This document shows positions 1-64,000 of a DNA stretch of 64,000 nucleotides, piece by piece. Where the stretch lies: the NCBI GenBank assembly GCA_025210515.1, contig JAOARM010000042.1, forward strand, positions 62,001-126,000, in the 5' to 3' direction. The DNA is from Vallitalea sp. GTDB lineage: Bacteria; Bacillota; Clostridia; Lachnospirales; Vallitaleaceae. A model generated the notes under the pieces. It ran no database searches, was not told where the DNA came from, and saw only the letters and a list, made by a program, of their open reading frames with translations. A program made the position numbers and the translations under genes. Position 1 is the stretch's first letter. The number at the start of each line of letters is the position of its first letter.

Positions 1-621
1 CATAAAAGAGCATTAGATGGAGATCAAGGACTTAATACAGGCGGAATGGGAACTTTCTCACCTAGTAAATATTATACAGATGAGATTCATAAACAATGTA
101 TTGAAACTATTTTTAAACCATCATTAAAAGCTATGAAAAATGAAGGTAGATCTTTTACTGGTATTATGTTTTTTGGATTAATGCTAACTGAGAAAGGTCC
201 TAAGTTATTAGAATATAATGCTAGATTTGGAGATCCAGAAGCCCAAGTTGTACTTCCACGTCTGAAAACTGATTTAGTAGATATAGTTGAATATGCAATT
301 GATGGGAAATTAAATGAATTAGAAATTATTTGGGATAATAAAGCTTGTGTATGCGTGATTTTAGCATCTGGAGGTTATCCAGTAAAATATGAAAAAGGAT
401 ATGAAATTACAGGTCTTAACAAACAAAAAGAAGATGATATATTGATTTTTCATGCTGGAACAAAAATAGTTAATGACAAAGTTGTGACTAATGGTGGACG
501 AGTATTAGGATTAACAGCTATTGGGGATGATATTGTTCAAGCTAGAGAGAAAGCATATGAAGCTTTGAAATATATTGATTTTTATAAAAAACAGTATAGG
601 ACTGATATTGGAATAAAATAG
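1..621 (+). CDS. purD: Phosphoribosylamine-glycine ligase (GARS), 3' part
   Basis: C-terminal half of PurD, the ATP-grasp ligase that joins glycine to 5-phosphoribosylamine in step 2 of purine synthesis. The reading frame is open from base 1 and begins HKRALDGDQGLNTGGMG, which matches the family signature before the conserved GTFSP segment, so the gene starts outside the window. The ATG at 46 is internal. The ATP-grasp metal-site region LEYNARFGDPEAQ (about residues 70-82 of the visible part) is intact, and the end VLGLTAIGDDIVQAREKAYEAL is the usual C-terminal domain. About 206 of the roughly 415-420 residues expected for the family are visible. A hairpin terminator follows at 711-740. The only other purine gene seen is purL, 57 kb downstream. 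Confidence 0.96.
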   Translation, partial: HKRALDGDQGLNTGGMGTFSPSKYYTDEIHKQCIETIFKPSLKAMKNEGRSFTGIMFFGLMLTEKGPKLLEYNARFGDPEAQVVLPRLKTDLVDIVEYAIDGKLNELEIIWDNKACVCVILASGGYPVKYEKGYEITGLNKQKEDDILIFHAGTKIVNDKVVTNGGRVLGLTAIGDDIVQAREKAYEALKYIDFYKKQYRTDIGIK

Positions 622-710
622 AGATAATTGCAAAAATTATAAATTTCTTAGCAAAATAGTATTAAAGCCATATGATTTGTGGTATGATATATATAAGGAA
701 CTTTTGATTT

Positions 711-740
711 ACTGACACGTTTGTTGTCAGTTTTTCTTTT
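711..740 (+). terminator. Rho-independent terminator after purD
   Basis: A perfect 7-bp stem (ACTGACA 711-717, TGTCAGT 725-731) with a 7-nt loop runs into a T-rich tract to 740. It lies about 90 nt after the purD stop and just before the degV ribosome binding site, so it should separate the two genes. Confidence 0.7.
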
Positions 741-787
741 ATGTACTTATTTTAGCTATATAAATTAAATAGGTGGTGAATATAAGA

Positions 788-1630
788 ATGAGTAAGAAAT
801 TGGCAATTGTTGCAGATACAACCTGCGATCTACCCCCAAATATTATATCAAAGTATAATATTAAATTAATTCCGTTACGAGTTATCTATAAAAATAAAGA
901 GTTTAGGGATCGAATTGAAATATCACCACAATATGTATACGATAATTTCAATAAAGAAATACCAACGACTTCATTACCTGCTGCAAGTGATGCAATAGGT
1001 GTTTTTGACGAATTAGTAAAAGAAGGGTATACTGATGCTATAGTTTTAACATTATCTTCAAGTGTAAGTGGAACATATAATTTGATAAGTTTATTAGCAA
1101 AAGAGTATCAAGAACTTAATATTGAGGTAATTGATTCAAAAGCAGTTTCTATATTTTATGGTTTCATGGTACTTGAAGCAGCAAGATTTGCGCATACAGG
1201 GGATTATGAACTAATTAAGCAAAAAGTATTAAATGTTAGGAAAAAGGTAAAAGGTTGTCATTTGATTGAAACACTTTTATATCTAAGAAAAGGTGGAAGA
1301 ATAGGAAAAGTAGAAGGGGTTGTAGGAGAGATTCTTAATATAAAGCCTGTTATTGGAATTGATAAAGATGGAGTTTATTATTCAGTGGCTAAAATTAGAG
1401 GAAGAAAAAGAACAATTAATAAAATTATTGCTATGATAAAAGAAGAGTTTACTAATAAGAGATTTAAGATTGCAATTGTTCATGGTGGAGTAGAGAAAGA
1501 TGCAATAGCTATGATTGATGCTATTAAGAATATAGGAACTATTGATGAAACTATAATTACAGAATTATGTTCGGTATCGTGTGTTCATACGGGGCCTGCA
1601 ATACTTGGGTATGTAGCGTATGAAGTTTAA
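788..1630 (+). CDS. DegV family fatty-acid-binding protein
   Basis: 280-aa cytoplasmic protein of the DegV family. Characterised members bind a fatty acid and, as FakB, present it to the FakA kinase for phospholipid synthesis. The start MSKKLAIVADTTCDLP carries the conserved T/S-T-C-D-L-P loop. Further family marks are TTSLPAASD, the TLSSSVSGTYN loop, and RKGGRIGK with IKPVIGI in the middle. I chose ATG 788 because AGGTGG at 771-776 is well placed for it; GTG codons at 773 and 776 would sit inside that ribosome binding site. No fakA is in the window. It is a single gene after the purD terminator. The lipid-binding role is family knowledge; the physiological partner is unknown. Confidence 0.9.
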   Translation: MSKKLAIVADTTCDLPPNIISKYNIKLIPLRVIYKNKEFRDRIEISPQYVYDNFNKEIPTTSLPAASDAIGVFDELVKEGYTDAIVLTLSSSVSGTYNLISLLAKEYQELNIEVIDSKAVSIFYGFMVLEAARFAHTGDYELIKQKVLNVRKKVKGCHLIETLLYLRKGGRIGKVEGVVGEILNIKPVIGIDKDGVYYSVAKIRGRKRTINKIIAMIKEEFTNKRFKIAIVHGGVEKDAIAMIDAIKNIGTIDETIITELCSVSCVHTGPAILGYVAYEV

Positions 1631-1654
1631 AGAAATATAGCATTTACATGGAAG

Positions 1655-1776
1655 TTTCCGCTCCGAACAATATAGGGTAATATTCCGTCAGCAGTTTAAA
1701 CGTCCGTGTTTAAACTGCTGACCTCGCCGTCCGTGGCTCGTGCTCCATATTACCCTATATTATTCTACGCTCGGCT
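1655..1776. repeat. Nested-palindrome dispersed element, copy 1
   Basis: Intergenic structured element. The outer arms are perfect 15-bp inverted repeats (1669-1683 and 1747-1761). Inside them is a second perfect 15-bp hairpin (1687-1701 and 1708-1722) with a 6-nt loop. An unpaired 24-nt segment (1723-1746, CTCGCCGTCC...CGTGCTCC) follows the inner hairpin. A second copy with different stem sequences lies at 48583-48701. It is clearly more GC-rich than the flanks and has no ORF. It may be a REP/MITE-like mobile palindrome or a structured RNA; the sequence alone does not decide. Confidence 0.8.
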
Positions 1777-1861
1777 TGTGGAAAATTTGATGATTTATGT
1801 GAATTAGTGGAAATATCTGCTTTATATATTATAATGTATTACTTTGGAAAGGATTTAGTGA

Positions 1862-2575
1862 ATGTCACAGATAATTAATAAATCAAATCATTTAAAGAAA
1901 GAATTATTTATGGAATATGGTAAAATAATAGTTTGCTTATTTGCTTCTATATTTTGTATTCCCTTAGCTTTTTATACATATGGATTTTCGTTAATAGGAA
2001 CACTGGTTTTTGGAGTATATATTAAGAAAATAAAAACAAACATTAGTATATTGTCATTTGGATTAAAAGGTGAAAAAGAAGTTTTAAAGTTATTATCAGA
2101 TTTACCAAAGAGATACAAAGTTGTTTCTGATATTCTTATTCAAGGTAGAAATACTTCAAGTCAAATTGATTATGTAATAATAGGGGCTAATGGAATATTT
2201 ATAGTAGAAGCAAAAAATATAAAAGGTAATATTAAAGGGAAAGAAACAGATAAATACTTAACACAAATTAAAATAGGAAAAGGCGGAAAAGAATATATAA
2301 AAGAAATGTATAATCCTACATTTCAAGTAAAAGGACATGTAATAGGGTTAACTAAGTTACTTAAGAAAAATAAGTTGCCTAGTATAGTACAAGGTGTAGT
2401 TTATTTCGCTAATGAAGATTGTAATGTAGAGTTTAACTCAAGTAAAATAGCTATGCTAACCAAAAAAGATAATAATTTATTGAAATATATTAAAACCTAT
2501 AAAAATGAAGAAATTAAATTAACCCCAAAAGAACAAATGCAAATTACAGAGTTACTTAAAAATCATATTATGTAA
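1862..2575 (+). CDS. NERD-domain membrane-anchored protein
   Basis: 237-aa protein with a hydrophobic segment at about residues 20-52 and then a NERD (nuclease-related) domain. The core is QIDYVIIGANGIFIVEAKN (about residues 100-119), which keeps the D...E-x-K arrangement of the nuclease-like fold. The N-terminal conserved part FGLKGEKEVLKLL precedes it. NERD proteins are predicted to act on nucleic acid, but few have been tested, so nuclease activity is inference. The ATG is preceded by GGAAAGG. The gene stands alone between structured element copy 1 and the thiT riboswitch. I see no partner gene that would place it in a defence system. Confidence 0.8.
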   Translation: MSQIINKSNHLKKELFMEYGKIIVCLFASIFCIPLAFYTYGFSLIGTLVFGVYIKKIKTNISILSFGLKGEKEVLKLLSDLPKRYKVVSDILIQGRNTSSQIDYVIIGANGIFIVEAKNIKGNIKGKETDKYLTQIKIGKGGKEYIKEMYNPTFQVKGHVIGLTKLLKKNKLPSIVQGVVYFANEDCNVEFNSSKIAMLTKKDNNLLKYIKTYKNEEIKLTPKEQMQITELLKNHIM

Positions 2576-2658
2576 AAATACTCTGAGTAACACTTAACTT
2601 TAGCATCTTTTATAAAATGATTATGTAACATTAAATTACTTAGATTAGTATTTTATTA

Positions 2659-2687
2659 TTGACAAAATTATTCATATAGTATACATT
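2659..2687 (+). promoter_or_regulatory. Candidate sigma-A promoter for thiT
   Basis: TTGACA (2659-2664), a 17-bp spacer and TACATT (2682-2687) lie just upstream of the TPP riboswitch, which fits transcription beginning at the aptamer. Confidence 0.5.
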
Positions 2688-2702
2688 AATATTGTAATAA
2701 TA

Positions 2703-2787
2703 GTTGCTAGGGGAGTCGTTTGACTGAGAAAGTTTTGATACTGACCCTTATGACCTGATATGGATAATGCCATCGAAGGGAAGCGTT
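2703..2787 (+). promoter_or_regulatory. TPP (THI-box) riboswitch
   Basis: The sequence contains the conserved THI-box parts in order: CTAGGGGAG, ACTGAGAAA, ACCCTTATGACCTGAT, then GGATAATGCCA and a closing GAAGGGAAGC. These match the thiamine pyrophosphate aptamer, including the pyrimidine-sensing CTGAG and the GGATAATGCC region. It lies directly upstream of the thiamine transporter gene thiT, which agrees with feedback control by TPP. Confidence 0.96.
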
Positions 2788-2818
2788 TGGTGTACATATG
2801 TATTTTCAGTTAGATGTA

Positions 2819-2850
2819 TCTTCCTAAATAATAATTGGGAGGATTTTTTT
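2819..2850 (+). promoter_or_regulatory. Possible expression platform covering the thiT ribosome binding site
   Basis: TCTTCC (2819-2824) can pair, with one G-U, to GGAGGA (2838-2843), which is the thiT Shine-Dalgarno sequence, and seven T residues follow. The hairpin is short with a 13-nt loop. It could hide the ribosome binding site, or it could act as a weak terminator. No stronger terminator is seen between the aptamer and the gene. Confidence 0.35.
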
Positions 2851-3522
2851 ATGTTAAAACAGTTTCAAGATTCAATTGCAAGTGGAGACTTACAAAGTAT
2901 TGTTACATCAACTATTGGGCAAATTTTAATAGCTTTGATTGCAGTAATTATACTTATTGTTGTAGTTTCAATAGGTAGTAAATCAAAATCAATGAAAACA
3001 AAAGAATTAGTTTATTCAGCAATTGCAATAGCTATAGCTGTAGTTTTATCACAGATTAAAATAGTTAAATTTCCACAAGGTGGATCTATTACATTAGCTA
3101 GTATGTTATTTATAGTGGTTATTGGTTATTGGTTTGGTGTTACACAAGGTGTTATTTGCGGTATAGCATATGGATTACTACAATTAATTATAGATGGTTG
3201 GGTTGTTCATCCAATACAGCTAATAGTTGATTATCCATTAGCATTTGGTGCTTTAGGACTAGCAGGGATTTTTAGGAAGTCAGAATCAGGGTTACTAAAA
3301 GGGCTAGTATTTGGTGCTTTTGGAAGATTTATTTGCCACTTTATTTCAGGAGTAGTATTTTTTGCAGAATATGCAGCAGATTTTAATATGGAGCCAGTAC
3401 CATATTCACTAGGTTATAATATTGCTTATATTGGAGCAGAAGTATTCGTAACAGGACTTGTGTTATCTATTCCTGCTGTTGACTTTGCCATGAAACAAAT
3501 AAAAAGGTCAGCAATGTCGTAA
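2851..3522 (+). CDS. thiT: Energy-coupled thiamine transporter ThiT
   Basis: 223-aa S-component (substrate-binding membrane subunit) of an ECF vitamin transporter for thiamine. It has an N-terminal hydrophobic segment (about residues 15-37) and then several further membrane segments. Residues such as KIVKFPQGGSITLASML and GYWFGVTQGVICGIAYGLLQ match the ThiT pattern in which the G-S-I-T-L region forms the thiamine pocket. I start at ATG 2851 with GGGAGG 9 nt before it; an in-frame ATG at 2767 lies inside the riboswitch and cannot be the start. The riboswitch in front strongly supports thiamine as substrate. ECF energising subunits are not in the window. The N-terminal extra segment is longer than in compact ThiT proteins. 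Confidence 0.93.
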   Translation: MLKQFQDSIASGDLQSIVTSTIGQILIALIAVIILIVVVSIGSKSKSMKTKELVYSAIAIAIAVVLSQIKIVKFPQGGSITLASMLFIVVIGYWFGVTQGVICGIAYGLLQLIIDGWVVHPIQLIVDYPLAFGALGLAGIFRKSESGLLKGLVFGAFGRFICHFISGVVFFAEYAADFNMEPVPYSLGYNIAYIGAEVFVTGLVLSIPAVDFAMKQIKRSAMS

Positions 3523-3547
3523 TATTAAATATAAAAATTTTATTTGT

Positions 3548-3600
3548 GAGCTGTCTCATAATACAATTATTAAAAATGTATTATGAACAGCTCTTTTTTA
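3548..3600 (+). terminator. Rho-independent terminator after thiT
   Basis: The stem is GAGCTGT (3548-3554) with ACAGCTC (3587-3593), extended inside by CATAATACA with TGTATTATG, and followed by T7. Confidence 0.85.
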
Positions 3601-3633
3601 TATAAAAAATGCAAGACATTTTTGCTAGAATAT

Positions 3634-3690
3634 GTTAATATTATAATATAACGATAATATAATATTAACTTAATATAATTATAATATCGT
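3634..3690. promoter_or_regulatory. Overlapping AT palindromes upstream of ccdA
   Basis: A 12-bp inverted repeat (3634-3645 and 3658-3669, GTTAATATTATA and its complement) overlaps a 40-bp near-palindrome bounded by ACGATA (3651) and TATCGT (3690). It sits in the promoter region of ccdA. It could be an operator, but composition alone makes palindromes common here. Confidence 0.3.
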
Positions 3691-3755
3691 AGAATATATA
3701 ATAAATGTATATAATTAGACTAATTAAGATACTATAAAAACAAGGAGGAAAATAT

Positions 3756-4448
3756 ATGGGGAATGAATTAACTTTTTTTATCGCAATATTTAATGGTTTT
3801 TTATCTTTTTTTACACCATGTATATTACCTTTATTACCATTATACTTTAGTTATCTAGCTGGTACTTCAATAACTGATATAGAAAATAACAAAAATATAA
3901 AAAAAACAATGTTAATTAACTCTATTGCATTTGTAATAGGACTTTCTATTTTAAATATAATGCTAGGTTTTGGCGCAAAAGCAATAAGTACTACATTAGT
4001 TCAATATCAAGAATTTATTAGAAAACTTGGAGGAGTATTAATAATAATATTCGGACTATATTATATAGGAATTTTGAAAATAAGATTTTTTGATAAAGAA
4101 AGAAAATATCATTATAGAAATTACAGCCCAAGTTTTATAAAATCAATGTTATTAGGTATTACATTTAGTTTTGGATGGACACCATGTAATAGTCCTATAG
4201 TTGGTTCAATACTTTTTCTAGCAAGTTTTGAGAAAAATTATATTAAAGCTGGAGGAATGATGCTAATTTATTCAATTGGATTTGCAATACCATTTCTAAT
4301 ATCAGCTATATTGTTAAGTAAGTTTGTTAATAATTATAAAAAGATATATCAGTATTTTGATAAGATAAAAATCATTGCAGGATTATTAATGATAATAATG
4401 GGAATAATGTTATATACTAACACATTATCTCTATTAGTAATAGGCTAG
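3756..4448 (+). CDS. ccdA: CcdA-type thiol-disulfide transmembrane protein
   Basis: 230-aa polytopic membrane protein of the CcdA/DsbD-beta family, which carries electrons from cytoplasmic thioredoxin across the membrane to extracytoplasmic thiol proteins. About six hydrophobic segments are visible. The two redox cysteines are in FFTPCILPLL (C22) and GWTPCNSPIVGS (C144), in the expected T-P-C setting at the start of the first and fourth segments. AAGGAGG lies 8 nt before the ATG. The next gene, 25 nt after the stop, encodes a thioredoxin-like lipoprotein that would be its natural electron acceptor. No cytochrome c biogenesis genes (resB, resC) are visible, so general extracytoplasmic thiol reduction is as likely as haem protein maturation. 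Confidence 0.92.
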   Translation: MGNELTFFIAIFNGFLSFFTPCILPLLPLYFSYLAGTSITDIENNKNIKKTMLINSIAFVIGLSILNIMLGFGAKAISTTLVQYQEFIRKLGGVLIIIFGLYYIGILKIRFFDKERKYHYRNYSPSFIKSMLLGITFSFGWTPCNSPIVGSILFLASFEKNYIKAGGMMLIYSIGFAIPFLISAILLSKFVNNYKKIYQYFDKIKIIAGLLMIIMGIMLYTNTLSLLVIG

Positions 4449-4473
4449 TAAAATAATAAAAGAGGTGATTAAT

Positions 4474-5103
4474 ATGAAAACAAAAAATATTTTTATGATT
4501 ATGTTGCTATGTAGCGTTTTATTAATTACATCATGTACTAATACACCTAATAAAATTGATTCTATAGACCAAGAAACAGAAAAAGATAATATGGAAAATA
4601 CACAAGATGAAACAATGGAACAAGATACTGAACAAGAAAATAAACAAGAACAAGCAACGAATGAACATAATGAAGAAGAATCTAAAACAGAAGCACCAGA
4701 CTTTACATTAAGTGATGGAAAAGGTAATGAGTATAGTTTATCCGACTATAAGGGAAAACTTGTTCTTGTTAATTTCTTTACTACTTGGTGTGTATATTGT
4801 GAAGAAGAAATGCCACATTTTCAAAAAATCTATGATAAATATAAAGATGAAGATGTAGCAATACTTGCAGTTGATGTACAACACGATGCAAAAGAAAAAT
4901 CTATAGAGGAAGTTCTAAAATGGGTGGAAGAAAGAAATCTTACTTTTCCTGTAGTATTTGATGAAGATAAAACAGCAACAAGCAAATATTTTATATCTGG
5001 ATATCCTACAACATATGTCATTGATAAAGAAGGTTATGTAATAGGATACGTAAATGCAATGAATGAAGAGATGTTGGAAAAATTAATAAGTATGTATAGA
5101 TAG
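4474..5103 (+). CDS. TlpA/ResA-like thioredoxin lipoprotein
   Basis: 209-aa exported thioredoxin-fold lipoprotein. The signal peptide ends in a lipobox with C21 (LLITSC). A Glu/Gln/Asn-rich linker (about residues 27-75) tethers the domain to the membrane. The AhpC/TSA-Redoxin domain starts at APDFTLSDGKGNEYSLSDY. The active site is TTWCVYCEEEMP, a W-C-x-x-C motif, and the cis-proline loop is SGYPTTYVID. I use ATG 4474 with AGAGGTG 6 nt before it; GTG 4465 overlaps that site. It follows ccdA in the same operon and probably receives electrons from it to reduce disulfides outside the membrane. The final target protein cannot be deduced. Confidence 0.92.
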   Translation: MKTKNIFMIMLLCSVLLITSCTNTPNKIDSIDQETEKDNMENTQDETMEQDTEQENKQEQATNEHNEEESKTEAPDFTLSDGKGNEYSLSDYKGKLVLVNFFTTWCVYCEEEMPHFQKIYDKYKDEDVAILAVDVQHDAKEKSIEEVLKWVEERNLTFPVVFDEDKTATSKYFISGYPTTYVIDKEGYVIGYVNAMNEEMLEKLISMYR

Positions 5104-5134
5104 TGGGCTGTAGCATAATACAGCCCATTTACTA
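5104..5134 (+). terminator. Terminator hairpin after the ccdA-thioredoxin operon
   Basis: A perfect 9-bp stem TGGGCTGTA (5104-5112) and TACAGCCCA (5119-5127) with a 6-nt loop is followed by a short, interrupted T stretch. Confidence 0.7.
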
Positions 5135-5190
5135 TTGCATTTATAACCATTATAATGTAATGTAATATTTAACAAGGGTAATTGTAGCAT

Positions 5191-5401
5191 ATGAAAACAA
5201 AAAAGATGATACACAACTTATACTATATTGCAGTATCTGTTATTTACTGCTTACATAATTGATGTTTCAATATTTATAAATTTTATACCTAATATTACAG
5301 GTGGAGTTTTTATAACAGTGGTAAGTGTTATGAGAATGAGGGAACTACCATATCTTTTGATTTTAAGTATAGACTTATTGAAGGAGGGGAAGTATGATTA
5401 A
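5191..5401 (+). pseudogene. Frameshifted remnant of a small membrane protein
   Basis: ATG 5191 opens a frame reading MKTKKMIHNLYYIAVSVIY and then stops. The +2 frame over the next stretch reads on without a stop from 5210 to 5401 as a hydrophobic peptide (AYIIDVSIFINFIPNITG, then VVSVMRMRELPYLLILSIDL). Joining the two frames near 5230-5245 gives a plausible protein of about 70 aa with one or two membrane segments, so a one-base frameshift is likely. The second frame ends 8 nt inside the start of the following response regulator gene. I do not recognise the family. Sequencing error or chance are alternatives. Confidence 0.35.
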
Positions 5402-6485
5402 GGCAATAATAGTAGATGATGAATTACCATCAATTAATATCATGAAAAGATTACTTACAAATAGTGGGAAGGTACAAGTAATTGCAAGTTTTGATAATGC
5501 AAATGGTGCTCTAGAATATTTAAAGGATAATATAGTGGATGTTATTTTCTTAGATATTCAAATGCCAAATGTAGATGGTCTTGAACTAGCTAACATTATT
5601 ACCTCAGATTCTACTAATAAATGTAAGATTGTATTTGTAACAGCATATAATCAATATGCAATAGAAGCTTTTGAGGTTAATGCACTTGACTATTTACTTA
5701 AGCCTGTAAAAAGAGATAGGTTTAACAAAACCATCGATAGGATTATAGAAGAATCAAATATTAAAATAGCTGATATGAAAATGAATGTTAAGTGTTTTGG
5801 AAAGTTTGAAGTAAGTGCAAATAACAAAATAGTTAAGTTTAGAACTAAAAAAGCTGAGGAATTGTTAGCATTATTAATAAATAATGAAGGAAAAAATGTT
5901 CCAAGAAGTAGAATAATTGATTATTTATGGGCTGATTTTGATGGAGACAAGGCGCTTGTTAACTTAAATACTACCCTTTATTATATAAGAAAAGCACTGC
6001 AAGACAAAGGATTAGATATTAATATAATTTTTGATAGAGAAAGTTATAGAATTGATACCAAAAATATTATATGTGATTATTATATGTTAAAAAATTATCT
6101 GCCACATTCTAATATAGAAGATGAAGATATTTCTAATGTTAATGAAATACTTGATTTATATACAGATGATTATTTAATAGCAAACGATTATATATGGTCA
6201 ATAAGTATGCGACTTAGTTTGAAAGAAAAATATATAAGTTTATTATTATTGACAGTAGAATTTTATTATAATAAAGATGAAAAAGAAAAAGCTATAACTC
6301 TTTTAAAAGATGCTTTTTCAAAGGAATGTATTAATGATGCCATTATATATAGGCTTATGGAGTTATTAATTGAAGAGAAAAATTACTCTCTAGCATTAAA
6401 GTACTATAATTCTTACAAAAATACACTTAATGAATTTGGTAGAAAGCCAAATAAGATATTTAATAAAATGTTAACATTAATATAA
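5394..6485 (+). CDS. Response regulator with SARP/BTAD output domain
   Basis: 363-aa cytoplasmic regulator. Residues 1-120 form a receiver domain: acidic pair in IIVDDELPS, phosphoacceptor D54 in FLDIQMPNVDGLEL, T in FVTAYNQ, and K in LLKPVKRDRF. Residues about 130-225 form a winged-helix (Trans_reg_C) domain beginning VKCFGKFEV and containing LWADFDGDKALVNLNTTLYYIRKAL. The remainder, about 235-363, is a helical BTAD/TPR-like domain ending with YNSYKNTLNEFGRKP. This receiver plus SARP arrangement is known from Firmicutes one-off regulators. GAAGGAGGGG precedes the ATG. No cognate kinase is adjacent; a broken small membrane gene lies upstream. The three surface-protein genes follow after a terminator-like hairpin, so they are possible but unproven targets. 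Confidence 0.9.
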   Translation: MIKAIIVDDELPSINIMKRLLTNSGKVQVIASFDNANGALEYLKDNIVDVIFLDIQMPNVDGLELANIITSDSTNKCKIVFVTAYNQYAIEAFEVNALDYLLKPVKRDRFNKTIDRIIEESNIKIADMKMNVKCFGKFEVSANNKIVKFRTKKAEELLALLINNEGKNVPRSRIIDYLWADFDGDKALVNLNTTLYYIRKALQDKGLDINIIFDRESYRIDTKNIICDYYMLKNYLPHSNIEDEDISNVNEILDLYTDDYLIANDYIWSISMRLSLKEKYISLLLLTVEFYYNKDEKEKAITLLKDAFSKECINDAIIYRLMELLIEEKNYSLALKYYNSYKNTLNEFGRKPNKIFNKMLTLI

Positions 6486-6554
6486 AATATATTGGTTAAT
6501 AAGTCGGTAATATAAAAATAATGACGAATTTCATAGAATTGTTTATTGGTTGTT

Positions 6555-6600
6555 AAGTGCCATGCTATATAATTATTTAGCATGGCACTTATTATGTTAT
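6555..6600 (+). terminator. Hairpin terminator after the SARP-type regulator
   Basis: A perfect 13-bp stem (AAGTGCCATGCTA 6555-6567, its complement 6578-6590) with a 10-nt loop is followed by an AT-rich but broken T tract. The stem is strong and the tail weak, so partial readthrough into the surface-protein genes is possible. Confidence 0.65.
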
Positions 6601-6670
6601 TGTATTGAAAAGCTATAAGATGCTTTTCTAATAGAGACTAGTAAAAACAAAAATGAAAGGACAAGAGAAT

Positions 6671-9600
6671 ATGTTAAAGAAAACTTCAAAGATACTTATA
6701 TTAACTATTTTAATGGGGTTGTTAATTTCAAGTTCAGTTGTATATGCAGAAGACTGGAGAGTAAGCGGTTGGAGTGAAAGTGACCCTATAGGTATATGGA
6801 AGTTTAATGAATTTCCATATTTCACAGACTCAATTTTAGTAAAAGATAATGCAGCTAGACATGATATTTTTCCAGAAGACACTTATAACAAGTTAATAGA
6901 ATACATCCGTAGAGGATATGAAATAAAATATTATGTTAGACTTGATAAAAAAGAAATAGATGATGGTATTTTTCAATTCAAATTTAATGGTACAGATATA
7001 GGATGGGCTGAACAAGGGGTAAATGGTGTACAAAAAAACTGGATAACATTCTATTATACTCCCATTGATTTATACACTGGGTTTGACACTAGTCAGGATA
7101 AATATTATTTTACAGCAAAAACAGGAAGTTATGGTAGATTTTCTGGTAGGGAATGGCTTAAGATATGGCTTAGAACTCGTGGCGATGGTGGAGATGATAT
7201 GAATGTCATGAATTGCTACTTTGTATACGCTTTACTTGACAAAGCACAACCAAATATAATAAGCGTTAAGTACTATAATGATGAGAATCTAACCAATGAA
7301 ATAACAGATAATACTAAGTTATCATATAATGGAAGCCAGAATTCTATATATATGGCTGTAGAATTTGACGAAGATATTACAGTTAATGATATCAGCAGAA
7401 GTAATTTTATACGAACAAGTATGACACTTCAGAAAGAGGGAACAAATGAAGATACTGAAGTAGGAAGCTTTAAGTATTATAAGAAAGTTAATAATAATAA
7501 GGTAGTATTTGAATACAAAGTAAACTATGGTGACAAGGGACAATTACTATTAAGAAACGAGGATAAAGCTAAATTTTTAAAAGAAATAGAAAGTTTTAAT
7601 ATCAAAGATAAATACGATAATGAATTTAAAAGCACATTTATGATTGATAGTCAAGCCTATAACAGCGGAAAAACTTATAATATTACAATTGATGGTAATC
7701 CACCACAGATATCTGTGACAACAGTTGAACCAAAGGGATTAGAGGTTGAGTACAACATAATTGGAGGTAATGAGCAATATCTTAATTCTGGAGATATATT
7801 TGAAATAAAACTTAAATTTGATAGTGATGTGAATGTATCTAGTAATGGATTTATTAAATTGAACAACACTAATAAACTTAGCCATATCAAAGCAAAAGCC
7901 AAGTTTTATTTAGATGAAGATAAAATTAATAGAGATAATATAACAAATAAAAACAACTCAGTATATAACTATAAAAGAGGTGAATGGATTTATTACAGAT
8001 ATGTAGTTAATAATGGTGATGATACAAATATGTTGGCATATGAAAATGTTGCAAATCCAGTGGAAAATCTAGGAGTAAAAGATTATTATGGTAATATTGG
8101 GCAAATGCCTACATCAGGAGAAGGTGAAACAAAGAATTTTCCAGCTCTTGCTTATAATAAAAATAACCAAGCATTGAACATCTTTGTAGATACTATCTCT
8201 CCACGAATTGATTTTGGTAACAATAAATATACAACTTATAGAAATCAACATGTAATTAATCTTAATCCTATTGAAACAGGTAGTATGTTAGTTAATGGTA
8301 ACTTTGAATATGTAATAAATAAAAGTAGTATGCATCCAACTAATGGATCACTAAATAGTTGCTTAGGGAAGAAATCATATGGTTTTTCCAGCGGTGGAGG
8401 AACAATTAATATTACTATTAATGATGATCTCTATATAGGAACAGATGGATATACCCAATATGACCAAAAATATGATGAATTAAATATGACAGGTAAGTAT
8501 GAAAATGTAAATTATGTAGATGGGACAGCTAGTGATGTATTACATGAAGGAAGACGTGAGATAACAGGGAAGTTTTATGTTCACACTTATATAGAAGATA
8601 ATGCTGGAAATAAAACATGGGCAACATCCCAACCAATATATATGGATAATACTCATCCACAAATAAAACTAACTCCTAATGGGACTATCAATAAGTATGT
8701 CGGTGATATAGATGTCAATTTTGAATTATTAGGAGAAGAACCATCAGGATTTAAAAAGTATGAATATAGATGGATTTCTCCCGTAGATTTAGGTGGAAAA
8801 AAACTAAATAGAAATGATATGTATAAAACAGAAACAGATACTTATAAGTTACTTAGAGATAATAATAATAGTTGGATAACACGTAATACTTATTCTATGA
8901 GTAAAATACCTATTCCATCTCGTCAACAAAGACAACACGGGGCATCATATCTTCTAATAAGGACTTTTGATAATGCAGATAACATTAGCTATATTGTATC
9001 AGAACCTTATTATTTTGATAAAGAACCACCTGTTGTAAAGTTTAAGTCAGAATCTGGTGGGTTTGATAAGCCATTAAAAAACCATAAAATAATGGTTACT
9101 ATTGATGATAAAGACTCTAGATTAGCAGAATATAAATATTACTTTAGTAATAGTAATTTAACTAGAGAAATAGATGATGACATATGGGAATATCTTGATT
9201 TACAATTACCAGATTTACCAGATAACTATGATCCATTTGAAGAGTACAAAAAACCAAATAAGGATAAAGAAGATGAAGAGAAAGAATATAATATAAAACA
9301 AGCTATATTAGAAACAAATAAATGGAAAAAAGAGTCTCTAAATGGTCATGTAACTTTACATATATATGCGAAAGATAGTAGCGGAAACATAGTTATAGAT
9401 AGAACACATGTGAAAATTGACAATGGTGGATTTCCTATGATTAGTTTTGATTATGACAATGCAATAGGTAATAGATATAAAAGTGTAATTGGACATATTA
9501 ATTGTAGTGACGAAGCAGGTATTAAAACACTTGAGTATAAGTGGAGTCAGACAAAAGATGAGCCACAACAGTATGATTCTATTGATATAGCTAGTCTTGA

Positions 9601-12600
9601 TAAGAGTAATCTTAAAGTAGATACTGCTCCTTTTAATACATCAGGCGAATGGTACCTTCATGTTAGAGCAACAGATATCTTTGATAATGTGACTAAAAGT
9701 GTATCAGAAAAATATATAATTAATTCAACAGCACCAAACATTAAATTATTCCAAATAGATAATAGTAGAGTGTATGGTTCAAAAGAAAGAAATATAGCTA
9801 TAACTATAAATAAATCAGTTGATGATAAACTTGAGTATACATATGTGGTATATAGTAATAGCACATGTGATAATGAAATTAAAAGAGGAACATTCAGTAC
9901 TACATCTGAAATTGTAAATATACAATTAAATGATAGTAGTGACTTACAAGAATATTACTTCAAGTTTTACGATAGTCTTAATCAAGTAACTGAAAGTAGT
10001 ATTAAGGTACAAGCTAGATATGATAATACTCCTCCAACAGCTGATTTAATATATTCACCAGATAGCGGACAAGGAGTAACAGCTAACAATGTAACAGTAA
10101 CATTAAATAACATTTCTGATAATGTTTCTGTAAAAGATAATATTACAGTAAGTGAAGATAAGTATACCTTTACTGAAAATGGTGAACATATATTTACCCT
10201 TACTGATGAAATAGGAAATGAAAGAACGTATGTTGCTAGAGTTACATGGATTAAAGATGATAAACCAATAGTAAGAGTTAACACTAATAATGTTACTGGA
10301 CAAAGGTATAAATCATTATCATTTGATTTAATAGCACAAAGACCAACACAAAATGGTTATATTGATATAGTAGATCCACAGATATACTATCAGTTTAGTA
10401 CATTAAATAATGTAGAAGATAAGGATTATATTAAATATAAAAAAGGAGAAACAATTAGTTTATCTGAGAATGATGGAGAATATTATTTACATACTAAATT
10501 AGTTGATGGAGGAAGAAGTTTTACTAATATGTATGGTAAATATATACTTGATAAAACAATTAATGAACCAAAGCTTACATATTCATATGAGGATTCAGAA
10601 GGAACGGAATTAGATTGTACACAAGAGGAATATAACGCTTTATCAGATATTAATTCAATAGTAGAAGTTACACTAGAATTTGATGAAGATATAGTAATTA
10701 AAAGTGTTATCAATAATGATGGGAAAAATCTTCCTTGTGAAAACCAAGTAACGTATTATAATAACGATACTATAACAGTAACATATATGGATAAAGCAGG
10801 TAATGAAGGATCTAAAGAAATTGCTATAAGTAATATAAATCGTGTTGATGACAGTATAATAACTATAACACCTAATAAGTCTACCAATGGTGAAGTAGCA
10901 GTTGTTATTACAGCACCTTCTAATAAGAGGATTAATAATATTAAAGTAGATGATGAGCCAATTGATATGGATGCAGTTACGACTACAAAACAAGATAATA
11001 GTGAAGATAATTATCTAACAGCAAAATTTACACTATTAGATAATTGCAATATAAAAGTAGATATATTTAACAAAGATGATAAAGATGCTGTAGTTGATAC
11101 AGAGGAATATAATGTTACAAATATTGATAAAATAGCACCTGTTGGAAATATAGTTGTTAAAGACATAGATAAATACACGAAAACAACGGCTATTAAAATA
11201 ACAGATGAAAATCCTACTAAAGTAACTAAAGTAGAATTTATTAAAGAAGATAATAGCAAAGTAGTCTTTGATACAACAAGTAACTATACTTCACAAAATA
11301 TAATATATAATCATATTACTAATTCAGTAACTACCAAAATAAATGGTATCGTAAAATATTATTTTGAAGATAGTGCTAGTAATAAAGGAGAAGCACAAGA
11401 AAGCATTAATACAATAAATACAAACCTAGATATAAATAAAGTATCAGCAACTTATAAAGTAGGAGATAAAACATACAATGATATTGCAAGTATAGGAAAA
11501 GTTAATAAAGATGTAGAGGTAACAGTTAATATTCCAGAAGGGTATTATATCGTTAATAATTCTGGGAAAAACAAAAGACTTTTTGTCGTCGGAATGGAAT
11601 ATGACTTTTTAATATCTAATGGAATTAATATAGGTAAGTTTAGTGTTGACTTAACTAATACAATTAAAAAATCTGGTCCTAAACTAAAGTTAGAATATAC
11701 AATCGGTGGTAAAATTTACACAGAAGCACTTGTGAACGGTAAGACAAATCAAAATGTTTTAATTACAGTAACATCAGATGATAATATTTCCAAAGTAGTT
11801 TTTGACTCAGTAGAAGATTCTGAAGCACCATACAGCTATGAATTTAGTGAAAATAAAATTATAAATATCGTAGCTACTGATACAATAGGAAATACAACAA
11901 CATTAAAAGCGTCTATAGATTGCATAGATAAAGAACCTGTAAGAGCTGGATTATTCTCACTGTATACAAAACCTACTAAAGATAATATTAAATTACAATT
12001 TCTAGCTACTAAGCCAGTAGATATAATAGAAGTTAGAAAAAATGGAAATATAGATCCACATCAAAACGTTAGTAATAATGTAGATAAGTATGAATTTATA
12101 GTTAATGATAATGGTACGTACAGTGTAAAATACAGAGATGATATTGGAAATGAGAAGGTTGTTTCCCTTGAAGTAAATAATATTGATAGGACAGCTCCAA
12201 ATATCAAACTATTATATAATGGAAAAGAAACAAAACCAGTAACTAATGATACAGTAATGGTATCTGTTGAATTAGTTAATAAAAGTCAAGAACCTCATGG
12301 AATAAAGGTACTTAATACTATAGGTAATTCAAATAGCTATTTATTTAAAGAAAATGGTAAGTTTACTTTTAGGGTTTCTGATATGGCAGGAAACGTAACA
12401 GAGAAGGAAGTAATTATTACTAGTATTGATAGAGAGCCTATCGCTTATAAGTTAACTTATTCTGAAACAAACCTTACAAAAAATGATATAGTAGCAACAA
12501 TTGCTATAGATAAAAATGAAAAAAATTATAGAATATTGAATTCAGACATTGATCAAGATAATATGGTAAATAGTGTTAATAAAAAAGTAAATATAACAGG

Positions 12601-13249
12601 TAATATAATTTCTATTACATTTGATGACAATGGATATTATCAATTATTTTTATCTGATGAGGCAGGGAATAAATCAACTATTCTATTAAGAGTAAAAAAT
12701 ATTGATAGAATTAAGCCAACTCTTAAGTTTAAAAATGATTATGTTGTTACACGAAAAGGAGTAATGCCAAAGCTTAATGATGTAATCGCTTATGATACTC
12801 ATGATGGTGATATCAAAGAAAAAGTAAATATAGAAGTACTTGATGTATCAACAGAGGGAGATAAGACAATAGCATATACAGTAAGTGATACGGCAGGTAA
12901 TACAGTAACGTTAAATAGAGTAATTAAAGTAATAAGTGAAGATGATTATACAGTGGTAATCGACGGAAAAATAAATCCAAAATCATTTTATTCAAACGGG
13001 GAAGAAACAGATATTAAAGTATTTAATTTTGTTGAAAATGCAACAATTAAATATATTGAAGGTAAAGTTAAAGATGGAGAATTTAAGCAAAATGGACAAG
13101 TTTACAGTATACTGCTAGATACAATAGATGATAATAAACTAGGAAGTGAAGAAATTAAATTATCTTTTGATAAGTCAGGTTGGTATACTATATATATTAT
13201 GGATTTGAATAGACAAACAGCATCATTCTCTGTTTGGATTACGGAATAA
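6671..13249 (+). CDS. Giant exported Ig-like repeat surface protein (2192 aa)
   Basis: Large secreted protein. The signal peptide MLKKTSKILILTILMGLLIS ends near VYA/ED (residue 26). ATG 6671 has GAAAGGA before it; the in-frame ATG 6653 does not. The rest is a chain of Ig-like/cadherin-like beta domains, marked by recurring domain starts (DNTHPQIKL about 659, DNTPPTADL about 1118, DKIAPVGNI about 1486, DRTAPNIKL about 1838) and ends of the form D-x-A-G-N. The last full repeat (about 2012-2090, with YDTHDGDIKEKVNI and YTVSDTAGNTVTLN) resembles DUF5011/Big_3 Ig-like domains. No SLH, LPXTG or enzymatic domain is visible. It lies 46 nt before the SLH protein gene, so both are probably one transcript. 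Adhesin or structural role is inference. Confidence 0.85.
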   Translation: MLKKTSKILILTILMGLLISSSVVYAEDWRVSGWSESDPIGIWKFNEFPYFTDSILVKDNAARHDIFPEDTYNKLIEYIRRGYEIKYYVRLDKKEIDDGIFQFKFNGTDIGWAEQGVNGVQKNWITFYYTPIDLYTGFDTSQDKYYFTAKTGSYGRFSGREWLKIWLRTRGDGGDDMNVMNCYFVYALLDKAQPNIISVKYYNDENLTNEITDNTKLSYNGSQNSIYMAVEFDEDITVNDISRSNFIRTSMTLQKEGTNEDTEVGSFKYYKKVNNNKVVFEYKVNYGDKGQLLLRNEDKAKFLKEIESFNIKDKYDNEFKSTFMIDSQAYNSGKTYNITIDGNPPQISVTTVEPKGLEVEYNIIGGNEQYLNSGDIFEIKLKFDSDVNVSSNGFIKLNNTNKLSHIKAKAKFYLDEDKINRDNITNKNNSVYNYKRGEWIYYRYVVNNGDDTNMLAYENVANPVENLGVKDYYGNIGQMPTSGEGETKNFPALAYNKNNQALNIFVDTISPRIDFGNNKYTTYRNQHVINLNPIETGSMLVNGNFEYVINKSSMHPTNGSLNSCLGKKSYGFSSGGGTINITINDDLYIGTDGYTQYDQKYDELNMTGKYENVNYVDGTASDVLHEGRREITGKFYVHTYIEDNAGNKTWATSQPIYMDNTHPQIKLTPNGTINKYVGDIDVNFELLGEEPSGFKKYEYRWISPVDLGGKKLNRNDMYKTETDTYKLLRDNNNSWITRNTYSMSKIPIPSRQQRQHGASYLLIRTFDNADNISYIVSEPYYFDKEPPVVKFKSESGGFDKPLKNHKIMVTIDDKDSRLAEYKYYFSNSNLTREIDDDIWEYLDLQLPDLPDNYDPFEEYKKPNKDKEDEEKEYNIKQAILETNKWKKESLNGHVTLHIYAKDSSGNIVIDRTHVKIDNGGFPMISFDYDNAIGNRYKSVIGHINCSDEAGIKTLEYKWSQTKDEPQQYDSIDIASLDKSNLKVDTAPFNTSGEWYLHVRATDIFDNVTKSVSEKYIINSTAPNIKLFQIDNSRVYGSKERNIAITINKSVDDKLEYTYVVYSNSTCDNEIKRGTFSTTSEIVNIQLNDSSDLQEYYFKFYDSLNQVTESSIKVQARYDNTPPTADLIYSPDSGQGVTANNVTVTLNNISDNVSVKDNITVSEDKYTFTENGEHIFTLTDEIGNERTYVARVTWIKDDKPIVRVNTNNVTGQRYKSLSFDLIAQRPTQNGYIDIVDPQIYYQFSTLNNVEDKDYIKYKKGETISLSENDGEYYLHTKLVDGGRSFTNMYGKYILDKTINEPKLTYSYEDSEGTELDCTQEEYNALSDINSIVEVTLEFDEDIVIKSVINNDGKNLPCENQVTYYNNDTITVTYMDKAGNEGSKEIAISNINRVDDSIITITPNKSTNGEVAVVITAPSNKRINNIKVDDEPIDMDAVTTTKQDNSEDNYLTAKFTLLDNCNIKVDIFNKDDKDAVVDTEEYNVTNIDKIAPVGNIVVKDIDKYTKTTAIKITDENPTKVTKVEFIKEDNSKVVFDTTSNYTSQNIIYNHITNSVTTKINGIVKYYFEDSASNKGEAQESINTINTNLDINKVSATYKVGDKTYNDIASIGKVNKDVEVTVNIPEGYYIVNNSGKNKRLFVVGMEYDFLISNGINIGKFSVDLTNTIKKSGPKLKLEYTIGGKIYTEALVNGKTNQNVLITVTSDDNISKVVFDSVEDSEAPYSYEFSENKIINIVATDTIGNTTTLKASIDCIDKEPVRAGLFSLYTKPTKDNIKLQFLATKPVDIIEVRKNGNIDPHQNVSNNVDKYEFIVNDNGTYSVKYRDDIGNEKVVSLEVNNIDRTAPNIKLLYNGKETKPVTNDTVMVSVELVNKSQEPHGIKVLNTIGNSNSYLFKENGKFTFRVSDMAGNVTEKEVIITSIDREPIAYKLTYSETNLTKNDIVATIAIDKNEKNYRILNSDIDQDNMVNSVNKKVNITGNIISITFDDNGYYQLFLSDEAGNKSTILLRVKNIDRIKPTLKFKNDYVVTRKGVMPKLNDVIAYDTHDGDIKEKVNIEVLDVSTEGDKTIAYTVSDTAGNTVTLNRVIKVISEDDYTVVIDGKINPKSFYSNGEETDIKVFNFVENATIKYIEGKVKDGEFKQNGQVYSILLDTIDDNKLGSEEIKLSFDKSGWYTIYIMDLNRQTASFSVWITE

Positions 13250-13295
13250 GATAATTAAGTTAAGCTTCATAAAGTAATAGAAAAGGAAGGTTTGT

Positions 13296-16200
13296 ATGAA
13301 AAGAATAATATCAGTACTATTATCAATAGTTTTATTATTAAACATAACGTTACCTAGTGTATATGCAGTTGGTGAAATTAGTAAAAAGGAAAAGCGAGTC
13401 ACACTAAGTAATGAAATAATTAATTTATCTGTAAACGATAAAGGTAGATTTAACGTAAGAACTACAGAGCTTGGAAATCCAATTAGATCAGATGACTCTA
13501 ATAAGACATTATTATTTCATGATGGGGAAAATGAAACTTCATTTGCCACGTTAAGAATAGATGGAGAAGATTATATATTTGGAGAAAAATATGCTTATTC
13601 ACTTTCAAGAAAAGCTGAATTAGTAGGGAAAACAGTTAAATCAGATAATTCAATTGTAACAACATACAAGATTGGTACAGGTGATAAGGTAATTAAGGTA
13701 ATACAAACCTTAAGTATCATTAATGATCCAGATAATGCTAACTATGGTAATGTTTATGTTAAGTATTTAGTTAATAACTATACAGGAAAAAAGGTTAATA
13801 TAGGTGCAAGAGTATTACAAGATATTATGTTAGGTGAAAATGATGGATGTGCAATTAAAGTAGGAGACAAATATTTCGAGAGAGAAATAGAATTTACTGG
13901 AACTGATGTTCCAGATATATGGGGAGCAGCAGATAATGAGTTTGCACCTAATGTAGTAGGATATGGGTATACTAACGGCTGGGGTAATATAAAACCTAAT
14001 AAATTAATAATAGGTCATTGGCAAGGATTGGCACAGACTACATATGATTATACAGTGGATAACACTATGAATTTTACAATGGAAAGTGAATATGGAAGAA
14101 AAGATACTGCAATAGCATATTATTGGAATCCAAAATCAGTTAATAACAATGAAACAGTAAAATTTGAGACATATTATGGATTGGGTCAGATATATGATAA
14201 GGAACTTACCTATGCTACTAATATATCAGCACCTGCACAAATGGTACTTAATGATGATAAAACAGAATATACGAATAATGGAGAATTTGAGGTTGCTGTA
14301 TCTATAGGAAATAATCTACCTAATTCTATAGAAATATATGATGTTATGGCATATTTAACATTTGAAGATGCAGGTGATATATTAACACTTAATGACGATG
14401 TATCACTTAAAGGGACTAAGCTTATTAAAGTTGGTGGAGAATATACGTTTAGATGGAAATTTAAAGCAAAGCCAGGTGCTGATTATAGAGCTATTAGATA
14501 TAAAGTGGATATGTATGATTCACGGAATGTATATAAAGAAGGCGATGAAATTCCAGAGGGAAGTAGAGTTGGAGATGTTAAACTAAATGAAATATATAGC
14601 GTTTCTAAAGCTTTAATACTTCCAGGTAAGACAGGTGAGCCACCAAAGATAACATTTGATACTATATCACCTAATGAACTTTATTATAGTGGGAAGAACC
14701 TAGTAAGTGTAAAATGTACAGGCATACCTATGTTAATGAATAAGGGAAACTGGGAATTACAATATAGAATTAATAAGGGAGACTATAACACTGTACCATC
14801 AAATGATATTAATATAATAACTGATACTAATTCACTTGAGATAATGTTTGAAGAACAGTTTGACGTTGGGGAAATGGAATTCAGAATTAAAATACTAAAT
14901 GATTTATATACAGATGGAGATGACGAAACTAAACATATTAAAAAAGATGATATTCTAAGTATACCTGGTAAAATTATGATTACCAAAAATAAGGCAGTAA
15001 TGTCAAGAACATATGGTATGTTAGCTATTGTATCAGATTATAGCTATAATAATGGGAAATATTCTAGATATCATCATCCAATTCCTCTTGCCGATGAGAA
15101 AGAACTAAAGGCATTAGAAAAATCAATAAATGATGCAAATAACACAGATAAACAAAATATTAATAAAAAAACTACCGATAGAGAAATATTAATGGTCATT
15201 AGAGGTGACATAAGAGCAATCAAAGATAATGGACAACTGTCAAAGTACGTAGTATATGCACAAAATAAGAAAGCCATAATAAATAACGTTATTACATATG
15301 CTTCAGCAGTTCCAATAACAATACAGTATGTTGCATCTAATTCAAATAATAATAGAGATTCTATTGAATATTTCTCTAACAATAAAGATGCAATGAGTGA
15401 TACTCTTGAAAACTTACTTAAGAAAACAACAATTCCTGATAGTTTTAACAAAGTTGCAAGTGGAAAACTGAAACCAGGAGTTAAAGCTGATATTGATTAT
15501 GATTTTACTTATGAAGATGAATCAATTGATTATAATTGTGATGCCAAAAATATTATGGGTACAATTAGTGGTAAAGCAGGATTTGATATGACTCATAAGT
15601 TAACAGGCTTAGTATCAAAACAAAAAGGAGCATTAGTTGTAACTGGTTTAGGAGTTCTAGGAATTAATTCAGGTGATGGATTTGATTTTTGGAGAGATAC
15701 GTTTTTAGTTAAATTAGAGGATAATGTTATATACTCATTAGACATAAACAAAGATAAAGACGAAGAGACAGCAACAGATTTGTCAAGAGTCAACTTTGAA
15801 CTTAGTGGTATAGGATCAGTGCTTAATAAAGCACTAGACGGTATTCCAGTGCAAATATTTGGAGTAAGATTAGTAAAAGATAATAATAAAGATATGCTTA
15901 CGTTTAATGCAACTGCTGATTTAATAATGTTTCCTGGTGGTGTAGTTATAAATGCAAAAGATGTATTTTATTCTACTAAAGGATATGAAGGACTAATAAT
16001 TGATGCAAAAGCAAAACCAGAGAAAAGTATTGGAATGATCAAAGATTTGGATTTGAAAGTTGGAGTTGATACATATAATGGTGCATTTAGTATAAAAGGA
16101 AAAGCGACTATTCAAGTCGTAAAATGCCATGTGGAATTTAGTATGATAAAAGAAAGTATGAATGATACTTGGTATCTTAATGACTGTGTTCTTGCAGGTG

Positions 16201-19200
16201 GAACAACTAATCCAGGTATTCCTATTTTTGGTGGAGCTGCATTTATAACAAAACTAGGTGGTGGTGTAAGAAATCTACAAGTACTTACTAACCCATATTT
16301 TGATAATCCAGACGCATTATTTACTATAGTTGCGTTAATGGATCTTGAAGTTGCAAAAGTAATAGAAGGACCTTTTGAAGGTCAATTCACTAAGAGATAT
16401 ATACTAGTAGAATCAGATAAGCCAATGATAAAAAAACAAAAGATTTTCAAAAAACTAGTAGGGAAAATATGTTGGGATACAGGTACGGAAGAAAAATTCT
16501 ACTTAGATGCAAATGCTATTATGGAAGTAGCAGGTATAGTTAAAGGAACAGCAAATCTGCACATTTCAGATATATTCTTTCAAGGTACATGTGATTTAAG
16601 AGTAACAATTCCAAAACAAGTTCCTATCGTTGGAGGTAAAACTATTGGAAAAGCAGACTTTGGAGTTGATACTAATAAAATGTGGGGTTCTCTTGGTATT
16701 GACTTGAAACTAAAAAAAATAGAAGTAGGAGCTACTTATTGGTGGAGAAAAAGATGGGATTTTATTATTGGAGAAGCAGGACCAATAAATGATAAAAATA
16801 TATTAAAAGCACCAACAGGAGGACTATACCAAGGAACTACTCTTGACGATAATGGTGAAAAAATAGATTATATGATTGGAACAAATGTTGAAGAACAAAA
16901 AGGAAAATTCGTTAATAACTCTTTCAAAAGTATGAGATTAATATCAAGTCCAAAGTCAGAAAGAATAGATTATGTTGGTGATAACATTCAACTAAATGTT
17001 CCAACAAACCAATATCACCATAATGATCTTGATCTGAAAGGTAAACACATTTATGATATTAAGCTAAATGTTGCACAAAATACAAAGCTTGTATTTGAAT
17101 ACTTAGGAGAAAACCAACCTAATATTGCAATATGTTCCAATACAAATGTTAAATATAAAGAGAATGATAATAAACAAGAAGATAATACTTACATAATTGA
17201 AAATGCTTCATATTCACTTAATCCTGTTAATTATGTATATGCTAATAAGAAATATCAGGCTTTAATAGGTTTTACAGATGATGGAGAAAAGGAGTTTGTA
17301 ATTGTATCAGATGTAGAATTAAATAATTGCATTACATATACGGATACTATAAGTGATGATATAGAAAGCAATTATGTATATGAAGTAACTATGGATACAA
17401 CTGATAAAACAAAGCTTGGATTTTCACCTAGTTCAAATGATGACTTACAAATTGAAGTATATGAAGTTGCAGGAACTACTATTGATGGTAAATCTGTAGT
17501 AGGTGATAAATATAATGATTTAACACAAAGCGATTTTGTATATGGCAATAAGAAAATAAAATATATATCAGGATTCCAAGCAGGATTAAAAGATAAAAAA
17601 ATTATAATAACTTCAAATAAAGAGCTAACTAGTACAAAAGTTATAGAAGAATACGCTATAGATATAAAACCTAAAAGTAAAAATGAATCAGATATAGTTG
17701 TTGAATTTATTTCAAAAGACAGTATAGAAAATGCAGAGATATTCTACATGACAGATGAAAGTGGCAACCTAATTAATCTCCCAAGTGGTGATATTAGTAA
17801 TTTATATGGTGAAAGAATAATAGATTCAGTAACATATAGTTCAATGCTATTTCCATTTGAAAAAACAGGGAAATATTATATACACTCAAGTGCAAAAATT
17901 GAAGATGAACCTCTTACCACAGTATATGAAATTGAAAGAATGCCACAGCTAGATAAAAATTCAGTTAGAGTAAAAGAAAATGGAATCTCCTCTCAGAAAT
18001 TAGATGTATCTTGGAGTGGTAGTAATTATCGATATGCAGCAGATGAAAATAAGCACATAGAACGTACAATTTTTAGATTCTATTTAGTTGATGACAGTAA
18101 TATTAAAACTGGAGAAGATGGTCAATTAAAAGATGAGACAGGAGCACTTTTAGGATCATATACTATTGAAGAAAATGGAATTAATAAGTATACTGTAGAT
18201 ATTCCAAAGGGTACTCCAACAGGAGATTATCGCATTAAGACTGTCCTTTCAACAGAAGGATTGTGTCAGAGATTTGCTTACTCAAATGTTATTAATTATG
18301 TTAGTAGATATACACCAAAAAGTGTTAATAATATTACTGCAAGTTCAATAGGAAATGGATTATTAGATGTATCTTGGCAAAAAACAGAAGATGTAGAAGA
18401 ATATTATATTGAAGTATTTGATGAAAATAAAAATATAATTGATTGTTTTGGAGTTGCTACTGTTGATGGAAAAACTACTCAAACTGTAATAGGAGGGGTA
18501 TATGAAACATATAATCCAGACAAACCTGACGAATCAGAGGTAGCAGGTCTAGAGACAGGAAAAACTTATAAAGTTGGAGTAACTCCTGTTAAGATAATTA
18601 ATGATAACACAAGAATAGTAGGAGAAACAGCATATAGTGCTAATATATTACTAAGAAAACCAACACCTCCAGAAATAAATATAGATCTTGGAGAAAATAC
18701 TTTTAGTAGAACTGAATCATCTTATAAAATTGAAGATGGTAACGCAATAACTGAGACAGTTCAAGTAAAAGGGATAAATAACAAAGCACCACTAATAACT
18801 ATAACTACTAATTCAGATTGTAATATGAAGATTTTATTAGATAAAGTTGAACTGCAAAGTACGAACCAATCAACCAATAAAGTAGAATTACAAGCAAATA
18901 GGTTAACAGAAGGAGTACATTATCTGGATGTAATTGCACAGAATGAATATGGAGATTATAACAATAAATCATTAAAATTCTATGTAGACACAAGAGCACC
19001 AGAATTATTACTTGATGCACCAGCAAATAATCAGTACATTGACGCCGATATATCAGACATTACAGTAAGAGGTAAAACAGAAGTAGGAGCAACAGTTATA
19101 GTAAATGAAACACCAATAGATGTTAATGACAAAGGTGTATTTGAAGGAAGCATATCTATTGATACAGATAATGTTAAAACAATACTTAATATTGAGGTGA

Positions 19201-20978
19201 AAGATGATTTTGGTAATATAACTAAAAATAAAGTAGAGGTTATAAGAAATATTGCACCTATTAAAGATATTGTTGTTACTTCAAATATTAATAAAGTTAC
19301 TAAGATTATTAATAAACCAATATATGAAGTAACAATGGAGAAAATGAAAAATGCATTTACTGGTGAAGTAGTTGATGTACCGATTACAACAGATGAGGTT
19401 AAAGGTTACGAAAAAGAAGAATTAACAGAGAATATTGTTAAAATGGGTAAAACTTATAAAATTGATGTTAAAGGTATTTCTGCATCTAGCAAAGTTGAAT
19501 CTTCAAAAGTAGCATCCTCTGATTATATTGATATTGATAAGAGCAAATTAAAATATGAAATAGTAGAAGGAAAAACTCTTGCAAATGTTGATGATGACGG
19601 TAATATTGTTGTAAATAATAATGGACTTATTGTAGTAAAAGCATCATATGAGGTGTTAAGTGATACAGATGATAAAAAAGGTTATTCTTTTGAAAAATAT
19701 ATAACTATGAATTCTGAGTATGCAGACATATATGATGAAAGTGATAGTGGCGACAATAATAACAACAATAATAACAACAATAATAATAATACCAATACTA
19801 ATGTAACAAATACTTCTCATCACAAAGAACAAGATGATAAGAAGAAGGATAAAGTATATACAGAGAAAAATAAAGTTAATGATAGTATATATGTTTCTCC
19901 AAAGGTATTTAAAGATTTACAAGAAAATAATTACGAAAATATAATTATAGATACTAATGAATATACTATTGTTCTTCAAAATAAACAATATAGTAACAGT
20001 GAAGAAAATACTAATGGTATAGATAGCTTATTATCAATTATACCAGAAGAAGAACAATCAACTACAACAACAAAAATTCCACTATCTTCTATAGATATGT
20101 CACTGACATTAGAATCTCCTATTGAAAAAGAGATTAAGAAGAAAATGCAAGATAATAATATCTCAGATAGTGATAATATGGAAATTGTACATTTTAGACA
20201 TCATGGAGATTTACCAATGAGAGCAAAAGTTACAATACCATTTGGAGAAAAATTCAAAACAAAGAATTTATATATGTATTACTATAATGAGGAAGATAAG
20301 AAGCTTGAGTTATACGGATATGTTATTGCTAATTCACAAGGAGATGTAAGTTTTGAAGTAGATCATTGTTCTGATTATGTATTTGTAGAAGATATTACTG
20401 CTAATAACAATAATTTTGTTAAGAATAAAGATACTAAAGCTTATATTTCAGGTATGCCTAATGGAAACATTGAACCTAATAGATATGTAACAAGAGGAGA
20501 AGTAGCTGTTATGATATCAAGGTTACTAATGGATCCACAAAGTAAAAGTGAGAATCCATTCAGTGATATTGACATGTGGGCAAAAGAAGATATAGTTAAA
20601 CTTGTTTCATATGGATATATTAATGGATATAATGATGGTAGTTTCAAGCCTTATAACTATATTACAAGAGCGGAACTTGTAAAACTATTTATTAATATTA
20701 TTCAGCCAAACAGAACACAATCTTTTAGATATAGCAATTTTACAGATATAGAAGATAGTTGGGCAAAGAAAGAGATAATGAAATGTTATAGATTAGGATT
20801 AATTAATGGAGCTAATGGAAAATTCAATCCTAATGATTATGCTACAAGAGCAGAAGTAGTTACTATGATTAATAATTTAACAGGAAGAAATAGTAATACA
20901 AAAAATATAGCAAATCCATTTAAAGATTTAGATAAAACTCATTGGGGCTATGAAGATATTTTAAGAGCTATAGAATAA
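13296..20978 (+). CDS. Giant SLH-domain surface protein (2560 aa)
   Basis: Exported S-layer-associated protein. The signal peptide MKRIISVLLSIVLLLNITLP is cleaved near VYA/VG (24). Residues about 25-350 form a beta-rich region with no family I recognise. Later come a large unassigned middle part, a fibronectin III-like domain (about 1672-1790) and an Ig-like domain (about 1900-1985, RAPELLLDAPANN). A linker has 12 consecutive Asn (about 2154-2165). Three C-terminal SLH repeats (about 2376-2560) contain YVTRGEVAVMISRLL, YINGYNDGSFKPYNYITRAE and NPNDYATRAEVVTMINNLTG; these normally bind pyruvylated secondary cell-wall polymer. AAGGAAGG precedes the ATG. It sits between the Ig-repeat gene and the M23 peptidase gene with short gaps. 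No catalytic motif was seen. Function beyond anchoring is unknown. Confidence 0.9.
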   Translation: MKRIISVLLSIVLLLNITLPSVYAVGEISKKEKRVTLSNEIINLSVNDKGRFNVRTTELGNPIRSDDSNKTLLFHDGENETSFATLRIDGEDYIFGEKYAYSLSRKAELVGKTVKSDNSIVTTYKIGTGDKVIKVIQTLSIINDPDNANYGNVYVKYLVNNYTGKKVNIGARVLQDIMLGENDGCAIKVGDKYFEREIEFTGTDVPDIWGAADNEFAPNVVGYGYTNGWGNIKPNKLIIGHWQGLAQTTYDYTVDNTMNFTMESEYGRKDTAIAYYWNPKSVNNNETVKFETYYGLGQIYDKELTYATNISAPAQMVLNDDKTEYTNNGEFEVAVSIGNNLPNSIEIYDVMAYLTFEDAGDILTLNDDVSLKGTKLIKVGGEYTFRWKFKAKPGADYRAIRYKVDMYDSRNVYKEGDEIPEGSRVGDVKLNEIYSVSKALILPGKTGEPPKITFDTISPNELYYSGKNLVSVKCTGIPMLMNKGNWELQYRINKGDYNTVPSNDINIITDTNSLEIMFEEQFDVGEMEFRIKILNDLYTDGDDETKHIKKDDILSIPGKIMITKNKAVMSRTYGMLAIVSDYSYNNGKYSRYHHPIPLADEKELKALEKSINDANNTDKQNINKKTTDREILMVIRGDIRAIKDNGQLSKYVVYAQNKKAIINNVITYASAVPITIQYVASNSNNNRDSIEYFSNNKDAMSDTLENLLKKTTIPDSFNKVASGKLKPGVKADIDYDFTYEDESIDYNCDAKNIMGTISGKAGFDMTHKLTGLVSKQKGALVVTGLGVLGINSGDGFDFWRDTFLVKLEDNVIYSLDINKDKDEETATDLSRVNFELSGIGSVLNKALDGIPVQIFGVRLVKDNNKDMLTFNATADLIMFPGGVVINAKDVFYSTKGYEGLIIDAKAKPEKSIGMIKDLDLKVGVDTYNGAFSIKGKATIQVVKCHVEFSMIKESMNDTWYLNDCVLAGGTTNPGIPIFGGAAFITKLGGGVRNLQVLTNPYFDNPDALFTIVALMDLEVAKVIEGPFEGQFTKRYILVESDKPMIKKQKIFKKLVGKICWDTGTEEKFYLDANAIMEVAGIVKGTANLHISDIFFQGTCDLRVTIPKQVPIVGGKTIGKADFGVDTNKMWGSLGIDLKLKKIEVGATYWWRKRWDFIIGEAGPINDKNILKAPTGGLYQGTTLDDNGEKIDYMIGTNVEEQKGKFVNNSFKSMRLISSPKSERIDYVGDNIQLNVPTNQYHHNDLDLKGKHIYDIKLNVAQNTKLVFEYLGENQPNIAICSNTNVKYKENDNKQEDNTYIIENASYSLNPVNYVYANKKYQALIGFTDDGEKEFVIVSDVELNNCITYTDTISDDIESNYVYEVTMDTTDKTKLGFSPSSNDDLQIEVYEVAGTTIDGKSVVGDKYNDLTQSDFVYGNKKIKYISGFQAGLKDKKIIITSNKELTSTKVIEEYAIDIKPKSKNESDIVVEFISKDSIENAEIFYMTDESGNLINLPSGDISNLYGERIIDSVTYSSMLFPFEKTGKYYIHSSAKIEDEPLTTVYEIERMPQLDKNSVRVKENGISSQKLDVSWSGSNYRYAADENKHIERTIFRFYLVDDSNIKTGEDGQLKDETGALLGSYTIEENGINKYTVDIPKGTPTGDYRIKTVLSTEGLCQRFAYSNVINYVSRYTPKSVNNITASSIGNGLLDVSWQKTEDVEEYYIEVFDENKNIIDCFGVATVDGKTTQTVIGGVYETYNPDKPDESEVAGLETGKTYKVGVTPVKIINDNTRIVGETAYSANILLRKPTPPEINIDLGENTFSRTESSYKIEDGNAITETVQVKGINNKAPLITITTNSDCNMKILLDKVELQSTNQSTNKVELQANRLTEGVHYLDVIAQNEYGDYNNKSLKFYVDTRAPELLLDAPANNQYIDADISDITVRGKTEVGATVIVNETPIDVNDKGVFEGSISIDTDNVKTILNIEVKDDFGNITKNKVEVIRNIAPIKDIVVTSNINKVTKIINKPIYEVTMEKMKNAFTGEVVDVPITTDEVKGYEKEELTENIVKMGKTYKIDVKGISASSKVESSKVASSDYIDIDKSKLKYEIVEGKTLANVDDDGNIVVNNNGLIVVKASYEVLSDTDDKKGYSFEKYITMNSEYADIYDESDSGDNNNNNNNNNNNNTNTNVTNTSHHKEQDDKKKDKVYTEKNKVNDSIYVSPKVFKDLQENNYENIIIDTNEYTIVLQNKQYSNSEENTNGIDSLLSIIPEEEQSTTTTKIPLSSIDMSLTLESPIEKEIKKKMQDNNISDSDNMEIVHFRHHGDLPMRAKVTIPFGEKFKTKNLYMYYYNEEDKKLELYGYVIANSQGDVSFEVDHCSDYVFVEDITANNNNFVKNKDTKAYISGMPNGNIEPNRYVTRGEVAVMISRLLMDPQSKSENPFSDIDMWAKEDIVKLVSYGYINGYNDGSFKPYNYITRAELVKLFINIIQPNRTQSFRYSNFTDIEDSWAKKEIMKCYRLGLINGANGKFNPNDYATRAEVVTMINNLTGRNSNTKNIANPFKDLDKTHWGYEDILRAIE

Positions 20979-20997
20979 TGGAAAGGAATTCAATGAG

Positions 20998-21990
20998 ATG
21001 AAGAAATATTTTGTAATAATATTTTTGCTAATATTGACAAGTTATAGTACTGTTACATCGGCTAGTAATGTTAGTACAATATATACAGGTACTGATGTTG
21101 AAGTGTTAAATAAGAATGGTATACAGGTAAATAACATATTATTAGATACAGAAATTACTTGTAGAGATTCTGGAAACTTAGAGGGAGTTATCAATTCTGA
21201 TAACTCCATAGACACTATTAAATGGGCGTTCTTGGATATAAACAATAATTTGATATCATTAGAAAGTCGTAAGCTTACTAATACTAATAGTATTAATCTA
21301 TATAATTATATAGACGAAATAGATTTTTCATCTCTAGGAGTTGGAAAATATATATTTAAGTTATTCATCAAATCTAATAATGAAAGTTATAAAATAATTG
21401 ATGATATTATTACGACTACGAAACAAGAAGACATTGATACAAAAGATATTGCTATCCTTAATATGAAATATATAAATATTTCTCAAAGTATAGGTGGAGA
21501 ACAAGGTCATAAAGGTACTTATGCAATAGATTTAGTAGGACTAAATAGAAATGTAGAAAGCTTATATGCACCTTTTGATGGCACAATAAAAAAGATATAT
21601 TCAGTTAATAATCAACAAAATTTTGTATGGTTACAGAGTGATAAAAAGATAAAATGTGCAGATGGTTCTTATGATTATATTACTGTAATGACAGGACACG
21701 ATAATGATATATCTGACTTATACATTGGCAAAAAAATAAAGCAAGGAGATATTTATTATAAAGAAGGTAATAGTGGTAAAGCTACAGGAAATCATATTCA
21801 TCTTGAAGTAGGAAAAGGAAAAGTTACTGAAAAAGGATGGAAAAAAAATAAGTATGGAAAATGGGAAGTTGAGAATCATATAAAGCCAGACCAAGTTTTT
21901 TATATAACTAATGAATCTACAATAATTAATACTATAGATTTGGCTTTTACAAAAACCCCTTGTTTAAGGGATTCTCGCAAAAAGTCTTAA
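20998..21990 (+). CDS. Exported M23 family metallopeptidase
   Basis: 330-aa secreted protein with signal peptide MKKYFVIIFLLILTSYSTVT (cleavage near TSA/SN). Residues about 25-140 form a beta-rich region resembling an Ig-like domain. The C-terminal half is an M23/LytM-type peptidase domain: zinc ligands H171 and D178 in GHKGTYAIDLVG, and the H-x-H pair H266/H268 in GNHIHLEVG. A TGHDN segment stands where the usual HLS motif lies. M23 enzymes cut peptide bridges in peptidoglycan. It begins 19 nt after the SLH protein gene and ends in a terminator, so it is probably the last gene of the surface operon, perhaps helping to place the giant proteins in the wall (inference). Confidence 0.85.
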   Translation: MKKYFVIIFLLILTSYSTVTSASNVSTIYTGTDVEVLNKNGIQVNNILLDTEITCRDSGNLEGVINSDNSIDTIKWAFLDINNNLISLESRKLTNTNSINLYNYIDEIDFSSLGVGKYIFKLFIKSNNESYKIIDDIITTTKQEDIDTKDIAILNMKYINISQSIGGEQGHKGTYAIDLVGLNRNVESLYAPFDGTIKKIYSVNNQQNFVWLQSDKKIKCADGSYDYITVMTGHDNDISDLYIGKKIKQGDIYYKEGNSGKATGNHIHLEVGKGKVTEKGWKKNKYGKWEVENHIKPDQVFYITNESTIINTIDLAFTKTPCLRDSRKKS

Positions 21991-22007
21991 TAAGTATAAT
22001 ATATGGT

Positions 22008-22877
22008 TTAACGCCTTCTGTAAAATGAAGGCGTTACATTATCTATTTTTTTAAAAGCACGACTAAAAGAATGAATACTTTTAAAACCAAATTGATCAGC
22101 TATTTCTGTAATAGAATAATCTGTAAACTGAATCATTTCTTTTGCTTTTTCAATTCTTATTAGTTGATGAAAATGTATAGGAGTCATACCATATGTATCT
22201 TTAAAAAGTCTTATTATATGGTATCTACTCATTGAAAACGTTCGCTCTAATTCGTCAAGAGTAATTTCTCTGTTAGAATTAATCGTAATATAATTTTTCA
22301 TTTCAAACAATATTTTCATATTAGAGGAAATATAGGTGTTAGTTTCAAAAAAAAGTTCACGAAGTAAATAGGTGAATAGATTTACAAATATTCCTTTAAT
22401 CTTTATCTCATAATAAGGTAGTTTAGCTTTGTATTCCTTAATAATCTCAAAAAGCATATTCTCGAAATATTCTGGATTTTTAAGCTTAATATAGTTGGGG
22501 ATATGAATAGATGAAGTTTTTGTTATGTCGTTTCTAAAAAGATTATAATCATGTATTGGAATATTATCTAATGTTTGAAATGATATTTTCACATCAGGGC
22601 TATTTTGTTCATAATTAAAATCAAAATGTATATGTGGTTGATGAAATATTTCTGTCCCTACTACTTCTATAGTATGTTCTTCTTTTGGTTTTAATAGAAA
22701 AATATCACCAGCACTACCTTCATAAATTGAATCCCCAACAGTAATTATCACATTCCCTTTCTTTACAAATAGTAGTTCATAATCGAAAATAACTCTTTTA
22801 ATTTTATGAGGAGGAGTTATTTTGCTATCTGAAGCAATTCTAATATATGGAGACAAGGTATTTAAGTAATTATCCAT
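22008..22877 (-). CDS. AraC family transcriptional regulator with cupin sensor domain
   Basis: 289-aa regulator. The N-terminal half is a cupin-like sugar-sensing domain (FDYELLFVKKGNVIITVGD, FLLKPKEEHTIEV). The C-terminal 100 residues are two AraC helix-turn-helix motifs (ITLDELERTFSMSRYHIIRLF and ITEIADQFGFKSIHSFSRAFK). I prefer ATG 22877, which is preceded by a GGTGAT at suitable distance; ATGs at 22898 and 22919 lack a ribosome binding site and would add 7 or 14 residues. It is divergent from the GH172 gene and shares a 200-bp regulatory region with it, so it probably controls that gene and perhaps the whole carbohydrate locus. Its last codons form one arm of the convergent terminator hairpin. 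Confidence 0.9.
   Translation of the reverse strand: MDNYLNTLSPYIRIASDSKITPPHKIKRVIFDYELLFVKKGNVIITVGDSIYEGSAGDIFLLKPKEEHTIEVVGTEIFHQPHIHFDFNYEQNSPDVKISFQTLDNIPIHDYNLFRNDITKTSSIHIPNYIKLKNPEYFENMLFEIIKEYKAKLPYYEIKIKGIFVNLFTYLLRELFFETNTYISSNMKILFEMKNYITINSNREITLDELERTFSMSRYHIIRLFKDTYGMTPIHFHQLIRIEKAKEMIQFTDYSITEIADQFGFKSIHSFSRAFKKIDNVTPSFYRRR
22009..22053 (+). terminator. Terminator hairpin between the M23 gene and araC
   Basis: A perfect 10-bp stem TAACGCCTTC (22009-22018) and GAAGGCGTTA (22027-22036) is followed on the plus strand by CATTATCTATTTTTTT. It ends the surface-protein transcript, and it overlaps the final codons and stop of the convergent araC gene. Confidence 0.75.
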
Positions 22878-22943
22878 TAGTATCACCATTTCTTTCATAT
22901 TGTTATCACATATAAGCATTATAAATCATTTACCTATTCAATG

Positions 22944-22982
22944 CAATTATTGTTAAAAAATACACTACATAAGCTAAATACA
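22944..22982 (+). promoter_or_regulatory. 39-bp shared upstream element, copy A (GH172)
   Basis: Two blocks, CAATTATTGTTAAAAAA and GCTAAATACA, are separated by 12 bp. The same blocks with the same 12-bp spacing recur at 31134-31172, upstream of the second two-component system. The layout (TTGTTA, 17 bp, GCTAAA) resembles a promoter and may be a shared promoter or operator. The AraC regulator gene adjoins this copy. Confidence 0.55.
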
Positions 22983-23080
22983 ATATCGTATGACTTTGGT
23001 ATTATTACAGTAAAGATAGTATTATTAAGTATTTGATTAATTAAGATATTTATTCAATAATTGATAAAGGAGAGAATGAA

Positions 23081-24196
23081 ATGACAAGTTTTAATGGTTT
23101 AGGAATGAATTTAGGTAATCTTTCATTATTATCAAATGCACAAACTCGTTCTATTAGTGCAGAAAATTTTACTGGTGAAAAAGGACAAGGTGGCAAAGCT
23201 ACTGAGGGTGCAGGAGCAGAGTGTGCTAGTAATCTAGGAAAAGGTTGGAAGATTTCTCCTTGTGTTGAGATTAAGCCACAAGAAGAATTTGTATTAGCTG
23301 ATATTGAAGGTATGGGAGCTATTCAAAGCATGTGGTTTGGAGGATATGTAGGTAGAGATTTTATTCTTAGAATGTATTGGGATAACCAAGAGATTCCATC
23401 TGTTGAGTGTCCATTCTCTGATTTCTTTGCATGTGGTTTTATGGATAATTCCAAAGATAATACTGATCAAAATAAAAAAATAAAATTTGCTCAATTAAAC
23501 TCTATACCTGTAACTGTAAATCCTAATAATGGGCTTAATTGTTTTTGGGAAATGCCTTTTAGAAAACGTGCAAAAATAACACTTCAAAATATAAGTGAAG
23601 AAAATAAAGTAATCTTTTATCAAATAAATTATACATTAACAGAAGTACCTGAAAATGCAGCGTATTTTCATGCACAATTTAGACTTACTAAACCAATTAA
23701 ATATATGGATGATTATACAATCATTGATGGGATAAAAGGAAAAGGACATTATGTTGGTACATCTTTACTAGTTGGTCTTAATGGAGAAGGCAAATGGTGG
23801 GGTGAAGGAGAAATCAAAATATTCATAGATGGTGATAAAGATTATCCAACTATATGTGGTACTGGTACAGAAGATTATTTCGGTGGAGCATATAATTGGG
23901 ATGTTAGAGGTGAATATGTAACTTATTCTACTCCATTTATGGGGATGCATAATGTTATAAAACCAGATGGATTATATGTATCTCAACAACAGCATGCTCT
24001 ATATAGATGGCATATTATGGATCCTATTAGATTTGAAGAAGATTTGAGAATTACTTTACAAGATTTAGGATGGAGAAACGGACAGAAATATCTACCAAGA
24101 CGAGATGATATGGCTTCTGTGGCATATTGGTATCAAACACTGCCTACTAATCCATTTCCACAATTACCAAGTAGAGAAGAAATGGAAATTATATAG
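23081..24196 (+). CDS. Glycoside hydrolase family 172 (DUF2961) protein
   Basis: 371-aa protein matching DUF2961, now family GH172, whose tested members act on fructofuranosyl or arabinofuranosyl linkages (difructose anhydride and alpha-D-arabinan/fructofuranose compounds). Signatures are SISAENFTGEKGQGGKA near the N-terminus, LADIEGMGAIQSMWF, ECPFSDFFACGF, and GTGTEDYFGGAYNW, whose glutamate lies in the family's most conserved acidic segment. No signal peptide is present, so it should act in the cytoplasm on imported oligosaccharides. AAAGGAGAG precedes the ATG. The gene is divergent from araC and is followed by its own terminator, then by an ABC uptake operon. The exact substrate cannot be read from the sequence. 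Confidence 0.92.
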   Translation: MTSFNGLGMNLGNLSLLSNAQTRSISAENFTGEKGQGGKATEGAGAECASNLGKGWKISPCVEIKPQEEFVLADIEGMGAIQSMWFGGYVGRDFILRMYWDNQEIPSVECPFSDFFACGFMDNSKDNTDQNKKIKFAQLNSIPVTVNPNNGLNCFWEMPFRKRAKITLQNISEENKVIFYQINYTLTEVPENAAYFHAQFRLTKPIKYMDDYTIIDGIKGKGHYVGTSLLVGLNGEGKWWGEGEIKIFIDGDKDYPTICGTGTEDYFGGAYNWDVRGEYVTYSTPFMGMHNVIKPDGLYVSQQQHALYRWHIMDPIRFEEDLRITLQDLGWRNGQKYLPRRDDMASVAYWYQTLPTNPFPQLPSREEMEII

Positions 24197-24243
24197 AGTA
24201 TTCTTAATAGTTTTATATATAATATGATGTATAAGCGTATAAT

Positions 24244-24286
24244 AAGTGAACTATCAATGTTTTTAAAAGATAGTTCACTTTTTTTG
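24244..24286 (+). terminator. Rho-independent terminator after the GH172 gene
   Basis: A perfect 12-bp stem AAGTGAACTATC (24244-24255) and its complement (24269-24280), followed by a run of T. Confidence 0.9.
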
Positions 24287-24348
24287 CCCTATAAGAACCT
24301 TCACACCACAAAATTACCAATTAGACCAAAAATATACCTTGTGAATTT

Positions 24349-24378
24349 TTGAAAAAAAAAGTATATTTTTATTATGCT
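24349..24378 (+). promoter_or_regulatory. Candidate promoter of the first ABC operon
   Basis: TTGAAA (24349-24354), an 18-bp spacer and TATGCT (24373-24378) lie between the GH172 terminator and the binding-protein gene. AT richness makes this moderate evidence only. Confidence 0.35.
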
Positions 24379-24415
24379 TTAGAAAAAGGTAGTAATAAAT
24401 TTAAGGAGGAAGATT

Positions 24416-25717
24416 ATGAAAAAAATTCAAGGTGTAGCAATTTTATTATCAATGTTATTATTAGTTTTTAGTATTACAGGATGTGGTTCAAAAACTAATA
24501 CAGACCAAAAAGTGTCTGATAACTCAGAGGTTGCACAAAAAAAAGATGAGAATAAAAAAATTAAATTAAAAGTAATGATTTTATCAGAAGACTCAAACAG
24601 ACAAGCAATTTACAAAGATTATTATTCAAAAAATATTAAAGAAGCTTTCCCAAATTATGAAGTTGAATTTGAACTTCCAGGAAGTGCTGATGCATATAGT
24701 AGTAAATTAAGAATTTACAATGCTTCTGGAGAACTTCCAGATGTATTTTGGGGACAAGATATTGTATATCAATCAGGTAATGCTCTTGATTTAACAGATA
24801 TTATTAAAGAAGATGGGTATTTAGATAAATTTAGTAATCCGGCAGCATTAATTCCAGCTAAAGATGGAAAAATATATTGCCTAAATAGTGGAACCGATTC
24901 ATTCTTTGCAGGACCATTATATTTCAATAAGGATATATTTGAAAAAGAAGGTTTAAAGACGCCAACTAGTTTTAATGAATTAGTTTCTGTTTCAAAGAAA
25001 TTAGCAGAAAAAGGATATACTCCAATTTCAGTAACTGCATGGGCTATTCAAAACTTCTTATTTGCTGATTTAGTTACTATGGATGATCATACTAACATTA
25101 TAAAATTACAAAATGGAGAAATTGATTTTAATAACGAAGTAATCGTAGAAGCTGCTAATAAGTTAAAAACATTAGTAGACATTGGAGCTTTTCCAAAAAA
25201 TGTTACTTCTATTGAGCATCAAGTGCATGTAGATATGTTTAATAAAGGTGAAGCTGCAATGCTGTATCATCCAATTTGGGTACTTCCTGCTGTATCTAAA
25301 GATATTAATTTAGGATATACATATTTACCAGAATTCAGTGGGGCAAAAGCTATTAACTGCTGGGGTTCATCTACAACTGGTGGATTTATGGTATCAAAAA
25401 AATCTAAAAATACAGAAGCTGCTGTAAAAGTAGCTGAATGGTTAACAACTCAAGATGCAGAGTTCTTTAATAAAGTAGCAGGTAACGCAGTAGCATTAAA
25501 AGGATATTCAATCTCTGAAGATTCACATTCAATTGTAAAAGATACTTACAATAAAATGATTGATGAAGAAACAGTTAAAATTCCTAACTTACCTACAAAC
25601 TATATGGCAGAAGCAGTAATAGCAGAATATGGAACAAACATTGAAAAATTAATATTTAATCAATTAACTCCAGAGCAATTCTGTAATATAATGAATGACC
25701 TATATAAGAATCAATAA
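24416..25717 (+). CDS. ABC sugar transporter substrate-binding lipoprotein (set 1)
   Basis: 433-aa extracellular solute-binding protein, family 1 (MalE-like), for an oligosaccharide importer. The signal peptide ends in lipobox ITGC with C23, giving a lipid-anchored protein on the outer face of the membrane. Typical marks are the ELPDVFWGQD segment, the GPLYFNKDIFEKEGLKTPTS block near residue 165-185, and STTGGFMVSKKSKNTEAAVKVAEWL in the second lobe. AAGGAGG precedes the ATG. It heads an operon with two permease genes; a hairpin in the gap to the first permease may raise its relative mRNA level. The adjacent GH172 enzyme suggests a furanosyl oligosaccharide as ligand (inference). Confidence 0.92.
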   Translation: MKKIQGVAILLSMLLLVFSITGCGSKTNTDQKVSDNSEVAQKKDENKKIKLKVMILSEDSNRQAIYKDYYSKNIKEAFPNYEVEFELPGSADAYSSKLRIYNASGELPDVFWGQDIVYQSGNALDLTDIIKEDGYLDKFSNPAALIPAKDGKIYCLNSGTDSFFAGPLYFNKDIFEKEGLKTPTSFNELVSVSKKLAEKGYTPISVTAWAIQNFLFADLVTMDDHTNIIKLQNGEIDFNNEVIVEAANKLKTLVDIGAFPKNVTSIEHQVHVDMFNKGEAAMLYHPIWVLPAVSKDINLGYTYLPEFSGAKAINCWGSSTTGGFMVSKKSKNTEAAVKVAEWLTTQDAEFFNKVAGNAVALKGYSISEDSHSIVKDTYNKMIDEETVKIPNLPTNYMAEAVIAEYGTNIEKLIFNQLTPEQFCNIMNDLYKNQ

Positions 25718-25748
25718 AATATTTATTTAACTAGAATGATTTTGTTAT

Positions 25749-25784
25749 TTAAGCACAATTGCCATTACATGGTATTGTGCTTTA
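25749..25784 (+). other. Intercistronic hairpin between binding-protein and permease genes
   Basis: TTAAGCACAAT pairs with ATTGTGCTTTA across 25749-25784, with an inner TGCCA/TGGTA stem. No T run follows. Such hairpins commonly stabilise the upstream mRNA end or attenuate transcription so the binding protein is made in excess. The second ABC operon carries hairpins in the same place. Confidence 0.6.
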
Positions 25785-25807
25785 ATAAATCACAAGGAGG
25801 CAAAGTG

Positions 25808-26695
25808 ATGAATTCCACGAAAAGAAATAGAACTTTAATCATTACATTTATATTACCTGCAATTTTAATATTTTCACTGTTTATAATTTATCCTTTGGTT
25901 ACAACAGTATATAAAAGTGGTTTTGTATTTAATGGATTTAAACTAGGTAAATTTGTAGGATTTAAAAATTACATTGATACACTAAAAGACCCAGTTTTTT
26001 GGCATGTAAATACAAATACACTAAAATTATTAGCAGTTCAGTTATTATTAGCAGGACCTCTATCTTTTTTGCTTGCGGTTGTTGTTAATACGCAAGGACC
26101 TAAGTTTAGAAAATATTTTAAAATTGCAGTATTCTTACCTGCAGTGTTAAATGTTGCTGTTATATCACTTATGTGGAAGATGATGTTACAACCTGATTGG
26201 GGTACAGTTGATGTTATATTAACAAAGCTTGGACTTCAAGATCATATTATTTTATGGTTATCTGATAAAACATTTGCAATTTGGATAATAGGATTTGTAG
26301 TTCTTTGGCAATATATTGGATTTAATATGTTATTCTTCTATGCTGGAGTTCGCTCTATTCCAACTTCATATTTTGAAGCTGCTACAGTAGAAGGTGCAGG
26401 TTTTTGGAGAAAAACATTACACATATCTATACCACTTTGTCAAGAGATAATTAAATTTGTTCTGATTATTTCCATAACAGGAACAATGCAGATATTTACT
26501 CAAATTCAATTATTAACAAATGGTGGACCTGGAGATCTTACAAGATCATTAGTTTTCCAAATGTACTATAAAGCATTCTCTATTTCTAACTTTGCACAGG
26601 CTAATTCGATTGCTGTTTTATTTGCAATTGAGACTTTTACATTCGTACTAATTGTTAATAGATTTATAGCAAGAGATAGAATTCAGTATACATAA
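25808..26695 (+). CDS. ABC sugar transporter permease (set 1, MalF/UgpA type)
   Basis: 295-aa inner-membrane permease with six predicted segments. The cytoplasmic EAA loop is YFEAATVEGAGFWRKTLHIS followed by IPL, which contacts the ATPase. ATG 25808 has AAGGAGG 7 nt before it; the upstream in-frame ATGs from 25736 lie across the intercistronic hairpin and have no ribosome binding site. It pairs with the next gene, 15 nt downstream, to form the channel for the substrate bound by the preceding lipoprotein. No ATPase gene follows, so an MsmX/MsmK-like shared ATPase coded elsewhere is expected (family knowledge). Confidence 0.92.
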   Translation: MNSTKRNRTLIITFILPAILIFSLFIIYPLVTTVYKSGFVFNGFKLGKFVGFKNYIDTLKDPVFWHVNTNTLKLLAVQLLLAGPLSFLLAVVVNTQGPKFRKYFKIAVFLPAVLNVAVISLMWKMMLQPDWGTVDVILTKLGLQDHIILWLSDKTFAIWIIGFVVLWQYIGFNMLFFYAGVRSIPTSYFEAATVEGAGFWRKTLHISIPLCQEIIKFVLIISITGTMQIFTQIQLLTNGGPGDLTRSLVFQMYYKAFSISNFAQANSIAVLFAIETFTFVLIVNRFIARDRIQYT

Positions 26696-26710
26696 AAGGG
26701 GGAGGACATA

Positions 26711-27538
26711 GTGAAAAAAAATAAATCAGATATAATAGTTAAAATCTTACTTATAGCATTTGCTTTAACAGCAATTTATCCAATCATATGGATGATTATT
26801 AATTCATTAAAAACAGCTGAACAAGTAATCTCTGATCCAATTGGATTACCACAAGTATTTAGATTCGCAAATTATAAAGAAGCAGTACAGGCATTTGACT
26901 TTTTTAGATATTTATTAAATAGTTCAATTTATACGATTGGAACAATTCTTATTACAGTAATTTGTGCAAGCTTATTTGCTTATGCTACTGCTAGAATTGA
27001 TTTTAAGCAAAGTGATCTTATTATGAAATATCTTCAATTCGGTCTTGTTGTACCTATGTCAATTATAATTTTATCGCTATATATTCTTTTGGGTGATATA
27101 CACTTGAAAAATACATATATAGGAACAATTTTAGTATATACCGCAAGTGCTTTACCAATGAGTATATTAATACTTTATGCATTTATGAGATCACTACCAT
27201 TTGAATTAGAAGAAGCAGCGTATATTGATGGATGTTCTCCATTTAAAGCGTTTTATAAAATAATACTTCCTATGGTTAAGTCAGCACTTAGTACAGTTGT
27301 TATCATATGTTTTATGAATTATTCTTGGAATGAGTACTTTACAGCTTTTATAACTATTGATGATGTAAAAATGAGATCAATACCAGTTGCTATAGGTTAT
27401 TTCAGTACTAGTAGAGGTACGGAATGGGGATTATTATGTGCATGTCTAGTTATAACAAGTATTCCAGCAATTATATTGTATTTATTTGGAAGTGAGAAGA
27501 TAGAACAAGCATTAACAGTAGGTTCAGCAATGAAATAA
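26711..27538 (+). CDS. ABC sugar transporter permease (set 1, MalG/UgpE type)
   Basis: 275-aa membrane permease of the carbohydrate family. The N-terminus has TAIYPIIWMIINSLKTAEQV, typical of MalG-like subunits, and the EAA loop is PFELEEAAYIDGCSPFKAFY followed by KIILPM. It starts with GTG 26711, preceded by GGGGGAGG. It forms a heterodimeric channel with the permease just upstream. No terminator is seen in the 64 nt before the sensor kinase gene, so the two-component genes may be on the same transcript. Confidence 0.92.
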   Translation: MKKNKSDIIVKILLIAFALTAIYPIIWMIINSLKTAEQVISDPIGLPQVFRFANYKEAVQAFDFFRYLLNSSIYTIGTILITVICASLFAYATARIDFKQSDLIMKYLQFGLVVPMSIIILSLYILLGDIHLKNTYIGTILVYTASALPMSILILYAFMRSLPFELEEAAYIDGCSPFKAFYKIILPMVKSALSTVVIICFMNYSWNEYFTAFITIDDVKMRSIPVAIGYFSTSRGTEWGLLCACLVITSIPAIILYLFGSEKIEQALTVGSAMK

Positions 27539-27602
27539 TTACCCTTGACCAAGTCATCATCATTATTTATTATAGTAATTAATAAAATACTACAATGTTA
27601 TC

Positions 27603-29369
27603 ATGGGGGTAATGAGTTTGAGGAGAAAGATTTTTTGGGTTAATACTATAATAATGATTATATCATTAATGATATTAAGTTTTTTTTGGAATAATGTAGC
27701 ACTTAACTTGAACATTGAAAATGCAAAGAAAAATACAGTTAGAGAATTAGCATTAATCAATAATAGTTTAGATTTATTTATTGAAACGGTTAATGATTAT
27801 GCTATTAATATATCCATTGATAATAGAATACAAAATGCTCTGAATGAGTATTCATATAAAGAGCCAACTATGAATTTTTATAAAATAAATAGGGATATAG
27901 TTACAGCCACAATGGAAGTATTGGGATTGAGTAATAATATTGTTGGTTGTGATATAGTTGCAACTGACGATATTATTTTTCATGTTAGTGAATTTTTTGA
28001 CGAAGAAATTGAAAAGTTAATAAAAACTCATGAGAGAGAATTGCATAATCAAGTAGAATGGTCTAATATAGTACAAATGCGTCATATGAGTGGATATGAT
28101 AAAAATATTTTTGTTATACAAAAAAGAATCATTGATCTATCTACATATAAGTTATTAGGAGTAGAGTATATGTATGTAGATGAACGAGATATAGCAAAAA
28201 TATATTTGAACAATATTAAAAATGATGAAAATGAGTTTTACATATTGAATAATAAAAATGTTATTGTATCATCTTCTGAAAATAATAGTATCAATAAATC
28301 TTTTATTAATTATCAAGGCTTAAATAAACAAGAACTTAATAAACTTATAGAAAATAAAAATGGAGTAATTAAAGTTAATAAAGAATCATATTTTTCTTCC
28401 ATTCAAAAAGTAGATAGTCTTGATTGGACTGTTATAAGTATGATACCGATTAAAGAATTAAAATCACAAACAAAATTATTTGATGCATTTATATTAATTA
28501 TAGGAATTATTTATTTGATTGTAGGGGTAATTGTATCGGTACTTGTATCTTATTCAATTTCGAAACCTATTAATAAGTTAGTTTTGACTATGAACAAGAT
28601 AAATTCAGGAAATAGAGAAGTACGAGCTGATACAAATAATACTAAAGAGCTACAAGTATTAAGCACAACGTTTAATAGGCTAATGGACAAGAATGAAAAT
28701 TTAATATTGCAATTAATTGAGGAAGAAAAAGCAATAAGAAATTATGAATTTATGTTGCTTCAAGCACAAATAAAGCCTCATTTTTTATATAATACTTTAG
28801 AAACTATTTCTTCATTTGTAAAATTAAATATGCAGCAAGAGGCATTAAATTCAATTCATTGTTTGGCAAATTTCTGTAGAATTTCCTTGAGCAATGGGAA
28901 AGATATTATTACAATAAGAGAAGAACTTAAGTTAGTTGAAAGCTATCTAACTATTCAAAAATATAGAAATATCAAATATTTAGATTTCGAAATTGATTTT
29001 AATGAAAATATATTAGACAATAAAATTCCAAAGTTTACTTTACAACCAATTATAGAAAATTCTATTTATCATGGTATGAAACCAAAAAGAGAAAAAACAA
29101 AAGTACAAATCAAAGGAAGATGTAAAGACGGTTTTATTATTATTACAGTAAAAGATAATGGGATTGGAATACCTGAATATGATGTAGAGAGAATTAATAG
29201 ACAATTTTATGATGAATTTAATAAAGATAGCTTCGGACTTCATAGCGTTAACTCAAGAATAAAAATATATTATGGAGATAATTTTGGTATTAATATTGAA
29301 AGTAAATATTTAGATTATACTATAGTATCTATTAAATTACCAAATGAAAGGAGTAGTAATAATGCTTAA
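27603..29369 (+). CDS. YesM-type sensor histidine kinase (system 1)
   Basis: Up to 588 aa. The N-terminal membrane segment is residues about 8-30; an extracellular sensor region (about 31-295, Cache-like by position) follows; the second membrane segment is about 297-320; then a HAMP domain (SKPINKLVLTMNKI) and a LytS/YehU-type kinase core. The histidine box is QIKPHFLYNTLETI with H393; the ATP-binding domain has PIIENSIYHG and VKDNGIGIP. The start is uncertain: ATG 27603 has no ribosome binding site, while TTG 27618 is well spaced from GGGGGT. It overlaps its regulator gene by 8 nt. Kinases of this type usually sense a sugar-bound binding protein and control neighbouring transport operons. 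Confidence 0.9.
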   Translation: MGVMSLRRKIFWVNTIIMIISLMILSFFWNNVALNLNIENAKKNTVRELALINNSLDLFIETVNDYAINISIDNRIQNALNEYSYKEPTMNFYKINRDIVTATMEVLGLSNNIVGCDIVATDDIIFHVSEFFDEEIEKLIKTHERELHNQVEWSNIVQMRHMSGYDKNIFVIQKRIIDLSTYKLLGVEYMYVDERDIAKIYLNNIKNDENEFYILNNKNVIVSSSENNSINKSFINYQGLNKQELNKLIENKNGVIKVNKESYFSSIQKVDSLDWTVISMIPIKELKSQTKLFDAFILIIGIIYLIVGVIVSVLVSYSISKPINKLVLTMNKINSGNREVRADTNNTKELQVLSTTFNRLMDKNENLILQLIEEEKAIRNYEFMLLQAQIKPHFLYNTLETISSFVKLNMQQEALNSIHCLANFCRISLSNGKDIITIREELKLVESYLTIQKYRNIKYLDFEIDFNENILDNKIPKFTLQPIIENSIYHGMKPKREKTKVQIKGRCKDGFIIITVKDNGIGIPEYDVERINRQFYDEFNKDSFGLHSVNSRIKIYYGDNFGINIESKYLDYTIVSIKLPNERSSNNA

Positions 29370-30972
29370 TGTTATGCTTATTGATGATGAATATTATGTT
29401 AGACAATCAATAAAAATTGCTATTCCTTGGGAAGACAATGGTTTTCATATATGTGGAGAAGCTGAAGATGGAGAAGAGGCATTTAATAAACTTATTACAT
29501 TAAAACCTGATATAGCATTTGTTGATATTAACATGCCTATAATCAATGGACTTAATCTTATTAAAAAAATCAAAGAGCATAATATTAAAACAAAAATAAT
29601 AATACTTACAGGATATAATAAATTTGAATATGCAAAACAGGCAATTGAATTAGGAACGTGTTGTTATTTATTAAAGCCTATAGTAGAGAGCGAACTTCTG
29701 GCAGCGTTATTAGATATAAAAGAAGTAATAATCAAAGAAAAATACATGGCTAATCAAATTAATTCATTAAAATCGGAGGCTAAAAAAACATCACATTTAC
29801 AAAAGGAAAAATTTTTAAACAAACTAATCTGTGAAAAATCACTTTTTCAACAAGAAAATCTTCAAGAGAAAATGGAACAATTAAATATAAAAATTAGGAA
29901 TAGTAATTATAGAATAATTATTATTAAAATAGATAATATTAATGAGAAAGGTTGGTTCGTAAGAGATAAAGAACTATGGGGATTTGCATTAAAGAATATA
30001 TGTCTAGAAATAATAAATAAGATATATTCATGTGAATTATGGTTTGATTATGGAGACAATTTATGTTGTTTATTAATAGACCAAAAAGATATAACTCATA
30101 ATAAATTAAGAGATATAAGTAATAAAATAAGAATATTAGTTTATAGATTATTAGATTTTACTATTAGTATAGGTATTGGTAATGATTATTGTGATATTGA
30201 AAATATAAAAAGTTCATATAGTGAAGCTATCTTTTGCTTAAAAAATAAAATTTTGATGGGTGAGGATAAAACTATTTTTTATAGTGAAATTAAAACAGAA
30301 GAAAATGTAAATACAATTTATTATGACACTCAATACAAAGAGCAATTAATATATCATACAAGCACTTCAAATATAAATGGAATAAATGAAGATATTAATA
30401 TAATCTTTGATTATTTAAAAAACAATAAGGCGTCTGCCCAAACAATATATATGTATGCATATCAATTATTGTCAACAGCATATGAAATAATAACAAAAAA
30501 TAATATTCATCTAGATGGTATTATAAAAGACAGAGAATATAATTATAAAGAAGTTTTAAATCTAGAATCTATTGGAGCTATTAATAATTATATTATGGAT
30601 ATTTTCACTGAAGTAAGTAAAGAATTACAAATAGTTAATAGAACAAGTTCTGACACACTTGTCTATCAAATAAAAGTATATATTAAGCAAAATTATTATG
30701 ATTCAAACTTAAAAATTGATAATATTGTTGAGCATTTTAATTTTAATTATCACTATCTATGCAAATTATTTAAACAACAAACTAATTCTACTATAGGTGA
30801 TTATATTTTACAAGTACGTATGAAAAAAGCAAAAGAACTTATTAGTTTAAAATATAGTTCTGTAGAAATAATAGCTCAAAAGGTAGGATATTCCAATGCT
30901 AATTATTTTAGTAAAAGATTTAAGAAATATTATGGATTGTCTCCGCAAAAATATATTAATAATAATATGTAG
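29362..30972 (+). CDS. YesN-type response regulator, AraC output (system 1)
   Basis: 536-aa regulator. Residues 1-120 are a receiver domain with IDDEYYVRQS, phosphoacceptor D55 in FVDINMPIINGL and K in LLKPIVESEL. A long helical middle section follows, and the C-terminal 100 residues are an AraC helix-turn-helix pair (DNIVEHFNFNYHYLCKLFKQ and EIIAQKVGYSNANYFSKRFK). ATG 29362 is preceded by AAAGGAG; the in-frame ATG at 29344 lies upstream of that site. It is translationally coupled to the kinase gene. Its probable targets are the ABC operon upstream and other promoters of this locus. Confidence 0.92.
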   Translation: MLNVMLIDDEYYVRQSIKIAIPWEDNGFHICGEAEDGEEAFNKLITLKPDIAFVDINMPIINGLNLIKKIKEHNIKTKIIILTGYNKFEYAKQAIELGTCCYLLKPIVESELLAALLDIKEVIIKEKYMANQINSLKSEAKKTSHLQKEKFLNKLICEKSLFQQENLQEKMEQLNIKIRNSNYRIIIIKIDNINEKGWFVRDKELWGFALKNICLEIINKIYSCELWFDYGDNLCCLLIDQKDITHNKLRDISNKIRILVYRLLDFTISIGIGNDYCDIENIKSSYSEAIFCLKNKILMGEDKTIFYSEIKTEENVNTIYYDTQYKEQLIYHTSTSNINGINEDINIIFDYLKNNKASAQTIYMYAYQLLSTAYEIITKNNIHLDGIIKDREYNYKEVLNLESIGAINNYIMDIFTEVSKELQIVNRTSSDTLVYQIKVYIKQNYYDSNLKIDNIVEHFNFNYHYLCKLFKQQTNSTIGDYILQVRMKKAKELISLKYSSVEIIAQKVGYSNANYFSKRFKKYYGLSPQKYINNNM

Positions 30973-31308
30973 TATGCCTTACTACAACATGTATAAAGTA
31001 ATATTTACAAAATTATATTAATCTATATAGTATAATATAAATATAAAAATAGGAACAAAATATTATAATTCTATTTTTGATATATATTATATTTATATAG
31101 ATTTTTTTAAAAATAAAAGTTGTTGTTAACAATCAATTATTGTTAAAAAAAATACTATTATTGCTAAATACATAGGGATTATTATTTTATATGATAAAAT
31201 ATGAATACAGTAAATAAAATATATTATTCATTTTTCTTGGGATTAAATTAGATTGAAATAATATTATTTACCATGTATTATAAATTCATACTAGAATAGG
31301 GGGATAAT
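30973..31308. other. 336-bp intergenic region between the two two-component systems
   Basis: Extremely AT-rich region with no ORF of note and no clear terminator. It contains copy B of the 39-bp shared element (31134-31172) and a TACAGTAAA (31206-31214) that also follows copy A (23006-23014), 10 bp closer there. Confidence 0.6.
31134..31172 (+). promoter_or_regulatory. 39-bp shared upstream element, copy B (two-component system 2)
   Basis: Identical blocks CAATTATTGTTAAAAAA and GCTAAATACA with the same 12-bp separation as copy A at 22944-22982. The spacer itself is only partly alike. Fixed spacing argues for a protein- or polymerase-binding site. Confidence 0.55.
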
Positions 31309-33099
31309 ATGAAAATTCTAAATAAGTACAAAGAGAATAAGTTTTTTATTAAGATGTCTGTAACATATTGTTTAATACTGATATTTGGAATATCAGTAAC
31401 TGCTTATTTTATTATTTATGATACGGTAAATGATCTAAATAAAACACAGTTAAAATACCAAAATGAAGTACTAACTAAAATAAGCAATAATACAGATGAT
31501 ACTCTTAAAGAAATAAATAAGATTATAAGTGGACTTTATATTAATTATAATAATATTACTAACTTAATTAGCCCTTATAAAATTAATAAAATATCTGATA
31601 AAGAAAAGGAAAAATTAATTTTGCAAACAATGCAAAATATATATAATGGAAATAATATTGTTGATATGATTATTCTTGATAAAGCACAGCAAAAAAAATA
31701 TTATTATAGTGGTAAGTTTAGAGATATTTCTTTTAATTATAATTTCTTCAAAGAACAGCAATCAATTTATAAAAGTGCAACCAATGATATAAAAATAAAA
31801 CCTATTCATATTCCTAAATATATTATAAAAAGTTCTGTTACTTCTGAGATGCCAGTAATTACTATATATGTGAATTTATATGACTTAGATTATGTTAAAG
31901 AAGGGAAAGAAATTGGAGTTATAGGTATTAATATTAACCCTAAAATATTTTTTAAACCTTTTAATAAAGAAATTAGTGAGTTAAAAGGAGACATTTTTAT
32001 TTTACAAGAAAATGATTTAATATTAAGTAGTAATAATAAGACGTTAGAGGATTACACTAACTTACTAAATAAACAAAATAATAAATATACTAATGTAATA
32101 GAATCTGAAACGACTGGGTTAACTTATGTTAATTTTGTTAATAAAGATAGTATATTTGAATCTATTCGTAACAGTATGGATAAAGTTATTGATGTTATTA
32201 TCGTAAGTATATTATTAGGAATGATAGTTAGCGTTATATCTTCTAGAATGTTTACCGAACGTATAAAAATTTTGGTAAGACATATTAAGAAAATAGAAAA
32301 AGGGGGATTTAATACACAAATTAAAGTATATGATGACGATGAAATAGGTTATCTTGAAAGAAGTTTTGGTGATATGTGTAAGAAGTTATCTGATTATGTT
32401 GATAAGGTTTATATTTCTGATATAAAAAGAAAGACTGCCGAAATACAAGTGCTACAAGCTCAAATCAATCCTCATTACATGTTTAACACTCTTGAATCTA
32501 TTAGAATGGTGGCTCTTATTAATAAAGATCAAGAAACTGCAAATATGATTAGTATTCTAGGTAATATGTTTAGATGGAATATGAGAATGAGAGAACTAGT
32601 AGTAACTATTCAAGATGAACTTGATTATTTAAAATCTTATATTGAACTTCAAAAAATAAGATATGAAAATGGATTTTATGTAACATGGAATATAGATGAT
32701 GCTATTAATAACTATGCAGTTCCTAAATTAATACTACAGCCAATTTTGGAAAATTCTTTTTATCATGGTGGAATCAATGGTAACAAAATATTAAATATAA
32801 ATATTAATGGTAGAGTTGATGAGAATATTTATTTTGAAATTGTAGATGATGGTAATGGCATGAAAGAAGAACTTCTTGAAAGTACTAAAAGTGGTATCTT
32901 ATCTAAGGATGTAAATGAAAATCTATACTCTATAGGATTAAAAAATATTCATGAGAGATTAACGCTTTTATTTGGTATTGAATATGGTTTGCAAATTGAT
33001 AGTGTTTTTGGAGAAGGAACTACAATTGTTATTAAAATTCCTAAATTAACGAAAGAGGAGATGAATGAGCTTGTACAGAGTAATGATAGTAGACGATGA
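31309..33099 (+). CDS. YesM-type sensor histidine kinase (system 2)
   Basis: 596-aa membrane kinase. The first membrane segment is about residues 14-34, an extracellular sensor region runs to about 290, a second membrane segment lies near 295-315, and HAMP follows. The kinase core has QINPHYMFNTLESIRMV with H389 as phosphorylation site, LQPILENSFYHGG (N-box) and VDDGNGM (G1 box). AGGGGG precedes the ATG. It overlaps its regulator gene by 35 nt. The shared element copy B in its upstream region links it to the GH172 promoter. It is clearly a different protein from the system 1 kinase, so the locus has two sensors, one per ABC set. Confidence 0.92.
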   Translation: MKILNKYKENKFFIKMSVTYCLILIFGISVTAYFIIYDTVNDLNKTQLKYQNEVLTKISNNTDDTLKEINKIISGLYINYNNITNLISPYKINKISDKEKEKLILQTMQNIYNGNNIVDMIILDKAQQKKYYYSGKFRDISFNYNFFKEQQSIYKSATNDIKIKPIHIPKYIIKSSVTSEMPVITIYVNLYDLDYVKEGKEIGVIGININPKIFFKPFNKEISELKGDIFILQENDLILSSNNKTLEDYTNLLNKQNNKYTNVIESETTGLTYVNFVNKDSIFESIRNSMDKVIDVIIVSILLGMIVSVISSRMFTERIKILVRHIKKIEKGGFNTQIKVYDDDEIGYLERSFGDMCKKLSDYVDKVYISDIKRKTAEIQVLQAQINPHYMFNTLESIRMVALINKDQETANMISILGNMFRWNMRMRELVVTIQDELDYLKSYIELQKIRYENGFYVTWNIDDAINNYAVPKLILQPILENSFYHGGINGNKILNININGRVDENIYFEIVDDGNGMKEELLESTKSGILSKDVNENLYSIGLKNIHERLTLLFGIEYGLQIDSVFGEGTTIVIKIPKLTKEEMNELVQSNDSRR

Positions 33100-34633
33100 G
33101 CCATTAATAAGACGCGGACTAAGAGAAACAATTGAATGGGATAATTTAGGATTAGAAGTTGCAGGTGAAGCATGCAATGGACAAGAGGCACTAAATATAA
33201 TTGAGAAGATTAATCCACAGATAATTATTACAGATGTTAAGATGCCTATAATGGATGGAATTTCTTTGATTAAAAAAATAAATGAATTAAATATTAAAGT
33301 CAAAGTAATTATTCTAAGTGGCTATAATGAATATGAGTACTTAAAAGAAGCAATTAAATACAATGTAGAAAGTTATTTATTAAAACCTATTGATCAAAAC
33401 GAGTTAATATCAATCCTAAAAAGTACAATTATAAATATTGAACAAGAATTAGATATGCGACTACAGAATAGACAAGGTGTTCAGGCACTGAAAAATAATA
33501 CTTTAAATCGTTTAATAACTAATAATATAACATTAAAAGAATTTAAAGATAAGAGTAGAATTTTTGATATTACATTAAATTATAATAATGATTATTATGT
33601 AATAGTTGGAAGTATAGAATCTTATAATAAAGTGGAAGTTGAAGAAATATGGGAACAAGATAATTATCTTAAATTATTTGGTGCCATGAATATTTGTGAT
33701 GAAATAATATCTAAAAATGGAGGTATAGTTTTTAATGATAACGATGGACAAATAGTTATTATTTTTGATAGTTCAGAAGAAAGTAAATTACATGAAGATA
33801 TTAAAGAAATATTACAAAATATATATAAGTATCTTGGATTATCAATGATTGTAGGTGTTGGTGATAAAATGCCATTAGATAAATTATATAAATCATATTA
33901 TATGGCAGTTGATTCACTACAATATGGATTTATCACAAGAAAAGAAAATGTGATATATGCCAGTAATATACAACAAGATGTGAAAGTTAAGGTATTGCAA
34001 CATATAGATTTTGAATTAATAAAGACACTAATTTTATCAAAAGATAATGAGAATTTGGCAGATTATTTTCAGTGTTACTTTAATAGTCTTTCAGAAGAAA
34101 ATATTCATATCGATAATATAAGAAATAGTATCATTGAAATAGTTATATATATATCTAGAATCATGGATGATTTTAGATTAGATAAAAAAATGAAATTAAA
34201 AACTTTAAAAATAGAATATAGTAAATTGATGAAAATAAATAGATTAGATGTAATGATACAATGGCTAATATCATATTGTGATCAAGTTATTTCTGGTATC
34301 GGTGATGAATCTAACAAAAAAGGAAGTAAATTAATTCAAGATGTTATAGAATACAGTCATTTGAATTATTATAATAATATTTCATTAAAAAGTTTATCTA
34401 GTATGTTTGATATTAATACATCTTATTTAGGTCAATTATTTAAAAAAGAAGTAGGTAAATCTTTTGCAGAGTATATTAATCAGTATAGAATTAAAAAAGC
34501 AATAGAATATCTAAAAGATACTAATATGAAAGTGTATGAAATATGCGAAGAAGTTGGATTTACCAATTATCAATATTTCGTAAAAATATTTAAAAAATAT
34601 ACAGGCAGTACTCCTTCTGACTATAAAAGTTAG
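33065..34633 (+). CDS. YesN-type response regulator, AraC output (system 2)
   Basis: About 520 aa. The receiver domain (1-120) has VDDEPLIRRGL, D57 in IIITDVKMPIMDG and K in LLKPIDQNEL. A helical linker follows, then a C-terminal AraC double helix-turn-helix (ISLKSLSSMFDINTSYLGQL and VYEICEEVGFTNYQYFVKIF). ATG 33065 is only 4 nt from AGGAG, so TTG 33071, which gives the family-typical start x-Y-R-V-M-I-V-D-D, is a good alternative. The gene starts inside the kinase gene. Downstream are the beta-helix gene and second ABC operon, whose promoters share a 20-bp element that could be its binding site (inference). Confidence 0.92.
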   Translation: MSLYRVMIVDDEPLIRRGLRETIEWDNLGLEVAGEACNGQEALNIIEKINPQIIITDVKMPIMDGISLIKKINELNIKVKVIILSGYNEYEYLKEAIKYNVESYLLKPIDQNELISILKSTIINIEQELDMRLQNRQGVQALKNNTLNRLITNNITLKEFKDKSRIFDITLNYNNDYYVIVGSIESYNKVEVEEIWEQDNYLKLFGAMNICDEIISKNGGIVFNDNDGQIVIIFDSSEESKLHEDIKEILQNIYKYLGLSMIVGVGDKMPLDKLYKSYYMAVDSLQYGFITRKENVIYASNIQQDVKVKVLQHIDFELIKTLILSKDNENLADYFQCYFNSLSEENIHIDNIRNSIIEIVIYISRIMDDFRLDKKMKLKTLKIEYSKLMKINRLDVMIQWLISYCDQVISGIGDESNKKGSKLIQDVIEYSHLNYYNNISLKSLSSMFDINTSYLGQLFKKEVGKSFAEYINQYRIKKAIEYLKDTNMKVYEICEEVGFTNYQYFVKIFKKYTGSTPSDYKS

Positions 34634-34640
34634 AAAATTA

Positions 34641-34660
34641 TATATAAAATTAAGAACTAG
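34641..34660 (+). promoter_or_regulatory. 20-bp shared element, copy C (beta-helix gene)
   Basis: TATATAAAATTAAGAACTAG matches 38193-38212, upstream of the second binding-protein gene, in 19 of 20 positions. A GTAAGTAATAAT also follows each copy, at a different distance (34701 and 38220). Both are low-complexity AT sequences, so this is suggestive only. Confidence 0.35.
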
Positions 34661-34784
34661 TTATATAGTAAAATATGGAAAAATATGAGTTAATTGAAAA
34701 GTAAGTAATAATTAGAAAGGAGCGAAGGTATTATATTTTTTGGGGATCTAACATATTTAAACCATATTTAGGAGGAAATAAATT

Positions 34785-37700
34785 ATGAAGAAGAAACCTT
34801 GCAACAAAATTTTTTCAGTTATAATATTTTTTTCCATTTTAGCTAGTTTATTAAATTATGGAGATGTTTTCTCGGTTAATGTTGAAGCAGCGGGGACGGT
34901 GTATTATGTTGCGACAACTGGTAATGATAACACAGGAGATGGATCATTAAATAATCCGTGGAAAACAGTCCAGAAGGCTGCAAGTATAATGACTGCTGGA
35001 GACACATGTGAAATACGTGGAGGAACTTATAGAGAAACAGTTATTCCAGCAAATAGTGGTACAAGTGGTGCTCCAATTAAGTTTAGAGCTTATAATGGAG
35101 AAGATGTAACAATTAGTGGAGCTGATGCTGTAACTGGTTGGACTCAGCACAGTGGCAATATATATAAAGCACCATTAGCACAAGATACACATGCAGTATT
35201 TGTTGATAAAACAGATATGATTGAAGCTAGATGGCCTAATAAAACTAATCTTGATAAATTGAATCGTCATGATTTAGGAGTTGCAGATGGAGGTTCGGTA
35301 ACTACTCTTGTAGATGCTGCACTACATGGTGGAGATGATTACTGGAATGGTGCATTTGTATGGTTTACTGGTGGAGGAAGCCATATAAATTGGTCAGCAC
35401 AGACATCTTATGTAACAGATTATGATTCATCATCAAAAAAACTTACTATCCAAAAACCACAAAATGAATATTGGCATAGAGTACCAGCAAAGGGTTCACT
35501 CTTCTATCTAACTGGTAAACTCAGTGAACTTGATATGGAAAATGAATGGCACTACGAAAATGGTTATCTATATTTGTGGGCACCAGGCGGTGTTGACCCT
35601 AGTACAAAAACTGTAGAGGTTAAAAGAAGAAAATGGGCATTTAATTTAGAAAATAAAAACTACATAGAAATAAGTGATATTAAGGTTTTTGCAGGATCAG
35701 CTAATCTTGAAAACTCAACATACTGTGTAATAGATAACTGTGAGTTCAAATATGTAGCTTCTGACCCATGGATTAATTATACTTATAGTAGAGGTGGTTA
35801 CGGAGATCATGTAAATATTGCTCCTTGGTGGGATAGTACTTGGAATGATGTAGGTGTATATATAGGCGGAAGCAATAACGTATTAAAAAATAGTAAAGTA
35901 GAGTATAGTTATGGAGATTGTGTAACAGTTGTTGGAGATAATAATACTGTTAAGAATAATATTTTACATGATGCAAATATTAGTGCTACAGAATGTGGCG
36001 TAGTAACTGTAAAAGGATTAGATCATGAGATTCTTTGTAATACAATGTATAATGCAGGACGTTCTATATTACAATTTAATTATGTGGAACGTAGTAGATT
36101 TCTATATAATAATATGTATGAACCAGGAAAATTAACAAAAGACCTTGGAGTTGCTTATTGTTACATTAGTGATGGTAAAGGTACAGAAATAGCATATAAT
36201 TGGGTACATGATAATCACGCTGGGGGAGCAGGTTCAGGTATATATCTAGATAATGGTTCAAGTAATTTCATTCTACATCATAATGTTATATGGAATTGTC
36301 CAACTATGGAGGGTATAGTATATAATGTTCCTTCTGATAACATGCAAACATATAACAATACGATATATGATACAGGTGGTAGCAAAGCAATAAGAATGGG
36401 GGACCATCATACACGTGCTACAACATATAATAACTTATCACATAAAAACCTAGAAGGAGATGATATGCAAAATAACCTTACAATATCAGATCCAAAATTT
36501 GTTAATACAGGAGATGGAGGACTTAAATACAGATTAAGTTCAAGTTCACCAGCTATAGATGGTGGTAGAGTTATACAAGGTATCACAAATAGTTATGTAG
36601 GTTCTGCACCTGATATAGGAGCTTATGAATATGGTGGAACTGATTGGATTGCAGGTCATACAGCAATTGCACCACAAAAACCAGTAAAAGAACCATTAGC
36701 ACCATCAGAAATGAAAAATGATGCAGAAGAGGGAATTAATTTTTCAGCTGGATGGAATTATTATCCAGCATATTATGATTATCCTCATCTGAAAAATTGT
36801 TATAAAGCAGATGTTCACGCTTCATATAATCCAGGAGAATATGTAGAGTATACATTTACAGGTAACAAAATAACTTGGATAGGTGGAAAAAATGTAGATC
36901 ATGGTAAAGTTGATGTATATATAGATGGTCAACTAGATGCAGTAGTAGATACTTATGGTCCATCATTTGTATTACAACAAGAGCTTTATACAAAATCAGG
37001 TTTAAGTGATGGTGAGCATACGATAAAAATAGTATTACGTGATGATAAGAATCCTGCTTCAACAGGATATTGTACAGATGTGGATGCATTCAAGCTATAT
37101 CCAAAAACTACTGTAGTAAATGTTAAAGATGATAATAACAATATTGCAGAGACAGGTTCTGGAAGAACATTAATATGTAAAGCAGATCATTTTAATAATG
37201 CATTAACAGTAATGACAGATGGAATATTAGATAATAGTGCAGATAGCTGGAATAACCAACTAAAGACAGAAGATTATTGGGGAATTTCATTTGATAAGCT
37301 ATATGGATTTAATAAAGTAGTATTTACAAGTGGTGTAATAGCTGTAGATGGAGGATGGTTTGGTAGTGGACTAAAAGTACAAGTGAGACAATCTGGTAAA
37401 TGGGTAGATGTAACAGGATTAAATATATCACCAGCATATCCATATAATAATTCAGCAGTGCCAAATAAAAGTTATACAATGACATTTGATGATACGTGGG
37501 GAGATGCAATAAGAGTACATGGAGTCCCTGCCACAGTATCAGGATATAATTTCTCATTCACTACTATAGGAGAATTTGAGGCATATTATATGAAGTCAGC
37601 ACCAGCACCTAGTATAGTTAACCAAAAAGATGATAACAATAACATAGCAAGAACAGGTTCTGGAAGAACATTAATATGTAAAGCAGATCAGTTCAATAAT

Positions 37701-38099
37701 GCATTAACAGTAATGACAGATGGAATATTAGATAATAGTGCAGATAGTTGGAACAATAAACTTAAAACAGAAGATTATTGGGGAATTTCATTTGATAAGC
37801 TATATGGATTTAATAAAGTAGTATTTACAAGTGGTGTAATGGCTGTAGATGGAGGATGGTTTGGTAGTGGACTAAAAGTACAAGTGAGACAATCTGATCA
37901 ATGGGTAGATGTAGCAGGATTAAATATATCACCAGCATATCCGTATAACAATACATCAGTACCAAATAAAAGTTATACAATGACATTTGACGATACTTGG
38001 GGAGATGCAATTAGAGTATATGGAGTCCCTGCTCAAGTATCAGGATATAATTTCTCATTCACTACTATAGGTGAGTTTGAGGCATATTATACAAACTAA
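34785..38099 (+). CDS. Secreted right-handed beta-helix protein with carbohydrate-binding-like modules
   Basis: 1104-aa exported protein. A signal peptide ends near VEA/AG (35). Residues about 40-630 are a parallel beta-helix region: YYVATTGNDNTGDGS, a PGDT-like AGDTCEIRGGTYRETV block, EARWPN, then many N-rich rungs (SNNVLKNSKVEYSYG, IYLDNGSSNFILHHNVIWN). Such folds occur in polysaccharide lyases and some glycoside hydrolases. Residues about 645-770 form a galactose-binding-like module (GEYVEYTFTGNKITWIGG). Two nearly identical discoidin-like modules with a 167-aa period end the protein. AGGAGG precedes the ATG. It lies between two-component system 2 and the second ABC operon and probably releases their oligosaccharide from a polymer; the catalytic residues and substrate are not known. 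Confidence 0.87.
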   Translation: MKKKPCNKIFSVIIFFSILASLLNYGDVFSVNVEAAGTVYYVATTGNDNTGDGSLNNPWKTVQKAASIMTAGDTCEIRGGTYRETVIPANSGTSGAPIKFRAYNGEDVTISGADAVTGWTQHSGNIYKAPLAQDTHAVFVDKTDMIEARWPNKTNLDKLNRHDLGVADGGSVTTLVDAALHGGDDYWNGAFVWFTGGGSHINWSAQTSYVTDYDSSSKKLTIQKPQNEYWHRVPAKGSLFYLTGKLSELDMENEWHYENGYLYLWAPGGVDPSTKTVEVKRRKWAFNLENKNYIEISDIKVFAGSANLENSTYCVIDNCEFKYVASDPWINYTYSRGGYGDHVNIAPWWDSTWNDVGVYIGGSNNVLKNSKVEYSYGDCVTVVGDNNTVKNNILHDANISATECGVVTVKGLDHEILCNTMYNAGRSILQFNYVERSRFLYNNMYEPGKLTKDLGVAYCYISDGKGTEIAYNWVHDNHAGGAGSGIYLDNGSSNFILHHNVIWNCPTMEGIVYNVPSDNMQTYNNTIYDTGGSKAIRMGDHHTRATTYNNLSHKNLEGDDMQNNLTISDPKFVNTGDGGLKYRLSSSSPAIDGGRVIQGITNSYVGSAPDIGAYEYGGTDWIAGHTAIAPQKPVKEPLAPSEMKNDAEEGINFSAGWNYYPAYYDYPHLKNCYKADVHASYNPGEYVEYTFTGNKITWIGGKNVDHGKVDVYIDGQLDAVVDTYGPSFVLQQELYTKSGLSDGEHTIKIVLRDDKNPASTGYCTDVDAFKLYPKTTVVNVKDDNNNIAETGSGRTLICKADHFNNALTVMTDGILDNSADSWNNQLKTEDYWGISFDKLYGFNKVVFTSGVIAVDGGWFGSGLKVQVRQSGKWVDVTGLNISPAYPYNNSAVPNKSYTMTFDDTWGDAIRVHGVPATVSGYNFSFTTIGEFEAYYMKSAPAPSIVNQKDDNNNIARTGSGRTLICKADQFNNALTVMTDGILDNSADSWNNKLKTEDYWGISFDKLYGFNKVVFTSGVMAVDGGWFGSGLKVQVRQSDQWVDVAGLNISPAYPYNNTSVPNKSYTMTFDDTWGDAIRVYGVPAQVSGYNFSFTTIGEFEAYYTN
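37128..38096 (+). repeat. Tandem duplicated C-terminal module in the beta-helix gene
   Basis: Two in-frame units begin at 37128 and 37629 (501-bp period). Long stretches of DNA are identical between units, for example the blocks encoding SGRTLICKAD, VMTDGILDNSADSWNN, EDYWGISFDKLYGFNKVVF and GGWFGSGLKVQVRQS. The low divergence points to a recent duplication or ongoing gene conversion. Confidence 0.9.
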
Positions 38100-38125
38100 A
38101 AATAATATTTAATTAATACCAAAAT

Positions 38126-38176
38126 ATTAATCCACAAAAAACATAGACAATTAAGAGTTGTTTTTTGTGGATTAAT
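38126..38176 (+). terminator. Strong hairpin after the beta-helix gene
   Basis: ATTAATCCACAAAAAACA (38126-38143) is perfectly complementary to 38159-38176, with a 15-nt loop. The T tract lies inside the stem's right arm and is not after it, so termination is likely but not classical. Confidence 0.6.
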
Positions 38177-38192
38177 TATATATAGAATTTAG

Positions 38193-38212
38193 TATATAAA
38201 ATTAAGAATTAG
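38193..38212 (+). promoter_or_regulatory. 20-bp shared element, copy D (second ABC operon)
   Basis: TATATAAAATTAAGAATTAG, 19 of 20 identical to copy C at 34641-34660. It lies 91 bp before the binding-protein ATG. Confidence 0.35.
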
Positions 38213-38303
38213 CAATATTGTAAGTAATAATAAATGTAGTTATAATGAAATAGTAAAAGAAATAGTAATTGCATAAGCTATTTCAACTAAAGGAGGATAT
38301 AAG

Positions 38304-39623
38304 ATGAAAAAAACGATTAGTATATTAATGTCTATTATGTTAGTAGTAGCTTTATTTACTGCATGTGGGGGAGAAAAAAAAGTTGATAATAATCAACAAG
38401 AAACTAGTAATAATGAAAGTAAGCCTAATGATACAGAAAAGCCTAAAGAGAAAGTAAAATTAGTATTTGCTACAAATGAGACACCAATACTTACAAAAGA
38501 ATTTTGGCAAATTCCATCCGATAAATTTATGAAAGAAAACCCAAATGTAACTATTGAAAATATTGCACAACCATCATCTAATATACCAATGAGAGATTAT
38601 TTGAAAACATTACTAGCAACTGGAGAATTTCCAGATATTATGGTAATGAGTTCTCCTATGGATTTTGTTTCAGCTGATGCATTACTTGAATTTAGTGAAG
38701 ATGATCTAAGTCATGTAGTTGATCCAACAGTAGGAAGAATAGACGGAAAGAATTATATAGTACCTTACAAAAAAATGGTAGGTGGTATATGGTATAATAA
38801 AAGAATTTTTGAAGAAAAAGGTTTAAGTGAACCAAAAACTTATGATGAATTTTTAGAACTTTGTAAAACATTAAAAGATGACAAAGTTACTCCTATATCA
38901 ATGGGATTAAAAGATGGATGGCCTCAATTAGTATTTGCTTCTTGTTTCTTATCAGCAGATTTACTAACAGAAAATCCAAACTGGGGTATTGATAGAAATG
39001 AAGGAAAAACTACATTTTCTTCTGATGAATTCAAGAAACCAATAAGTAAGTATGCAGAATTAGTAAGAAATTATGCAAATGAAGATATGGCAAGTGTAAG
39101 TTATGCTCAAATGCTTGAACTTTTCTTTACAGAAAAAGCTGCTATGTTACCAATGGGTTCATGGTTACTTGGAGAAGAGCAAAGAGTTAAACCAGATTTT
39201 GAAGTAGGATTTTTCCCAGTTCCAGGAGATGATAACGCTGATGCAGTAGCTGTTTGGGTTAATGAAGGTTTAGCAATTAATTCAAAAACAAAGCATGTTG
39301 AAGAAGCAAAAGCATTTGTTAAGTTCTTTATGACAGAAAAAGAATGGTACGGAGAATTTTTAAAAACAGAAATGTTATTCCCAAATACGAAAGAAGATGT
39401 ACCTTATGAAATGAGTCCTCTAAGAAAAGAAATTGGAGATAAAATGGGAAGCTTAAAAGAAGTTGAACATTGGTATGATATGACTGGTGATGCAGCATTA
39501 TTACCAGGTCTACAAACTTATTTTAATAAGATGACTCAAAATATAGCATTAGGTGCAGATATTGATGAAGAATTAAAGTTATTTGATCAAGAATGGCAAA
39601 TGGCAAAAGATAATATTCAATAG
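38304..39623 (+). CDS. ABC sugar transporter substrate-binding lipoprotein (set 2)
   Basis: 439-aa family 1 extracellular solute-binding protein. The signal peptide ends in a lipobox with C21 (LFTAC). An Asn/Glu/Lys-rich linker follows. The lobes contain GEFPDIMVMSSPMDF, GGIWYNKRIFEEKGLSEPKT and AAMLPMGSWLLGEEQ, which are usual in oligosaccharide-binding proteins. AAAGGAGG precedes the ATG. It is distinct in sequence from the set 1 protein, suggesting a different ligand or chain length. Upstream is the beta-helix gene, and shared element D lies in its promoter region. Two hairpins separate it from the first permease gene. Confidence 0.93.
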   Translation: MKKTISILMSIMLVVALFTACGGEKKVDNNQQETSNNESKPNDTEKPKEKVKLVFATNETPILTKEFWQIPSDKFMKENPNVTIENIAQPSSNIPMRDYLKTLLATGEFPDIMVMSSPMDFVSADALLEFSEDDLSHVVDPTVGRIDGKNYIVPYKKMVGGIWYNKRIFEEKGLSEPKTYDEFLELCKTLKDDKVTPISMGLKDGWPQLVFASCFLSADLLTENPNWGIDRNEGKTTFSSDEFKKPISKYAELVRNYANEDMASVSYAQMLELFFTEKAAMLPMGSWLLGEEQRVKPDFEVGFFPVPGDDNADAVAVWVNEGLAINSKTKHVEEAKAFVKFFMTEKEWYGEFLKTEMLFPNTKEDVPYEMSPLRKEIGDKMGSLKEVEHWYDMTGDAALLPGLQTYFNKMTQNIALGADIDEELKLFDQEWQMAKDNIQ

Positions 39624-39647
39624 AATCAATATAGTTTTAAGATAGTA

Positions 39648-39684
39648 TTTAGAGAGGTAAATAAGAAATTATTTCCTCTCTAAA
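39648..39684 (+). other. Intercistronic hairpin 1 of the second ABC operon
   Basis: TTTAGAGAGG-T-AAATAA pairs with TTATTTCCTCTCTAAA with a single bulged T and a 4-nt loop (39648-39684). An A run follows, so it is not a plus-strand terminator; a 3'-end stabiliser for the binding-protein mRNA is the likely role. Confidence 0.6.
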
Positions 39685-39690
39685 AAAAAT

Positions 39691-39756
39691 AACCAATTGC
39701 AAAATCATGTTTGTGATAAAGCATTAAATTTGAATGAATTAATTTTGCAATTGGTT
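39691..39756 (+). other. Intercistronic hairpin 2 of the second ABC operon
   Basis: AACCAATTGCAAAAT (39691-39705) is perfectly complementary to 39742-39756, enclosing 36 nt. It lies 27 nt before the permease start and may influence its translation or mRNA processing. Confidence 0.55.
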
Positions 39757-39783
39757 ATAAATAAATATGAAGAGGTGAAATAT

Positions 39784-40641
39784 ATGAAGAAAAAAAGAGT
39801 AAGTGATTTAGTATTTGTGTCTCCAGGATTATTAATATATATTGTCTTTATGGTTGTGCCTATTTTGCTAACATTTTATTATAGCTTTACTAATTGGAAT
39901 GGTATTAGTAGTACATATAAATTTATTGGATTTAAAAATTTCACACATTTATTTAAGGATAGAAGTTTTATAGAAGCTATTAAAACTACTCTAATAATAA
40001 CTTTAACTACAGCATTTTTTCTTAATGTATTAGCAATAATTATGGCTGTTTTATTAGATGGAGTTGGAAAAATATTTAAGATAGGAAAAGCTGGTATTTT
40101 TCTTCCTGCAATTCTAAGTAGTGTAGTAGTTTCATTTTTATGGTCTTATATGACCCAAACTAATGGTGGTATAATAAATTATTTTTTCAGTATTTTTAAT
40201 ATCCCTGCTTTTGATTTCTATAGAACGGCTATGAGAACTACTCACTTAGTATCTGGAGTTATTGTTTGGGGGGCGCTAGGTTTCTATACAACTGTTTATG
40301 ATGCTACACTGAAAACTATTCCAGAGGAATTATATGAAGCAGGACGTGTAGACGGAGCAAGTGCTTTACAAAGATTTTTTAGAATAACAATACCTCTATT
40401 AACACCTGGTATAACGATAAATAGTATCCTTGCAGTAACATGGGGATTAAAACAATATGACTTTGTTAAAATTATGACTCCAGGAAGTATACAAACAATT
40501 GCAGTTAATGCAGTTGAAAGAGCATTTGATTATAATCGACTAGCTTATGCATCTGCTATTGTCCTAATACTATTTTTTGCAATGGCTATCATTTCTTTCA
40601 TACAAATATATTTAGTTAAGAAAGTTGAGGTGGAATATTAA
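39784..40641 (+). CDS. ABC sugar transporter permease (set 2, MalF/UgpA type)
   Basis: 285-aa membrane permease. The first membrane segment begins LVFVSPGLLIYIVFMVVPIL, followed by TFYYSFTNWNG, a common block in this family; the EAA loop is PEELYEAGRVDGASALQRFF followed by RITIPL. ATG 39784 is preceded by AGAGGTG; in-frame ATG 39697 lies inside the hairpin region and has no ribosome binding site. It pairs with the next gene, 2 nt downstream. No ATPase gene is present in this operon either. Confidence 0.93.
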   Translation: MKKKRVSDLVFVSPGLLIYIVFMVVPILLTFYYSFTNWNGISSTYKFIGFKNFTHLFKDRSFIEAIKTTLIITLTTAFFLNVLAIIMAVLLDGVGKIFKIGKAGIFLPAILSSVVVSFLWSYMTQTNGGIINYFFSIFNIPAFDFYRTAMRTTHLVSGVIVWGALGFYTTVYDATLKTIPEELYEAGRVDGASALQRFFRITIPLLTPGITINSILAVTWGLKQYDFVKIMTPGSIQTIAVNAVERAFDYNRLAYASAIVLILFFAMAIISFIQIYLVKKVEVEY

Positions 40642-40643
40642 CT

Positions 40644-41471
40644 ATGAATAAGACAAAGAGAATGGATATTATTAGAAAGTTATTTATTGTAGTATTCATT
40701 ATTATCTATTTAGTTCCATTATATGTTGCACTAGTTAATGCTTTTAAGTCTTATGAAGATATTGTTAAAAGTCCATTAAGCTTACCAAGAGCTTTTAATT
40801 TAGATAACTTTAGATTAGCCTTTGAGAGAACTAATGTATTACAACTTTATTCTAACAGTATAATAATTACATTAGGTTCCCTTGCTATTTTAATTATAAC
40901 TTCTGCTATGTTAGCATATGTTATTGCAAGAAGAAACAAAAAAATATATAAATTTTTATTCTTATTTATTTTAGCTGGAATGATGGTACCTCAGCAAATG
41001 GTACTCATACCAAGTATTAAGACATTAAAAGTATTAGGATTATTACATTCACTACCAGGAATGCTCCTTTTCTATGGTGGAACATATATGAGTTTAGGAT
41101 TTTTCCTATATGTTCAATTTATTAAGACAATTCCTATTAGCTTAGAAGAAGCTGCTACAATAGATGGAGCAAGCCAATATAGAATATTTTTTAAGATAAT
41201 ATTTCCATTGTTAAAACCATGTACTGCTACTGTATCTATTTTCCTCGGAATGTGGATTTGGAACGATTTCCTACCACCTATGTATATTTTAGGTTCTAAT
41301 AATGGAAGAACAATTACTACTGGTATATATAGTGCTATTGGAAGATTTACTACAGATTGGAATATTGTATTCGCATTTGTAATATTAGCTTCATTACCTA
41401 TTATAATAACATATTTATTAATGCAAAAACAGTTTATGAGAGGACTTACAGCAGGTTCTGTTAAAGGTTGA
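40644..41471 (+). CDS. ABC sugar transporter permease (set 2, MalG/UgpE type)
   Basis: 275-aa membrane permease with the MalG-like N-terminus LVPLYVALVNAFKSYEDIVK, an internal GMMVPQQMVLIP segment, and the EAA loop PISLEEAATIDGASQYRIFF followed by KIIFPL. The ATG follows the previous stop by 2 nt with GAGGTGG in the end of the upstream gene, which indicates translational coupling. It is the last gene of the second ABC operon; a terminator lies 33 nt downstream. Confidence 0.93.
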   Translation: MNKTKRMDIIRKLFIVVFIIIYLVPLYVALVNAFKSYEDIVKSPLSLPRAFNLDNFRLAFERTNVLQLYSNSIIITLGSLAILIITSAMLAYVIARRNKKIYKFLFLFILAGMMVPQQMVLIPSIKTLKVLGLLHSLPGMLLFYGGTYMSLGFFLYVQFIKTIPISLEEAATIDGASQYRIFFKIIFPLLKPCTATVSIFLGMWIWNDFLPPMYILGSNNGRTITTGIYSAIGRFTTDWNIVFAFVILASLPIIITYLLMQKQFMRGLTAGSVKG

Positions 41472-41503
41472 TTTATAGAAGAACTATTTTATTATATAGT
41501 AGA

Positions 41504-41550
41504 AAAGACGATTTATTATCATTAATTGATTTTAAATCGTCTTTATTATA
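41504..41550 (+). terminator. Terminator after the second ABC operon
   Basis: A perfect 12-bp stem AAAGACGATTTA (41504-41515) and its complement (41533-41544) with a 17-nt loop, ending in TTTATTATA. Confidence 0.7.
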
Positions 41551-41568
41551 TTGGTGATTTATCATATC

Positions 41569-41690
41569 TTATTTGTATGGTATTAAAAAGATACCAGATA
41601 AAGCTAATATAACACCAGCTATTTTTGTTCCATTTCATGTAATAGGTAAATACCACTAATTATCATAAGTATAGATAATAGTATAAATAT
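41569..41690 (-). pseudogene. Fragment of a small hydrophobic (transporter-like) protein
   Basis: On the minus strand one frame reads ILLSILMIISGIYLLHE and, after a frame change, another reads GTKIAGVILALSGIFLIPYK and then stops. Both look like the last membrane helix of drug/metabolite (EamA or SMR) transporters. No intact gene is present. Low confidence because short hydrophobic peptides arise easily in AT-rich DNA. Confidence 0.25.
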
Positions 41691-41693
41691 ATA

Positions 41694-41906
41694 ATGAACC
41701 TAATAAAGCTTTCATTACTTATTATAATTAGTTTAACAAGGTGGTGTAATTACTTAATTAGAATAGCTATAATAAAAAATCCCCTTCCTGGCATTTATTA
41801 TTTAGATTTAAGCCAGGTTGGAGAGTATTCTGTATTTATTATGACAGATTATGAAGTATATTTTATGTCTACTGGTTATGCTAATATATATAATTTTTTC
41901 GAATAG
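41694..41906 (+). CDS. Possible small protein or gene fragment (70 aa)
   Basis: An open frame of 70 codons with a hydrophobic start (LIKLSLLIIISLT) and a polar second half (NPLPGIYYLDLSQVGEYSVF). It has no ribosome binding site and no recognised family. The 464-bp gap it lies in (41472-41935) also carries a terminator and a transporter fragment, so this may be a gene remnant. Confidence 0.2.
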   Translation: MNLIKLSLLIIISLTRWCNYLIRIAIIKNPLPGIYYLDLSQVGEYSVFIMTDYEVYFMSTGYANIYNFFE

Positions 41907-41935
41907 CTACATTGTCAATTATTTATTAGTTACAG

Positions 41936-42547
41936 TTATTTAGTCCAAGTACGGCTATGATAAACATCATCATAACTATCATCATAGTAATTGAAGTAAG
42001 CATAAGCACTACCAAAAGTATAAGTATAACTTGCGTCATGAGTGTTACTATAACTTAAAACATTCCATCCATTAGGGGAGGTTCTTATATTATCTTCACA
42101 TAAAGAGCCTTTCGCATAATATGATGTTAAATGTACAGATATAGTATCAATCCATACATCAGATTGTGCATTTGCAAAACAACGTTGATAGCTATTTAAA
42201 GCACCAGTAACCGTTGATGTACAAGGAATAGGGGATGAACTACGTGCTACACTATATCTACTGAAATCCGATACTCCTTGTGTACGCTCCATAGAAATAT
42301 GCGATTTTGGTAATTTTTCATAGAAATATTTTGTTGTCTTTTTCCCTGTTTTGTTATCATCTACTTCATATGTTAAATATTCGATAACTTCATTACCATC
42401 TTTATCCATTAATCTTGCAGTAATAATTCTATTATCTTTCGTAGGCTCAAAACTTTTACTATCAGACATAGCTATTACTGTTCCATTAGTTGAAATAATA
42501 ACTAAACATAACATTAAACACAGCATTTTAAAACGTTTTATAATCAT
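41936..42547 (-). CDS. Exported protein of unknown function (203 aa)
   Basis: Not recognised. The signal peptide MIIKRFKMLCLMLCLVIIST is followed by a likely cleavage near VIA/MS. The mature part has a charged N-terminal region (ARLMDKDGNEVIEYLTYEV), then a C-terminal domain rich in Ser, Tyr and Asn with three cysteines (PCTSTV, QRCFAN, GSLCED) and an aromatic end (SAYAYFNYYDDSYDDVYHSR). AAGGAG lies 6 nt before the ATG. It follows the other exported minus-strand gene after a 43-nt gap, so the two are probably cotranscribed. The small, Cys-containing exported C-terminal domain could be a secreted effector or envelope protein, but there is no direct evidence. Confidence 0.7.
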   Translation of the reverse strand: MIIKRFKMLCLMLCLVIISTNGTVIAMSDSKSFEPTKDNRIITARLMDKDGNEVIEYLTYEVDDNKTGKKTTKYFYEKLPKSHISMERTQGVSDFSRYSVARSSSPIPCTSTVTGALNSYQRCFANAQSDVWIDTISVHLTSYYAKGSLCEDNIRTSPNGWNVLSYSNTHDASYTYTFGSAYAYFNYYDDSYDDVYHSRTWTK

Positions 42548-42590
42548 TTTTTCTCCTTATTAGCATATCCGAAAAAATTATTACAGAAGT

Positions 42591-43538
42591 TTATTGAGTA
42601 AGTATCGTTTTATATGTACTTTCAGGATAAAACCCATTAATAGCATTAGAATTTACTTGAGGTATGTAGTAAATTTGAAAACTCTTATTTTCACTAATTT
42701 CTGGTATTTTCACTTTGAAATAGATACTTGCCTTAGAGGGTATTTCGATATACTTTATGGGGCTATCACCATCAATCAGAATTTGCTCCCAATCTAAAAA
42801 ACCAAACACTGCATAGTTCATTTCTGTATCATATTTATTTTGAATGACGACTTCAAGCTCATCACCGCTATTGTTTTGATAAATAGGCATAGGTTCATAT
42901 ATGTTATGAGTTTTAACTAAATCAATTATAAAATCTTTATTAGTAATAAATTCGTTATATGAATCGGAATTATTCATTCTTGTTTCCATAATAGATTCAC
43001 GTAATAAAAATCTTTGTGCAAAAGAGTATTTTGTCTCTCGTAGCATCCACATAGTAAGGTTTTCTTTTTCTTTTTCATATAGTGCTTTTACGTGGATATC
43101 CTTGACTAAAAAGAACGTGAATTCTTTTGCATCCTTATCTAATCCTTCAACTGATATGTCAATGTTTATTTCATCTTTCTTGTCTAATGAGAATGAATAA
43201 TCTTCATAAGTCACACCATCAATAACAAAGTTATGTTTTTTATAATCAACCATTGCAATAAGAATATAGTCGAATCCTTCTGGATAATTTTGTTGATAAT
43301 ATATTCTTCCATTAATTTTACCATCAACAGGCTTTATTAGAGATCCATTTTTTATTCTTTTACCTGTTTCAATATTATAAAATCCTAAAGATGCCATATT
43401 ATATCCAATACTAGTGCTTCCATCCTTATTACGTCTAAATTCTCCTTCTTTTAACACAGCTTGTTCATTACTATCTTTTAATAATGCCATAGTGTATTTA
43501 TGCCCTATAATTAATAAAATTAAAAAAATAATAGACAT
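42591..43538 (-). CDS. Membrane-anchored exported protein of unknown function (315 aa)
   Basis: Not recognised. An N-terminal hydrophobic segment (SIIFLILLIIG) anchors an extracellular part of about 290 residues that looks beta-rich (NMASLGFYNIETGKRI, and the end DGDSPIKYIEIPSKASIYF). The ATG at 43538 has only a weak AAAAGGA site. A perfect AGGAGG at 43573-43568 points instead to an in-frame ATA at 43562, which would add eight residues IIKRKFSI and give the positive charges expected before the membrane segment. The real start may therefore be a rare ATA, or the original ATG may be mutated. A good minus-strand promoter lies at 43614-43642. The adjacent 203-aa exported protein is its likely partner. 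Confidence 0.65.
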   Translation of the reverse strand: MSIIFLILLIIGHKYTMALLKDSNEQAVLKEGEFRRNKDGSTSIGYNMASLGFYNIETGKRIKNGSLIKPVDGKINGRIYYQQNYPEGFDYILIAMVDYKKHNFVIDGVTYEDYSFSLDKKDEINIDISVEGLDKDAKEFTFFLVKDIHVKALYEKEKENLTMWMLRETKYSFAQRFLLRESIMETRMNNSDSYNEFITNKDFIIDLVKTHNIYEPMPIYQNNSGDELEVVIQNKYDTEMNYAVFGFLDWEQILIDGDSPIKYIEIPSKASIYFKVKIPEISENKSFQIYYIPQVNSNAINGFYPESTYKTILTQ

Positions 43539-43613
43539 AATACTAAATTTCCTTTTTATTATAACTACCTCCTTAAAAATAATGAATTTATTAAAATGTA
43601 TAAATCTACAATT

Positions 43614-43642
43614 ATTTTAAATAAAAAAGTATATTTTGTCAA
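43614..43642 (-). promoter_or_regulatory. Sigma-A promoter for the exported-protein pair
   Basis: Read on the minus strand, TTGACA (43642-43637), a 17-bp spacer and TAAAAT (43619-43614) give a near-consensus promoter about 50 bp before the AGGAGG of the 315-aa protein gene. Confidence 0.65.
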
Positions 43643-43829
43643 TAATAATTATTGTTAATTTTATGATTTATATATTTTTAGTGTTACTTATAATCTGAAA
43701 CACTTATAATATATATGGTTAATAAACAGTAAGTAATGTTAAGTAAGGGTTTTGGCTTATCAGACAATGACTTTCATGAAATTGACATGATAAATTAAAT
43801 ATAAAAATATTATAAGATTTTAGTATTTA

Positions 43830-43838
43830 TGATATAAT
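43830..43838 (+). promoter_or_regulatory. Candidate extended -10 promoter for mcsA-mcsB-clpC
   Basis: TGATATAAT is an extended -10 sequence; the -35 region is poor. Another TATAAT lies at 43904-43909. No CtsR operator (GGTCAAA repeats) or CIRCE element is seen in the 410 bp before mcsA. Confidence 0.3.
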
Positions 43839-43953
43839 ACTATATAGATTTTTTATTGGTAGATTTTGTATAATATAAGGTGTAAATACTGTGTGTAAAA
43901 GGGTATAATATAGATAGTGAAATAATATAGCTCATGAATAAGGGGGAAAGAAC

Positions 43954-44472
43954 ATGGTATGTGAGAGATGTCATAAAGAACATGCTACAGTTTACTTAAA
44001 TAAGATAATTGATGGTAAGAAGCAAGAGATTCATTTATGTGGAAAATGTGCCATGGAAGTAAAAGGGCTATATCTTGAAGAGAATATATCTTTTCAAAGT
44101 TTCTTAACTGGGCTTTTAGGTATTAATAATAAAAAAGTCTCAAGTGGAAATATCTATAATAAAGATGATATACTTAAGTGTGAAAAGTGTAATATGACAT
44201 ATTCTGAATTTCAAAAAACTGGAAAATTTGGATGTAGTAATTGCTATGATGCTTTTTCTAAATTATTATCCCCTGTTATTAGAAGAGTTCATGGTAGTAA
44301 TATTCACACAGGCAAAATACCTAATAGATCTGGTGAAAAAATAAAAATAGAAAAACAAATTGAAGAGCTTCAGAATAAACTACAAAAAGCAGTGGCTAAT
44401 GAGGAATATGAAGAAGCCGCAAAATTCAGAGATGCAATTAGAGAATTAAAAAAGGTGGGGGGAATATGTTAA
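43954..44472 (+). CDS. mcsA: Protein-arginine kinase activator McsA
   Basis: 172-aa zinc protein that activates McsB. Two zinc-binding modules are visible: MVCERCHKEHATVYLN with LCGKCAME, and KCEKCNMTYSEF with GCSNCYDAF, each a pair of C-x-x-C. The C-terminus is a UVR motif (LQKAVANEEYEEAAKFRD), which in this family contacts McsB or ClpC. AAGGGGGAAAG precedes the ATG. The end overlaps the mcsB start by 7 nt, so translation is coupled. In B. subtilis and relatives ctsR is the first gene of this operon; here it is absent from the position upstream. Confidence 0.94.
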   Translation: MVCERCHKEHATVYLNKIIDGKKQEIHLCGKCAMEVKGLYLEENISFQSFLTGLLGINNKKVSSGNIYNKDDILKCEKCNMTYSEFQKTGKFGCSNCYDAFSKLLSPVIRRVHGSNIHTGKIPNRSGEKIKIEKQIEELQNKLQKAVANEEYEEAAKFRDAIRELKKVGGIC

Positions 44473-45506
44473 AGTGGTTTGAAAAGGGAATCAATAGCAA
44501 TGATGTAGTGATTTCAAGCAGAGTTAGACTTGCTAGAAATAATAGTCAATATAATTTTCCAAGTAAGTTATCAAAAGATGATGCCAATAGTATAATCAAT
44601 GATGCAAAAGAAGTAGTACTAGGAACTAATAATAATACAAAATCCTTTTTTAACTTCATTGATATGAGTCAGATTCCCTCACTTGATAAAGTTGCAATGA
44701 TGGAACGTCATGTAATTAGCCCTAATTTTATTAGAATGCCAATACCAACAGCCCTATTATTATCAGAAGATGAAAGTATAAGTATAATGATAAATGAAGA
44801 AGATCATTTTAGAATTCAATCAATTACCAATGGGTTTAATCTAGATGAGGCTTTAGTTAATGCTAATAGAATTGATGATTTATTAGAAGAAAGAATATCT
44901 TATGCATATGATAAAAAGATAGGATACTTAACAGCATGTCCAACAAATGTGGGTACAGGACTTAGAGCATCATATATGATACATGTACCAGCACTAGAAA
45001 CAACTGGGAAATTACAGTTTATATTAGATGCTATAGGAAAGTTTGGTATAACAGTTAGAGGAATTTATGGTGAAGGTTCAAAAGCAAGAGGAAATGTATT
45101 TCAGATATCCAATCAAATAACATTAGGTCATACAGAAAATGAAATAATTGATAATCTAAAAAGTGTTACAAGTCAGATTGTAGAGCAAGAGAGAGCTTTA
45201 AGAAAAAAATTACTTAATGAAAAAAGGTTAAAGTTTGAAGATGCAGTATTTCGTTCATATGGAACTCTTGCCAATGCAAGAATACTTTCTTCAAAAGAAG
45301 CTATGACTTTACTATCTGATATAAAACTTGGATACGAGCTTGGAATATTAAAATCAGAAGCAGATAAACCAATAAATATATATGGATTTATGACAAGTAT
45401 TCAACCAGCTAATCTACAGAAAAAAATAAAAAAAGAACTTAAACTAGAAGAAAGAGATATAGAGAGAGCTACTTATTTAAGAAATAATTTGCCAAAAATT
45501 GTTTAA
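44466..45506 (+). CDS. mcsB: Protein-arginine kinase McsB
   Basis: 346-aa member of the ATP:guanido phosphotransferase family that phosphorylates arginines on proteins and marks them for ClpC-ClpP degradation. SSRVRLARN (about 17-25) and TACPTNVGTGLRASYMIHVP around the catalytic cysteine are present, as are GEGSKARGNVFQISNQITLG and the C-terminal block RSYGTLANARILSSKEAM, typical of bacterial McsB. Length matches the family. A run of G (GGGGGGA) forms its ribosome binding site inside mcsA. clpC follows 65 nt downstream. Confidence 0.95.
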   Translation: MLKWFEKGINSNDVVISSRVRLARNNSQYNFPSKLSKDDANSIINDAKEVVLGTNNNTKSFFNFIDMSQIPSLDKVAMMERHVISPNFIRMPIPTALLLSEDESISIMINEEDHFRIQSITNGFNLDEALVNANRIDDLLEERISYAYDKKIGYLTACPTNVGTGLRASYMIHVPALETTGKLQFILDAIGKFGITVRGIYGEGSKARGNVFQISNQITLGHTENEIIDNLKSVTSQIVEQERALRKKLLNEKRLKFEDAVFRSYGTLANARILSSKEAMTLLSDIKLGYELGILKSEADKPINIYGFMTSIQPANLQKKIKKELKLEERDIERATYLRNNLPKIV

Positions 45507-45571
45507 TATAATTACTTGGAATTTATAATTAATATAAATATTCATATAGAAGAAAGGATTTGAGTTAACAT

Positions 45572-48013
45572 ATGATGGGTAGATTTACGGCGAGAGCCCA
45601 AGAAGCAATTAGTTTATCTAGACAGTCCGCCAAAGAATTAGGACATGGTTATGTTGGGACAGAGCATCTTCTATTAGGACTTATTAAAGAAGGAAAAGGT
45701 GTTGCAGGTAAAATATTAATAAGTCAAGGTATAACAGAAGAAGTCATAATAGAAAAAATAAGAAGAATAGGTATAGTAGGAAATGTTCAAATAGCAGATG
45801 TAGAAGATTTTACACCTAGAGCTAAGAGAGTGCTTGAAGGTAGTTTAAGAGAAGCTGTCAAAATGAAAACTACTATGATTGGAACAGAACATATATTACT
45901 ATCTCTATTGAAAGAAACAGATTGTATAGCTGTAAAATTAATTAGTAGTTCAGGAATAACTGTACAAAAACTATATCAGCTTATTTTAAAAAATCTTGGA
46001 GAATCCCCAACAAACAAAGAAGGAGAAAAAGAACCTTCAAAAAACAAGACTAATACCCCTGTTTTGGATCAATTCAGTAGAGATTTGACTGATATGTCAA
46101 GAGAAGGAAAATTTGATCCAATAATAGGAAGAGATAGAGAAATAGAAAGAGTAATACAGATACTTAGTAGAAGAACTAAAAATAATCCATGTTTAATTGG
46201 AGAACCAGGTGTAGGTAAAACTGCAATTGCAGAAGGATTAGCACAGAAAATAAGCGAAGGTAATATACCAGAAACTCTAAAAAATAAAAGAGTTGTGGCA
46301 TTGGATTTATCTTCTATGGTTGCTGGATCTAAATATAGAGGAGAATTTGAAGAAAGAATTAAAAAAGCTTTAGCAGAGATAAAAGCAGCAGGAAATGTAT
46401 TATTATTTATAGACGAAATTCATACTATAGTTGGCGCAGGAGCAGCGGAAGGTGCAATAGACGCATCTAATATATTAAAACCATCTTTAGCAAGAGGAGA
46501 AATACAATTAATTGGTGCTACAACACTTGATGAATATAGAAAGTATATAGAAAAAGATTCAGCACTTGAGAGAAGATTCCAACCAGTTAAAGTAGATGAA
46601 CCATCAGAAGATGAAGCTATTGACATTCTTAGAGGATTAAAAGATATGTACGAAGCTCATCATAAAGTTCATATAAAAGATGAAGCGGTAATAGCTTCAG
46701 TTAAATTATCTAATCGTTATATTACTGATAGATATTTGCCAGATAAAGCTATTGACTTAATTGATGAAGCTGCATCAAAAGTTAGACTTAGTGTTTTTAC
46801 AGCTCCACCAGATATTAAAGATTTAGAAAGAAATCTTGAAGAGTTGGAAAAAGAAAAGGAAATTGCAATTAAAACAGAAGAATATGAAAAAGCTTCACAT
46901 ATTAAAAAACAACAGAATGAATTAAGAGAAAAATTAGATGCTTCTAAGATGGAATGGGAAAGTAAAAATTCCATGTCTAATCAGATAGTAGATGAAGAAG
47001 AAATTGCAGATATTGTTTCTAACTGGACAGGTATTCCAGTTAAAAAACTTACAGAAGAAGAAGGAGAACGTCTTAAAAATCTAGAGAACCATCTACATGA
47101 GAGAGTTGTTGGACAAGAAGAGGCTGTTGTTGCTATATCAAAGGCAATAAGAAGAGGTAGAGTTGGGCTAAAAGACCCAAGAAGACCGATAGGTTCTTTT
47201 CTATTTCTAGGACCTACAGGAGTAGGTAAAACAGAGCTTACTAAAGCATTAGCAGAAGCTTTATTTGGTGATGAAAGTGCTCTTATCAGAGTTGATATGT
47301 CTGAATATATGGAAAAACATAGCGTATCTAAATTGATAGGTTCACCACCGGGGTATGTAGGATATGATGAAGGTGGACAAATCAGTGAAAAAATTAGAAG
47401 AAAACCTTATTCAGTAATATTATTTGATGAAGTAGAAAAAGCTCATCCAGAAGTATTTAATATTTTATTACAGGTTTTAGATGATGGACATATAACGGAT
47501 TCTCAAGGAAGAAGAATAGATTTTAAAAACACAGTAATTATTATGACTTCTAATGTAGGTGCAAGAAATATTGTATCTCCAAAAAAACTAGGATTTATAT
47601 CAGAAGTAGATGAGAAGAAGAATTATGAGAATATGAGAAAAAATGTTATGGATGAAGTAAAACGTCTATTTAGACCAGAATTTTTAAATCGTATAGACGA
47701 ACTTATTGTATTCCATTCATTAACAAAAGAAAATATAAGAGAAATAGTAGGTATAATGATAGCTCAAGTATCAAAAAGGCTTAAAAAGAACGTAGGTATA
47801 GACCTTAGTGTATCTGAAAAAGCAAAAGATTATTTAGCAAATGAAGGTTTTGATGAAGCATACGGTGCTAGACCTCTAAGAAGAGCCATTCAGTCAAAAG
47901 TTGAAGATAAATTAGCAGAGGAATTATTAGATGGTAAAATAAAATATGGTGATAACGTAGTTGTAGATATAGAAGAAGAACAACTGTTATTTTCAGTGAA
48001 AAAAGATAAGTAA
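45572..48013 (+). CDS. clpC: Clp protease ATP-binding subunit ClpC
   Basis: 813-aa AAA+ unfoldase of the ClpCP protease. The N-terminal double repeat ([20 protein letters not shown], then [15 protein letters not shown]) is the adaptor and phosphoarginine-binding domain. The first AAA module has Walker [10 protein letters not shown] (about 210-218) and Walker [11 protein letters not shown]. The middle domain contains a UVR motif ([18 protein letters not shown]). The second AAA module has [10 protein letters not shown] (about 547-556) and [14 protein letters not shown]. Start ATG 45572 or 45575 both follow AGAAAGGA. As last gene of mcsA-mcsB-clpC it works on substrates marked by McsB. No terminator is visible after it. 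Confidence 0.96.
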
Positions 48014-48118
48014 ATATTAAAAAATATAAAATGATTAAAATTACCTCTAGTAATTAAATATAAAATAATATATAATGTAGGTATTCAACTTTTTACGACA
48101 AAATAGGAGGGTTTTAAG

Positions 48119-48529
48119 ATGGCTGGTATTCAAGAGCTAATTAGGGTAGAAGATGATAATACACTAAGCTTTGGAAATCATTTAATGGATGAAAAGAAAA
48201 AAATAATGGATTTCGAAGTAGATGGACATATATATAAAGTAAAGACTTATAATGAAATAACAAAATTAGAAAAAGATGGTAGACTTCTATATGAGTCTGT
48301 TCCAGGAACTACAGTTCATAATTTTTCTCTTAATGAAAAAGATATTAATTTTAAAGTAGAAGGAAAAGAAGATGCTCAGATTACTTTAGAATTAGAAGCA
48401 GAACAAGAATATAAAATTTATATAGAGCAAGTACAAGTTGGAAAAATGAAATCTAACTTAGCTGGAAAAATAAGTTTTAGTGTTGATTTTGCAAATGGAA
48501 TACAAAGTGTTAGAATAAAGAAGTCATAA
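48119..48529 (+). CDS. Small conserved clostridial protein (endosialidase-like annotation in relatives)
   Basis: 136-aa cytoplasmic protein beginning MAGIQELIRVEDDNTLSFGN. It is predicted to be beta-rich with no signal peptide, membrane segment or cysteine. Close relatives with the blocks HIYKVKTYNEITKLEKDG and LYESVPGTTVHNF are widespread in Clostridia and are sometimes labelled endosialidase without functional support; it is far too short to be such an enzyme. AGGAGGGTTTTAAG precedes the ATG. A terminator follows at 48533, so it ends the clpC-side transcription unit. Function unknown. Confidence 0.8.
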   Translation: MAGIQELIRVEDDNTLSFGNHLMDEKKKIMDFEVDGHIYKVKTYNEITKLEKDGRLLYESVPGTTVHNFSLNEKDINFKVEGKEDAQITLELEAEQEYKIYIEQVQVGKMKSNLAGKISFSVDFANGIQSVRIKKS

Positions 48530-48532
48530 ACT

Positions 48533-48565
48533 AAGGACAGCTTGATAGCTGTCCTTTTAAATTTA
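48533..48565 (+). terminator. Rho-independent terminator
   Basis: A perfect 10-bp stem AAGGACAGCT (48533-48542) and AGCTGTCCTT (48547-48556) with a tetraloop, followed by a short T-rich stretch. Confidence 0.85.
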
Positions 48566-48582
48566 ATTAAGATATAATTAAG

Positions 48583-48701
48583 CGTTCGCTCCAAATGTAT
48601 AGGGTAATATTCCGTCAGCTAATTAATCGTCCTGATTAAAACAGCTGACCTCGCCGTCCTGGCTCGTGCTCCATATTACCCTATACATTTTCCGCTGGGC
48701 T
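48583..48701. repeat. Nested-palindrome dispersed element, copy 2
   Basis: Outer arms are perfect 18-bp inverted repeats (48593-48610 and 48673-48690). The inner stem is GTCAGCT (48614-48620) with AGCTGAC (48643-48649), partly extended by AATTAATC/GATTAAAA. The unpaired segment CTCGCCGTCC...CGTGCTCC (48650-48672) differs from copy 1 (1723-1746) by one missing base. It sits between a terminator and the radA ribosome binding site and holds no gene. Confidence 0.8.
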
Positions 48702-48787
48702 AGTATATTTTCATTTGTCTTGTGTTATTTCATGGTATGGTATCACAAGACGATTAGATTGATGGATAAGTTGAAGGGGGAGAAATT

Positions 48788-50146
48788 ATGGCAAAGCAAA
48801 AGACGGTATATATTTGTCAAGAGTGTGGTAATGAATCTGCTAAATGGATGGGTCAATGCTCAGCTTGTAAACAGTGGAATACCTATGTAGAAGAAATAAA
48901 AGTTAAGACTAGAAACAGAGCTAGTAATAATGATATAGAAATAAAGAATAAACCTCAAAAGTTATCAACTATTGCTATGAATAAAGAAAAAAGAATATTA
49001 ACTAATATTAGTGAATTAGATAGAGTTCTAGGGGGCGGAATAGTTAATGGTTCTTTAACTTTAGTAGGTGGTGATCCTGGAATTGGAAAGTCAACATTAT
49101 TATTGCAGATGTGTCAAACTCTATGTGCAAAAGACATTCACGTACTGTACATATCTGGAGAAGAATCATTAGGACAGATTAAGATGAGAGCCGATAGACT
49201 AGGGGTTAATGGAGAAAATCTTACATTATATACTGAAACGAATCTTACTCTGTGTACTAATGTTATTAATGACTTAAAGCCATCTGTTGTTATAGTGGAT
49301 TCTATACAAACTATATATAGTGACGAGATAACTTCTGCTGCTGGAAGTGTTAGTCAAGTAAGAGAAGTTACATCATCTTTAATGAAAATAGCAAAAGGAC
49401 TTGGAATATCAACATTTATTGTTGGTCATGTTACGAAAGAGGGTTCTATCGCTGGGCCAAGAGTGCTAGAGCATATGGTTGATACTGTATTATACTTTGA
49501 AGGAGTTAGAAGTGCTTCATATAGAATTCTTAGAGCAGTCAAAAATAGATTTGGTTCTACTAATGAAATAGGAGTATTCGAAATGAGAGATAAAGGGTTA
49601 GAAGAAGTTCCAAATCCTTCTGAGTATATGTTGACAGGAAGACCTATAGACTGTGCAGGTTCTATTGTTTCATGTTGTATGGAAGGTTCTAGACCTATGT
49701 TAGTAGAAGTACAAGCATTAATGAGTTCAACTAATTTTGGAATGCCTAGAAGAAATGCAACTGGAACAGATTATAATAGAGTTGTTTTATTAATGGCAGT
49801 ATTAGAAAAAAAACTAGGAATGCAGTTAGCAAGTTACGATAGTTATGTTAATATTGCAGGAGGTCTAAAAGTAACAGAACCAGCTCTTGATCTTGGAATT
49901 ATATGTGCAATTGCTTCAAGCTTTAAAAACATATCAGTCGATCCTAAAACTATTATAATGGGAGAAGTAGGTCTTACTGGAGAAGTTAGAGGAATAACTA
50001 TGGCAGAAAAACGAATTATAGAATCGAAGAAACTAGGATTTAAAAAATGTATTATTTCAAAAGCTAATGTAAAAGGAATTGATATAGAAGGAATAGAAGT
50101 TATAGGTGTAGAAAATGTGGCACAAGCTTTGCAAATTATATTTTAA
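48788..50146 (+). CDS. radA: DNA repair protein RadA
   Basis: 452-aa RecA-like helicase that helps process recombination intermediates. It has an N-terminal C4 zinc finger (YICQECGNESAKWMGQCSAC), Walker A GGDPGIGKST (about 94-103), the RadA-specific KNRFGSTNEIG motif, and a C-terminal Lon-protease-like domain (MGEVGLTGEVRGITMAEKRI) without need for protease activity. GAAGGGGGAG precedes the ATG. In many Firmicutes radA lies close to the clpC operon, as here. Two hairpins follow the stop. Confidence 0.96.
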   Translation: MAKQKTVYICQECGNESAKWMGQCSACKQWNTYVEEIKVKTRNRASNNDIEIKNKPQKLSTIAMNKEKRILTNISELDRVLGGGIVNGSLTLVGGDPGIGKSTLLLQMCQTLCAKDIHVLYISGEESLGQIKMRADRLGVNGENLTLYTETNLTLCTNVINDLKPSVVIVDSIQTIYSDEITSAAGSVSQVREVTSSLMKIAKGLGISTFIVGHVTKEGSIAGPRVLEHMVDTVLYFEGVRSASYRILRAVKNRFGSTNEIGVFEMRDKGLEEVPNPSEYMLTGRPIDCAGSIVSCCMEGSRPMLVEVQALMSSTNFGMPRRNATGTDYNRVVLLMAVLEKKLGMQLASYDSYVNIAGGLKVTEPALDLGIICAIASSFKNISVDPKTIIMGEVGLTGEVRGITMAEKRIIESKKLGFKKCIISKANVKGIDIEGIEVIGVENVAQALQIIF

Positions 50147-50157
50147 TGACATTCATT

Positions 50158-50230
50158 AAGTTGAGGTATTTCTCATACAATATTAGAGTAACATTAGTCA
50201 CTTTATATATTGTATAAGAAGTGTCAACTT
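50158..50230. terminator. Long imperfect hairpin after radA
   Basis: AAGTTGA (50158-50164) pairs with TCAACTT (50224-50230), and inside TTCTCATACAATAT pairs with ATATTGTATAAGAA at 13 of 14 positions. It lies between convergent genes and probably acts in termination or mRNA 3'-end protection; no clear T tract follows. Confidence 0.5.
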
Positions 50231-50234
50231 GCTT

Positions 50235-50286
50235 AGATAATTTCATGATTATAACGCTGTGATTAAAAGAAATTATGAAATTATCT
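50235..50286. terminator. Hairpin between convergent radA and zinc-ribbon gene
   Basis: AGATAATTTCAT (50235-50246) is perfectly complementary to ATGAAATTATCT (50275-50286). It is placed to serve as a terminator for the minus-strand gene ending at 50291 or for radA. Confidence 0.5.
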
Positions 50287-50290
50287 TATC

Positions 50291-50701
50291 TTATTCAATA
50301 TTGAATTTCCCAAGTATATTGATTTTGTTCATTTCTTTTAGAAGCACTTCATTAAGTTTAAGGTCAAATGAATTACTAATACATGCTAAGTAATATAGAC
50401 AGCTTCCAATATTTTTTTCTATTAAGTCTTTACAATCTTCACATAAATCTCCAGATATATGATGAGGATCAAGTAGTTTAATCATATCCAAATTAATATC
50501 ACCATCATATGAATATAGCTTATTATTAGCATTAATTTCTATACAGCCACAATAAGTACATGCTCTAATGACAGTTTTATTAAGTTTTGCAGAGACTTCT
50601 TGTAATTTTGCTAATTGTTCTAGTATGTTTTTGTTAAAATAGTCGTTTTCTTTTACTGTACATTGAAATTCTTCTGTTATAGTATTATTTAGATTAGACA
50701 C
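50291..50701 (-). CDS. Small zinc-ribbon-like protein of unknown function (136 aa)
   Basis: Not recognised as a named family. The centre has RACTYCGCIEIN (C-x-x-C-x-C) and GDLCEDCKDLIEKNIGSC, enough cysteines for one zinc site. The N-terminal third is a helix (YFNKNILEQLAKLQEVSAKL). The last 40 residues (LYYLACISNSFDLKLNEVLL) loosely resemble the final helices of MazG-like pyrophosphohydrolases, but the catalytic E-x-x-E motif is not seen. The start is GTG 50701 with GGGGTGA before it. The gene stands alone, convergent with radA. Cytoplasmic location is likely. Confidence 0.65.
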   Translation of the reverse strand: MSNLNNTITEEFQCTVKENDYFNKNILEQLAKLQEVSAKLNKTVIRACTYCGCIEINANNKLYSYDGDINLDMIKLLDPHHISGDLCEDCKDLIEKNIGSCLYYLACISNSFDLKLNEVLLKEMNKINILGKFNIE

Positions 50702-50908
50702 AAAATCACCCCAGTTAACATTATATTACTATTTTACCATATATTTACAATTATATAAAGTGCTTATTTCAAATTTTATGATTTTTAAGTAATTATAATA
50801 AAAAATACCTATATATTATTTGAAAAACTAGTTTAATATTGATGAATATTTATAATATCATTCTAGTTATTTAATAATATATAGGCATTAAATTAAGCTA
50901 ATTAATAA

Positions 50909-52663
50909 TTATAATGCTAAAAACTTTTCAATATCTTCTTTTATAATTTCTAGAGAACTTTTCCAGAAATTAACATCATGTGAATCAATGGCCATTATAG
51001 CTAATACATCTTTCACATTGTTTTTACCAGTTGCTGCAAGTAGTTCATCATACTTAGGTAAGAAGTCATCTCCTAATTCTAAGTATTTTGCATAGAGCCC
51101 TTTAGCAAATAATAGCCCAAAAGCATATGGGAAGTTGTAGAAGTTAGCATCAAAATAATAGTAATGTGGTTTACAAGCCCACATATAAGGATGTAAGAAG
51201 TTATGGTTAAGACCATCTCCATAAGCTTCTTTTTGAGCATTAGTCATTATTTCTTTTAATTCATCTACAGAAACAGAAGAATGTTTTCTTCGCTCAAATA
51301 ATTCTGTTTCAAATAAGTAACGACTATATATATCTACTATTGTTTGATTAGAGCCCATAATATCAGTTTCTAATATAACTAATGCTTCTTCATCAGTAGC
51401 ATTTTTAAGAGCTGCATTCATGACTATAGTCTCACAGAAAATAGAAGCAGTTTCTGCTATTGGCATTGGATAATGACTATTAAAACTTGTTTGTTCTTTT
51501 AAGCAATCACCATGATAACCATGACCTAGTTCGTGAGCTAATGTAGTAACATCATTTAAGCTACCAGAGAAGTTAGCCATAATTCTACTTTCTTTTATAA
51601 CATGAAGATTACTACAATATGCTCCTCCTATTTTACCTTCTCTTGGTTCTGCATCAATCCAATTGTTTTCAAATGCGTGATTTGCGAAGCTACCTAATTT
51701 TTCACTGAAAGAAGTGAAATTAGATACAATGAAATCCTTTGCTTCTTCAAAAGTATATTTCATATTTACTTTCCCTACTGGAGCAAATAAATCATAGAAA
51801 GGAAGACCGTTTTCATGTCCTACCATCTGAGCTTTCTTTTGAAGATATTTGTGGAAGTAAGGTAGATATTCTTTGATAGCTGTCATCATAGCATCAAGAG
51901 TTTTTTTATCCATTCTAGAATCTACTAAAGTCATTTCAAGAGGGGATTCGTATCCTCTTTTTTTTGCTATAGTAATAACTTCTCCTTTTATTCCATTTAA
52001 GCAAGCAGCAGAAGATTTATCTATTTTTTTATAAGCTTTTAACTCAGCTTCATAAGCTTTTTTTCTTTTCTCAGGAGATTCATCATATGCGTAATTTCTA
52101 ATTACAGTTAATGGCAATTTTTCATCTTCATATTCAACTAATAATGATGATGTCACTGAATCTTGTAATTTTGCCCATGCATTAGAACCTGTGTTTTGCA
52201 TTTGGGCAATTAATTCTTCTTCCTTATCACTTAATAAATACTTAGCTTTTGCTTTATGATTTCTAATAACAAACTCATGTTCTTTTAATAACTCAGAAGA
52301 GTTAATGAGTTCATCAATATTATTAAGTTCGCTTATCCATTTTTTGAACTTAACTTCTATAATAGTTATTTTAGGTATATAACTTTCAACTTTTTCCATT
52401 TGCTTTAGTGCCACATCATTTTTAGTGTCAACACTATAAGCTAAATATCCATAGCTATAAAGTCTATCTACAAGTTCTTCAAGAGTAATGTTTAACTCTA
52501 TATATTTTTGTAATTTTTCCTTTGCATTATCTGTTGAAGTAAAGTTTTCATTAACAAAGTTAGTTGCTTTATTAATAAGTTGTTCAACAAGCTGAAAATC
52601 ATTTTTTATTTCATCACATTCAAATGATGTATACAGTTTGTCAAGATTCCATCTCATATTCAT
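50909..52663 (-). CDS. pepF: Oligoendopeptidase F
   Basis: 584-aa cytoplasmic M3B metallopeptidase that hydrolyses short peptides. The zinc motif is TLAHELGHGYHGD with H377 first, the downstream glutamate lies in MPIAETASIFCETIV, and the C-terminal PHYYYFDANFYNFPYAFG block is typical of PepF. The N-terminal helical part starts MRWNLDKLYTSFECDE. AGGAGG lies 7 nt before ATG 52663; ATG 52657 is an alternative two codons later. It is a single gene on the minus strand, separated by 200 bp on each side. Confidence 0.95.
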   Translation of the reverse strand: MNMRWNLDKLYTSFECDEIKNDFQLVEQLINKATNFVNENFTSTDNAKEKLQKYIELNITLEELVDRLYSYGYLAYSVDTKNDVALKQMEKVESYIPKITIIEVKFKKWISELNNIDELINSSELLKEHEFVIRNHKAKAKYLLSDKEEELIAQMQNTGSNAWAKLQDSVTSSLLVEYEDEKLPLTVIRNYAYDESPEKRKKAYEAELKAYKKIDKSSAACLNGIKGEVITIAKKRGYESPLEMTLVDSRMDKKTLDAMMTAIKEYLPYFHKYLQKKAQMVGHENGLPFYDLFAPVGKVNMKYTFEEAKDFIVSNFTSFSEKLGSFANHAFENNWIDAEPREGKIGGAYCSNLHVIKESRIMANFSGSLNDVTTLAHELGHGYHGDCLKEQTSFNSHYPMPIAETASIFCETIVMNAALKNATDEEALVILETDIMGSNQTIVDIYSRYLFETELFERRKHSSVSVDELKEIMTNAQKEAYGDGLNHNFLHPYMWACKPHYYYFDANFYNFPYAFGLLFAKGLYAKYLELGDDFLPKYDELLAATGKNNVKDVLAIMAIDSHDVNFWKSSLEIIKEDIEKFLAL

Positions 52664-52774
52664 TGTATTACCTCCTATATTTTTATATCAATAAAATGTA
52701 TTAGATTAATTATACAACAAGAAATAGACTATGTTAATTAATTTATTAAATAACTTAATCTATTATAGGTATAA

Positions 52775-54748
52775 TTAATATTCAGTTAGTATATTTATAT
52801 TATCAACTGGTTTTGAGAAATAATATCCTTGTGAAAAATCAATTCCTAATTGTTTTATTTTATCATAAATATCTTTATTTGATACATATTCTGCAATAGT
52901 TGTTATATTCATTTTTCTTGCAAACCCAATTATTGTTTCAGCCACTAATTCACAAGCTTTGTCATTTGCAATATTTTCAATAATAGAACCATCTAATTTA
53001 ATACAGCTAATGTTTAATTTGAATAGATAATGAAAATTAGAAAATCCCGTTCCAAAATCATCAATTGCCACTTCTGCACCATAGGATTTAACATTATCTA
53101 TAAAATCTACTACTTGATCATAGTTTTCAATACTCTCTGATTCAACAAGCTCAAAAATAACATGTGATGAACACGTGGATGTTCTAAGTTTATTATATAT
53201 ATATTCTCTAGTTTCTTCATCAATTATATCATCAGCAGATATATTAACTGAGAAATCGTAATTAGTGTTCTTAAAGGTGGCAAAAGATTTATCAATAATA
53301 ATTTTTGTTAATTGGTTATACAGATTTGATTTTTTTGCAATATGAATAAACTTATCAGGTAATATTATTTCTCCATCAGTATCAATCATCCGCATAAGCA
53401 CTTCAAATTTATCATATTTTTCAGTTGTATTATTCCATATAGGTTGGAAAAAAGGAATTATTCTATCGTTCTTGATAGCATCAATAATCTTGCTAACCCA
53501 TATTAAATTATTTTCAATTTTTTTTTCAATATGTAACTCTTTATCATAAATAATAAATGATTTATTTCTAGATTTTGCGTATTCTAAACTCATACTAGCT
53601 AATTTGAAGGAATTATTTTCACATAATGCAACTGTAGTATTTATATATATTTTGTAGTTATCTTCTAAAAAACAATGATTATTAATTTTTTCTTGTAATT
53701 TGTTCATATGATTGATAAATATTTGGAAATCTTCCTCACTATCTCTAGAAATAATCGCAAAAATATCAGAATAAATCCTATGACATACATACTTAAATAC
53801 ACTAGTATATTCTTTTATAATGGTTGCTAATTCTACAAGTATATTATCTCCTATTTTTGAACCATAGAAATTATTTATTGATATAAAAGATCTTATATCT
53901 ATTAATGCAAGAGAATAAATATTCTCGTTTTCAAGATTTTCATTAAACTTATTTACATTATATAATTTTGTTAATGAATCTATATAATATTGTTCAAATA
54001 GTTGAGTTGTTGTATCTATAACTTGTTGATGAAGCTTTTTATTAATGGAATACATTTGTTCAGATACCTTATGAAATAGGCGACATATTACTTGAGTCTC
54101 ATATTTTTCATAGAAATTTATTGTTGAATTACTATCGATAGTATGCATAATCTTATTATGATTATTAATTAATAAGTTCTCATAATCATCTATTAGATAA
54201 TTAATGTATGTATTAGCATCTAATTCAATATTATCAAATGAAACAACTAATAGTCCATCTGTAGTAATAGAGTTATTAGTGAAAATATACAAATCACTTT
54301 CATCAGATGGTTTTACACCTGTAATTATTAGGCTAGGATTTTCTAAATCTAGTTTATCTAGAAATGAATCAATATTCATATGAGAGTTATTAAAAAAAAC
54401 TATTAATTGGGTTTGGTCATTAACAACATTATCCAAAGTATTTGATAGCAAATTTACATCACTAAAATTATCTAATTTAGATAAATTAATATGTATATTT
54501 TTTAATATAGTAAAAGAAATAATAGTTTCATTAGGGATATCTTGTTCTAATTTTGTGTTGATTGCACCAAGAATATGCGAGTTAGGGCATAAGTTTAATA
54601 AGTTATCCATTATTATATCTATATAACCATCATATTTTGTATTAGAAAATATCTGTATTAGCAAATTAGAACTATCATCTATATTATTATATTTGATGAA
54701 TGATTGAATTTGTTTTAAATCTTTGTATATTAATTTGTATGTTTTCAT
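52775..54748 (-). CDS. FIST-(degenerate GGDEF)-EAL cyclic-di-GMP phosphodiesterase
   Basis: About 657 aa. Residues 1-210 resemble a FIST sensor domain (LLIQIFSNTKYDGYIDII, PNSHILGAIN, LLVVSFDNIEL). Residues about 250-395 are a GGDEF domain without its signature: RIYSDIFA stands where GGDEF should be, so cyclase activity is unlikely. Residues about 410-655 are an EAL domain with catalytic positions kept: FEVLMRM (E), NISADDI (N), ELVESES, AIDDFGTGFSNF (both D), CIKLDGS (K), IAEYV (E) and SQGYYFSKP (Q). It should therefore degrade c-di-GMP in response to a small ligand. The start is ATG 54748, or GTG 54760 with four more residues. No membrane segment is seen. Stands alone between pepF and the divergent zinc-ribbon gene. 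Confidence 0.85.
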   Translation of the reverse strand: MKTYKLIYKDLKQIQSFIKYNNIDDSSNLLIQIFSNTKYDGYIDIIMDNLLNLCPNSHILGAINTKLEQDIPNETIISFTILKNIHINLSKLDNFSDVNLLSNTLDNVVNDQTQLIVFFNNSHMNIDSFLDKLDLENPSLIITGVKPSDESDLYIFTNNSITTDGLLVVSFDNIELDANTYINYLIDDYENLLINNHNKIMHTIDSNSTINFYEKYETQVICRLFHKVSEQMYSINKKLHQQVIDTTTQLFEQYYIDSLTKLYNVNKFNENLENENIYSLALIDIRSFISINNFYGSKIGDNILVELATIIKEYTSVFKYVCHRIYSDIFAIISRDSEEDFQIFINHMNKLQEKINNHCFLEDNYKIYINTTVALCENNSFKLASMSLEYAKSRNKSFIIYDKELHIEKKIENNLIWVSKIIDAIKNDRIIPFFQPIWNNTTEKYDKFEVLMRMIDTDGEIILPDKFIHIAKKSNLYNQLTKIIIDKSFATFKNTNYDFSVNISADDIIDEETREYIYNKLRTSTCSSHVIFELVESESIENYDQVVDFIDNVKSYGAEVAIDDFGTGFSNFHYLFKLNISCIKLDGSIIENIANDKACELVAETIIGFARKMNITTIAEYVSNKDIYDKIKQLGIDFSQGYYFSKPVDNINILTEY

Positions 54749-55033
54749 TGTAAGGTTCACCAGCCTTTAGTATAATAACTATAGAATAAATATTATTATA
54801 TACAAAGAAATAAAATTCATTTATTAATCAATTTTTGTATATAAATAAAATGGTAAAAAAAGTATAATAGTTAATTCATTTTAATTATAATAGGTGGCTA
54901 CAGGTTTTGCAACATGTAATGAAGCATTTGTCATAATTTGTACAATACTTATACTTTGGTAATTAAAATAAGGTGCTCTAGAGTTAACAAAAGTAAGATT
55001 ATACAAAACATTTCAAAAGAGGAGGAGATTGTA

Positions 55034-55849
55034 ATGCCATGGTGTCCTAAATGTAAAAGTGAATATGAAGAAGGAGTATTAATATGTGCAGATTGTAAAG
55101 TAGATTTAGTTAACAATTTATCAGATATTGAAAATTGGCAAGTAATTATTAATGCTAAAGAAGTTAAAGATGCTATAGAAGTTGTAGATTATCTAAAATA
55201 TGCAGGAATTGAAAAAGTGAAGTATGAAGAGGTAAGGGAAAATGAGGAACACTTTTTTACTATAGCTGTAGCTTCAAAAGAAGTTGATAGAGCGTTAAAA
55301 TTTCTCAAAGGTTATATGTATAATAAAGCTGAGGAAAATCAGCAAGATACAGAAGAGGAAGAAGAAATAGAAAATGAGTATGAATCAGAAAATTATAAAG
55401 ATGATACAACACTCAATGATTTAAAATCAAGTATATATTCTTTTGGATTTGTTGGAATAGCAGCAATAATTATTAGCGTATTATCATTTATTGAAGTTCT
55501 GCATATTAGTTTTAGTAATAAGTATTTGTTCTCTGGGCTTCTAATGGTTATCGGAATAACATTTATAATTATAGCTATTAATAGTGCAAAAAGAATTAAC
55601 AAAGAAAAGCAGAAAATATCAGATAGAGATAATCAAATTGATAATATTTTAAAATGGTTTGGAAATAATTATGATTATAACTATTTTCAAGAAAAATATG
55701 GAATTAATCTTGATCAATATGACGAAGGAGCAACATATTATATAGTAGTAGATAAGTTAAAAGAAGAAATTAGTAAAGAGTTTGTAGACGTTGATATTAA
55801 AATTATTAATACTGTAGCGGAATTGATATATGAGAAGATGGATAAATAG
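55034..55849 (+). CDS. Zinc-ribbon membrane protein of unknown function (271 aa)
   Basis: Starts MPWCPKCKSEYEEGVLICAD with two C-x-x-C pairs, a zinc ribbon. Residues about 35-95 form a ferredoxin-like region (WQVIINAKEVKDAIEVVDYL) like DUF2007-type signal domains. A very acidic linker follows (EEEEEIENEYESEN), then two membrane segments (about 145-165 and 172-192) and a C-terminal cytoplasmic helix region. I use ATG 55034 with GAGGAGGAG before it; in-frame ATG 54938 has no ribosome binding site. Proteins of this layout are common in Clostridia and uncharacterised. A long hairpin terminator follows. Confidence 0.75.
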   Translation: MPWCPKCKSEYEEGVLICADCKVDLVNNLSDIENWQVIINAKEVKDAIEVVDYLKYAGIEKVKYEEVRENEEHFFTIAVASKEVDRALKFLKGYMYNKAEENQQDTEEEEEIENEYESENYKDDTTLNDLKSSIYSFGFVGIAAIIISVLSFIEVLHISFSNKYLFSGLLMVIGITFIIIAINSAKRINKEKQKISDRDNQIDNILKWFGNNYDYNYFQEKYGINLDQYDEGATYYIVVDKLKEEISKEFVDVDIKIINTVAELIYEKMDK

Positions 55850-55891
55850 ACTATAGGTTAATAATACATTTATATAAGAATTAAAAGTCTT

Positions 55892-55996
55892 GGAAGATAT
55901 ACAAGGTTAGCGATACAGTGAGTACGTGTTAAAATAAATTAGATAATACGTACAAGGTTATTACTTATTGCTAATGTAGTATATCTTCCCTTTTTA
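55892..55996 (+). terminator. 98-nt near-continuous hairpin ending in a T run
   Basis: GGAAGATATAC (55892-55902) pairs perfectly with 55979-55989. Inside, TTAGC/GCTAA, further G-U-containing pairs, and GTACGT/ACGTAC continue the stem to a loop near 55930-55945, and TTTTTA follows at 55991. Much longer than an ordinary terminator. The two arms also share a direct ACAAGGTTA. Confidence 0.65.
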
Positions 55997-56062
55997 TTAA
56001 AGTGAAATATATTTTTGTAGTTTTTACTTGAGTATATAATAATGTAGTCTACAATTAAACTC

Positions 56063-56932
56063 TCACACCATATATGAAATAAACTTCTTTGCTGCAAAAG
56101 ACAAAGGAATACTTTTGTTAGTTACAATAGCAAGTTTTCTTTTTGGAATAACTTCTCTAACTTTTAGTGGGATTAGATCATCTTGAACACAATAATCGGG
56201 TACGAAAGATATGCCTAGATTAATTTTTGCTAATTCCACTAATAAATCAATACTTCCAAGCTCTACTTCTGGTTTAATGTTTATATTATGTGAATTAAAT
56301 ATATCATATATATAGTGGCTAGTTGTAGTATTTTTTTCTAACATTAACAATGGGTAATTAGATAATTCTTCTAATGAAAGAATTTTATTTTGTAAGTTCT
56401 TGAACTTATTACCAGCAATAAATATATCGTTGAATTGGTGAAACTCTGTTATGCTCATTGTAGAACTTATAGTTTTATTAGGTATATTAGTAATAATAAA
56501 ATCAACTGTACCCTGTCTTAATAGGTCAACACATTTTATTGATGTACGATTTGTTACTTGTATGTGTATATTAGGATAGTCAGAATGAAATTGTTGAAGA
56601 TAGGGTATAAGGATATATTTACAAATTGTATCACTGGCACCTAGATGAATAACTCCTCTTTCTAGTGCTTGAGTTTCTGATATACAATTCTCGCCACTTT
56701 TAATAAGATTAATTGCAGGTTCAATATGTTTTAATAAAAGAGTACCCTCATGTGTTAGGGTTACTTTTTTTGTGCTTCTATAGAACAAAGTTGTGTTAAG
56801 GTTTTTTTCTAAAGTTTTAATAGATTGACTAACAGCGGATTGTGATAAAAAAAGTTGACTTGAAGCAATGGAAAAACTTAGATTTTTTGCCACATAATAA
56901 AAAACTTTATAAAGTTCATAATTAATATTCAA
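56063..56932 (-). CDS. LysR family transcriptional regulator
   Basis: About 290 aa. The N-terminal winged helix-turn-helix is YELYKVFYYVAKNLSFSIAS then SQLFLSQSAVSQSIKTLEKN; the substrate-binding domain follows (RGVIHLGASDTICKYILIPY). I choose TTG 56932 because AAGGAG lies 10 nt upstream and the product then begins x-N-I-N-Y-E-L-Y-K, as in relatives; ATG 56992 has no ribosome binding site and would add 20 unusual residues. It is divergent from purL across a 205-bp region that contains a perfect 9+1+9 palindrome. Its inducer and targets are unknown; it may regulate itself or purL. Confidence 0.92.
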   Translation of the reverse strand: MNINYELYKVFYYVAKNLSFSIASSQLFLSQSAVSQSIKTLEKNLNTTLFYRSTKKVTLTHEGTLLLKHIEPAINLIKSGENCISETQALERGVIHLGASDTICKYILIPYLQQFHSDYPNIHIQVTNRTSIKCVDLLRQGTVDFIITNIPNKTISSTMSITEFHQFNDIFIAGNKFKNLQNKILSLEELSNYPLLMLEKNTTTSHYIYDIFNSHNINIKPEVELGSIDLLVELAKINLGISFVPDYCVQDDLIPLKVREVIPKRKLAIVTNKSIPLSFAAKKFISYMV

Positions 56933-57037
56933 TAATAAGCGCTCCTTATAAATGATATTAGTATTATTAATTTTACTTAATAATCGTAGCATGTTATTAT
57001 AATGCTGTAAAGTAAAAGATAATAATTAATGAAGTTA

Positions 57038-57056
57038 GTTACTATATTATAGTAAC
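57038..57056. promoter_or_regulatory. Perfect 19-bp palindrome between lysR and purL
   Basis: GTTACTATATTATAGTAAC has perfect 9-bp arms with a single central base, a typical dimer operator layout. It lies about 105 bp from the lysR start and 82 bp before purL. Confidence 0.5.
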
Positions 57057-57137
57057 GTAATTAAATCATTATATGAAGTATGCAACATATATATTGAACC
57101 AATAATTATAATATAGAGTCTATACTAGGAGGTTATT

Positions 57138-60100
57138 ATGAATCAAATTAGAAGAGTTTTTGTTGAGAAAATTGAAGGGTGTAATACTGAAGCTAAACAG
57201 CTGCTAGAAAATCTTAGAAATAATTTATTCATTAACAATCTGATTAAAGTTAAAGTAGTTAATAGATATGATATAAGTAATATCACTGAAGAAGCTTATA
57301 AAAACGCATTGTATACAATATTATCTGAACCTCAAGTAGATAATCTATATCAAGAAAGTTATATAGTTAATAATGATGAAATAACTTTTGCTATTGAATA
57401 TTTGCCAGGACAATATGATCAAAGAGCTGATTGGGCTACTCAGTGTATCAAAATTCTTAATGCTGATGTTAAACCAGTAGTAAGAGTAGCAAAAGTTATT
57501 ATTTTAAAAGGTAAATTAACGGTAGAAGAAATTAATAAAATAAAAAAATACTGCATTAATCCTGTTGATTCAAGAGAAGCTATACTTGAAAAGCCAGATA
57601 CACTAGAGCTTGAGTACAATATTCCAACAAGTGTCTCTGTAATAGATAATTTTATTAATATGAATGATGATGAAGTAATTAAGTTATGGAAACAATTAGG
57701 ACTTGCAATGAGTCAAGAAGATTTATTATTTACTAAGGAATATTTTAAGAACATTGAGAACAGAAATCCCAGTATTACAGAGATAAGGGTGCTAGATACT
57801 TATTGGTCAGATCATTGTAGACATACTACATTTTTAACAGCTATTAAAAATGTAACTATTGAAGAAGGTAAGTTTAATCAACCAGTAGAGAAAACTTATA
57901 AGAGATATCTAGAAGATAGAGAAAATGTTCTTGGAGATAAAGCAAAAGAGAAAGATATCTGTTTAATGGATATTGCTTTATTAGCCATGAAAAAACTACG
58001 TTTGGATGGTAAGCTTGATGATTTGGAAGTATCAGAAGAGATAAATGCATGTAGTATAGTTGTAAACGTAGATATAGATGGAAAAGATGAAGAATGGTTA
58101 GTTATGTTTAAAAATGAAACTCACAATCATCCAACTGAAATTGAGCCATTTGGTGGAGCTGCTACTTGTCTTGGTGGAGCTATACGTGATCCATTGTCAG
58201 GACGCTCATATGTATATCAAGCTATGAGAGTAACAGGTTCAGCAGATCCGAGAACACCACTTGATAAAACATTACCCGGGAAATTATCTCAGAGAAAAAT
58301 AACTACAGAAAGTTCTCATGGATATAGTTCATATGGAAATCAAATCGGACTTGCTACAGGAATGGTAAAAGAAATATATCATCCTAATTATGTTGCAAAA
58401 CATATGGAAATTGGAGCAGTTATCGCTGCAACTCCTAGAGAAAACGTAATAAGAGAGACTTCTGATGAAGGAGATATTATTGTACTACTTGGAGGTAGAA
58501 CAGGTAGAGATGGGTGTGGTGGTGCTACAGGCTCATCAAAAAAACATACAGAAGAATCAATCCATACTTGTGGAGCAGAAGTACAAAAAGGTAATCCGCC
58601 TACAGAAAGAAAAATACAAAGATTATTTAGAAATAAAAAAGTAAGCACTTTAATTAAAAAATGTAATGATTTTGGAGCAGGAGGAGTTTCTGTTGCAATT
58701 GGAGAACTAGCAGATGGACTTGTTATTGATCTTGATAAAGTACCAAAAAAATATGAAGGATTAGATGGAACAGAACTGGCTATTTCAGAATCACAAGAAA
58801 GAATGGCAGTAGTTATAGATAAGAATAATGTTGATGAATTTATTTCTTATGCTAATGAAGAAAATCTTGAAGCTGTAGTTGTAGCTCATGTAACAGAAGA
58901 GAAAAGATTAGTTATGAAGTGGAATAATGAAATAATTGTTAATATAAGTAGAGAGTTTTTAGATACAAATGGAGCGACTGCTTATACTGATATTGTAGTT
59001 AATTCACCATGTGATAAAGATAATTATTTTGTGAAAGCAGAAGTTAACGTTCCTATGAAAAAAAGATGGTTAGATATTATAGGTGATATTAACATATGCT
59101 CACAAAAAGGTTTAGTAGAGAAATTTGATAGTTCAATAGGTGCTTCTAGCGTATTTATGCCTTATGGTGGTAAATATCAGTTAACACCTACTGAAACTAT
59201 GGTTGCCAAAATACCACTACTTAATGGAGATACTTCTACAGGAACAATTATGAGTTATGGATATAACCCATATCTTATGTCATGGAGTCCATATCATGGA
59301 GCTGTATATTCAATAGTTGAATCAATTGCTAAGATCGTAGCTACAGGCGGTGATTACTCTAATATTAGATTTACATTCCAAGAATATTTTAAACGTCTTG
59401 GTAAAGATGAAAGTAGATGGGGAGAGCCATTTAGTGCATTGTTAGGAGCTTACCTTGTACAAGATGAATTAGAACTTCCATCTATAGGTGGAAAAGATAG
59501 TATGTCAGGGACATTTAATGATATTGATGTACCACCTACTTTAGTATCTTTTGCCGTTAATATAGTTGATGTTAATAAAGTGATATCACCAGAATTCAAA
59601 CAAGCAGATAGTCATCTAATATATATACCTCTTCCAAGAGATGAGTTTGAGCTACCTCAATTTGATATTCTAAAGAAAAATTATACTAAGATACACGAGT
59701 TAATAAGTGAAGGTAATGTTTTATCTGCTCATACTATAGGATATGGTGGATTAGTTGAGGCTATATCTAAGATGGCAATAGGTAATAAAATAGGAGCAGA
59801 ACTTAATAATACGTTAAAAGATGATTTGCTTTATAGTAAAGATTATGGAAGTATTTTAATTGAGGTTGATAGTAGCTTTAATTATGAAAAGTACCTGGAA
59901 GGATATGAGCATATTCATATTGGAACAACGATTAATGAAGAAGTTATTAAGTATAGAGAAGAAATAATTGAAATAGATAATATAATAAAAGTGTGGGAAA
60001 ATACTCTAGAAGATGTATATCCAACTAAAACTAATGAAAAACAAGATATAATAGATAGTGAATATAATACTAAGAATATAATTATATGCAAAAATAAAAT

Positions 60101-60905
60101 AGCTAAACCAAAAGTTTTTATACCAGTTTTTCCTGGAACTAACTGTGAATACGATACTGCTAAAGTATTTGAACAAGCAGGAGCTAATGTGGATATGTTT
60201 GTATTCAAAAACTTAACATCAAGAGATATAAAAGATTCAATAAAAGAAATGACAAGAAGAATTGAACAAAGTCAAATTGTTATGATTCCTGGTGGATTTA
60301 GTGCTGGAGATGAACCAGAAGGATCTGGAAAACTCATAGCTACTGTTTTTAGAAACGAATATATTAAAGATGCAATTAATAAGTTGCTTAATAATAGAGA
60401 TGGACTTATGTTAGGAATATGTAATGGATTCCAATCACTGATTAAGCTTGGTTTAGTACCATATGGTGAAATTAAGGAACTTACAAGTGATGCACCAACA
60501 CTAACTTATAATACTCTAGGTAGACATATTTCATGTATAGCTAATACAAAAATAGTATCTAATAAATCACCTTGGTTATCTAATGTTAATGTAGGAGATA
60601 TTCACGCTATACCAGTGTCTCATGGAGAAGGAAGATTCATAGTTAATGAAGAAATTGCTAAGAAATTATTTGAAAATGGACAAGTAGCTACTCAGTATGT
60701 AGATTTTAATGGAAATCCATCAATGGATACTAGATATAATCCAAATGGTTCATTATATGCTATAGAAGGTATAACAAGCCCAGATGGAAAAATACTTGGT
60801 AAAATGGGTCATTCAGAGCGTATAGGAAGCAATGTAGCGAAAAATATAGTTGGAACTAAAGACCAGATGATATTTAAGTCTGGTGTAGAGTATTTTACGA
60901 AATAA
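57138..60905 (+). CDS. purL: Phosphoribosylformylglycinamidine synthase, single-chain form
   Basis: 1255-aa FGAM synthase, step 4 of purine synthesis, making FGAM from FGAR, ATP and glutamine. It is the fused large form and not the split PurS/PurL/PurQ set. The N-terminal PurS-like region comes first, then DTYWSDHCRHTTF, FKNETHNHPTEIEPFGGAAT and LSGRSYVYQAMRVTGSADP in the synthetase part. The C-terminal glutamine amidotransferase domain has PVFPGTNCEYDT, PGGFSAGDEPEGSGK, nucleophile C1095 in LGICNGFQSL and PVSHGEGRF with the catalytic histidine. AGGAGG precedes the ATG. The length is close to other clostridial single-chain enzymes. No purine riboswitch is seen in the 205-bp upstream region; the palindrome at 57038 is the only operator-like feature. 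Confidence 0.96.
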   Translation: MNQIRRVFVEKIEGCNTEAKQLLENLRNNLFINNLIKVKVVNRYDISNITEEAYKNALYTILSEPQVDNLYQESYIVNNDEITFAIEYLPGQYDQRADWATQCIKILNADVKPVVRVAKVIILKGKLTVEEINKIKKYCINPVDSREAILEKPDTLELEYNIPTSVSVIDNFINMNDDEVIKLWKQLGLAMSQEDLLFTKEYFKNIENRNPSITEIRVLDTYWSDHCRHTTFLTAIKNVTIEEGKFNQPVEKTYKRYLEDRENVLGDKAKEKDICLMDIALLAMKKLRLDGKLDDLEVSEEINACSIVVNVDIDGKDEEWLVMFKNETHNHPTEIEPFGGAATCLGGAIRDPLSGRSYVYQAMRVTGSADPRTPLDKTLPGKLSQRKITTESSHGYSSYGNQIGLATGMVKEIYHPNYVAKHMEIGAVIAATPRENVIRETSDEGDIIVLLGGRTGRDGCGGATGSSKKHTEESIHTCGAEVQKGNPPTERKIQRLFRNKKVSTLIKKCNDFGAGGVSVAIGELADGLVIDLDKVPKKYEGLDGTELAISESQERMAVVIDKNNVDEFISYANEENLEAVVVAHVTEEKRLVMKWNNEIIVNISREFLDTNGATAYTDIVVNSPCDKDNYFVKAEVNVPMKKRWLDIIGDINICSQKGLVEKFDSSIGASSVFMPYGGKYQLTPTETMVAKIPLLNGDTSTGTIMSYGYNPYLMSWSPYHGAVYSIVESIAKIVATGGDYSNIRFTFQEYFKRLGKDESRWGEPFSALLGAYLVQDELELPSIGGKDSMSGTFNDIDVPPTLVSFAVNIVDVNKVISPEFKQADSHLIYIPLPRDEFELPQFDILKKNYTKIHELISEGNVLSAHTIGYGGLVEAISKMAIGNKIGAELNNTLKDDLLYSKDYGSILIEVDSSFNYEKYLEGYEHIHIGTTINEEVIKYREEIIEIDNIIKVWENTLEDVYPTKTNEKQDIIDSEYNTKNIIICKNKIAKPKVFIPVFPGTNCEYDTAKVFEQAGANVDMFVFKNLTSRDIKDSIKEMTRRIEQSQIVMIPGGFSAGDEPEGSGKLIATVFRNEYIKDAINKLLNNRDGLMLGICNGFQSLIKLGLVPYGEIKELTSDAPTLTYNTLGRHISCIANTKIVSNKSPWLSNVNVGDIHAIPVSHGEGRFIVNEEIAKKLFENGQVATQYVDFNGNPSMDTRYNPNGSLYAIEGITSPDGKILGKMGHSERIGSNVAKNIVGTKDQMIFKSGVEYFTK

Positions 60906-61094
60906 TAAATAAATTTTACAGAAAGAGTCAAGGTATTTTAACAAACTTATATACTAAGTATGATAAATAGGTAATAATGTATTAGTATGAAAGAAGTGAA
61001 ATCTTATATTAATCTTCTAGGGAAATATATAGGGTATAGTTTACTAAAATAATACACATTATAAGGTTATAATAAAAGCCTAGGATGTGATATA

Positions 61095-61358
61095 ATGGAA
61101 ACCGCAGACAATATATTGTTAGGATTTGTTACAATAACAGAAGGACTAGAAAAAGTATTTGTAGATGATAAGTTCGTTTTTGTTAGCGACAAAGAGGGAA
61201 ACGTATTATGTACTATATATAACAATAATGAAGAAAGAGAACTTCTTGAAAAATATCTAGAAGATAATTTTATTAGTAGAGATGATATTAGTATTTCAGT
61301 TATGGATACTCTTGAAAATCAAGATTTAGAAGAGATTTTTATGGATAATAGAATATAA
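61095..61358 (+). CDS. Small acidic protein of unknown function (87 aa)
   Basis: Not recognised. An acidic cytoplasmic protein with a beta-rich first half (LLGFVTITEGLEKVFVDDKF, VFVSDKEGNVLC) and a helical, very acidic second half (NNEERELLEKYLEDN). AGGATGTG lies before the ATG. No signal peptide or cysteine cluster. It is a monocistronic gene between purL and a terminator. The codon pattern and ribosome binding site support a real gene, but not strongly. Confidence 0.55.
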   Translation: METADNILLGFVTITEGLEKVFVDDKFVFVSDKEGNVLCTIYNNNEERELLEKYLEDNFISRDDISISVMDTLENQDLEEIFMDNRI

Positions 61359-61381
61359 TACCCTCATAGAAATTGGATAAG

Positions 61382-61420
61382 GACACATAATTAGGATAAA
61401 AACTAGTTATGTGTCTTTTA
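61382..61420 (+). terminator. Rho-independent terminator
   Basis: GACACATAA (61382-61390) pairs with TTATGTGTC (61407-61415), followed by TTTTA. The 361-bp gap from 61359 to 61719 also holds a promoter and a leader hairpin but no gene. Confidence 0.75.
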
Positions 61421-61577
61421 TAATAATAGAATATAAGGATAATTAATTGATATAATATAAGAAAGTTATTGCTAAGATGTTGATTGATATTTCAATAAAT
61501 ATAGACAAAAGTTATCTGAGATTTATATTGTGTAATGATTTGTTAAAAATACAATAAATCATAATTAATTTTCAATA

Positions 61578-61606
61578 TTGTATCATACAAAGGCATATGA
61601 TATACT
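61578..61606 (+). promoter_or_regulatory. Candidate promoter for the 300-aa exported protein
   Basis: TTGTAT (61578-61583), a 17-bp spacer and TATACT (61601-61606). Confidence 0.5.
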
Positions 61607-61642
61607 TATTCAGTTACAATGGATCACTAAAATTATAGTTTG

Positions 61643-61681
61643 ATAGTACTGTATAATAGTTAGGTGAACATACAGTACTAT
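61643..61681 (+). other. Leader hairpin before the 300-aa exported protein gene
   Basis: ATAGTACTGTA (61643-61653) is perfectly complementary to TACAGTACTAT (61671-61681), with a 17-nt loop, in the predicted 5' leader. No long T run follows directly. It could protect the mRNA or be a weak attenuator. Confidence 0.4.
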
Positions 61682-61719
61682 TTAATTATGCAATTAAATT
61701 AACTGAAAAGGAGTATCTT

Positions 61720-62622
61720 ATGAAAAAAGTATTTTTAGTAATTGCTGTATGTATTGTGATAATATTATCGTATATAATTTATAATAAAGGAATTAACTAT
61801 AGTGGGGTTATAGTAGCTTCAGCAGTTGGGGATTATAAAGATTTTGGAGAATTTTCCACAGAAAACAATATAGGGCTACATAAAATTTATGATATAAATA
61901 ACAACAAAGAATATACAAATAGGCAACCTTACTTATATCTAAGAAAAGCTAATGAGGAAAATCAACTGGTTGCATGTTATTATGATGAAAAACAAAAAGT
62001 TATAAAAATTGGGTTGGTTAATTATATTAAAGGGAATTTTGTACTGGAAGACACTTTATATGTAGCTAATTCTCAAGAAATAATAATTAAACATCCATCT
62101 CTACAAAAAGATAAATTATATTTTATTCAATCATATAATGGAAATAATAAGTTGATGGAGTATGATTTGAAATCCCAAAAAGAAAGTATATTAATTGATG
62201 ATTATTATGGAACCAATTATTATATACTTCAAGATTATATCTTTTATTCTAGAGTAAACAATACTTCGTCATCTATTTATAAATTCAATATAGAAAATAA
62301 ACAAAGTAGTATATGGAAAAAAGATGTCATCTTAGGTGGGGTTCATGTTAATAATTCAAAAATTACTTATTATAAAAATGATACGTTCTATATTAATAAT
62401 ATAGATAAAGATAAAGAAACTAAGTATGAGATTAGTGAAAGTGAAAATAAAATTATGAGAATTCTAATATATGATGATGAGTATGCGTTAATAGTAACAA
62501 GAGAAAAAGATAAGCATCTATATAAAACTAGAATATATAACTTAAAAAATAATTCTAGTAAATATATTTTTAAAAGTATGGGAAAAACATTTTTACCTAA
62601 AACAATTATATGGATGAAATAA
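61720..62622 (+). CDS. Membrane-anchored exported protein, beta-propeller-like (300 aa)
   Basis: Not assigned to a family. The N-terminal hydrophobic segment (VFLVIAVCIVIILSYIIY) has no lipobox and probably stays as an anchor. The remaining 270 residues contain repeated units of the type LYFIQSYNGNNKLMEYDLKS, FYSRVNNTSSSIYKFNIENK and TYYKNDTFYINNIDKDKET, which resemble DUF5050-like six-bladed propeller repeats. AAAAGGAG precedes the ATG. It has its own promoter and terminator and lies before a two-component system; a signal-sensing role for that system is possible but unsupported. Confidence 0.65.
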   Translation: MKKVFLVIAVCIVIILSYIIYNKGINYSGVIVASAVGDYKDFGEFSTENNIGLHKIYDINNNKEYTNRQPYLYLRKANEENQLVACYYDEKQKVIKIGLVNYIKGNFVLEDTLYVANSQEIIIKHPSLQKDKLYFIQSYNGNNKLMEYDLKSQKESILIDDYYGTNYYILQDYIFYSRVNNTSSSIYKFNIENKQSSIWKKDVILGGVHVNNSKITYYKNDTFYINNIDKDKETKYEISESENKIMRILIYDDEYALIVTREKDKHLYKTRIYNLKNNSSKYIFKSMGKTFLPKTIIWMK

Positions 62623-62663
62623 GATAACAAATTTGAATATAATAGTTAACTATAATGGGTGAT

Positions 62664-62697
62664 AAAAGAGTTTCTAAAGAATTAGTGGCTCTTTTTT
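62664..62697 (+). terminator. Terminator after the 300-aa exported protein gene
   Basis: A stem AAAAGAG-TTTCTAA with TTAGTGG-CTCTTTT (two G-U pairs, one mismatch) with an AGAA loop, ending in a T run. Confidence 0.65.
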
Positions 62698-62740
62698 TAT
62701 GCCATCATATACCTAATTATGATTTTAAATTATAATATAT

Positions 62741-62768
62741 TTGATTATTTCATGCTATGATGTATACT
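62741..62768 (+). promoter_or_regulatory. Candidate promoter for the terminal two-component operon
   Basis: TTGATT (62741-62746), a 16-bp spacer and TATACT (62763-62768), about 75 bp before the regulator ATG. Confidence 0.4.
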
Positions 62769-62842
62769 ATTAATATTCAAATATTTAAGATGAATATTAT
62801 TATATATTTAAGAGCTAATCCATAAAAAGGAGTATAATACAT

Positions 62843-63532
62843 ATGAGAAAAATAATGCTAGTAGAAGATGACAAGTCATTAGCATATGGAATACATATTG
62901 CGTTAAAAAGTAATAATTATCAAGTAGTTATTAGTAAGACTATAAAAGAAGCAAAGGAAAAATTTATAATAGATGTATATGACTTGGTAATTCTAGATAT
63001 AGATTTACCAGATGGTACAGGATATGAGTTATGTAAGTGGATAAGAGACAAAAGTGGTGTACCTATTGTTTTCCTAAGTGGGTTAAGTGAAGAAGTTAAT
63101 ATTGTTGCAGGACTTGATATGGGAGCAGATGACTATATAATTAAACCTTTTAAATTAAGTGTATTAATATCCAGAATGAATGCTATATTTAGGCGTGTAG
63201 ATAAAAAAGAATATTCAATATTACAATCAGGTGATATTTCCATTTGGCTTAATGAAGTTAAACTAACCAAAAATGAATCACCTATTAATATATCATTAAC
63301 TGAATACAAATTATTAAAGCTACTTATGGAAAACGCCTTAACTATAATGACAAAAGAGCAGATATTACATTACGTATGGGATATGGAAGAAAATTATGTA
63401 GATGAAAATGCCATCGCAGTTAATATTAAGAGAATTAGAAGTAAAATTGAAGATAATCTAAGTTGTCCACAGTATATAAAGACTATTAGAGGGTTAGGAT
63501 ATACTTGGAATTTAAGGTGCGAAAAAAGATGA
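62843..63532 (+). CDS. OmpR-family response regulator
   Basis: 229 aa. The receiver domain (1-118) has MLVEDDKSLAYG, phosphoacceptor D52 in VILDIDLPDGTG, S in VFLSGLSEE and K in DYIIKPFKLSVL. The winged-helix output domain (about 130-226) ends with NIKRIRSKIEDN and IKTIRGLGYTW. AAAAGGAG precedes the ATG. It overlaps the kinase gene by 4 nt (ATGA). The kinase's short external loop and this regulator type are common in systems sensing antimicrobial peptides or cell-envelope stress, but no ABC exporter is visible before the window ends. Confidence 0.93.
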   Translation: MRKIMLVEDDKSLAYGIHIALKSNNYQVVISKTIKEAKEKFIIDVYDLVILDIDLPDGTGYELCKWIRDKSGVPIVFLSGLSEEVNIVAGLDMGADDYIIKPFKLSVLISRMNAIFRRVDKKEYSILQSGDISIWLNEVKLTKNESPINISLTEYKLLKLLMENALTIMTKEQILHYVWDMEENYVDENAIAVNIKRIRSKIEDNLSCPQYIKTIRGLGYTWNLRCEKR

Positions 63533-64000
63533 ATGAATTATATAATGATAAAATAGTAAAAAAGAGAACTATTACCATTGCTTTACTTAATATTAGTGTA
63601 GTAATTATTGTTATTCTAATAGATTTTGTTAGTACATATAATGAATTTAATTGGCTTAATGAGTATAAACAAGTCATAACTAAGGTGCTATTAATAACAA
63701 TTATTACAATTAATTGTGTAATTGGTTATATACTATTTTCCTATATTAATAAAAAATTAACAACAATTAGTAATAATATAACAAGTGCAATGAACGGAAA
63801 TTATAATGTAAATGAAAATCTTTTGCCAGAATATGAAGAAGGAATTATATATAGTATTGAATATCAAATCAAAATGTTAATATCAAAATTATATATTAAT
63901 AATCAACAAGTTATAAAAGATAAGAAAAAACTTAATACACTAGTTACAGAAGTATCTCATCAAATTAAAACACCCGTAGCAGCAGTAAAGCTTTTTCATC
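63529..64000 (+). CDS. Sensor histidine kinase, 5' part
   Basis: Starts ATG 63529 inside the regulator's stop codon and stays open to the window end (about 157 residues). Two membrane segments (about 16-34 and 52-72) enclose a short external loop (VSTYNEFNWLNEYKQ). A linker helix follows, then the histidine box LVTEVSHQIKTPVAAVKLFH, a HisKA-type site. The ATP-binding domain lies beyond base 64000. It is the partner of the OmpR-type regulator just upstream. Confidence 0.92.
   Translation, partial: MNELYNDKIVKKRTITIALLNISVVIIVILIDFVSTYNEFNWLNEYKQVITKVLLITIITINCVIGYILFSYINKKLTTISNNITSAMNGNYNVNENLLPEYEEGIIYSIEYQIKMLISKLYINNQQVIKDKKKLNTLVTEVSHQIKTPVAAVKLFH

Follow-up and report, generated by a model that had tools for sequence, protein, structure and literature searches.

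A dispersed mobile palindrome of Vallitalea with conserved loops and variable stems, and its probable kinship with TwoAYGGAY

Two intergenic segments of the window (the whole stretch of 64,000 nucleotides that was analysed, from the Vallitalea genome designated G000) raise the question of what kind of element fixes its loops and leaves its stems free. Copy 1 lies between a DegV-family gene and a NERD-domain gene, and copy 2 between an unassigned ORF and a radA-like gene. A first-pass annotation of the DNA had seen in the pair the pattern of selection or mobility acting on structure, and this reading stands: the stems differ yet pair, and the loops are 94–97% identical. Its candidates were a REP/MITE-like palindrome moved in trans and a structured RNA. 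The explanation that we favour, with moderate confidence, is a non-autonomous dispersed mobile palindrome, REP- and ERIC-like in behaviour, whose loops would be CsrA sites when the minus strand is transcribed. The genus is represented by six genomes, that of the window (G000) and others, among them G001, G002, G004 and G005.

Fixed loops and free stems

The nested hairpins that had been read by eye, with outer stems of 15 bp and 18 bp, are well supported by folding. Copy 1 folds at -47.1 kcal/mol (z -7.55) and copy 2 at -43.9 kcal/mol (z -7.14), and for each copy 0 of 200 dinucleotide shuffles equalled the value. On the plus strand both have the same layout (Table 1): P1 left arm, TCC, P2 hairpin, CTC, P3 mini-hairpin, TCGTGCTCC, P1 right arm. 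In P2 and P3 alike the loop is C[GTCC(N)T]G, which on the minus strand reads C[A(N)GGAC]G. As the annotation said, the inner hairpin is unlike in sequence between the two copies and its pairing is retained. The segment to its right is near-identical in both, as claimed, but it is not wholly unpaired: it contains P3, with the same loop as P2.

Table 1. Features of the two window copies (positions in the window; P1, outer stem; P2 and P3, inner hairpins)
Feature	Positions	Strand	Basis and detail
Copy 1, whole element	1655–1783	- (strand with GGA loops)	R1 match 1654–1784, plus frame, 144.5 bits
Copy 1, P1 left arm	1669–1683		Fold; 15 bp; GAA 1665–1667 gives 3 extra pairs
Copy 1, P1 right arm	1747–1761		Fold; TTC 1763–1765 pairs with 1665–1667
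Copy 1, P2 hairpin	1687–1722		Fold; 15 bp stem; loop 1702–1707 GTCCGT (minus: ACGGAC)
Copy 1, P3 hairpin GCC-GTCCGT-GGC	1726–1737		Fold; loop 1729–1734 (minus: ACGGAC)
Copy 1, conserved unpaired right junction TCGTGCTCC	1738–1746		Fold; 74% mean identity across subfamilies
Copy 2, whole element	48583–48709	-	R1 match 48582–48709, 151.7 bits; orthologous site in G004 empty
Copy 2, P1 left arm	48593–48610		Fold; 18 bp
Copy 2, P1 right arm	48673–48690		Fold; 18 bp
Copy 2, P2 hairpin	48614–48649		Fold; 7 + 6 bp with internal loop; loop 48629–48633 GTCCT (minus: AGGAC)
Copy 2, P3 hairpin GCC-GTCCT-GGC	48653–48663		Fold; loop 48656–48660 (minus: AGGAC)
Intrinsic terminator-like hairpin of the gene upstream of copy 2	48533–48556	+	Copy 2 lies downstream of the terminator

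The two copies are far from alone. A blastn search of their own genome found 43 copies, and a covariance model (R1) built from 30 of the copies in this genome found 45 strong copies in its 3.5 Mb, together with about 17 others of a second type whose loops are mostly those of the first and whose stems are not. The annotation, which knew of two copies only, had proposed such a search of the genome and its relatives, and had taken a family of just two copies with no homologues as the outcome that would speak against it; copies are instead abundant. Both orientations are found, and there are tandem arrays (three copies on contig C42, about 170 bp apart) and inverted pairs (L153, L154, L049/L097). 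Both window copies lie between genes, as had been claimed, and in none of 80 contexts examined does a copy lie inside an ORF. The element is present in all six Vallitalea genomes, with only two copies found in G002. A second model (R2), built from diverse copies, matched 16 genomes among 392 of the order: the six of Vallitalea, and others that come from three more genera of the same family and from three additional families. In these relatives beyond the genus the stems are unrelated in sequence, but each has P1, P2 and the loops, and most have P3 too. An exact-pattern scan of named genomes gave no match outside one Vallitalea MAG, and a search of phage and plasmid collections gave none. One locus in genome G055 (L241:1501-1978) holds three tandem copies with a 175-bp period, each unit having a short GGAATAGC...GCTATTCC hairpin and a T-run.

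Identity across subfamilies is 52% for P1, 97% for the P2 loop and 94% for the P3 loop; despite the 52% identity, the outer stem stays paired (98.8%). Among the copies of the window's own genome (n=30), double changes were found in 9 pairs, against 2.6 in shuffles. Among diverse copies (n=30), 95% of pair cells were standard and 27 of 29 pairs had double changes, while slid controls gave 34–48%. Pairing is thus kept through stem change, as the annotation held, and changes that destroy pairing are not the rule. The P2 loop core RTCC (GGA on the minus strand) was found in 121 of 122 Vallitalea copies and the GGA core of P3 in about 110 of 117 parsed copies; across P2 and P3 the minus-strand loops are ACGGAC, AUGGAC or AGGAC.

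The changes in P1 are nearly all double, with one G-U in about 500 P1 cells of the diverse alignment (A5) against well over 100 switched Watson-Crick cells. In 119 Vallitalea copies P1 comprised 2344 Watson-Crick pairs, 15 G-T, 30 A-C and 11 other mismatches. An RNA stem is expected to tolerate G-U and not A-C. In the outer stem G-T and A-C mismatches are of like number, unlike a stem selected as RNA, which counts against the explanation that we favour; this near parity suggests that the stems are kept perfect at the DNA level, for example by correction in a hairpin intermediate. We also considered G-U against A-C mismatches as a guide to the strand that matters; the minus strand was favoured at first, but wider data brought the two counts close together (about 108 v 75 in a pooled, pseudo-replicated set), and the guide is weak.

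Such pairing bears on an alternative that we consider possible though unlikely, that of a selfish palindrome acting purely as DNA. A transposase or another enzyme that acts on single strands would recognise its loops, much as happens in REP/RAYT or IS200/IS605 systems; the loops would be unrelated to CsrA, and the RNA family to which we relate it below (RF01731) would have been misread as RNA. In P1, 97–99% of pairs are Watson-Crick and G-U is very rare, as would be expected if mismatches were corrected in hairpin DNA; P2 repeatedly shows an unpaired A on its 3′ side, reminiscent of the bulges that some REP transposases need. This alternative, however, leaves the ANGGA-type loops, the strand bias of GGA and the enrichment in genomes with CsrA without a reason.

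Probable kinship with TwoAYGGAY and a possible link to CsrA

An Rfam scan of the window at gathering scores returned only a TPP riboswitch (RF00059, 2699–2798, 69.5 bits), which lies upstream of a likely thiamine-transport-type membrane gene. A match to RF02098 at 1820–1872 was set aside, as this is a human lncRNA family and the match is below its cut-off. The link to TwoAYGGAY (RF01731) emerged through distant relatives: two loci found by R2 (L243 and L245) match RF01731 at 59.9 and 56.3 bits, above the cut-off of 43, at the same place and on the R2 minus strand. One Vallitalea copy (L062) also passes, at 46.1 bits. In the reverse direction, R2 picks up RF01731 loci of other families, five of them at E below 1e-4. 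Copy 1 itself stays under the gathering score of 43: its minus-strand match at 1652–1780 has 32.9 bits (E 0.0026 for 601 bp). Copy 2 is absent among the RF01731 matches listed.

As RF01731 requires, the closing stem of the element encloses two adjacent hairpins whose terminal loops are of AYGGAY type. It is also like TwoAYGGAY, whose loops are of AYGGAY or ANGGAY form, in being clostridial and multi-copy, with at least seven copies in some genomes; of 391 Clostridia genomes, 32 have RF01731 itself, often at seven or more copies. We conclude with high confidence that the element is a divergent Vallitalea branch of a TwoAYGGAY superfamily; the window copies differ from the family in falling below the Rfam cut-off, so that the assignment rests on the matches of their siblings rather than on a curated hit. 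The structured-RNA candidate of the annotation is borne out to this extent, that the element is related to a catalogued RNA candidate.

The sections on TwoAYGGAY in the 2010 report (Weinberg, PMC2864571) describe it as a probable RNA that is unlikely to be cis-regulatory, and those in a 2014 paper (PMC4333381) propose it as a CsrA-binding RNA; a dispersed mobile repeat whose subfamilies have unrelated stems, as in Vallitalea, is not described in those sections of either paper. Rfam places RF01731 in a clan with CsrB. CsrA/RsmA proteins bind ANGGAN loops, and a 5-nt GGA loop as well (PMC3791407). The loops of the element fit this definition of an ANGGAN hexaloop or 5-nt GGA loop, and the sites are paired. 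The minus strand has 4.8 GGA per copy, the plus strand 0.66.

All 16 carriers found by R2 encode CsrA, against 225 of 392 genomes of the order. At the class level CsrA was found in 22 of 27 RF01731 carriers and in 15 of 53 non-carriers (Fisher 1.1e-5), and by genus in 15 of 16 carrier and 12 of 45 non-carrier genera, the controls being a sample that is unmatched for motility, genome size and phylogeny; the co-occurrence may reflect any of these. Five RF01731 carriers had no CsrA match, four of them genomes that are 80–95% complete and belong to genera having CsrA-positive members. What is new here is that the element is a dispersed mobile repeat and that carriers encode CsrA far more often than the sampled non-carriers, which gives the 2014 idea a genome-wide co-occurrence test. 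Whether CsrA binding is the reason why the loops are conserved seems to us an evenly balanced question; that the loops serve CsrA is a plausible proposal, unproven and better supported now than before.

Two adjacent ANGGA hairpins would suit a CsrA dimer, and together with the CsrA co-occurrence, the 2014 proposal and the CsrB clan they could point to a simpler account, in which the copies are sponge sRNA genes like CsrB or RsmZ that are often duplicated, and RNA function alone keeps structure and loops. The CsrB/CsrC/RsmY/RsmZ sponges do resemble the element in their paired GGA motifs in hairpin loops. They are, however, few expressed sRNA genes per genome, whereas the element occurs as dozens of mobile copies that lack evident promoters. 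Dozens of copies with unrelated stems, the near absence of G-U, the empty sites and composite copies described below, a GGA strand that is antisense to genes in G000, and the lack of a GGA-strand promoter or terminator near the window copies all tell against such genes, and we consider this account improbable.

Mobility and likeness to other repeats

The annotation had suggested a check for empty sites, and two were found. At the locus of copy 2, genome G004 has 71 bp between the matched parts, against 215 bp in G000, with flanks 79–83% identical; a second site is occupied in G001 and vacant in G004. No target-site duplication could be fixed at the empty sites, the flanks being too diverged to place the junction. 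In the closer pair G001 and G005 (about 94–97% identical), comparable sites were occupied in both. One orthologous site of this pair (L077 in G005, L178 in G001) has flanks about 94% identical and elements far more diverged, which suggests that the element was replaced or converted. A 134-bp stretch adjoining an element in G001 (L176:7955-8089) is absent from G005.

At least four copies in G004 (among them L222, L229, L230 and L231), plus truncated ones, carry the same MITE-like insert of about 120 bp, with GGTCACTGAAAAAC inverted ends, at the same place in the P2 loop, and the P1 stems of these composite copies differ from each other with compensation. Most simply, the insert would have arrived once, and the composite unit would then have spread. 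Copies in G001 and G005 bear a different insert. With its copy number, its empty sites and composites amplified as units, the element behaves as a dispersed mobile palindrome, a conclusion that is well supported. We regard mobility within Vallitalea as highly probable, and mobility of the superfamily outside the genus as likely.

An autonomous form with an internal gene was sought through half-matches, and the sole gene-bearing insert found was an IS in P3 with ends and a target-site duplication of its own. This 1.66-kb IS (DDE_Tnp_1 transposase of 457 aa; ends CAATGTCATTAAGTTAAG; 10-bp duplication GTCCATGGCT) lies inside P3 of two element copies (L226:4926-6630 and L228:5144-6850, on G001:C1 near 367.9 and 1547.0 kb). 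As it occupies the identical spot in two different copies, it appears to target the repeat.

The element is like REP/REPIN sequences in being a short intergenic palindrome with many copies, arranged singly, inverted or in tandem, with a hairpin thought to be recognised in trans, and in that an IS appears to target it (compare ISPpu9, PMC8450116). REPs are defined by a hairpin of 20–40 bp and a terminal GTAG (or CGTC) tag (PMC3733652). The element is nested and about 130 bp long (up to about 230 bp), no GTAG tag was identified in it, and its CGTC sits in the loops rather than at the ends. A search for a Y1/RAYT transposase (PF01797, Y1_Tnp) found none in G000 (94.8% complete) or in G004, while control profiles matched, and across the genus Y1 and copy number run opposite: Y1_Tnp is commonest in G002, where two copies were found, and absent from copy-rich G000 and G004. 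REP proper was therefore rejected on the lack of a RAYT match in G000, size, end tag and this opposite trend. The lack of a Y1 HUH enzyme in G000 and G004 also counts against the purely DNA-level palindrome. No enzyme that could move the element was found, which weighs on the favoured explanation as well. In G001, one element (L163) lies near a Y1 locus.

ERIC sequences are imperfect palindromes of about 127 bp between genes, with no known transposase, that form a sequence-conserved family. The element resembles them as a large intergenic palindrome and differs in that its stems diverge fully, with loops fixed across families of the order.

A conventional MITE, mobilised by a DDE transposase that acts on terminal inverted repeats, would have conserved arms, and the inverted arms here are the least conserved part (P1 52%, loops 94–97%). 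Subfamilies C and D do have extra outer inverted repeats that resemble such termini (e.g. GGGGCTGTCTTATAATACA), yet these too vary between copies with pairing kept, no target-site duplication was seen, and the arms are wholly different between subfamilies while the loops are fixed; we consider a DDE-moved MITE very improbable. The first candidate of the annotation thus holds as a dispersed mobile palindrome and fails as REP proper or classic MITE, given variable arms and no Y1/RAYT. Since this class of mobile element fixes its loops and frees its stems, its presumed recognition rule, structure and not sequence, can be read from an alignment.

Strand, neighbouring genes and proposed mechanism

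In G000 the plus strand of the element is co-oriented with the neighbouring genes (34 v 5, p 2e-6), so that the GGA (minus) strand is antisense, and it follows the leading strand as judged by GC skew (44 v 9). In the complete genome G001, GC skew puts the origin and terminus near 2.43 and 5.35 Mb; there 39 of 52 copies have the plus strand opposed to the fork (p 4e-4), and the gene orientation is reversed (24 -- against 10 ++). Orientation to genes and to replication is thus strongly biased in both genomes, but opposite.

The non-random fork orientation in G001 would fit the purely DNA-level palindrome, as in transposons that use lagging-strand ssDNA, and so would the inconsistency of gene orientation; the opposite fork orientation of G000 would not. 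Most copies in G000 lie close behind a co-oriented gene, often 0–70 bp past its stop codon, as expected of a 3′-UTR element that acts in cis on the plus strand as terminator or mRNA stabiliser. We find this scarcely credible, as the orientation is reversed in G001, copy 2 sits after a terminator, and no T-run follows P1.

Across 27 clostridial genomes, the GGA strand was not co-oriented with genes (++ 8, -- 11), which makes a role as cis-regulatory leader unlikely in general; convergent sites outnumbered divergent ones 7 to 1. Near either window copy the GGA strand showed neither a promoter-like nor a terminator-like site. With an antisense GGA strand (34 v 5) and no promoter-like site on it near these copies, an RNA step within G000 is unsupported.

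For the mobile palindrome with CsrA-type loops that we favour, the following course may be proposed. Single-stranded DNA, or minus-strand RNA, would fold so that P1 closes and P2 and P3 are presented with the same loop. The folded hairpin would be copied and inserted elsewhere by an enzyme acting in trans, which would read structure and not stem sequence. If the minus strand is RNA, the two GGA loops could bind the two halves of a CsrA dimer, and the copies might then act as CsrA decoys or place neighbouring transcripts under CsrA.

More tentatively, and with less than even confidence, TwoAYGGAY as a whole might be a Clostridia-wide superfamily of mobile nested hairpins that spread by a mechanism which reads structure and that carry paired CsrA sites, selfish repeats that titrate or tap a global regulator. 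RF01731 would then be reread as a repeat that spreads, rather than as a riboregulator with few genes, and, if the CsrA link is true, mobile DNA has supplied sites for a global regulator across Clostridia.

Just upstream of radA, in G001 and G005 (L233/L234), lies a glycosyl-phosphate-transferase-like gene that is MraY/WecA-like by eye; it is intact in G001 and G002, and G005 has internally deleted remnants of it.

Follow-up and report, generated by a model that had tools for sequence, protein, structure and literature searches.

The locus at positions 22,008–41,471 of the window (the whole 64,000-nucleotide stretch of Vallitalea sp. DNA analysed here) combines a GH172 enzyme with a secreted beta-helix protein, two transporter sets and three regulatory systems. 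Its core is unbroken in a congener, the catalytic residues of GH172 are retained, and promoters within the locus share long sequence motifs. Taken as a whole, the interpretation as a Gram-positive glycan-use locus with this shared core, acting on a D-arabinofuranoside and wired as proposed below, seems to us somewhat better than an even bet. All 13 genes are uninterrupted open reading frames at the positions given by an earlier sequence-only reading, with labels backed by Pfam:

22008..22919, minus strand: AraC-type regulator, divergent from GH172 (Pfam HTH_18 2e-21, AraC_binding 4e-7)
22944..22982, plus strand: proposed AraC operator 1, GH172 promoter, CAATTATTGTTAAAAAA-N12-GCTAAATACA
23081..24196, plus strand: GH172 (DUF2961), ExoMA1-like (Pfam 2.3e-88)
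24244..24280, plus strand: terminator-like hairpin with a T run behind it, 3' of GH172 (fold -14.4 kcal/mol, z -6.1)
24416..25717, plus strand: SBP1, solute-binding protein of set 1 (SBP_bac_1 4e-29; lipoprotein-like N-terminus by eye)
25736..26695, plus strand: PermA1, permease of set 1 (BPD_transp_1 8e-11)
26711..27538, plus strand: PermB1, permease of set 1 (BPD_transp_1 2e-14)
27603..29369, plus strand: HK1, YesM-type sensor kinase of set 1 (Pfam His_kinase, HATPase_c, HAMP)
29344..30972, plus strand: RR1, YesN-type response regulator of set 1 (Pfam Response_reg, HTH_AraC)
31134..31172, plus strand: proposed AraC operator 2, HK2-RR2 promoter, specified bases the same as in operator 1
31309..33099, plus strand: HK2, YesM-type sensor kinase (Pfam; dCache match below cut-off)
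33065..34633, plus strand: RR2, YesN-type response regulator (Pfam)
34647..34671, plus strand: proposed RR2 operator upstream of the beta-helix gene, AAATTAAGAAYTAGYWATATWGTRA (0 mismatches)
34785..38099, plus strand: secreted multimodular beta-helix protein, 1104 aa
38126..38176, plus strand: long hairpin 3' of the beta-helix gene, stem without a T run behind it (fold -20.5 kcal/mol, z -6.3)
38199..38223, plus strand: proposed RR2 operator upstream of SBP2 (0 mismatches; conserved before SBP2 in the congener)
38304..39623, plus strand: SBP2, solute-binding protein of set 2 (SBP_bac_1 1.5e-35; lipoprotein-like N-terminus by eye)
39697..40641, plus strand: PermA2, permease of set 2 (Pfam)
40644..41471, plus strand: PermB2, permease of set 2 (Pfam)

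Open reading frames and Pfam agree with the earlier description of a carbohydrate locus containing an AraC regulator, GH172, two SBP-permease-permease sets without an ATPase (24416-27538 and 38304-41471) and two YesM/YesN systems (27603-30972 and 31309-34633). No ABC ATPase was found by Pfam among the 13 genes. A UgpC-type ATPase is encoded elsewhere (G000:C17:175678; 513 bits against a curated cut-off of 432), beside which no permease gene was seen in the open reading frame list by eye; the missing ATPase is therefore ordinary for this transporter class. Both hairpins were folded individually, their loops (> 8) being above the limit of the terminator listing in the sigma-70 scan. That scan gave 168 sites against 157 expected, and its result was set aside.

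In the congener (G001), AraC, GH172, HK2, RR2, SBP2, PermA2 and PermB2 follow one another without a break (identities of 67, 82, 57, 65, 75, 82, and 82%, respectively), and the window has in addition the SBP1-PermA1-PermB1-HK1-RR1 set and the beta-helix gene; neither a beta-helix core nor a close SBP1 was found in G001. AraC relatives divergent from GH172 also occur at loci L128 (in G035; 44%) and L069 (47%). The gene order was sought in other genomes, as the sequence-only reading had suggested, and in full it was seen in none of those examined. That reading had divided the locus into halves at 31 kb, whose separate occurrence in relatives would have counted against it. This is borne out in part: set 1 relatives do occur separately, as described below, but the remainder is not split there, since in the congener GH172 accompanies the genes of the second half.

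GH172 is probably an intracellular exo-alpha-D-arabinofuranosidase, as predicted from its alignment to solved structures. Its PF11175 domain (296 bits against a cut-off of 27) bears out the assignment to a furanosidase family, and the closest PDB structure is 8ic8 (E 6.9e-114, versus 2.3e-40 for 7v1v), that of ExoMA1, an intracellular exo-alpha-D-arabinofuranosidase. Glu242, Glu264, and Asp265 match the catalytic Glu pair of alphaFFase1 (E270 and E291) and its D292, and are kept in 81/81 matches of >50% identity (loci L041-L120). Tyr271 replaces the Trp of ExoMA1 and alphaFFase1, and Tyr is the commonest residue at this position in the wider GH172 sample (67/81). Asn272 occupies the position of Gly299 in alphaFFase1; according to the report on ExoMA1, its Asn253 excludes fructofuranose and the enzyme is devoid of a signal sequence (PMC10509167). 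The N-terminus of the locus enzyme likewise shows no hydrophobic stretch by eye, in keeping with the cytoplasmic location proposed earlier. No GH32 match was obtained in a search of the own genome (control positive in 4/14 genomes). Of the two sugars originally considered, fructofuranose loses ground on account of Asn272 and the absence of GH32, and alpha-D-arabinofuranose is the better guess. At least 588 related stretches were confirmed as GH172 relatives, the best 80 coming from records of many phyla.

Shared promoter sequences suggest how the locus is wired. At up to 3 mismatches, the 39-nt AraC-type site occurs twice in the own genome (G000), upstream of GH172 and of HK2-RR2, once in G001, at the promoter orthologous to that of GH172 (none being found there upstream of HK2), and in none of five further genomes searched; the reversed pattern, used as a control, gave no match in all 7 genomes. 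Diverged copies (21/27 positions) are present at the AraC-GH172 pairs L128 and L069. Among 84 GH172 upstream regions, 82 were scored, two being too short, and in just three of the 82 an AraC match lies no more than 2.5 kb away; these three take the highest ranks. The first two reach 21/27, equalled by none of 200 single-base shuffles, and the third scores 19, equalled by 4 of 200. The patterns were derived from the very sites they match, so that exact matches involve some circularity; what is independent of this is that the sites are rare elsewhere and that copies exist at L128 and L069. The AraC-site footprint offers a cheap handle for finding the remaining AraC-GH172 regulon. The exact 25-nt site was found, across the 7 genomes, only twice in the locus and once before SBP2 of G001; the matches at 3 mismatches (two in G000 and one in G004) and the one match of the reversed control (in G002) are about chance level. 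The pairing of AraC and RR2 with their putative sites is drawn from position. Since the 25-nt site precedes both the beta-helix gene and SBP2, the beta-helix protein would be tied to the GH172 core, with set 1 left outside.

Relatives of all five set 1 genes are contiguous in a genome of another family (G022; order HK-RR-SBP-PermA-PermB), where they adjoin a Melibiase-family gene and the genome gives no GH172 match. Sets 1 and 2 are mutually 25–29% identical, and the PDB relatives of SBP1 (26 listed) and SBP2 (42 listed) are many different sugar-binding proteins indicating no one ligand. The earlier suggestion of two related ligands draws no support from this divergence or from the Melibiase-family neighbour. 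A beta-helix paralogue of the own genome, on contig C15, adjoins permeases nearest to those of set 1 (34%) and a kinase nearest to HK1, and a sulfatase and a GHL6 protein also stand beside it. Together with the G022 arrangement and the lack of both parts in G001, this would fit two unrelated interleaved systems, set 1 and the beta-helix protein serving a fucosylated or sulfated glycan and AraC-GH172-set 2 another. We consider such an arrangement rather unlikely, because the beta-helix gene lies between RR2 and SBP2 and has the 25-nt site in common with the latter, whereas the upstream regions of the beta-helix gene and SBP1 have just 10 AT-rich nt in common.

The beta-helix protein has a hydrophobic, signal-peptide-like N-terminus (by eye), a core at about residues 37-640 whose homologues are beta-helix proteins, and a tail (residues 641-1104) in which all Pfam matches fall below their cut-offs. 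A secreted beta-helix protein with three probable binding modules had been proposed; the signal-peptide-like N-terminus and one stretch resembling CE2_N (24.8 bits, cut-off 27.9; E 2.4e-5; residues 682-756) lend support to this, and the other two modules correspond to tandem repeats (residues 779-935 and 946-1102; 157 aa each, 90% identical, 418/448 bases identical in the DNA). The first repeat gave no PDB sequence match at E<=1; given this and the sub-cut-off Pfam matches in the tail, we only infer that the repeats are binding modules.

The core appears related to GH120 and GH141, with a GH141-like Asp pair. Its profile gave 12 matches among solved chains at E<=5, GH120 being the best, and two of the three best are glycosidases, of GH120 and GH141. 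Asp453 and Asp489 are invariant across 9 aligned cores, three of them near-identical, and a similar motif occurs in a GH141_M-bearing protein of G004. A weak HMM alignment to 5mqp (whole-profile E 1.8e-12), covering the insertion region, places other residues at the catalytic Asp positions. The GH120 nucleophile is Asp (D382) and the acid/base Glu (E405); in a weak local alignment with residues counted by hand, the former falls on Asp489, whereas the latter meets an Asn, itself invariant. GH141_M matches 7 of the 9 aligned cores (best 0.00099), the window core giving no match at E<=5, and membership of GH141 is not established by these comparisons. A core model built from the single sequence reached a pLDDT of 29.7, and one that also drew on 9 distant relatives, taken from viral contigs, only 54.6 (pTM 0.58). 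With this low-confidence model, Foldseek ranked GH120 first and GH141 next, and VIA-align gave GH141 a Z of 30.8, the other 49 among the matches listed having 23.1-29.7; these fold matches are read as indicating a beta-helix and nothing further.

The fold alone does not fix the chemistry, and pectate, rhamnogalacturonan and alginate lyases, alginate epimerases and an adhesin also have high fold Z. That the protein is a lyase, epimerase or adhesin, the locus merely scavenging oligosaccharides, is nevertheless improbable in view of the glycosidases among the best profile matches and the invariant Asp pair at GH141-like spacing. GH91 is also a beta-helix family, and its structure 9j4l appears at rank 24 (E 2e-3) in the Foldseek search with the low-confidence model, as might be expected of an alpha-fructofuranoside locus (difructose anhydride or fructan) in which the beta-helix protein makes or cuts fructan and GH172 opens the product. 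The founding GH172 member, described as a difructose dianhydride I synthase/hydrolase (PMC8605356), would also suit it. We regard this alternative as very doubtful: GH91 is missing from the 12 profile matches at E<=5, the locus GH172 is nearer to ExoMA1 than to alphaFFase1 and has an Asn in place of Gly at the selecting residue, and the genome yielded no GH32.

At E<=1e-20, the core was found in 10/392 genomes of the order, the own genome included, and in 1/398 of the phylum sample, which is the own genome. In a single further genus, three genomes encode relatives of 47–48% identity; these are 767-aa proteins that adjoin unrelated regulators (4.7 kb around each). Genes in the neighbourhood of related cores encode sulfatases, GHL6, GH95, and a DUF5703/GH95-like enzyme. 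The combination had not been recognised as a described locus, and among the papers searched none names GH172 and GH141 together; the beta-helix profile matched none of 1,101 open reading frames (>=100 aa; E<=0.01) from 88 GH172 loci, many of them short. Another GH172 locus, L132 (G035:C3), encodes a protein of 2069 aa in which Beta_helix, PKD, and F5/8 domains occur; it was considered as a second GH172–beta-helix pair and rejected, giving no match to the profile at that threshold.

In the D-arabinofuranoside interpretation that we prefer, the core (AraC, GH172, HK2-RR2, and SBP2-PermA2-PermB2) would take up an oligosaccharide and split off its ends in the cytoplasm, these being alpha-D-arabinofuranosyl or, less likely, alpha-D-fructofuranosyl. 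AraC would sense an intracellular sugar and bind the sites before GH172 and, in the own genome, HK2-RR2; HK2 would sense an external ligand, with RR2 binding the 25-nt sites before the beta-helix gene and SBP2-PermA2-PermB2. The secreted, GH141-like beta-helix enzyme, its tail probably carbohydrate-binding, may cut the polymer outside, set 2 importing the pieces with the power of the UgpC-type ATPase and GH172 trimming them. Freed D-arabinose could enter metabolism via a FucI-type isomerase encoded at another place in the genome, though such enzymes accept L-fucose in addition to D-arabinose. Set 1 would regulate itself and take up a second sugar, which may be unrelated to the first. Against a D-arabinan, the sulfatase, GHL6, GH95, and DUF5703/GH95-like neighbours of related cores point to sulfated or fucosylated glycans, and no further D-arabinan enzyme was seen, although the GH183 search (0/26 genomes, including the own) is of low weight, its control being positive in 0/14. 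It is a long shot that the beta-helix protein is endo-acting on a D-arabinofuranose polymer, operator-wired to an ExoMA1-type GH172 and of a fold unlike GH183; if true, it would offer a GH183-independent route for D-arabinan use.

Several known systems resemble the locus in part. The D-arabinan locus of Microbacterium arabinogalactanolyticum, as reported, also has a GH172 without a signal sequence, a secreted depolymerase (here the beta-helix candidate), an SBP-dependent ABC transporter and a proposed intracellular trimming (PMC10509167). Unlike it, the present locus has an AraC regulator, two YesM/YesN pairs and two transporters, and its sole secreted enzyme candidate is the beta-helix protein, neither a GH183 endo-D-arabinanase nor a GH116 exo-beta-D-arabinofuranosidase being found by Pfam among the 13 genes. 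GH172 itself is of the ExoMA1 type in its catalytic Glu pair, following Asp and Asn selector, and departs from both ExoMA1 and alphaFFase1 at Tyr271. GH141 is reported to include BT1002, Xyn141E, and Wf141 endo-fucanases, with a catalytic Asp pair (D523 and D564 in BT1002) at published spacings of 41 and 37 (PMC12786026, PMC5593877). The core resembles it in that its profile aligns with BT1002 across the insertion and in an Asp pair 36 apart, and differs in giving no GH141_M match at E<=5 and in having GH120 as its best profile match. YesM/YesN-controlled sugar uptake sets of Bacillota consist of HK-RR-SBP-permease-permease without an ATPase gene, as do the sets here, except that two dissimilar ones are interleaved around a GH172 core. 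The locus is new in combination, not in kind: for the most part it rearranges known components. Its promoter-linked GH172, one secreted enzyme and one transporter provide a testable handle on the diet of this clade.

Each of the 13 genes that the sequence-only reading had placed at 22008–41471 was recovered as an ORF at those coordinates, carrying the expected domains. Upstream of the locus lie two giant ORFs and one M23-like ORF, described here by their Pfam matches:

window 6653–13249, giant ORF 1, 2198 aa, with a single Ig-like match below the cut-off
window 13296–20978, giant ORF 2, 2560 aa, with SLH domains at its end (E 3e-26)
window 20998–21990, 330 aa, encoded immediately after the SLH protein; its M23 peptidase match lies below the cut-off

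Neither giant ORF matched a further Pfam family at E ≤ 0.001. The 3′ side of the locus holds two ORFs, neither with a family match above the cut-off, beyond which come genes of apparent housekeeping function (UVR-motif, ATP:guanido phosphotransferase, Clp ATPase, and RadA-like).

In the congeneric genome G001, the genes for AraC, GH172, HK2, RR2, SBP2, PermA2, and PermB2 adjoin one another (57–82% identity to the window), with neither set 1 (SBP1-PermA1-PermB1-HK1-RR1, 24416–30972) nor the beta-helix gene interposed. The best match of SBP1 in G001 is the SBP2 orthologue (E 8.8e-21), and the sole match of the beta-helix protein falls on a tail module; set 1 and the beta-helix gene are likely, not certainly, missing from the rest of G001 too, because its completeness is ~94%. 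In G022, a genome of another family, relatives of all five set 1 genes lie together (32–43% identity; order, HK-RR-SBP-PermA-PermB) with a Melibiase-family gene after them, and GH172 has no match in that genome. The division of the locus at 31 kb, as drawn earlier, is therefore wrong: GH172 groups with the second half, and the separable unit is set 1. The difference between the window and G001 may alike reflect gain in the former or loss in the latter.

Comparison of intergenic regions revealed the sequence CAATTATTGTTAAAAAA-N12-GCTAAATACA on the 5′ side of GH172 in both the window and G001, and of HK2 in the window. Judged by eye, the half-sites of this sequence form a direct repeat with 21 nt spacing, an arrangement frequent among AraC-family sites. 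When up to three mismatches are allowed, the own genome has two copies, both within the locus, and G001 has one; five further genomes searched have none, and the reversed-control pattern is absent from all seven. We scored it over 82 upstream regions of GH172 genes (84 tried, 2 too short) against 200 single-base shuffles. An AraC match lies within 2.5 kb at only three of the 82 loci, which take site-score ranks 1–3: L069 and L128 match at 21 of 27 positions with an identical 12-nt gap (0/200 shuffles as good), and L049 at 19 of 27 (4/200). L069, from a Clostridia MAG, retains the site in a divergent AraC-GH172 pair, with no transporter or kinase match in the fetched 11 kb.

A second sequence, AAATTAAGAAYTAGYWATATWGTRA, lies 5′ of the beta-helix gene and of SBP2 in the window, and 5′ of SBP2 in G001. 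These are its only exact matches in seven genomes, where the chance level amounts to three matches with 3 mismatches and one reversed-control match. The region upstream of SBP1 shares with other upstream regions only AT-rich matches of 10–12 nt, none within CAATTATTGTTAAAAAA-N12-GCTAAATACA or AAATTAAGAAYTAGYWATATWGTRA. The strong hairpin 3′ of GH172 (z −6.1) is followed by a T run and suggests that its transcript terminates after GH172 itself; the hairpin 3′ of the beta-helix gene is also strong (z −6.3) and has no T run. Judging from these promoter sequences, AraC would bind at and control GH172 and HK2-RR2, RR2 would do so at the beta-helix gene and set 2 (SBP2-PermA2-PermB2, 38304–41471), and set 1 would stand outside this wiring.

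The GH172 protein (371 aa) matches PDB entry 8ic8 at E 6.9e-114, as against 2.3e-40 for the difructose anhydride enzyme 7v1v. The former is ExoMA1, an exo-alpha-D-arabinofuranosidase described as having no signal sequence, in which Asn253 occupies the position of alphaFFase1 Gly299 and excludes fructofuranose (PMC10509167). Alignment to the PDB matches places Asn272 of the window protein at this position, and its catalytic residues at E242, E264, and D265. Among 81 GH172 matches of >50% identity, taken from the best 80 of at least 588 related stretches (L041–L120), the catalytic Glu pair and Asp are conserved in all 81, and position 272 is N in 63, D in 14, G in 2, S in 1, and C in 1. Given its Asp and Gly variants, this widespread clade may comprise more than one specificity. 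GH32 has no match in the own genome, which encodes one FucI-type isomerase and, 6.9 kb beyond it, a class II aldolase. Together these results favour alpha-D-arabinofuranose as the substrate sugar, although FucI-type enzymes also accept L-fucose.

Nine beta-helix cores, that of the window and three near-identical ones among them, were combined into a profile, whose PDB matches include GH120 XylC (E 2.7e-31), the parallel beta-helix repeat protein 9rx2 (5.7e-26), GH141 BT1002 (1.8e-12), and pectate lyase Pel9A (4e-11). Seven of the nine cores match Pfam GH141_M at E ≤ 5, the window core not being among them. Asp453 and Asp489 are invariant in all nine (three near-identical), with similar surroundings in a GH141_M-bearing protein of another genome, G004; the pair is spaced by 36 in the window and 40 in G004 by manual count, and the spacings described for GH141 are 41 in BT1002 and 37 in Xyn141E (PMC12786026, PMC5593877). 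Since the profile alignment to BT1002 is weak in this region and places other residues there, we regard the protein as probably GH141-like and withhold GH141 membership. Its two tandem 157-aa repeats (window 37119–38090) are 90% identical in protein and share 418/448 bases, and so probably arose by recent duplication or conversion; the first has no PDB sequence match at E ≤ 1.

The strongest counter-argument to a D-arabinan polymer comes from the neighbours of related beta-helix cores: sulfatases in genome G002 and on contig C15 of the own genome, a GH95 gene in G004, a DUF5703/GH95-like gene in G002, and a GHL6 protein on C15, which suggest fucosylated or sulfated glycans. The 35-kb contig C15 (L124, L182), with a beta-helix paralogue (36–37%), two sulfatases, the GHL6 protein, two SBP-permease-permease sets, and two YesM/YesN-like pairs, itself looks like a sulfated-glycan locus.

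The beta-helix core was found in 10 of 392 sampled genomes of the order and, in a phylum sample of 398, in the own genome only; across 88 fetched GH172 loci, many <20 kb, its profile had no match at E ≤ 0.01 among 1,101 ORFs. Genome G035 has three GH172 places; the two examined, L132 (contig C3) and L128 (C6), each contain a GH65 gene, and L132 encodes a 2069-aa protein with beta-helix, PKD, and F5/8 domains, without a match to the window profile. Our literature searches found no paper pairing 'GH172' with 'GH141', or 'exo-alpha-d-arabinofuranosidase' with 'beta-helix', and the gene order of the window was absent from all other genomes examined. The firm elements are the core shared with G001, the likeness of the GH172 to ExoMA1, and the promoter sequences found at more than one gene; the polymer is not among them. 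The locus is of a familiar Gram-positive kind in an unfamiliar combination.
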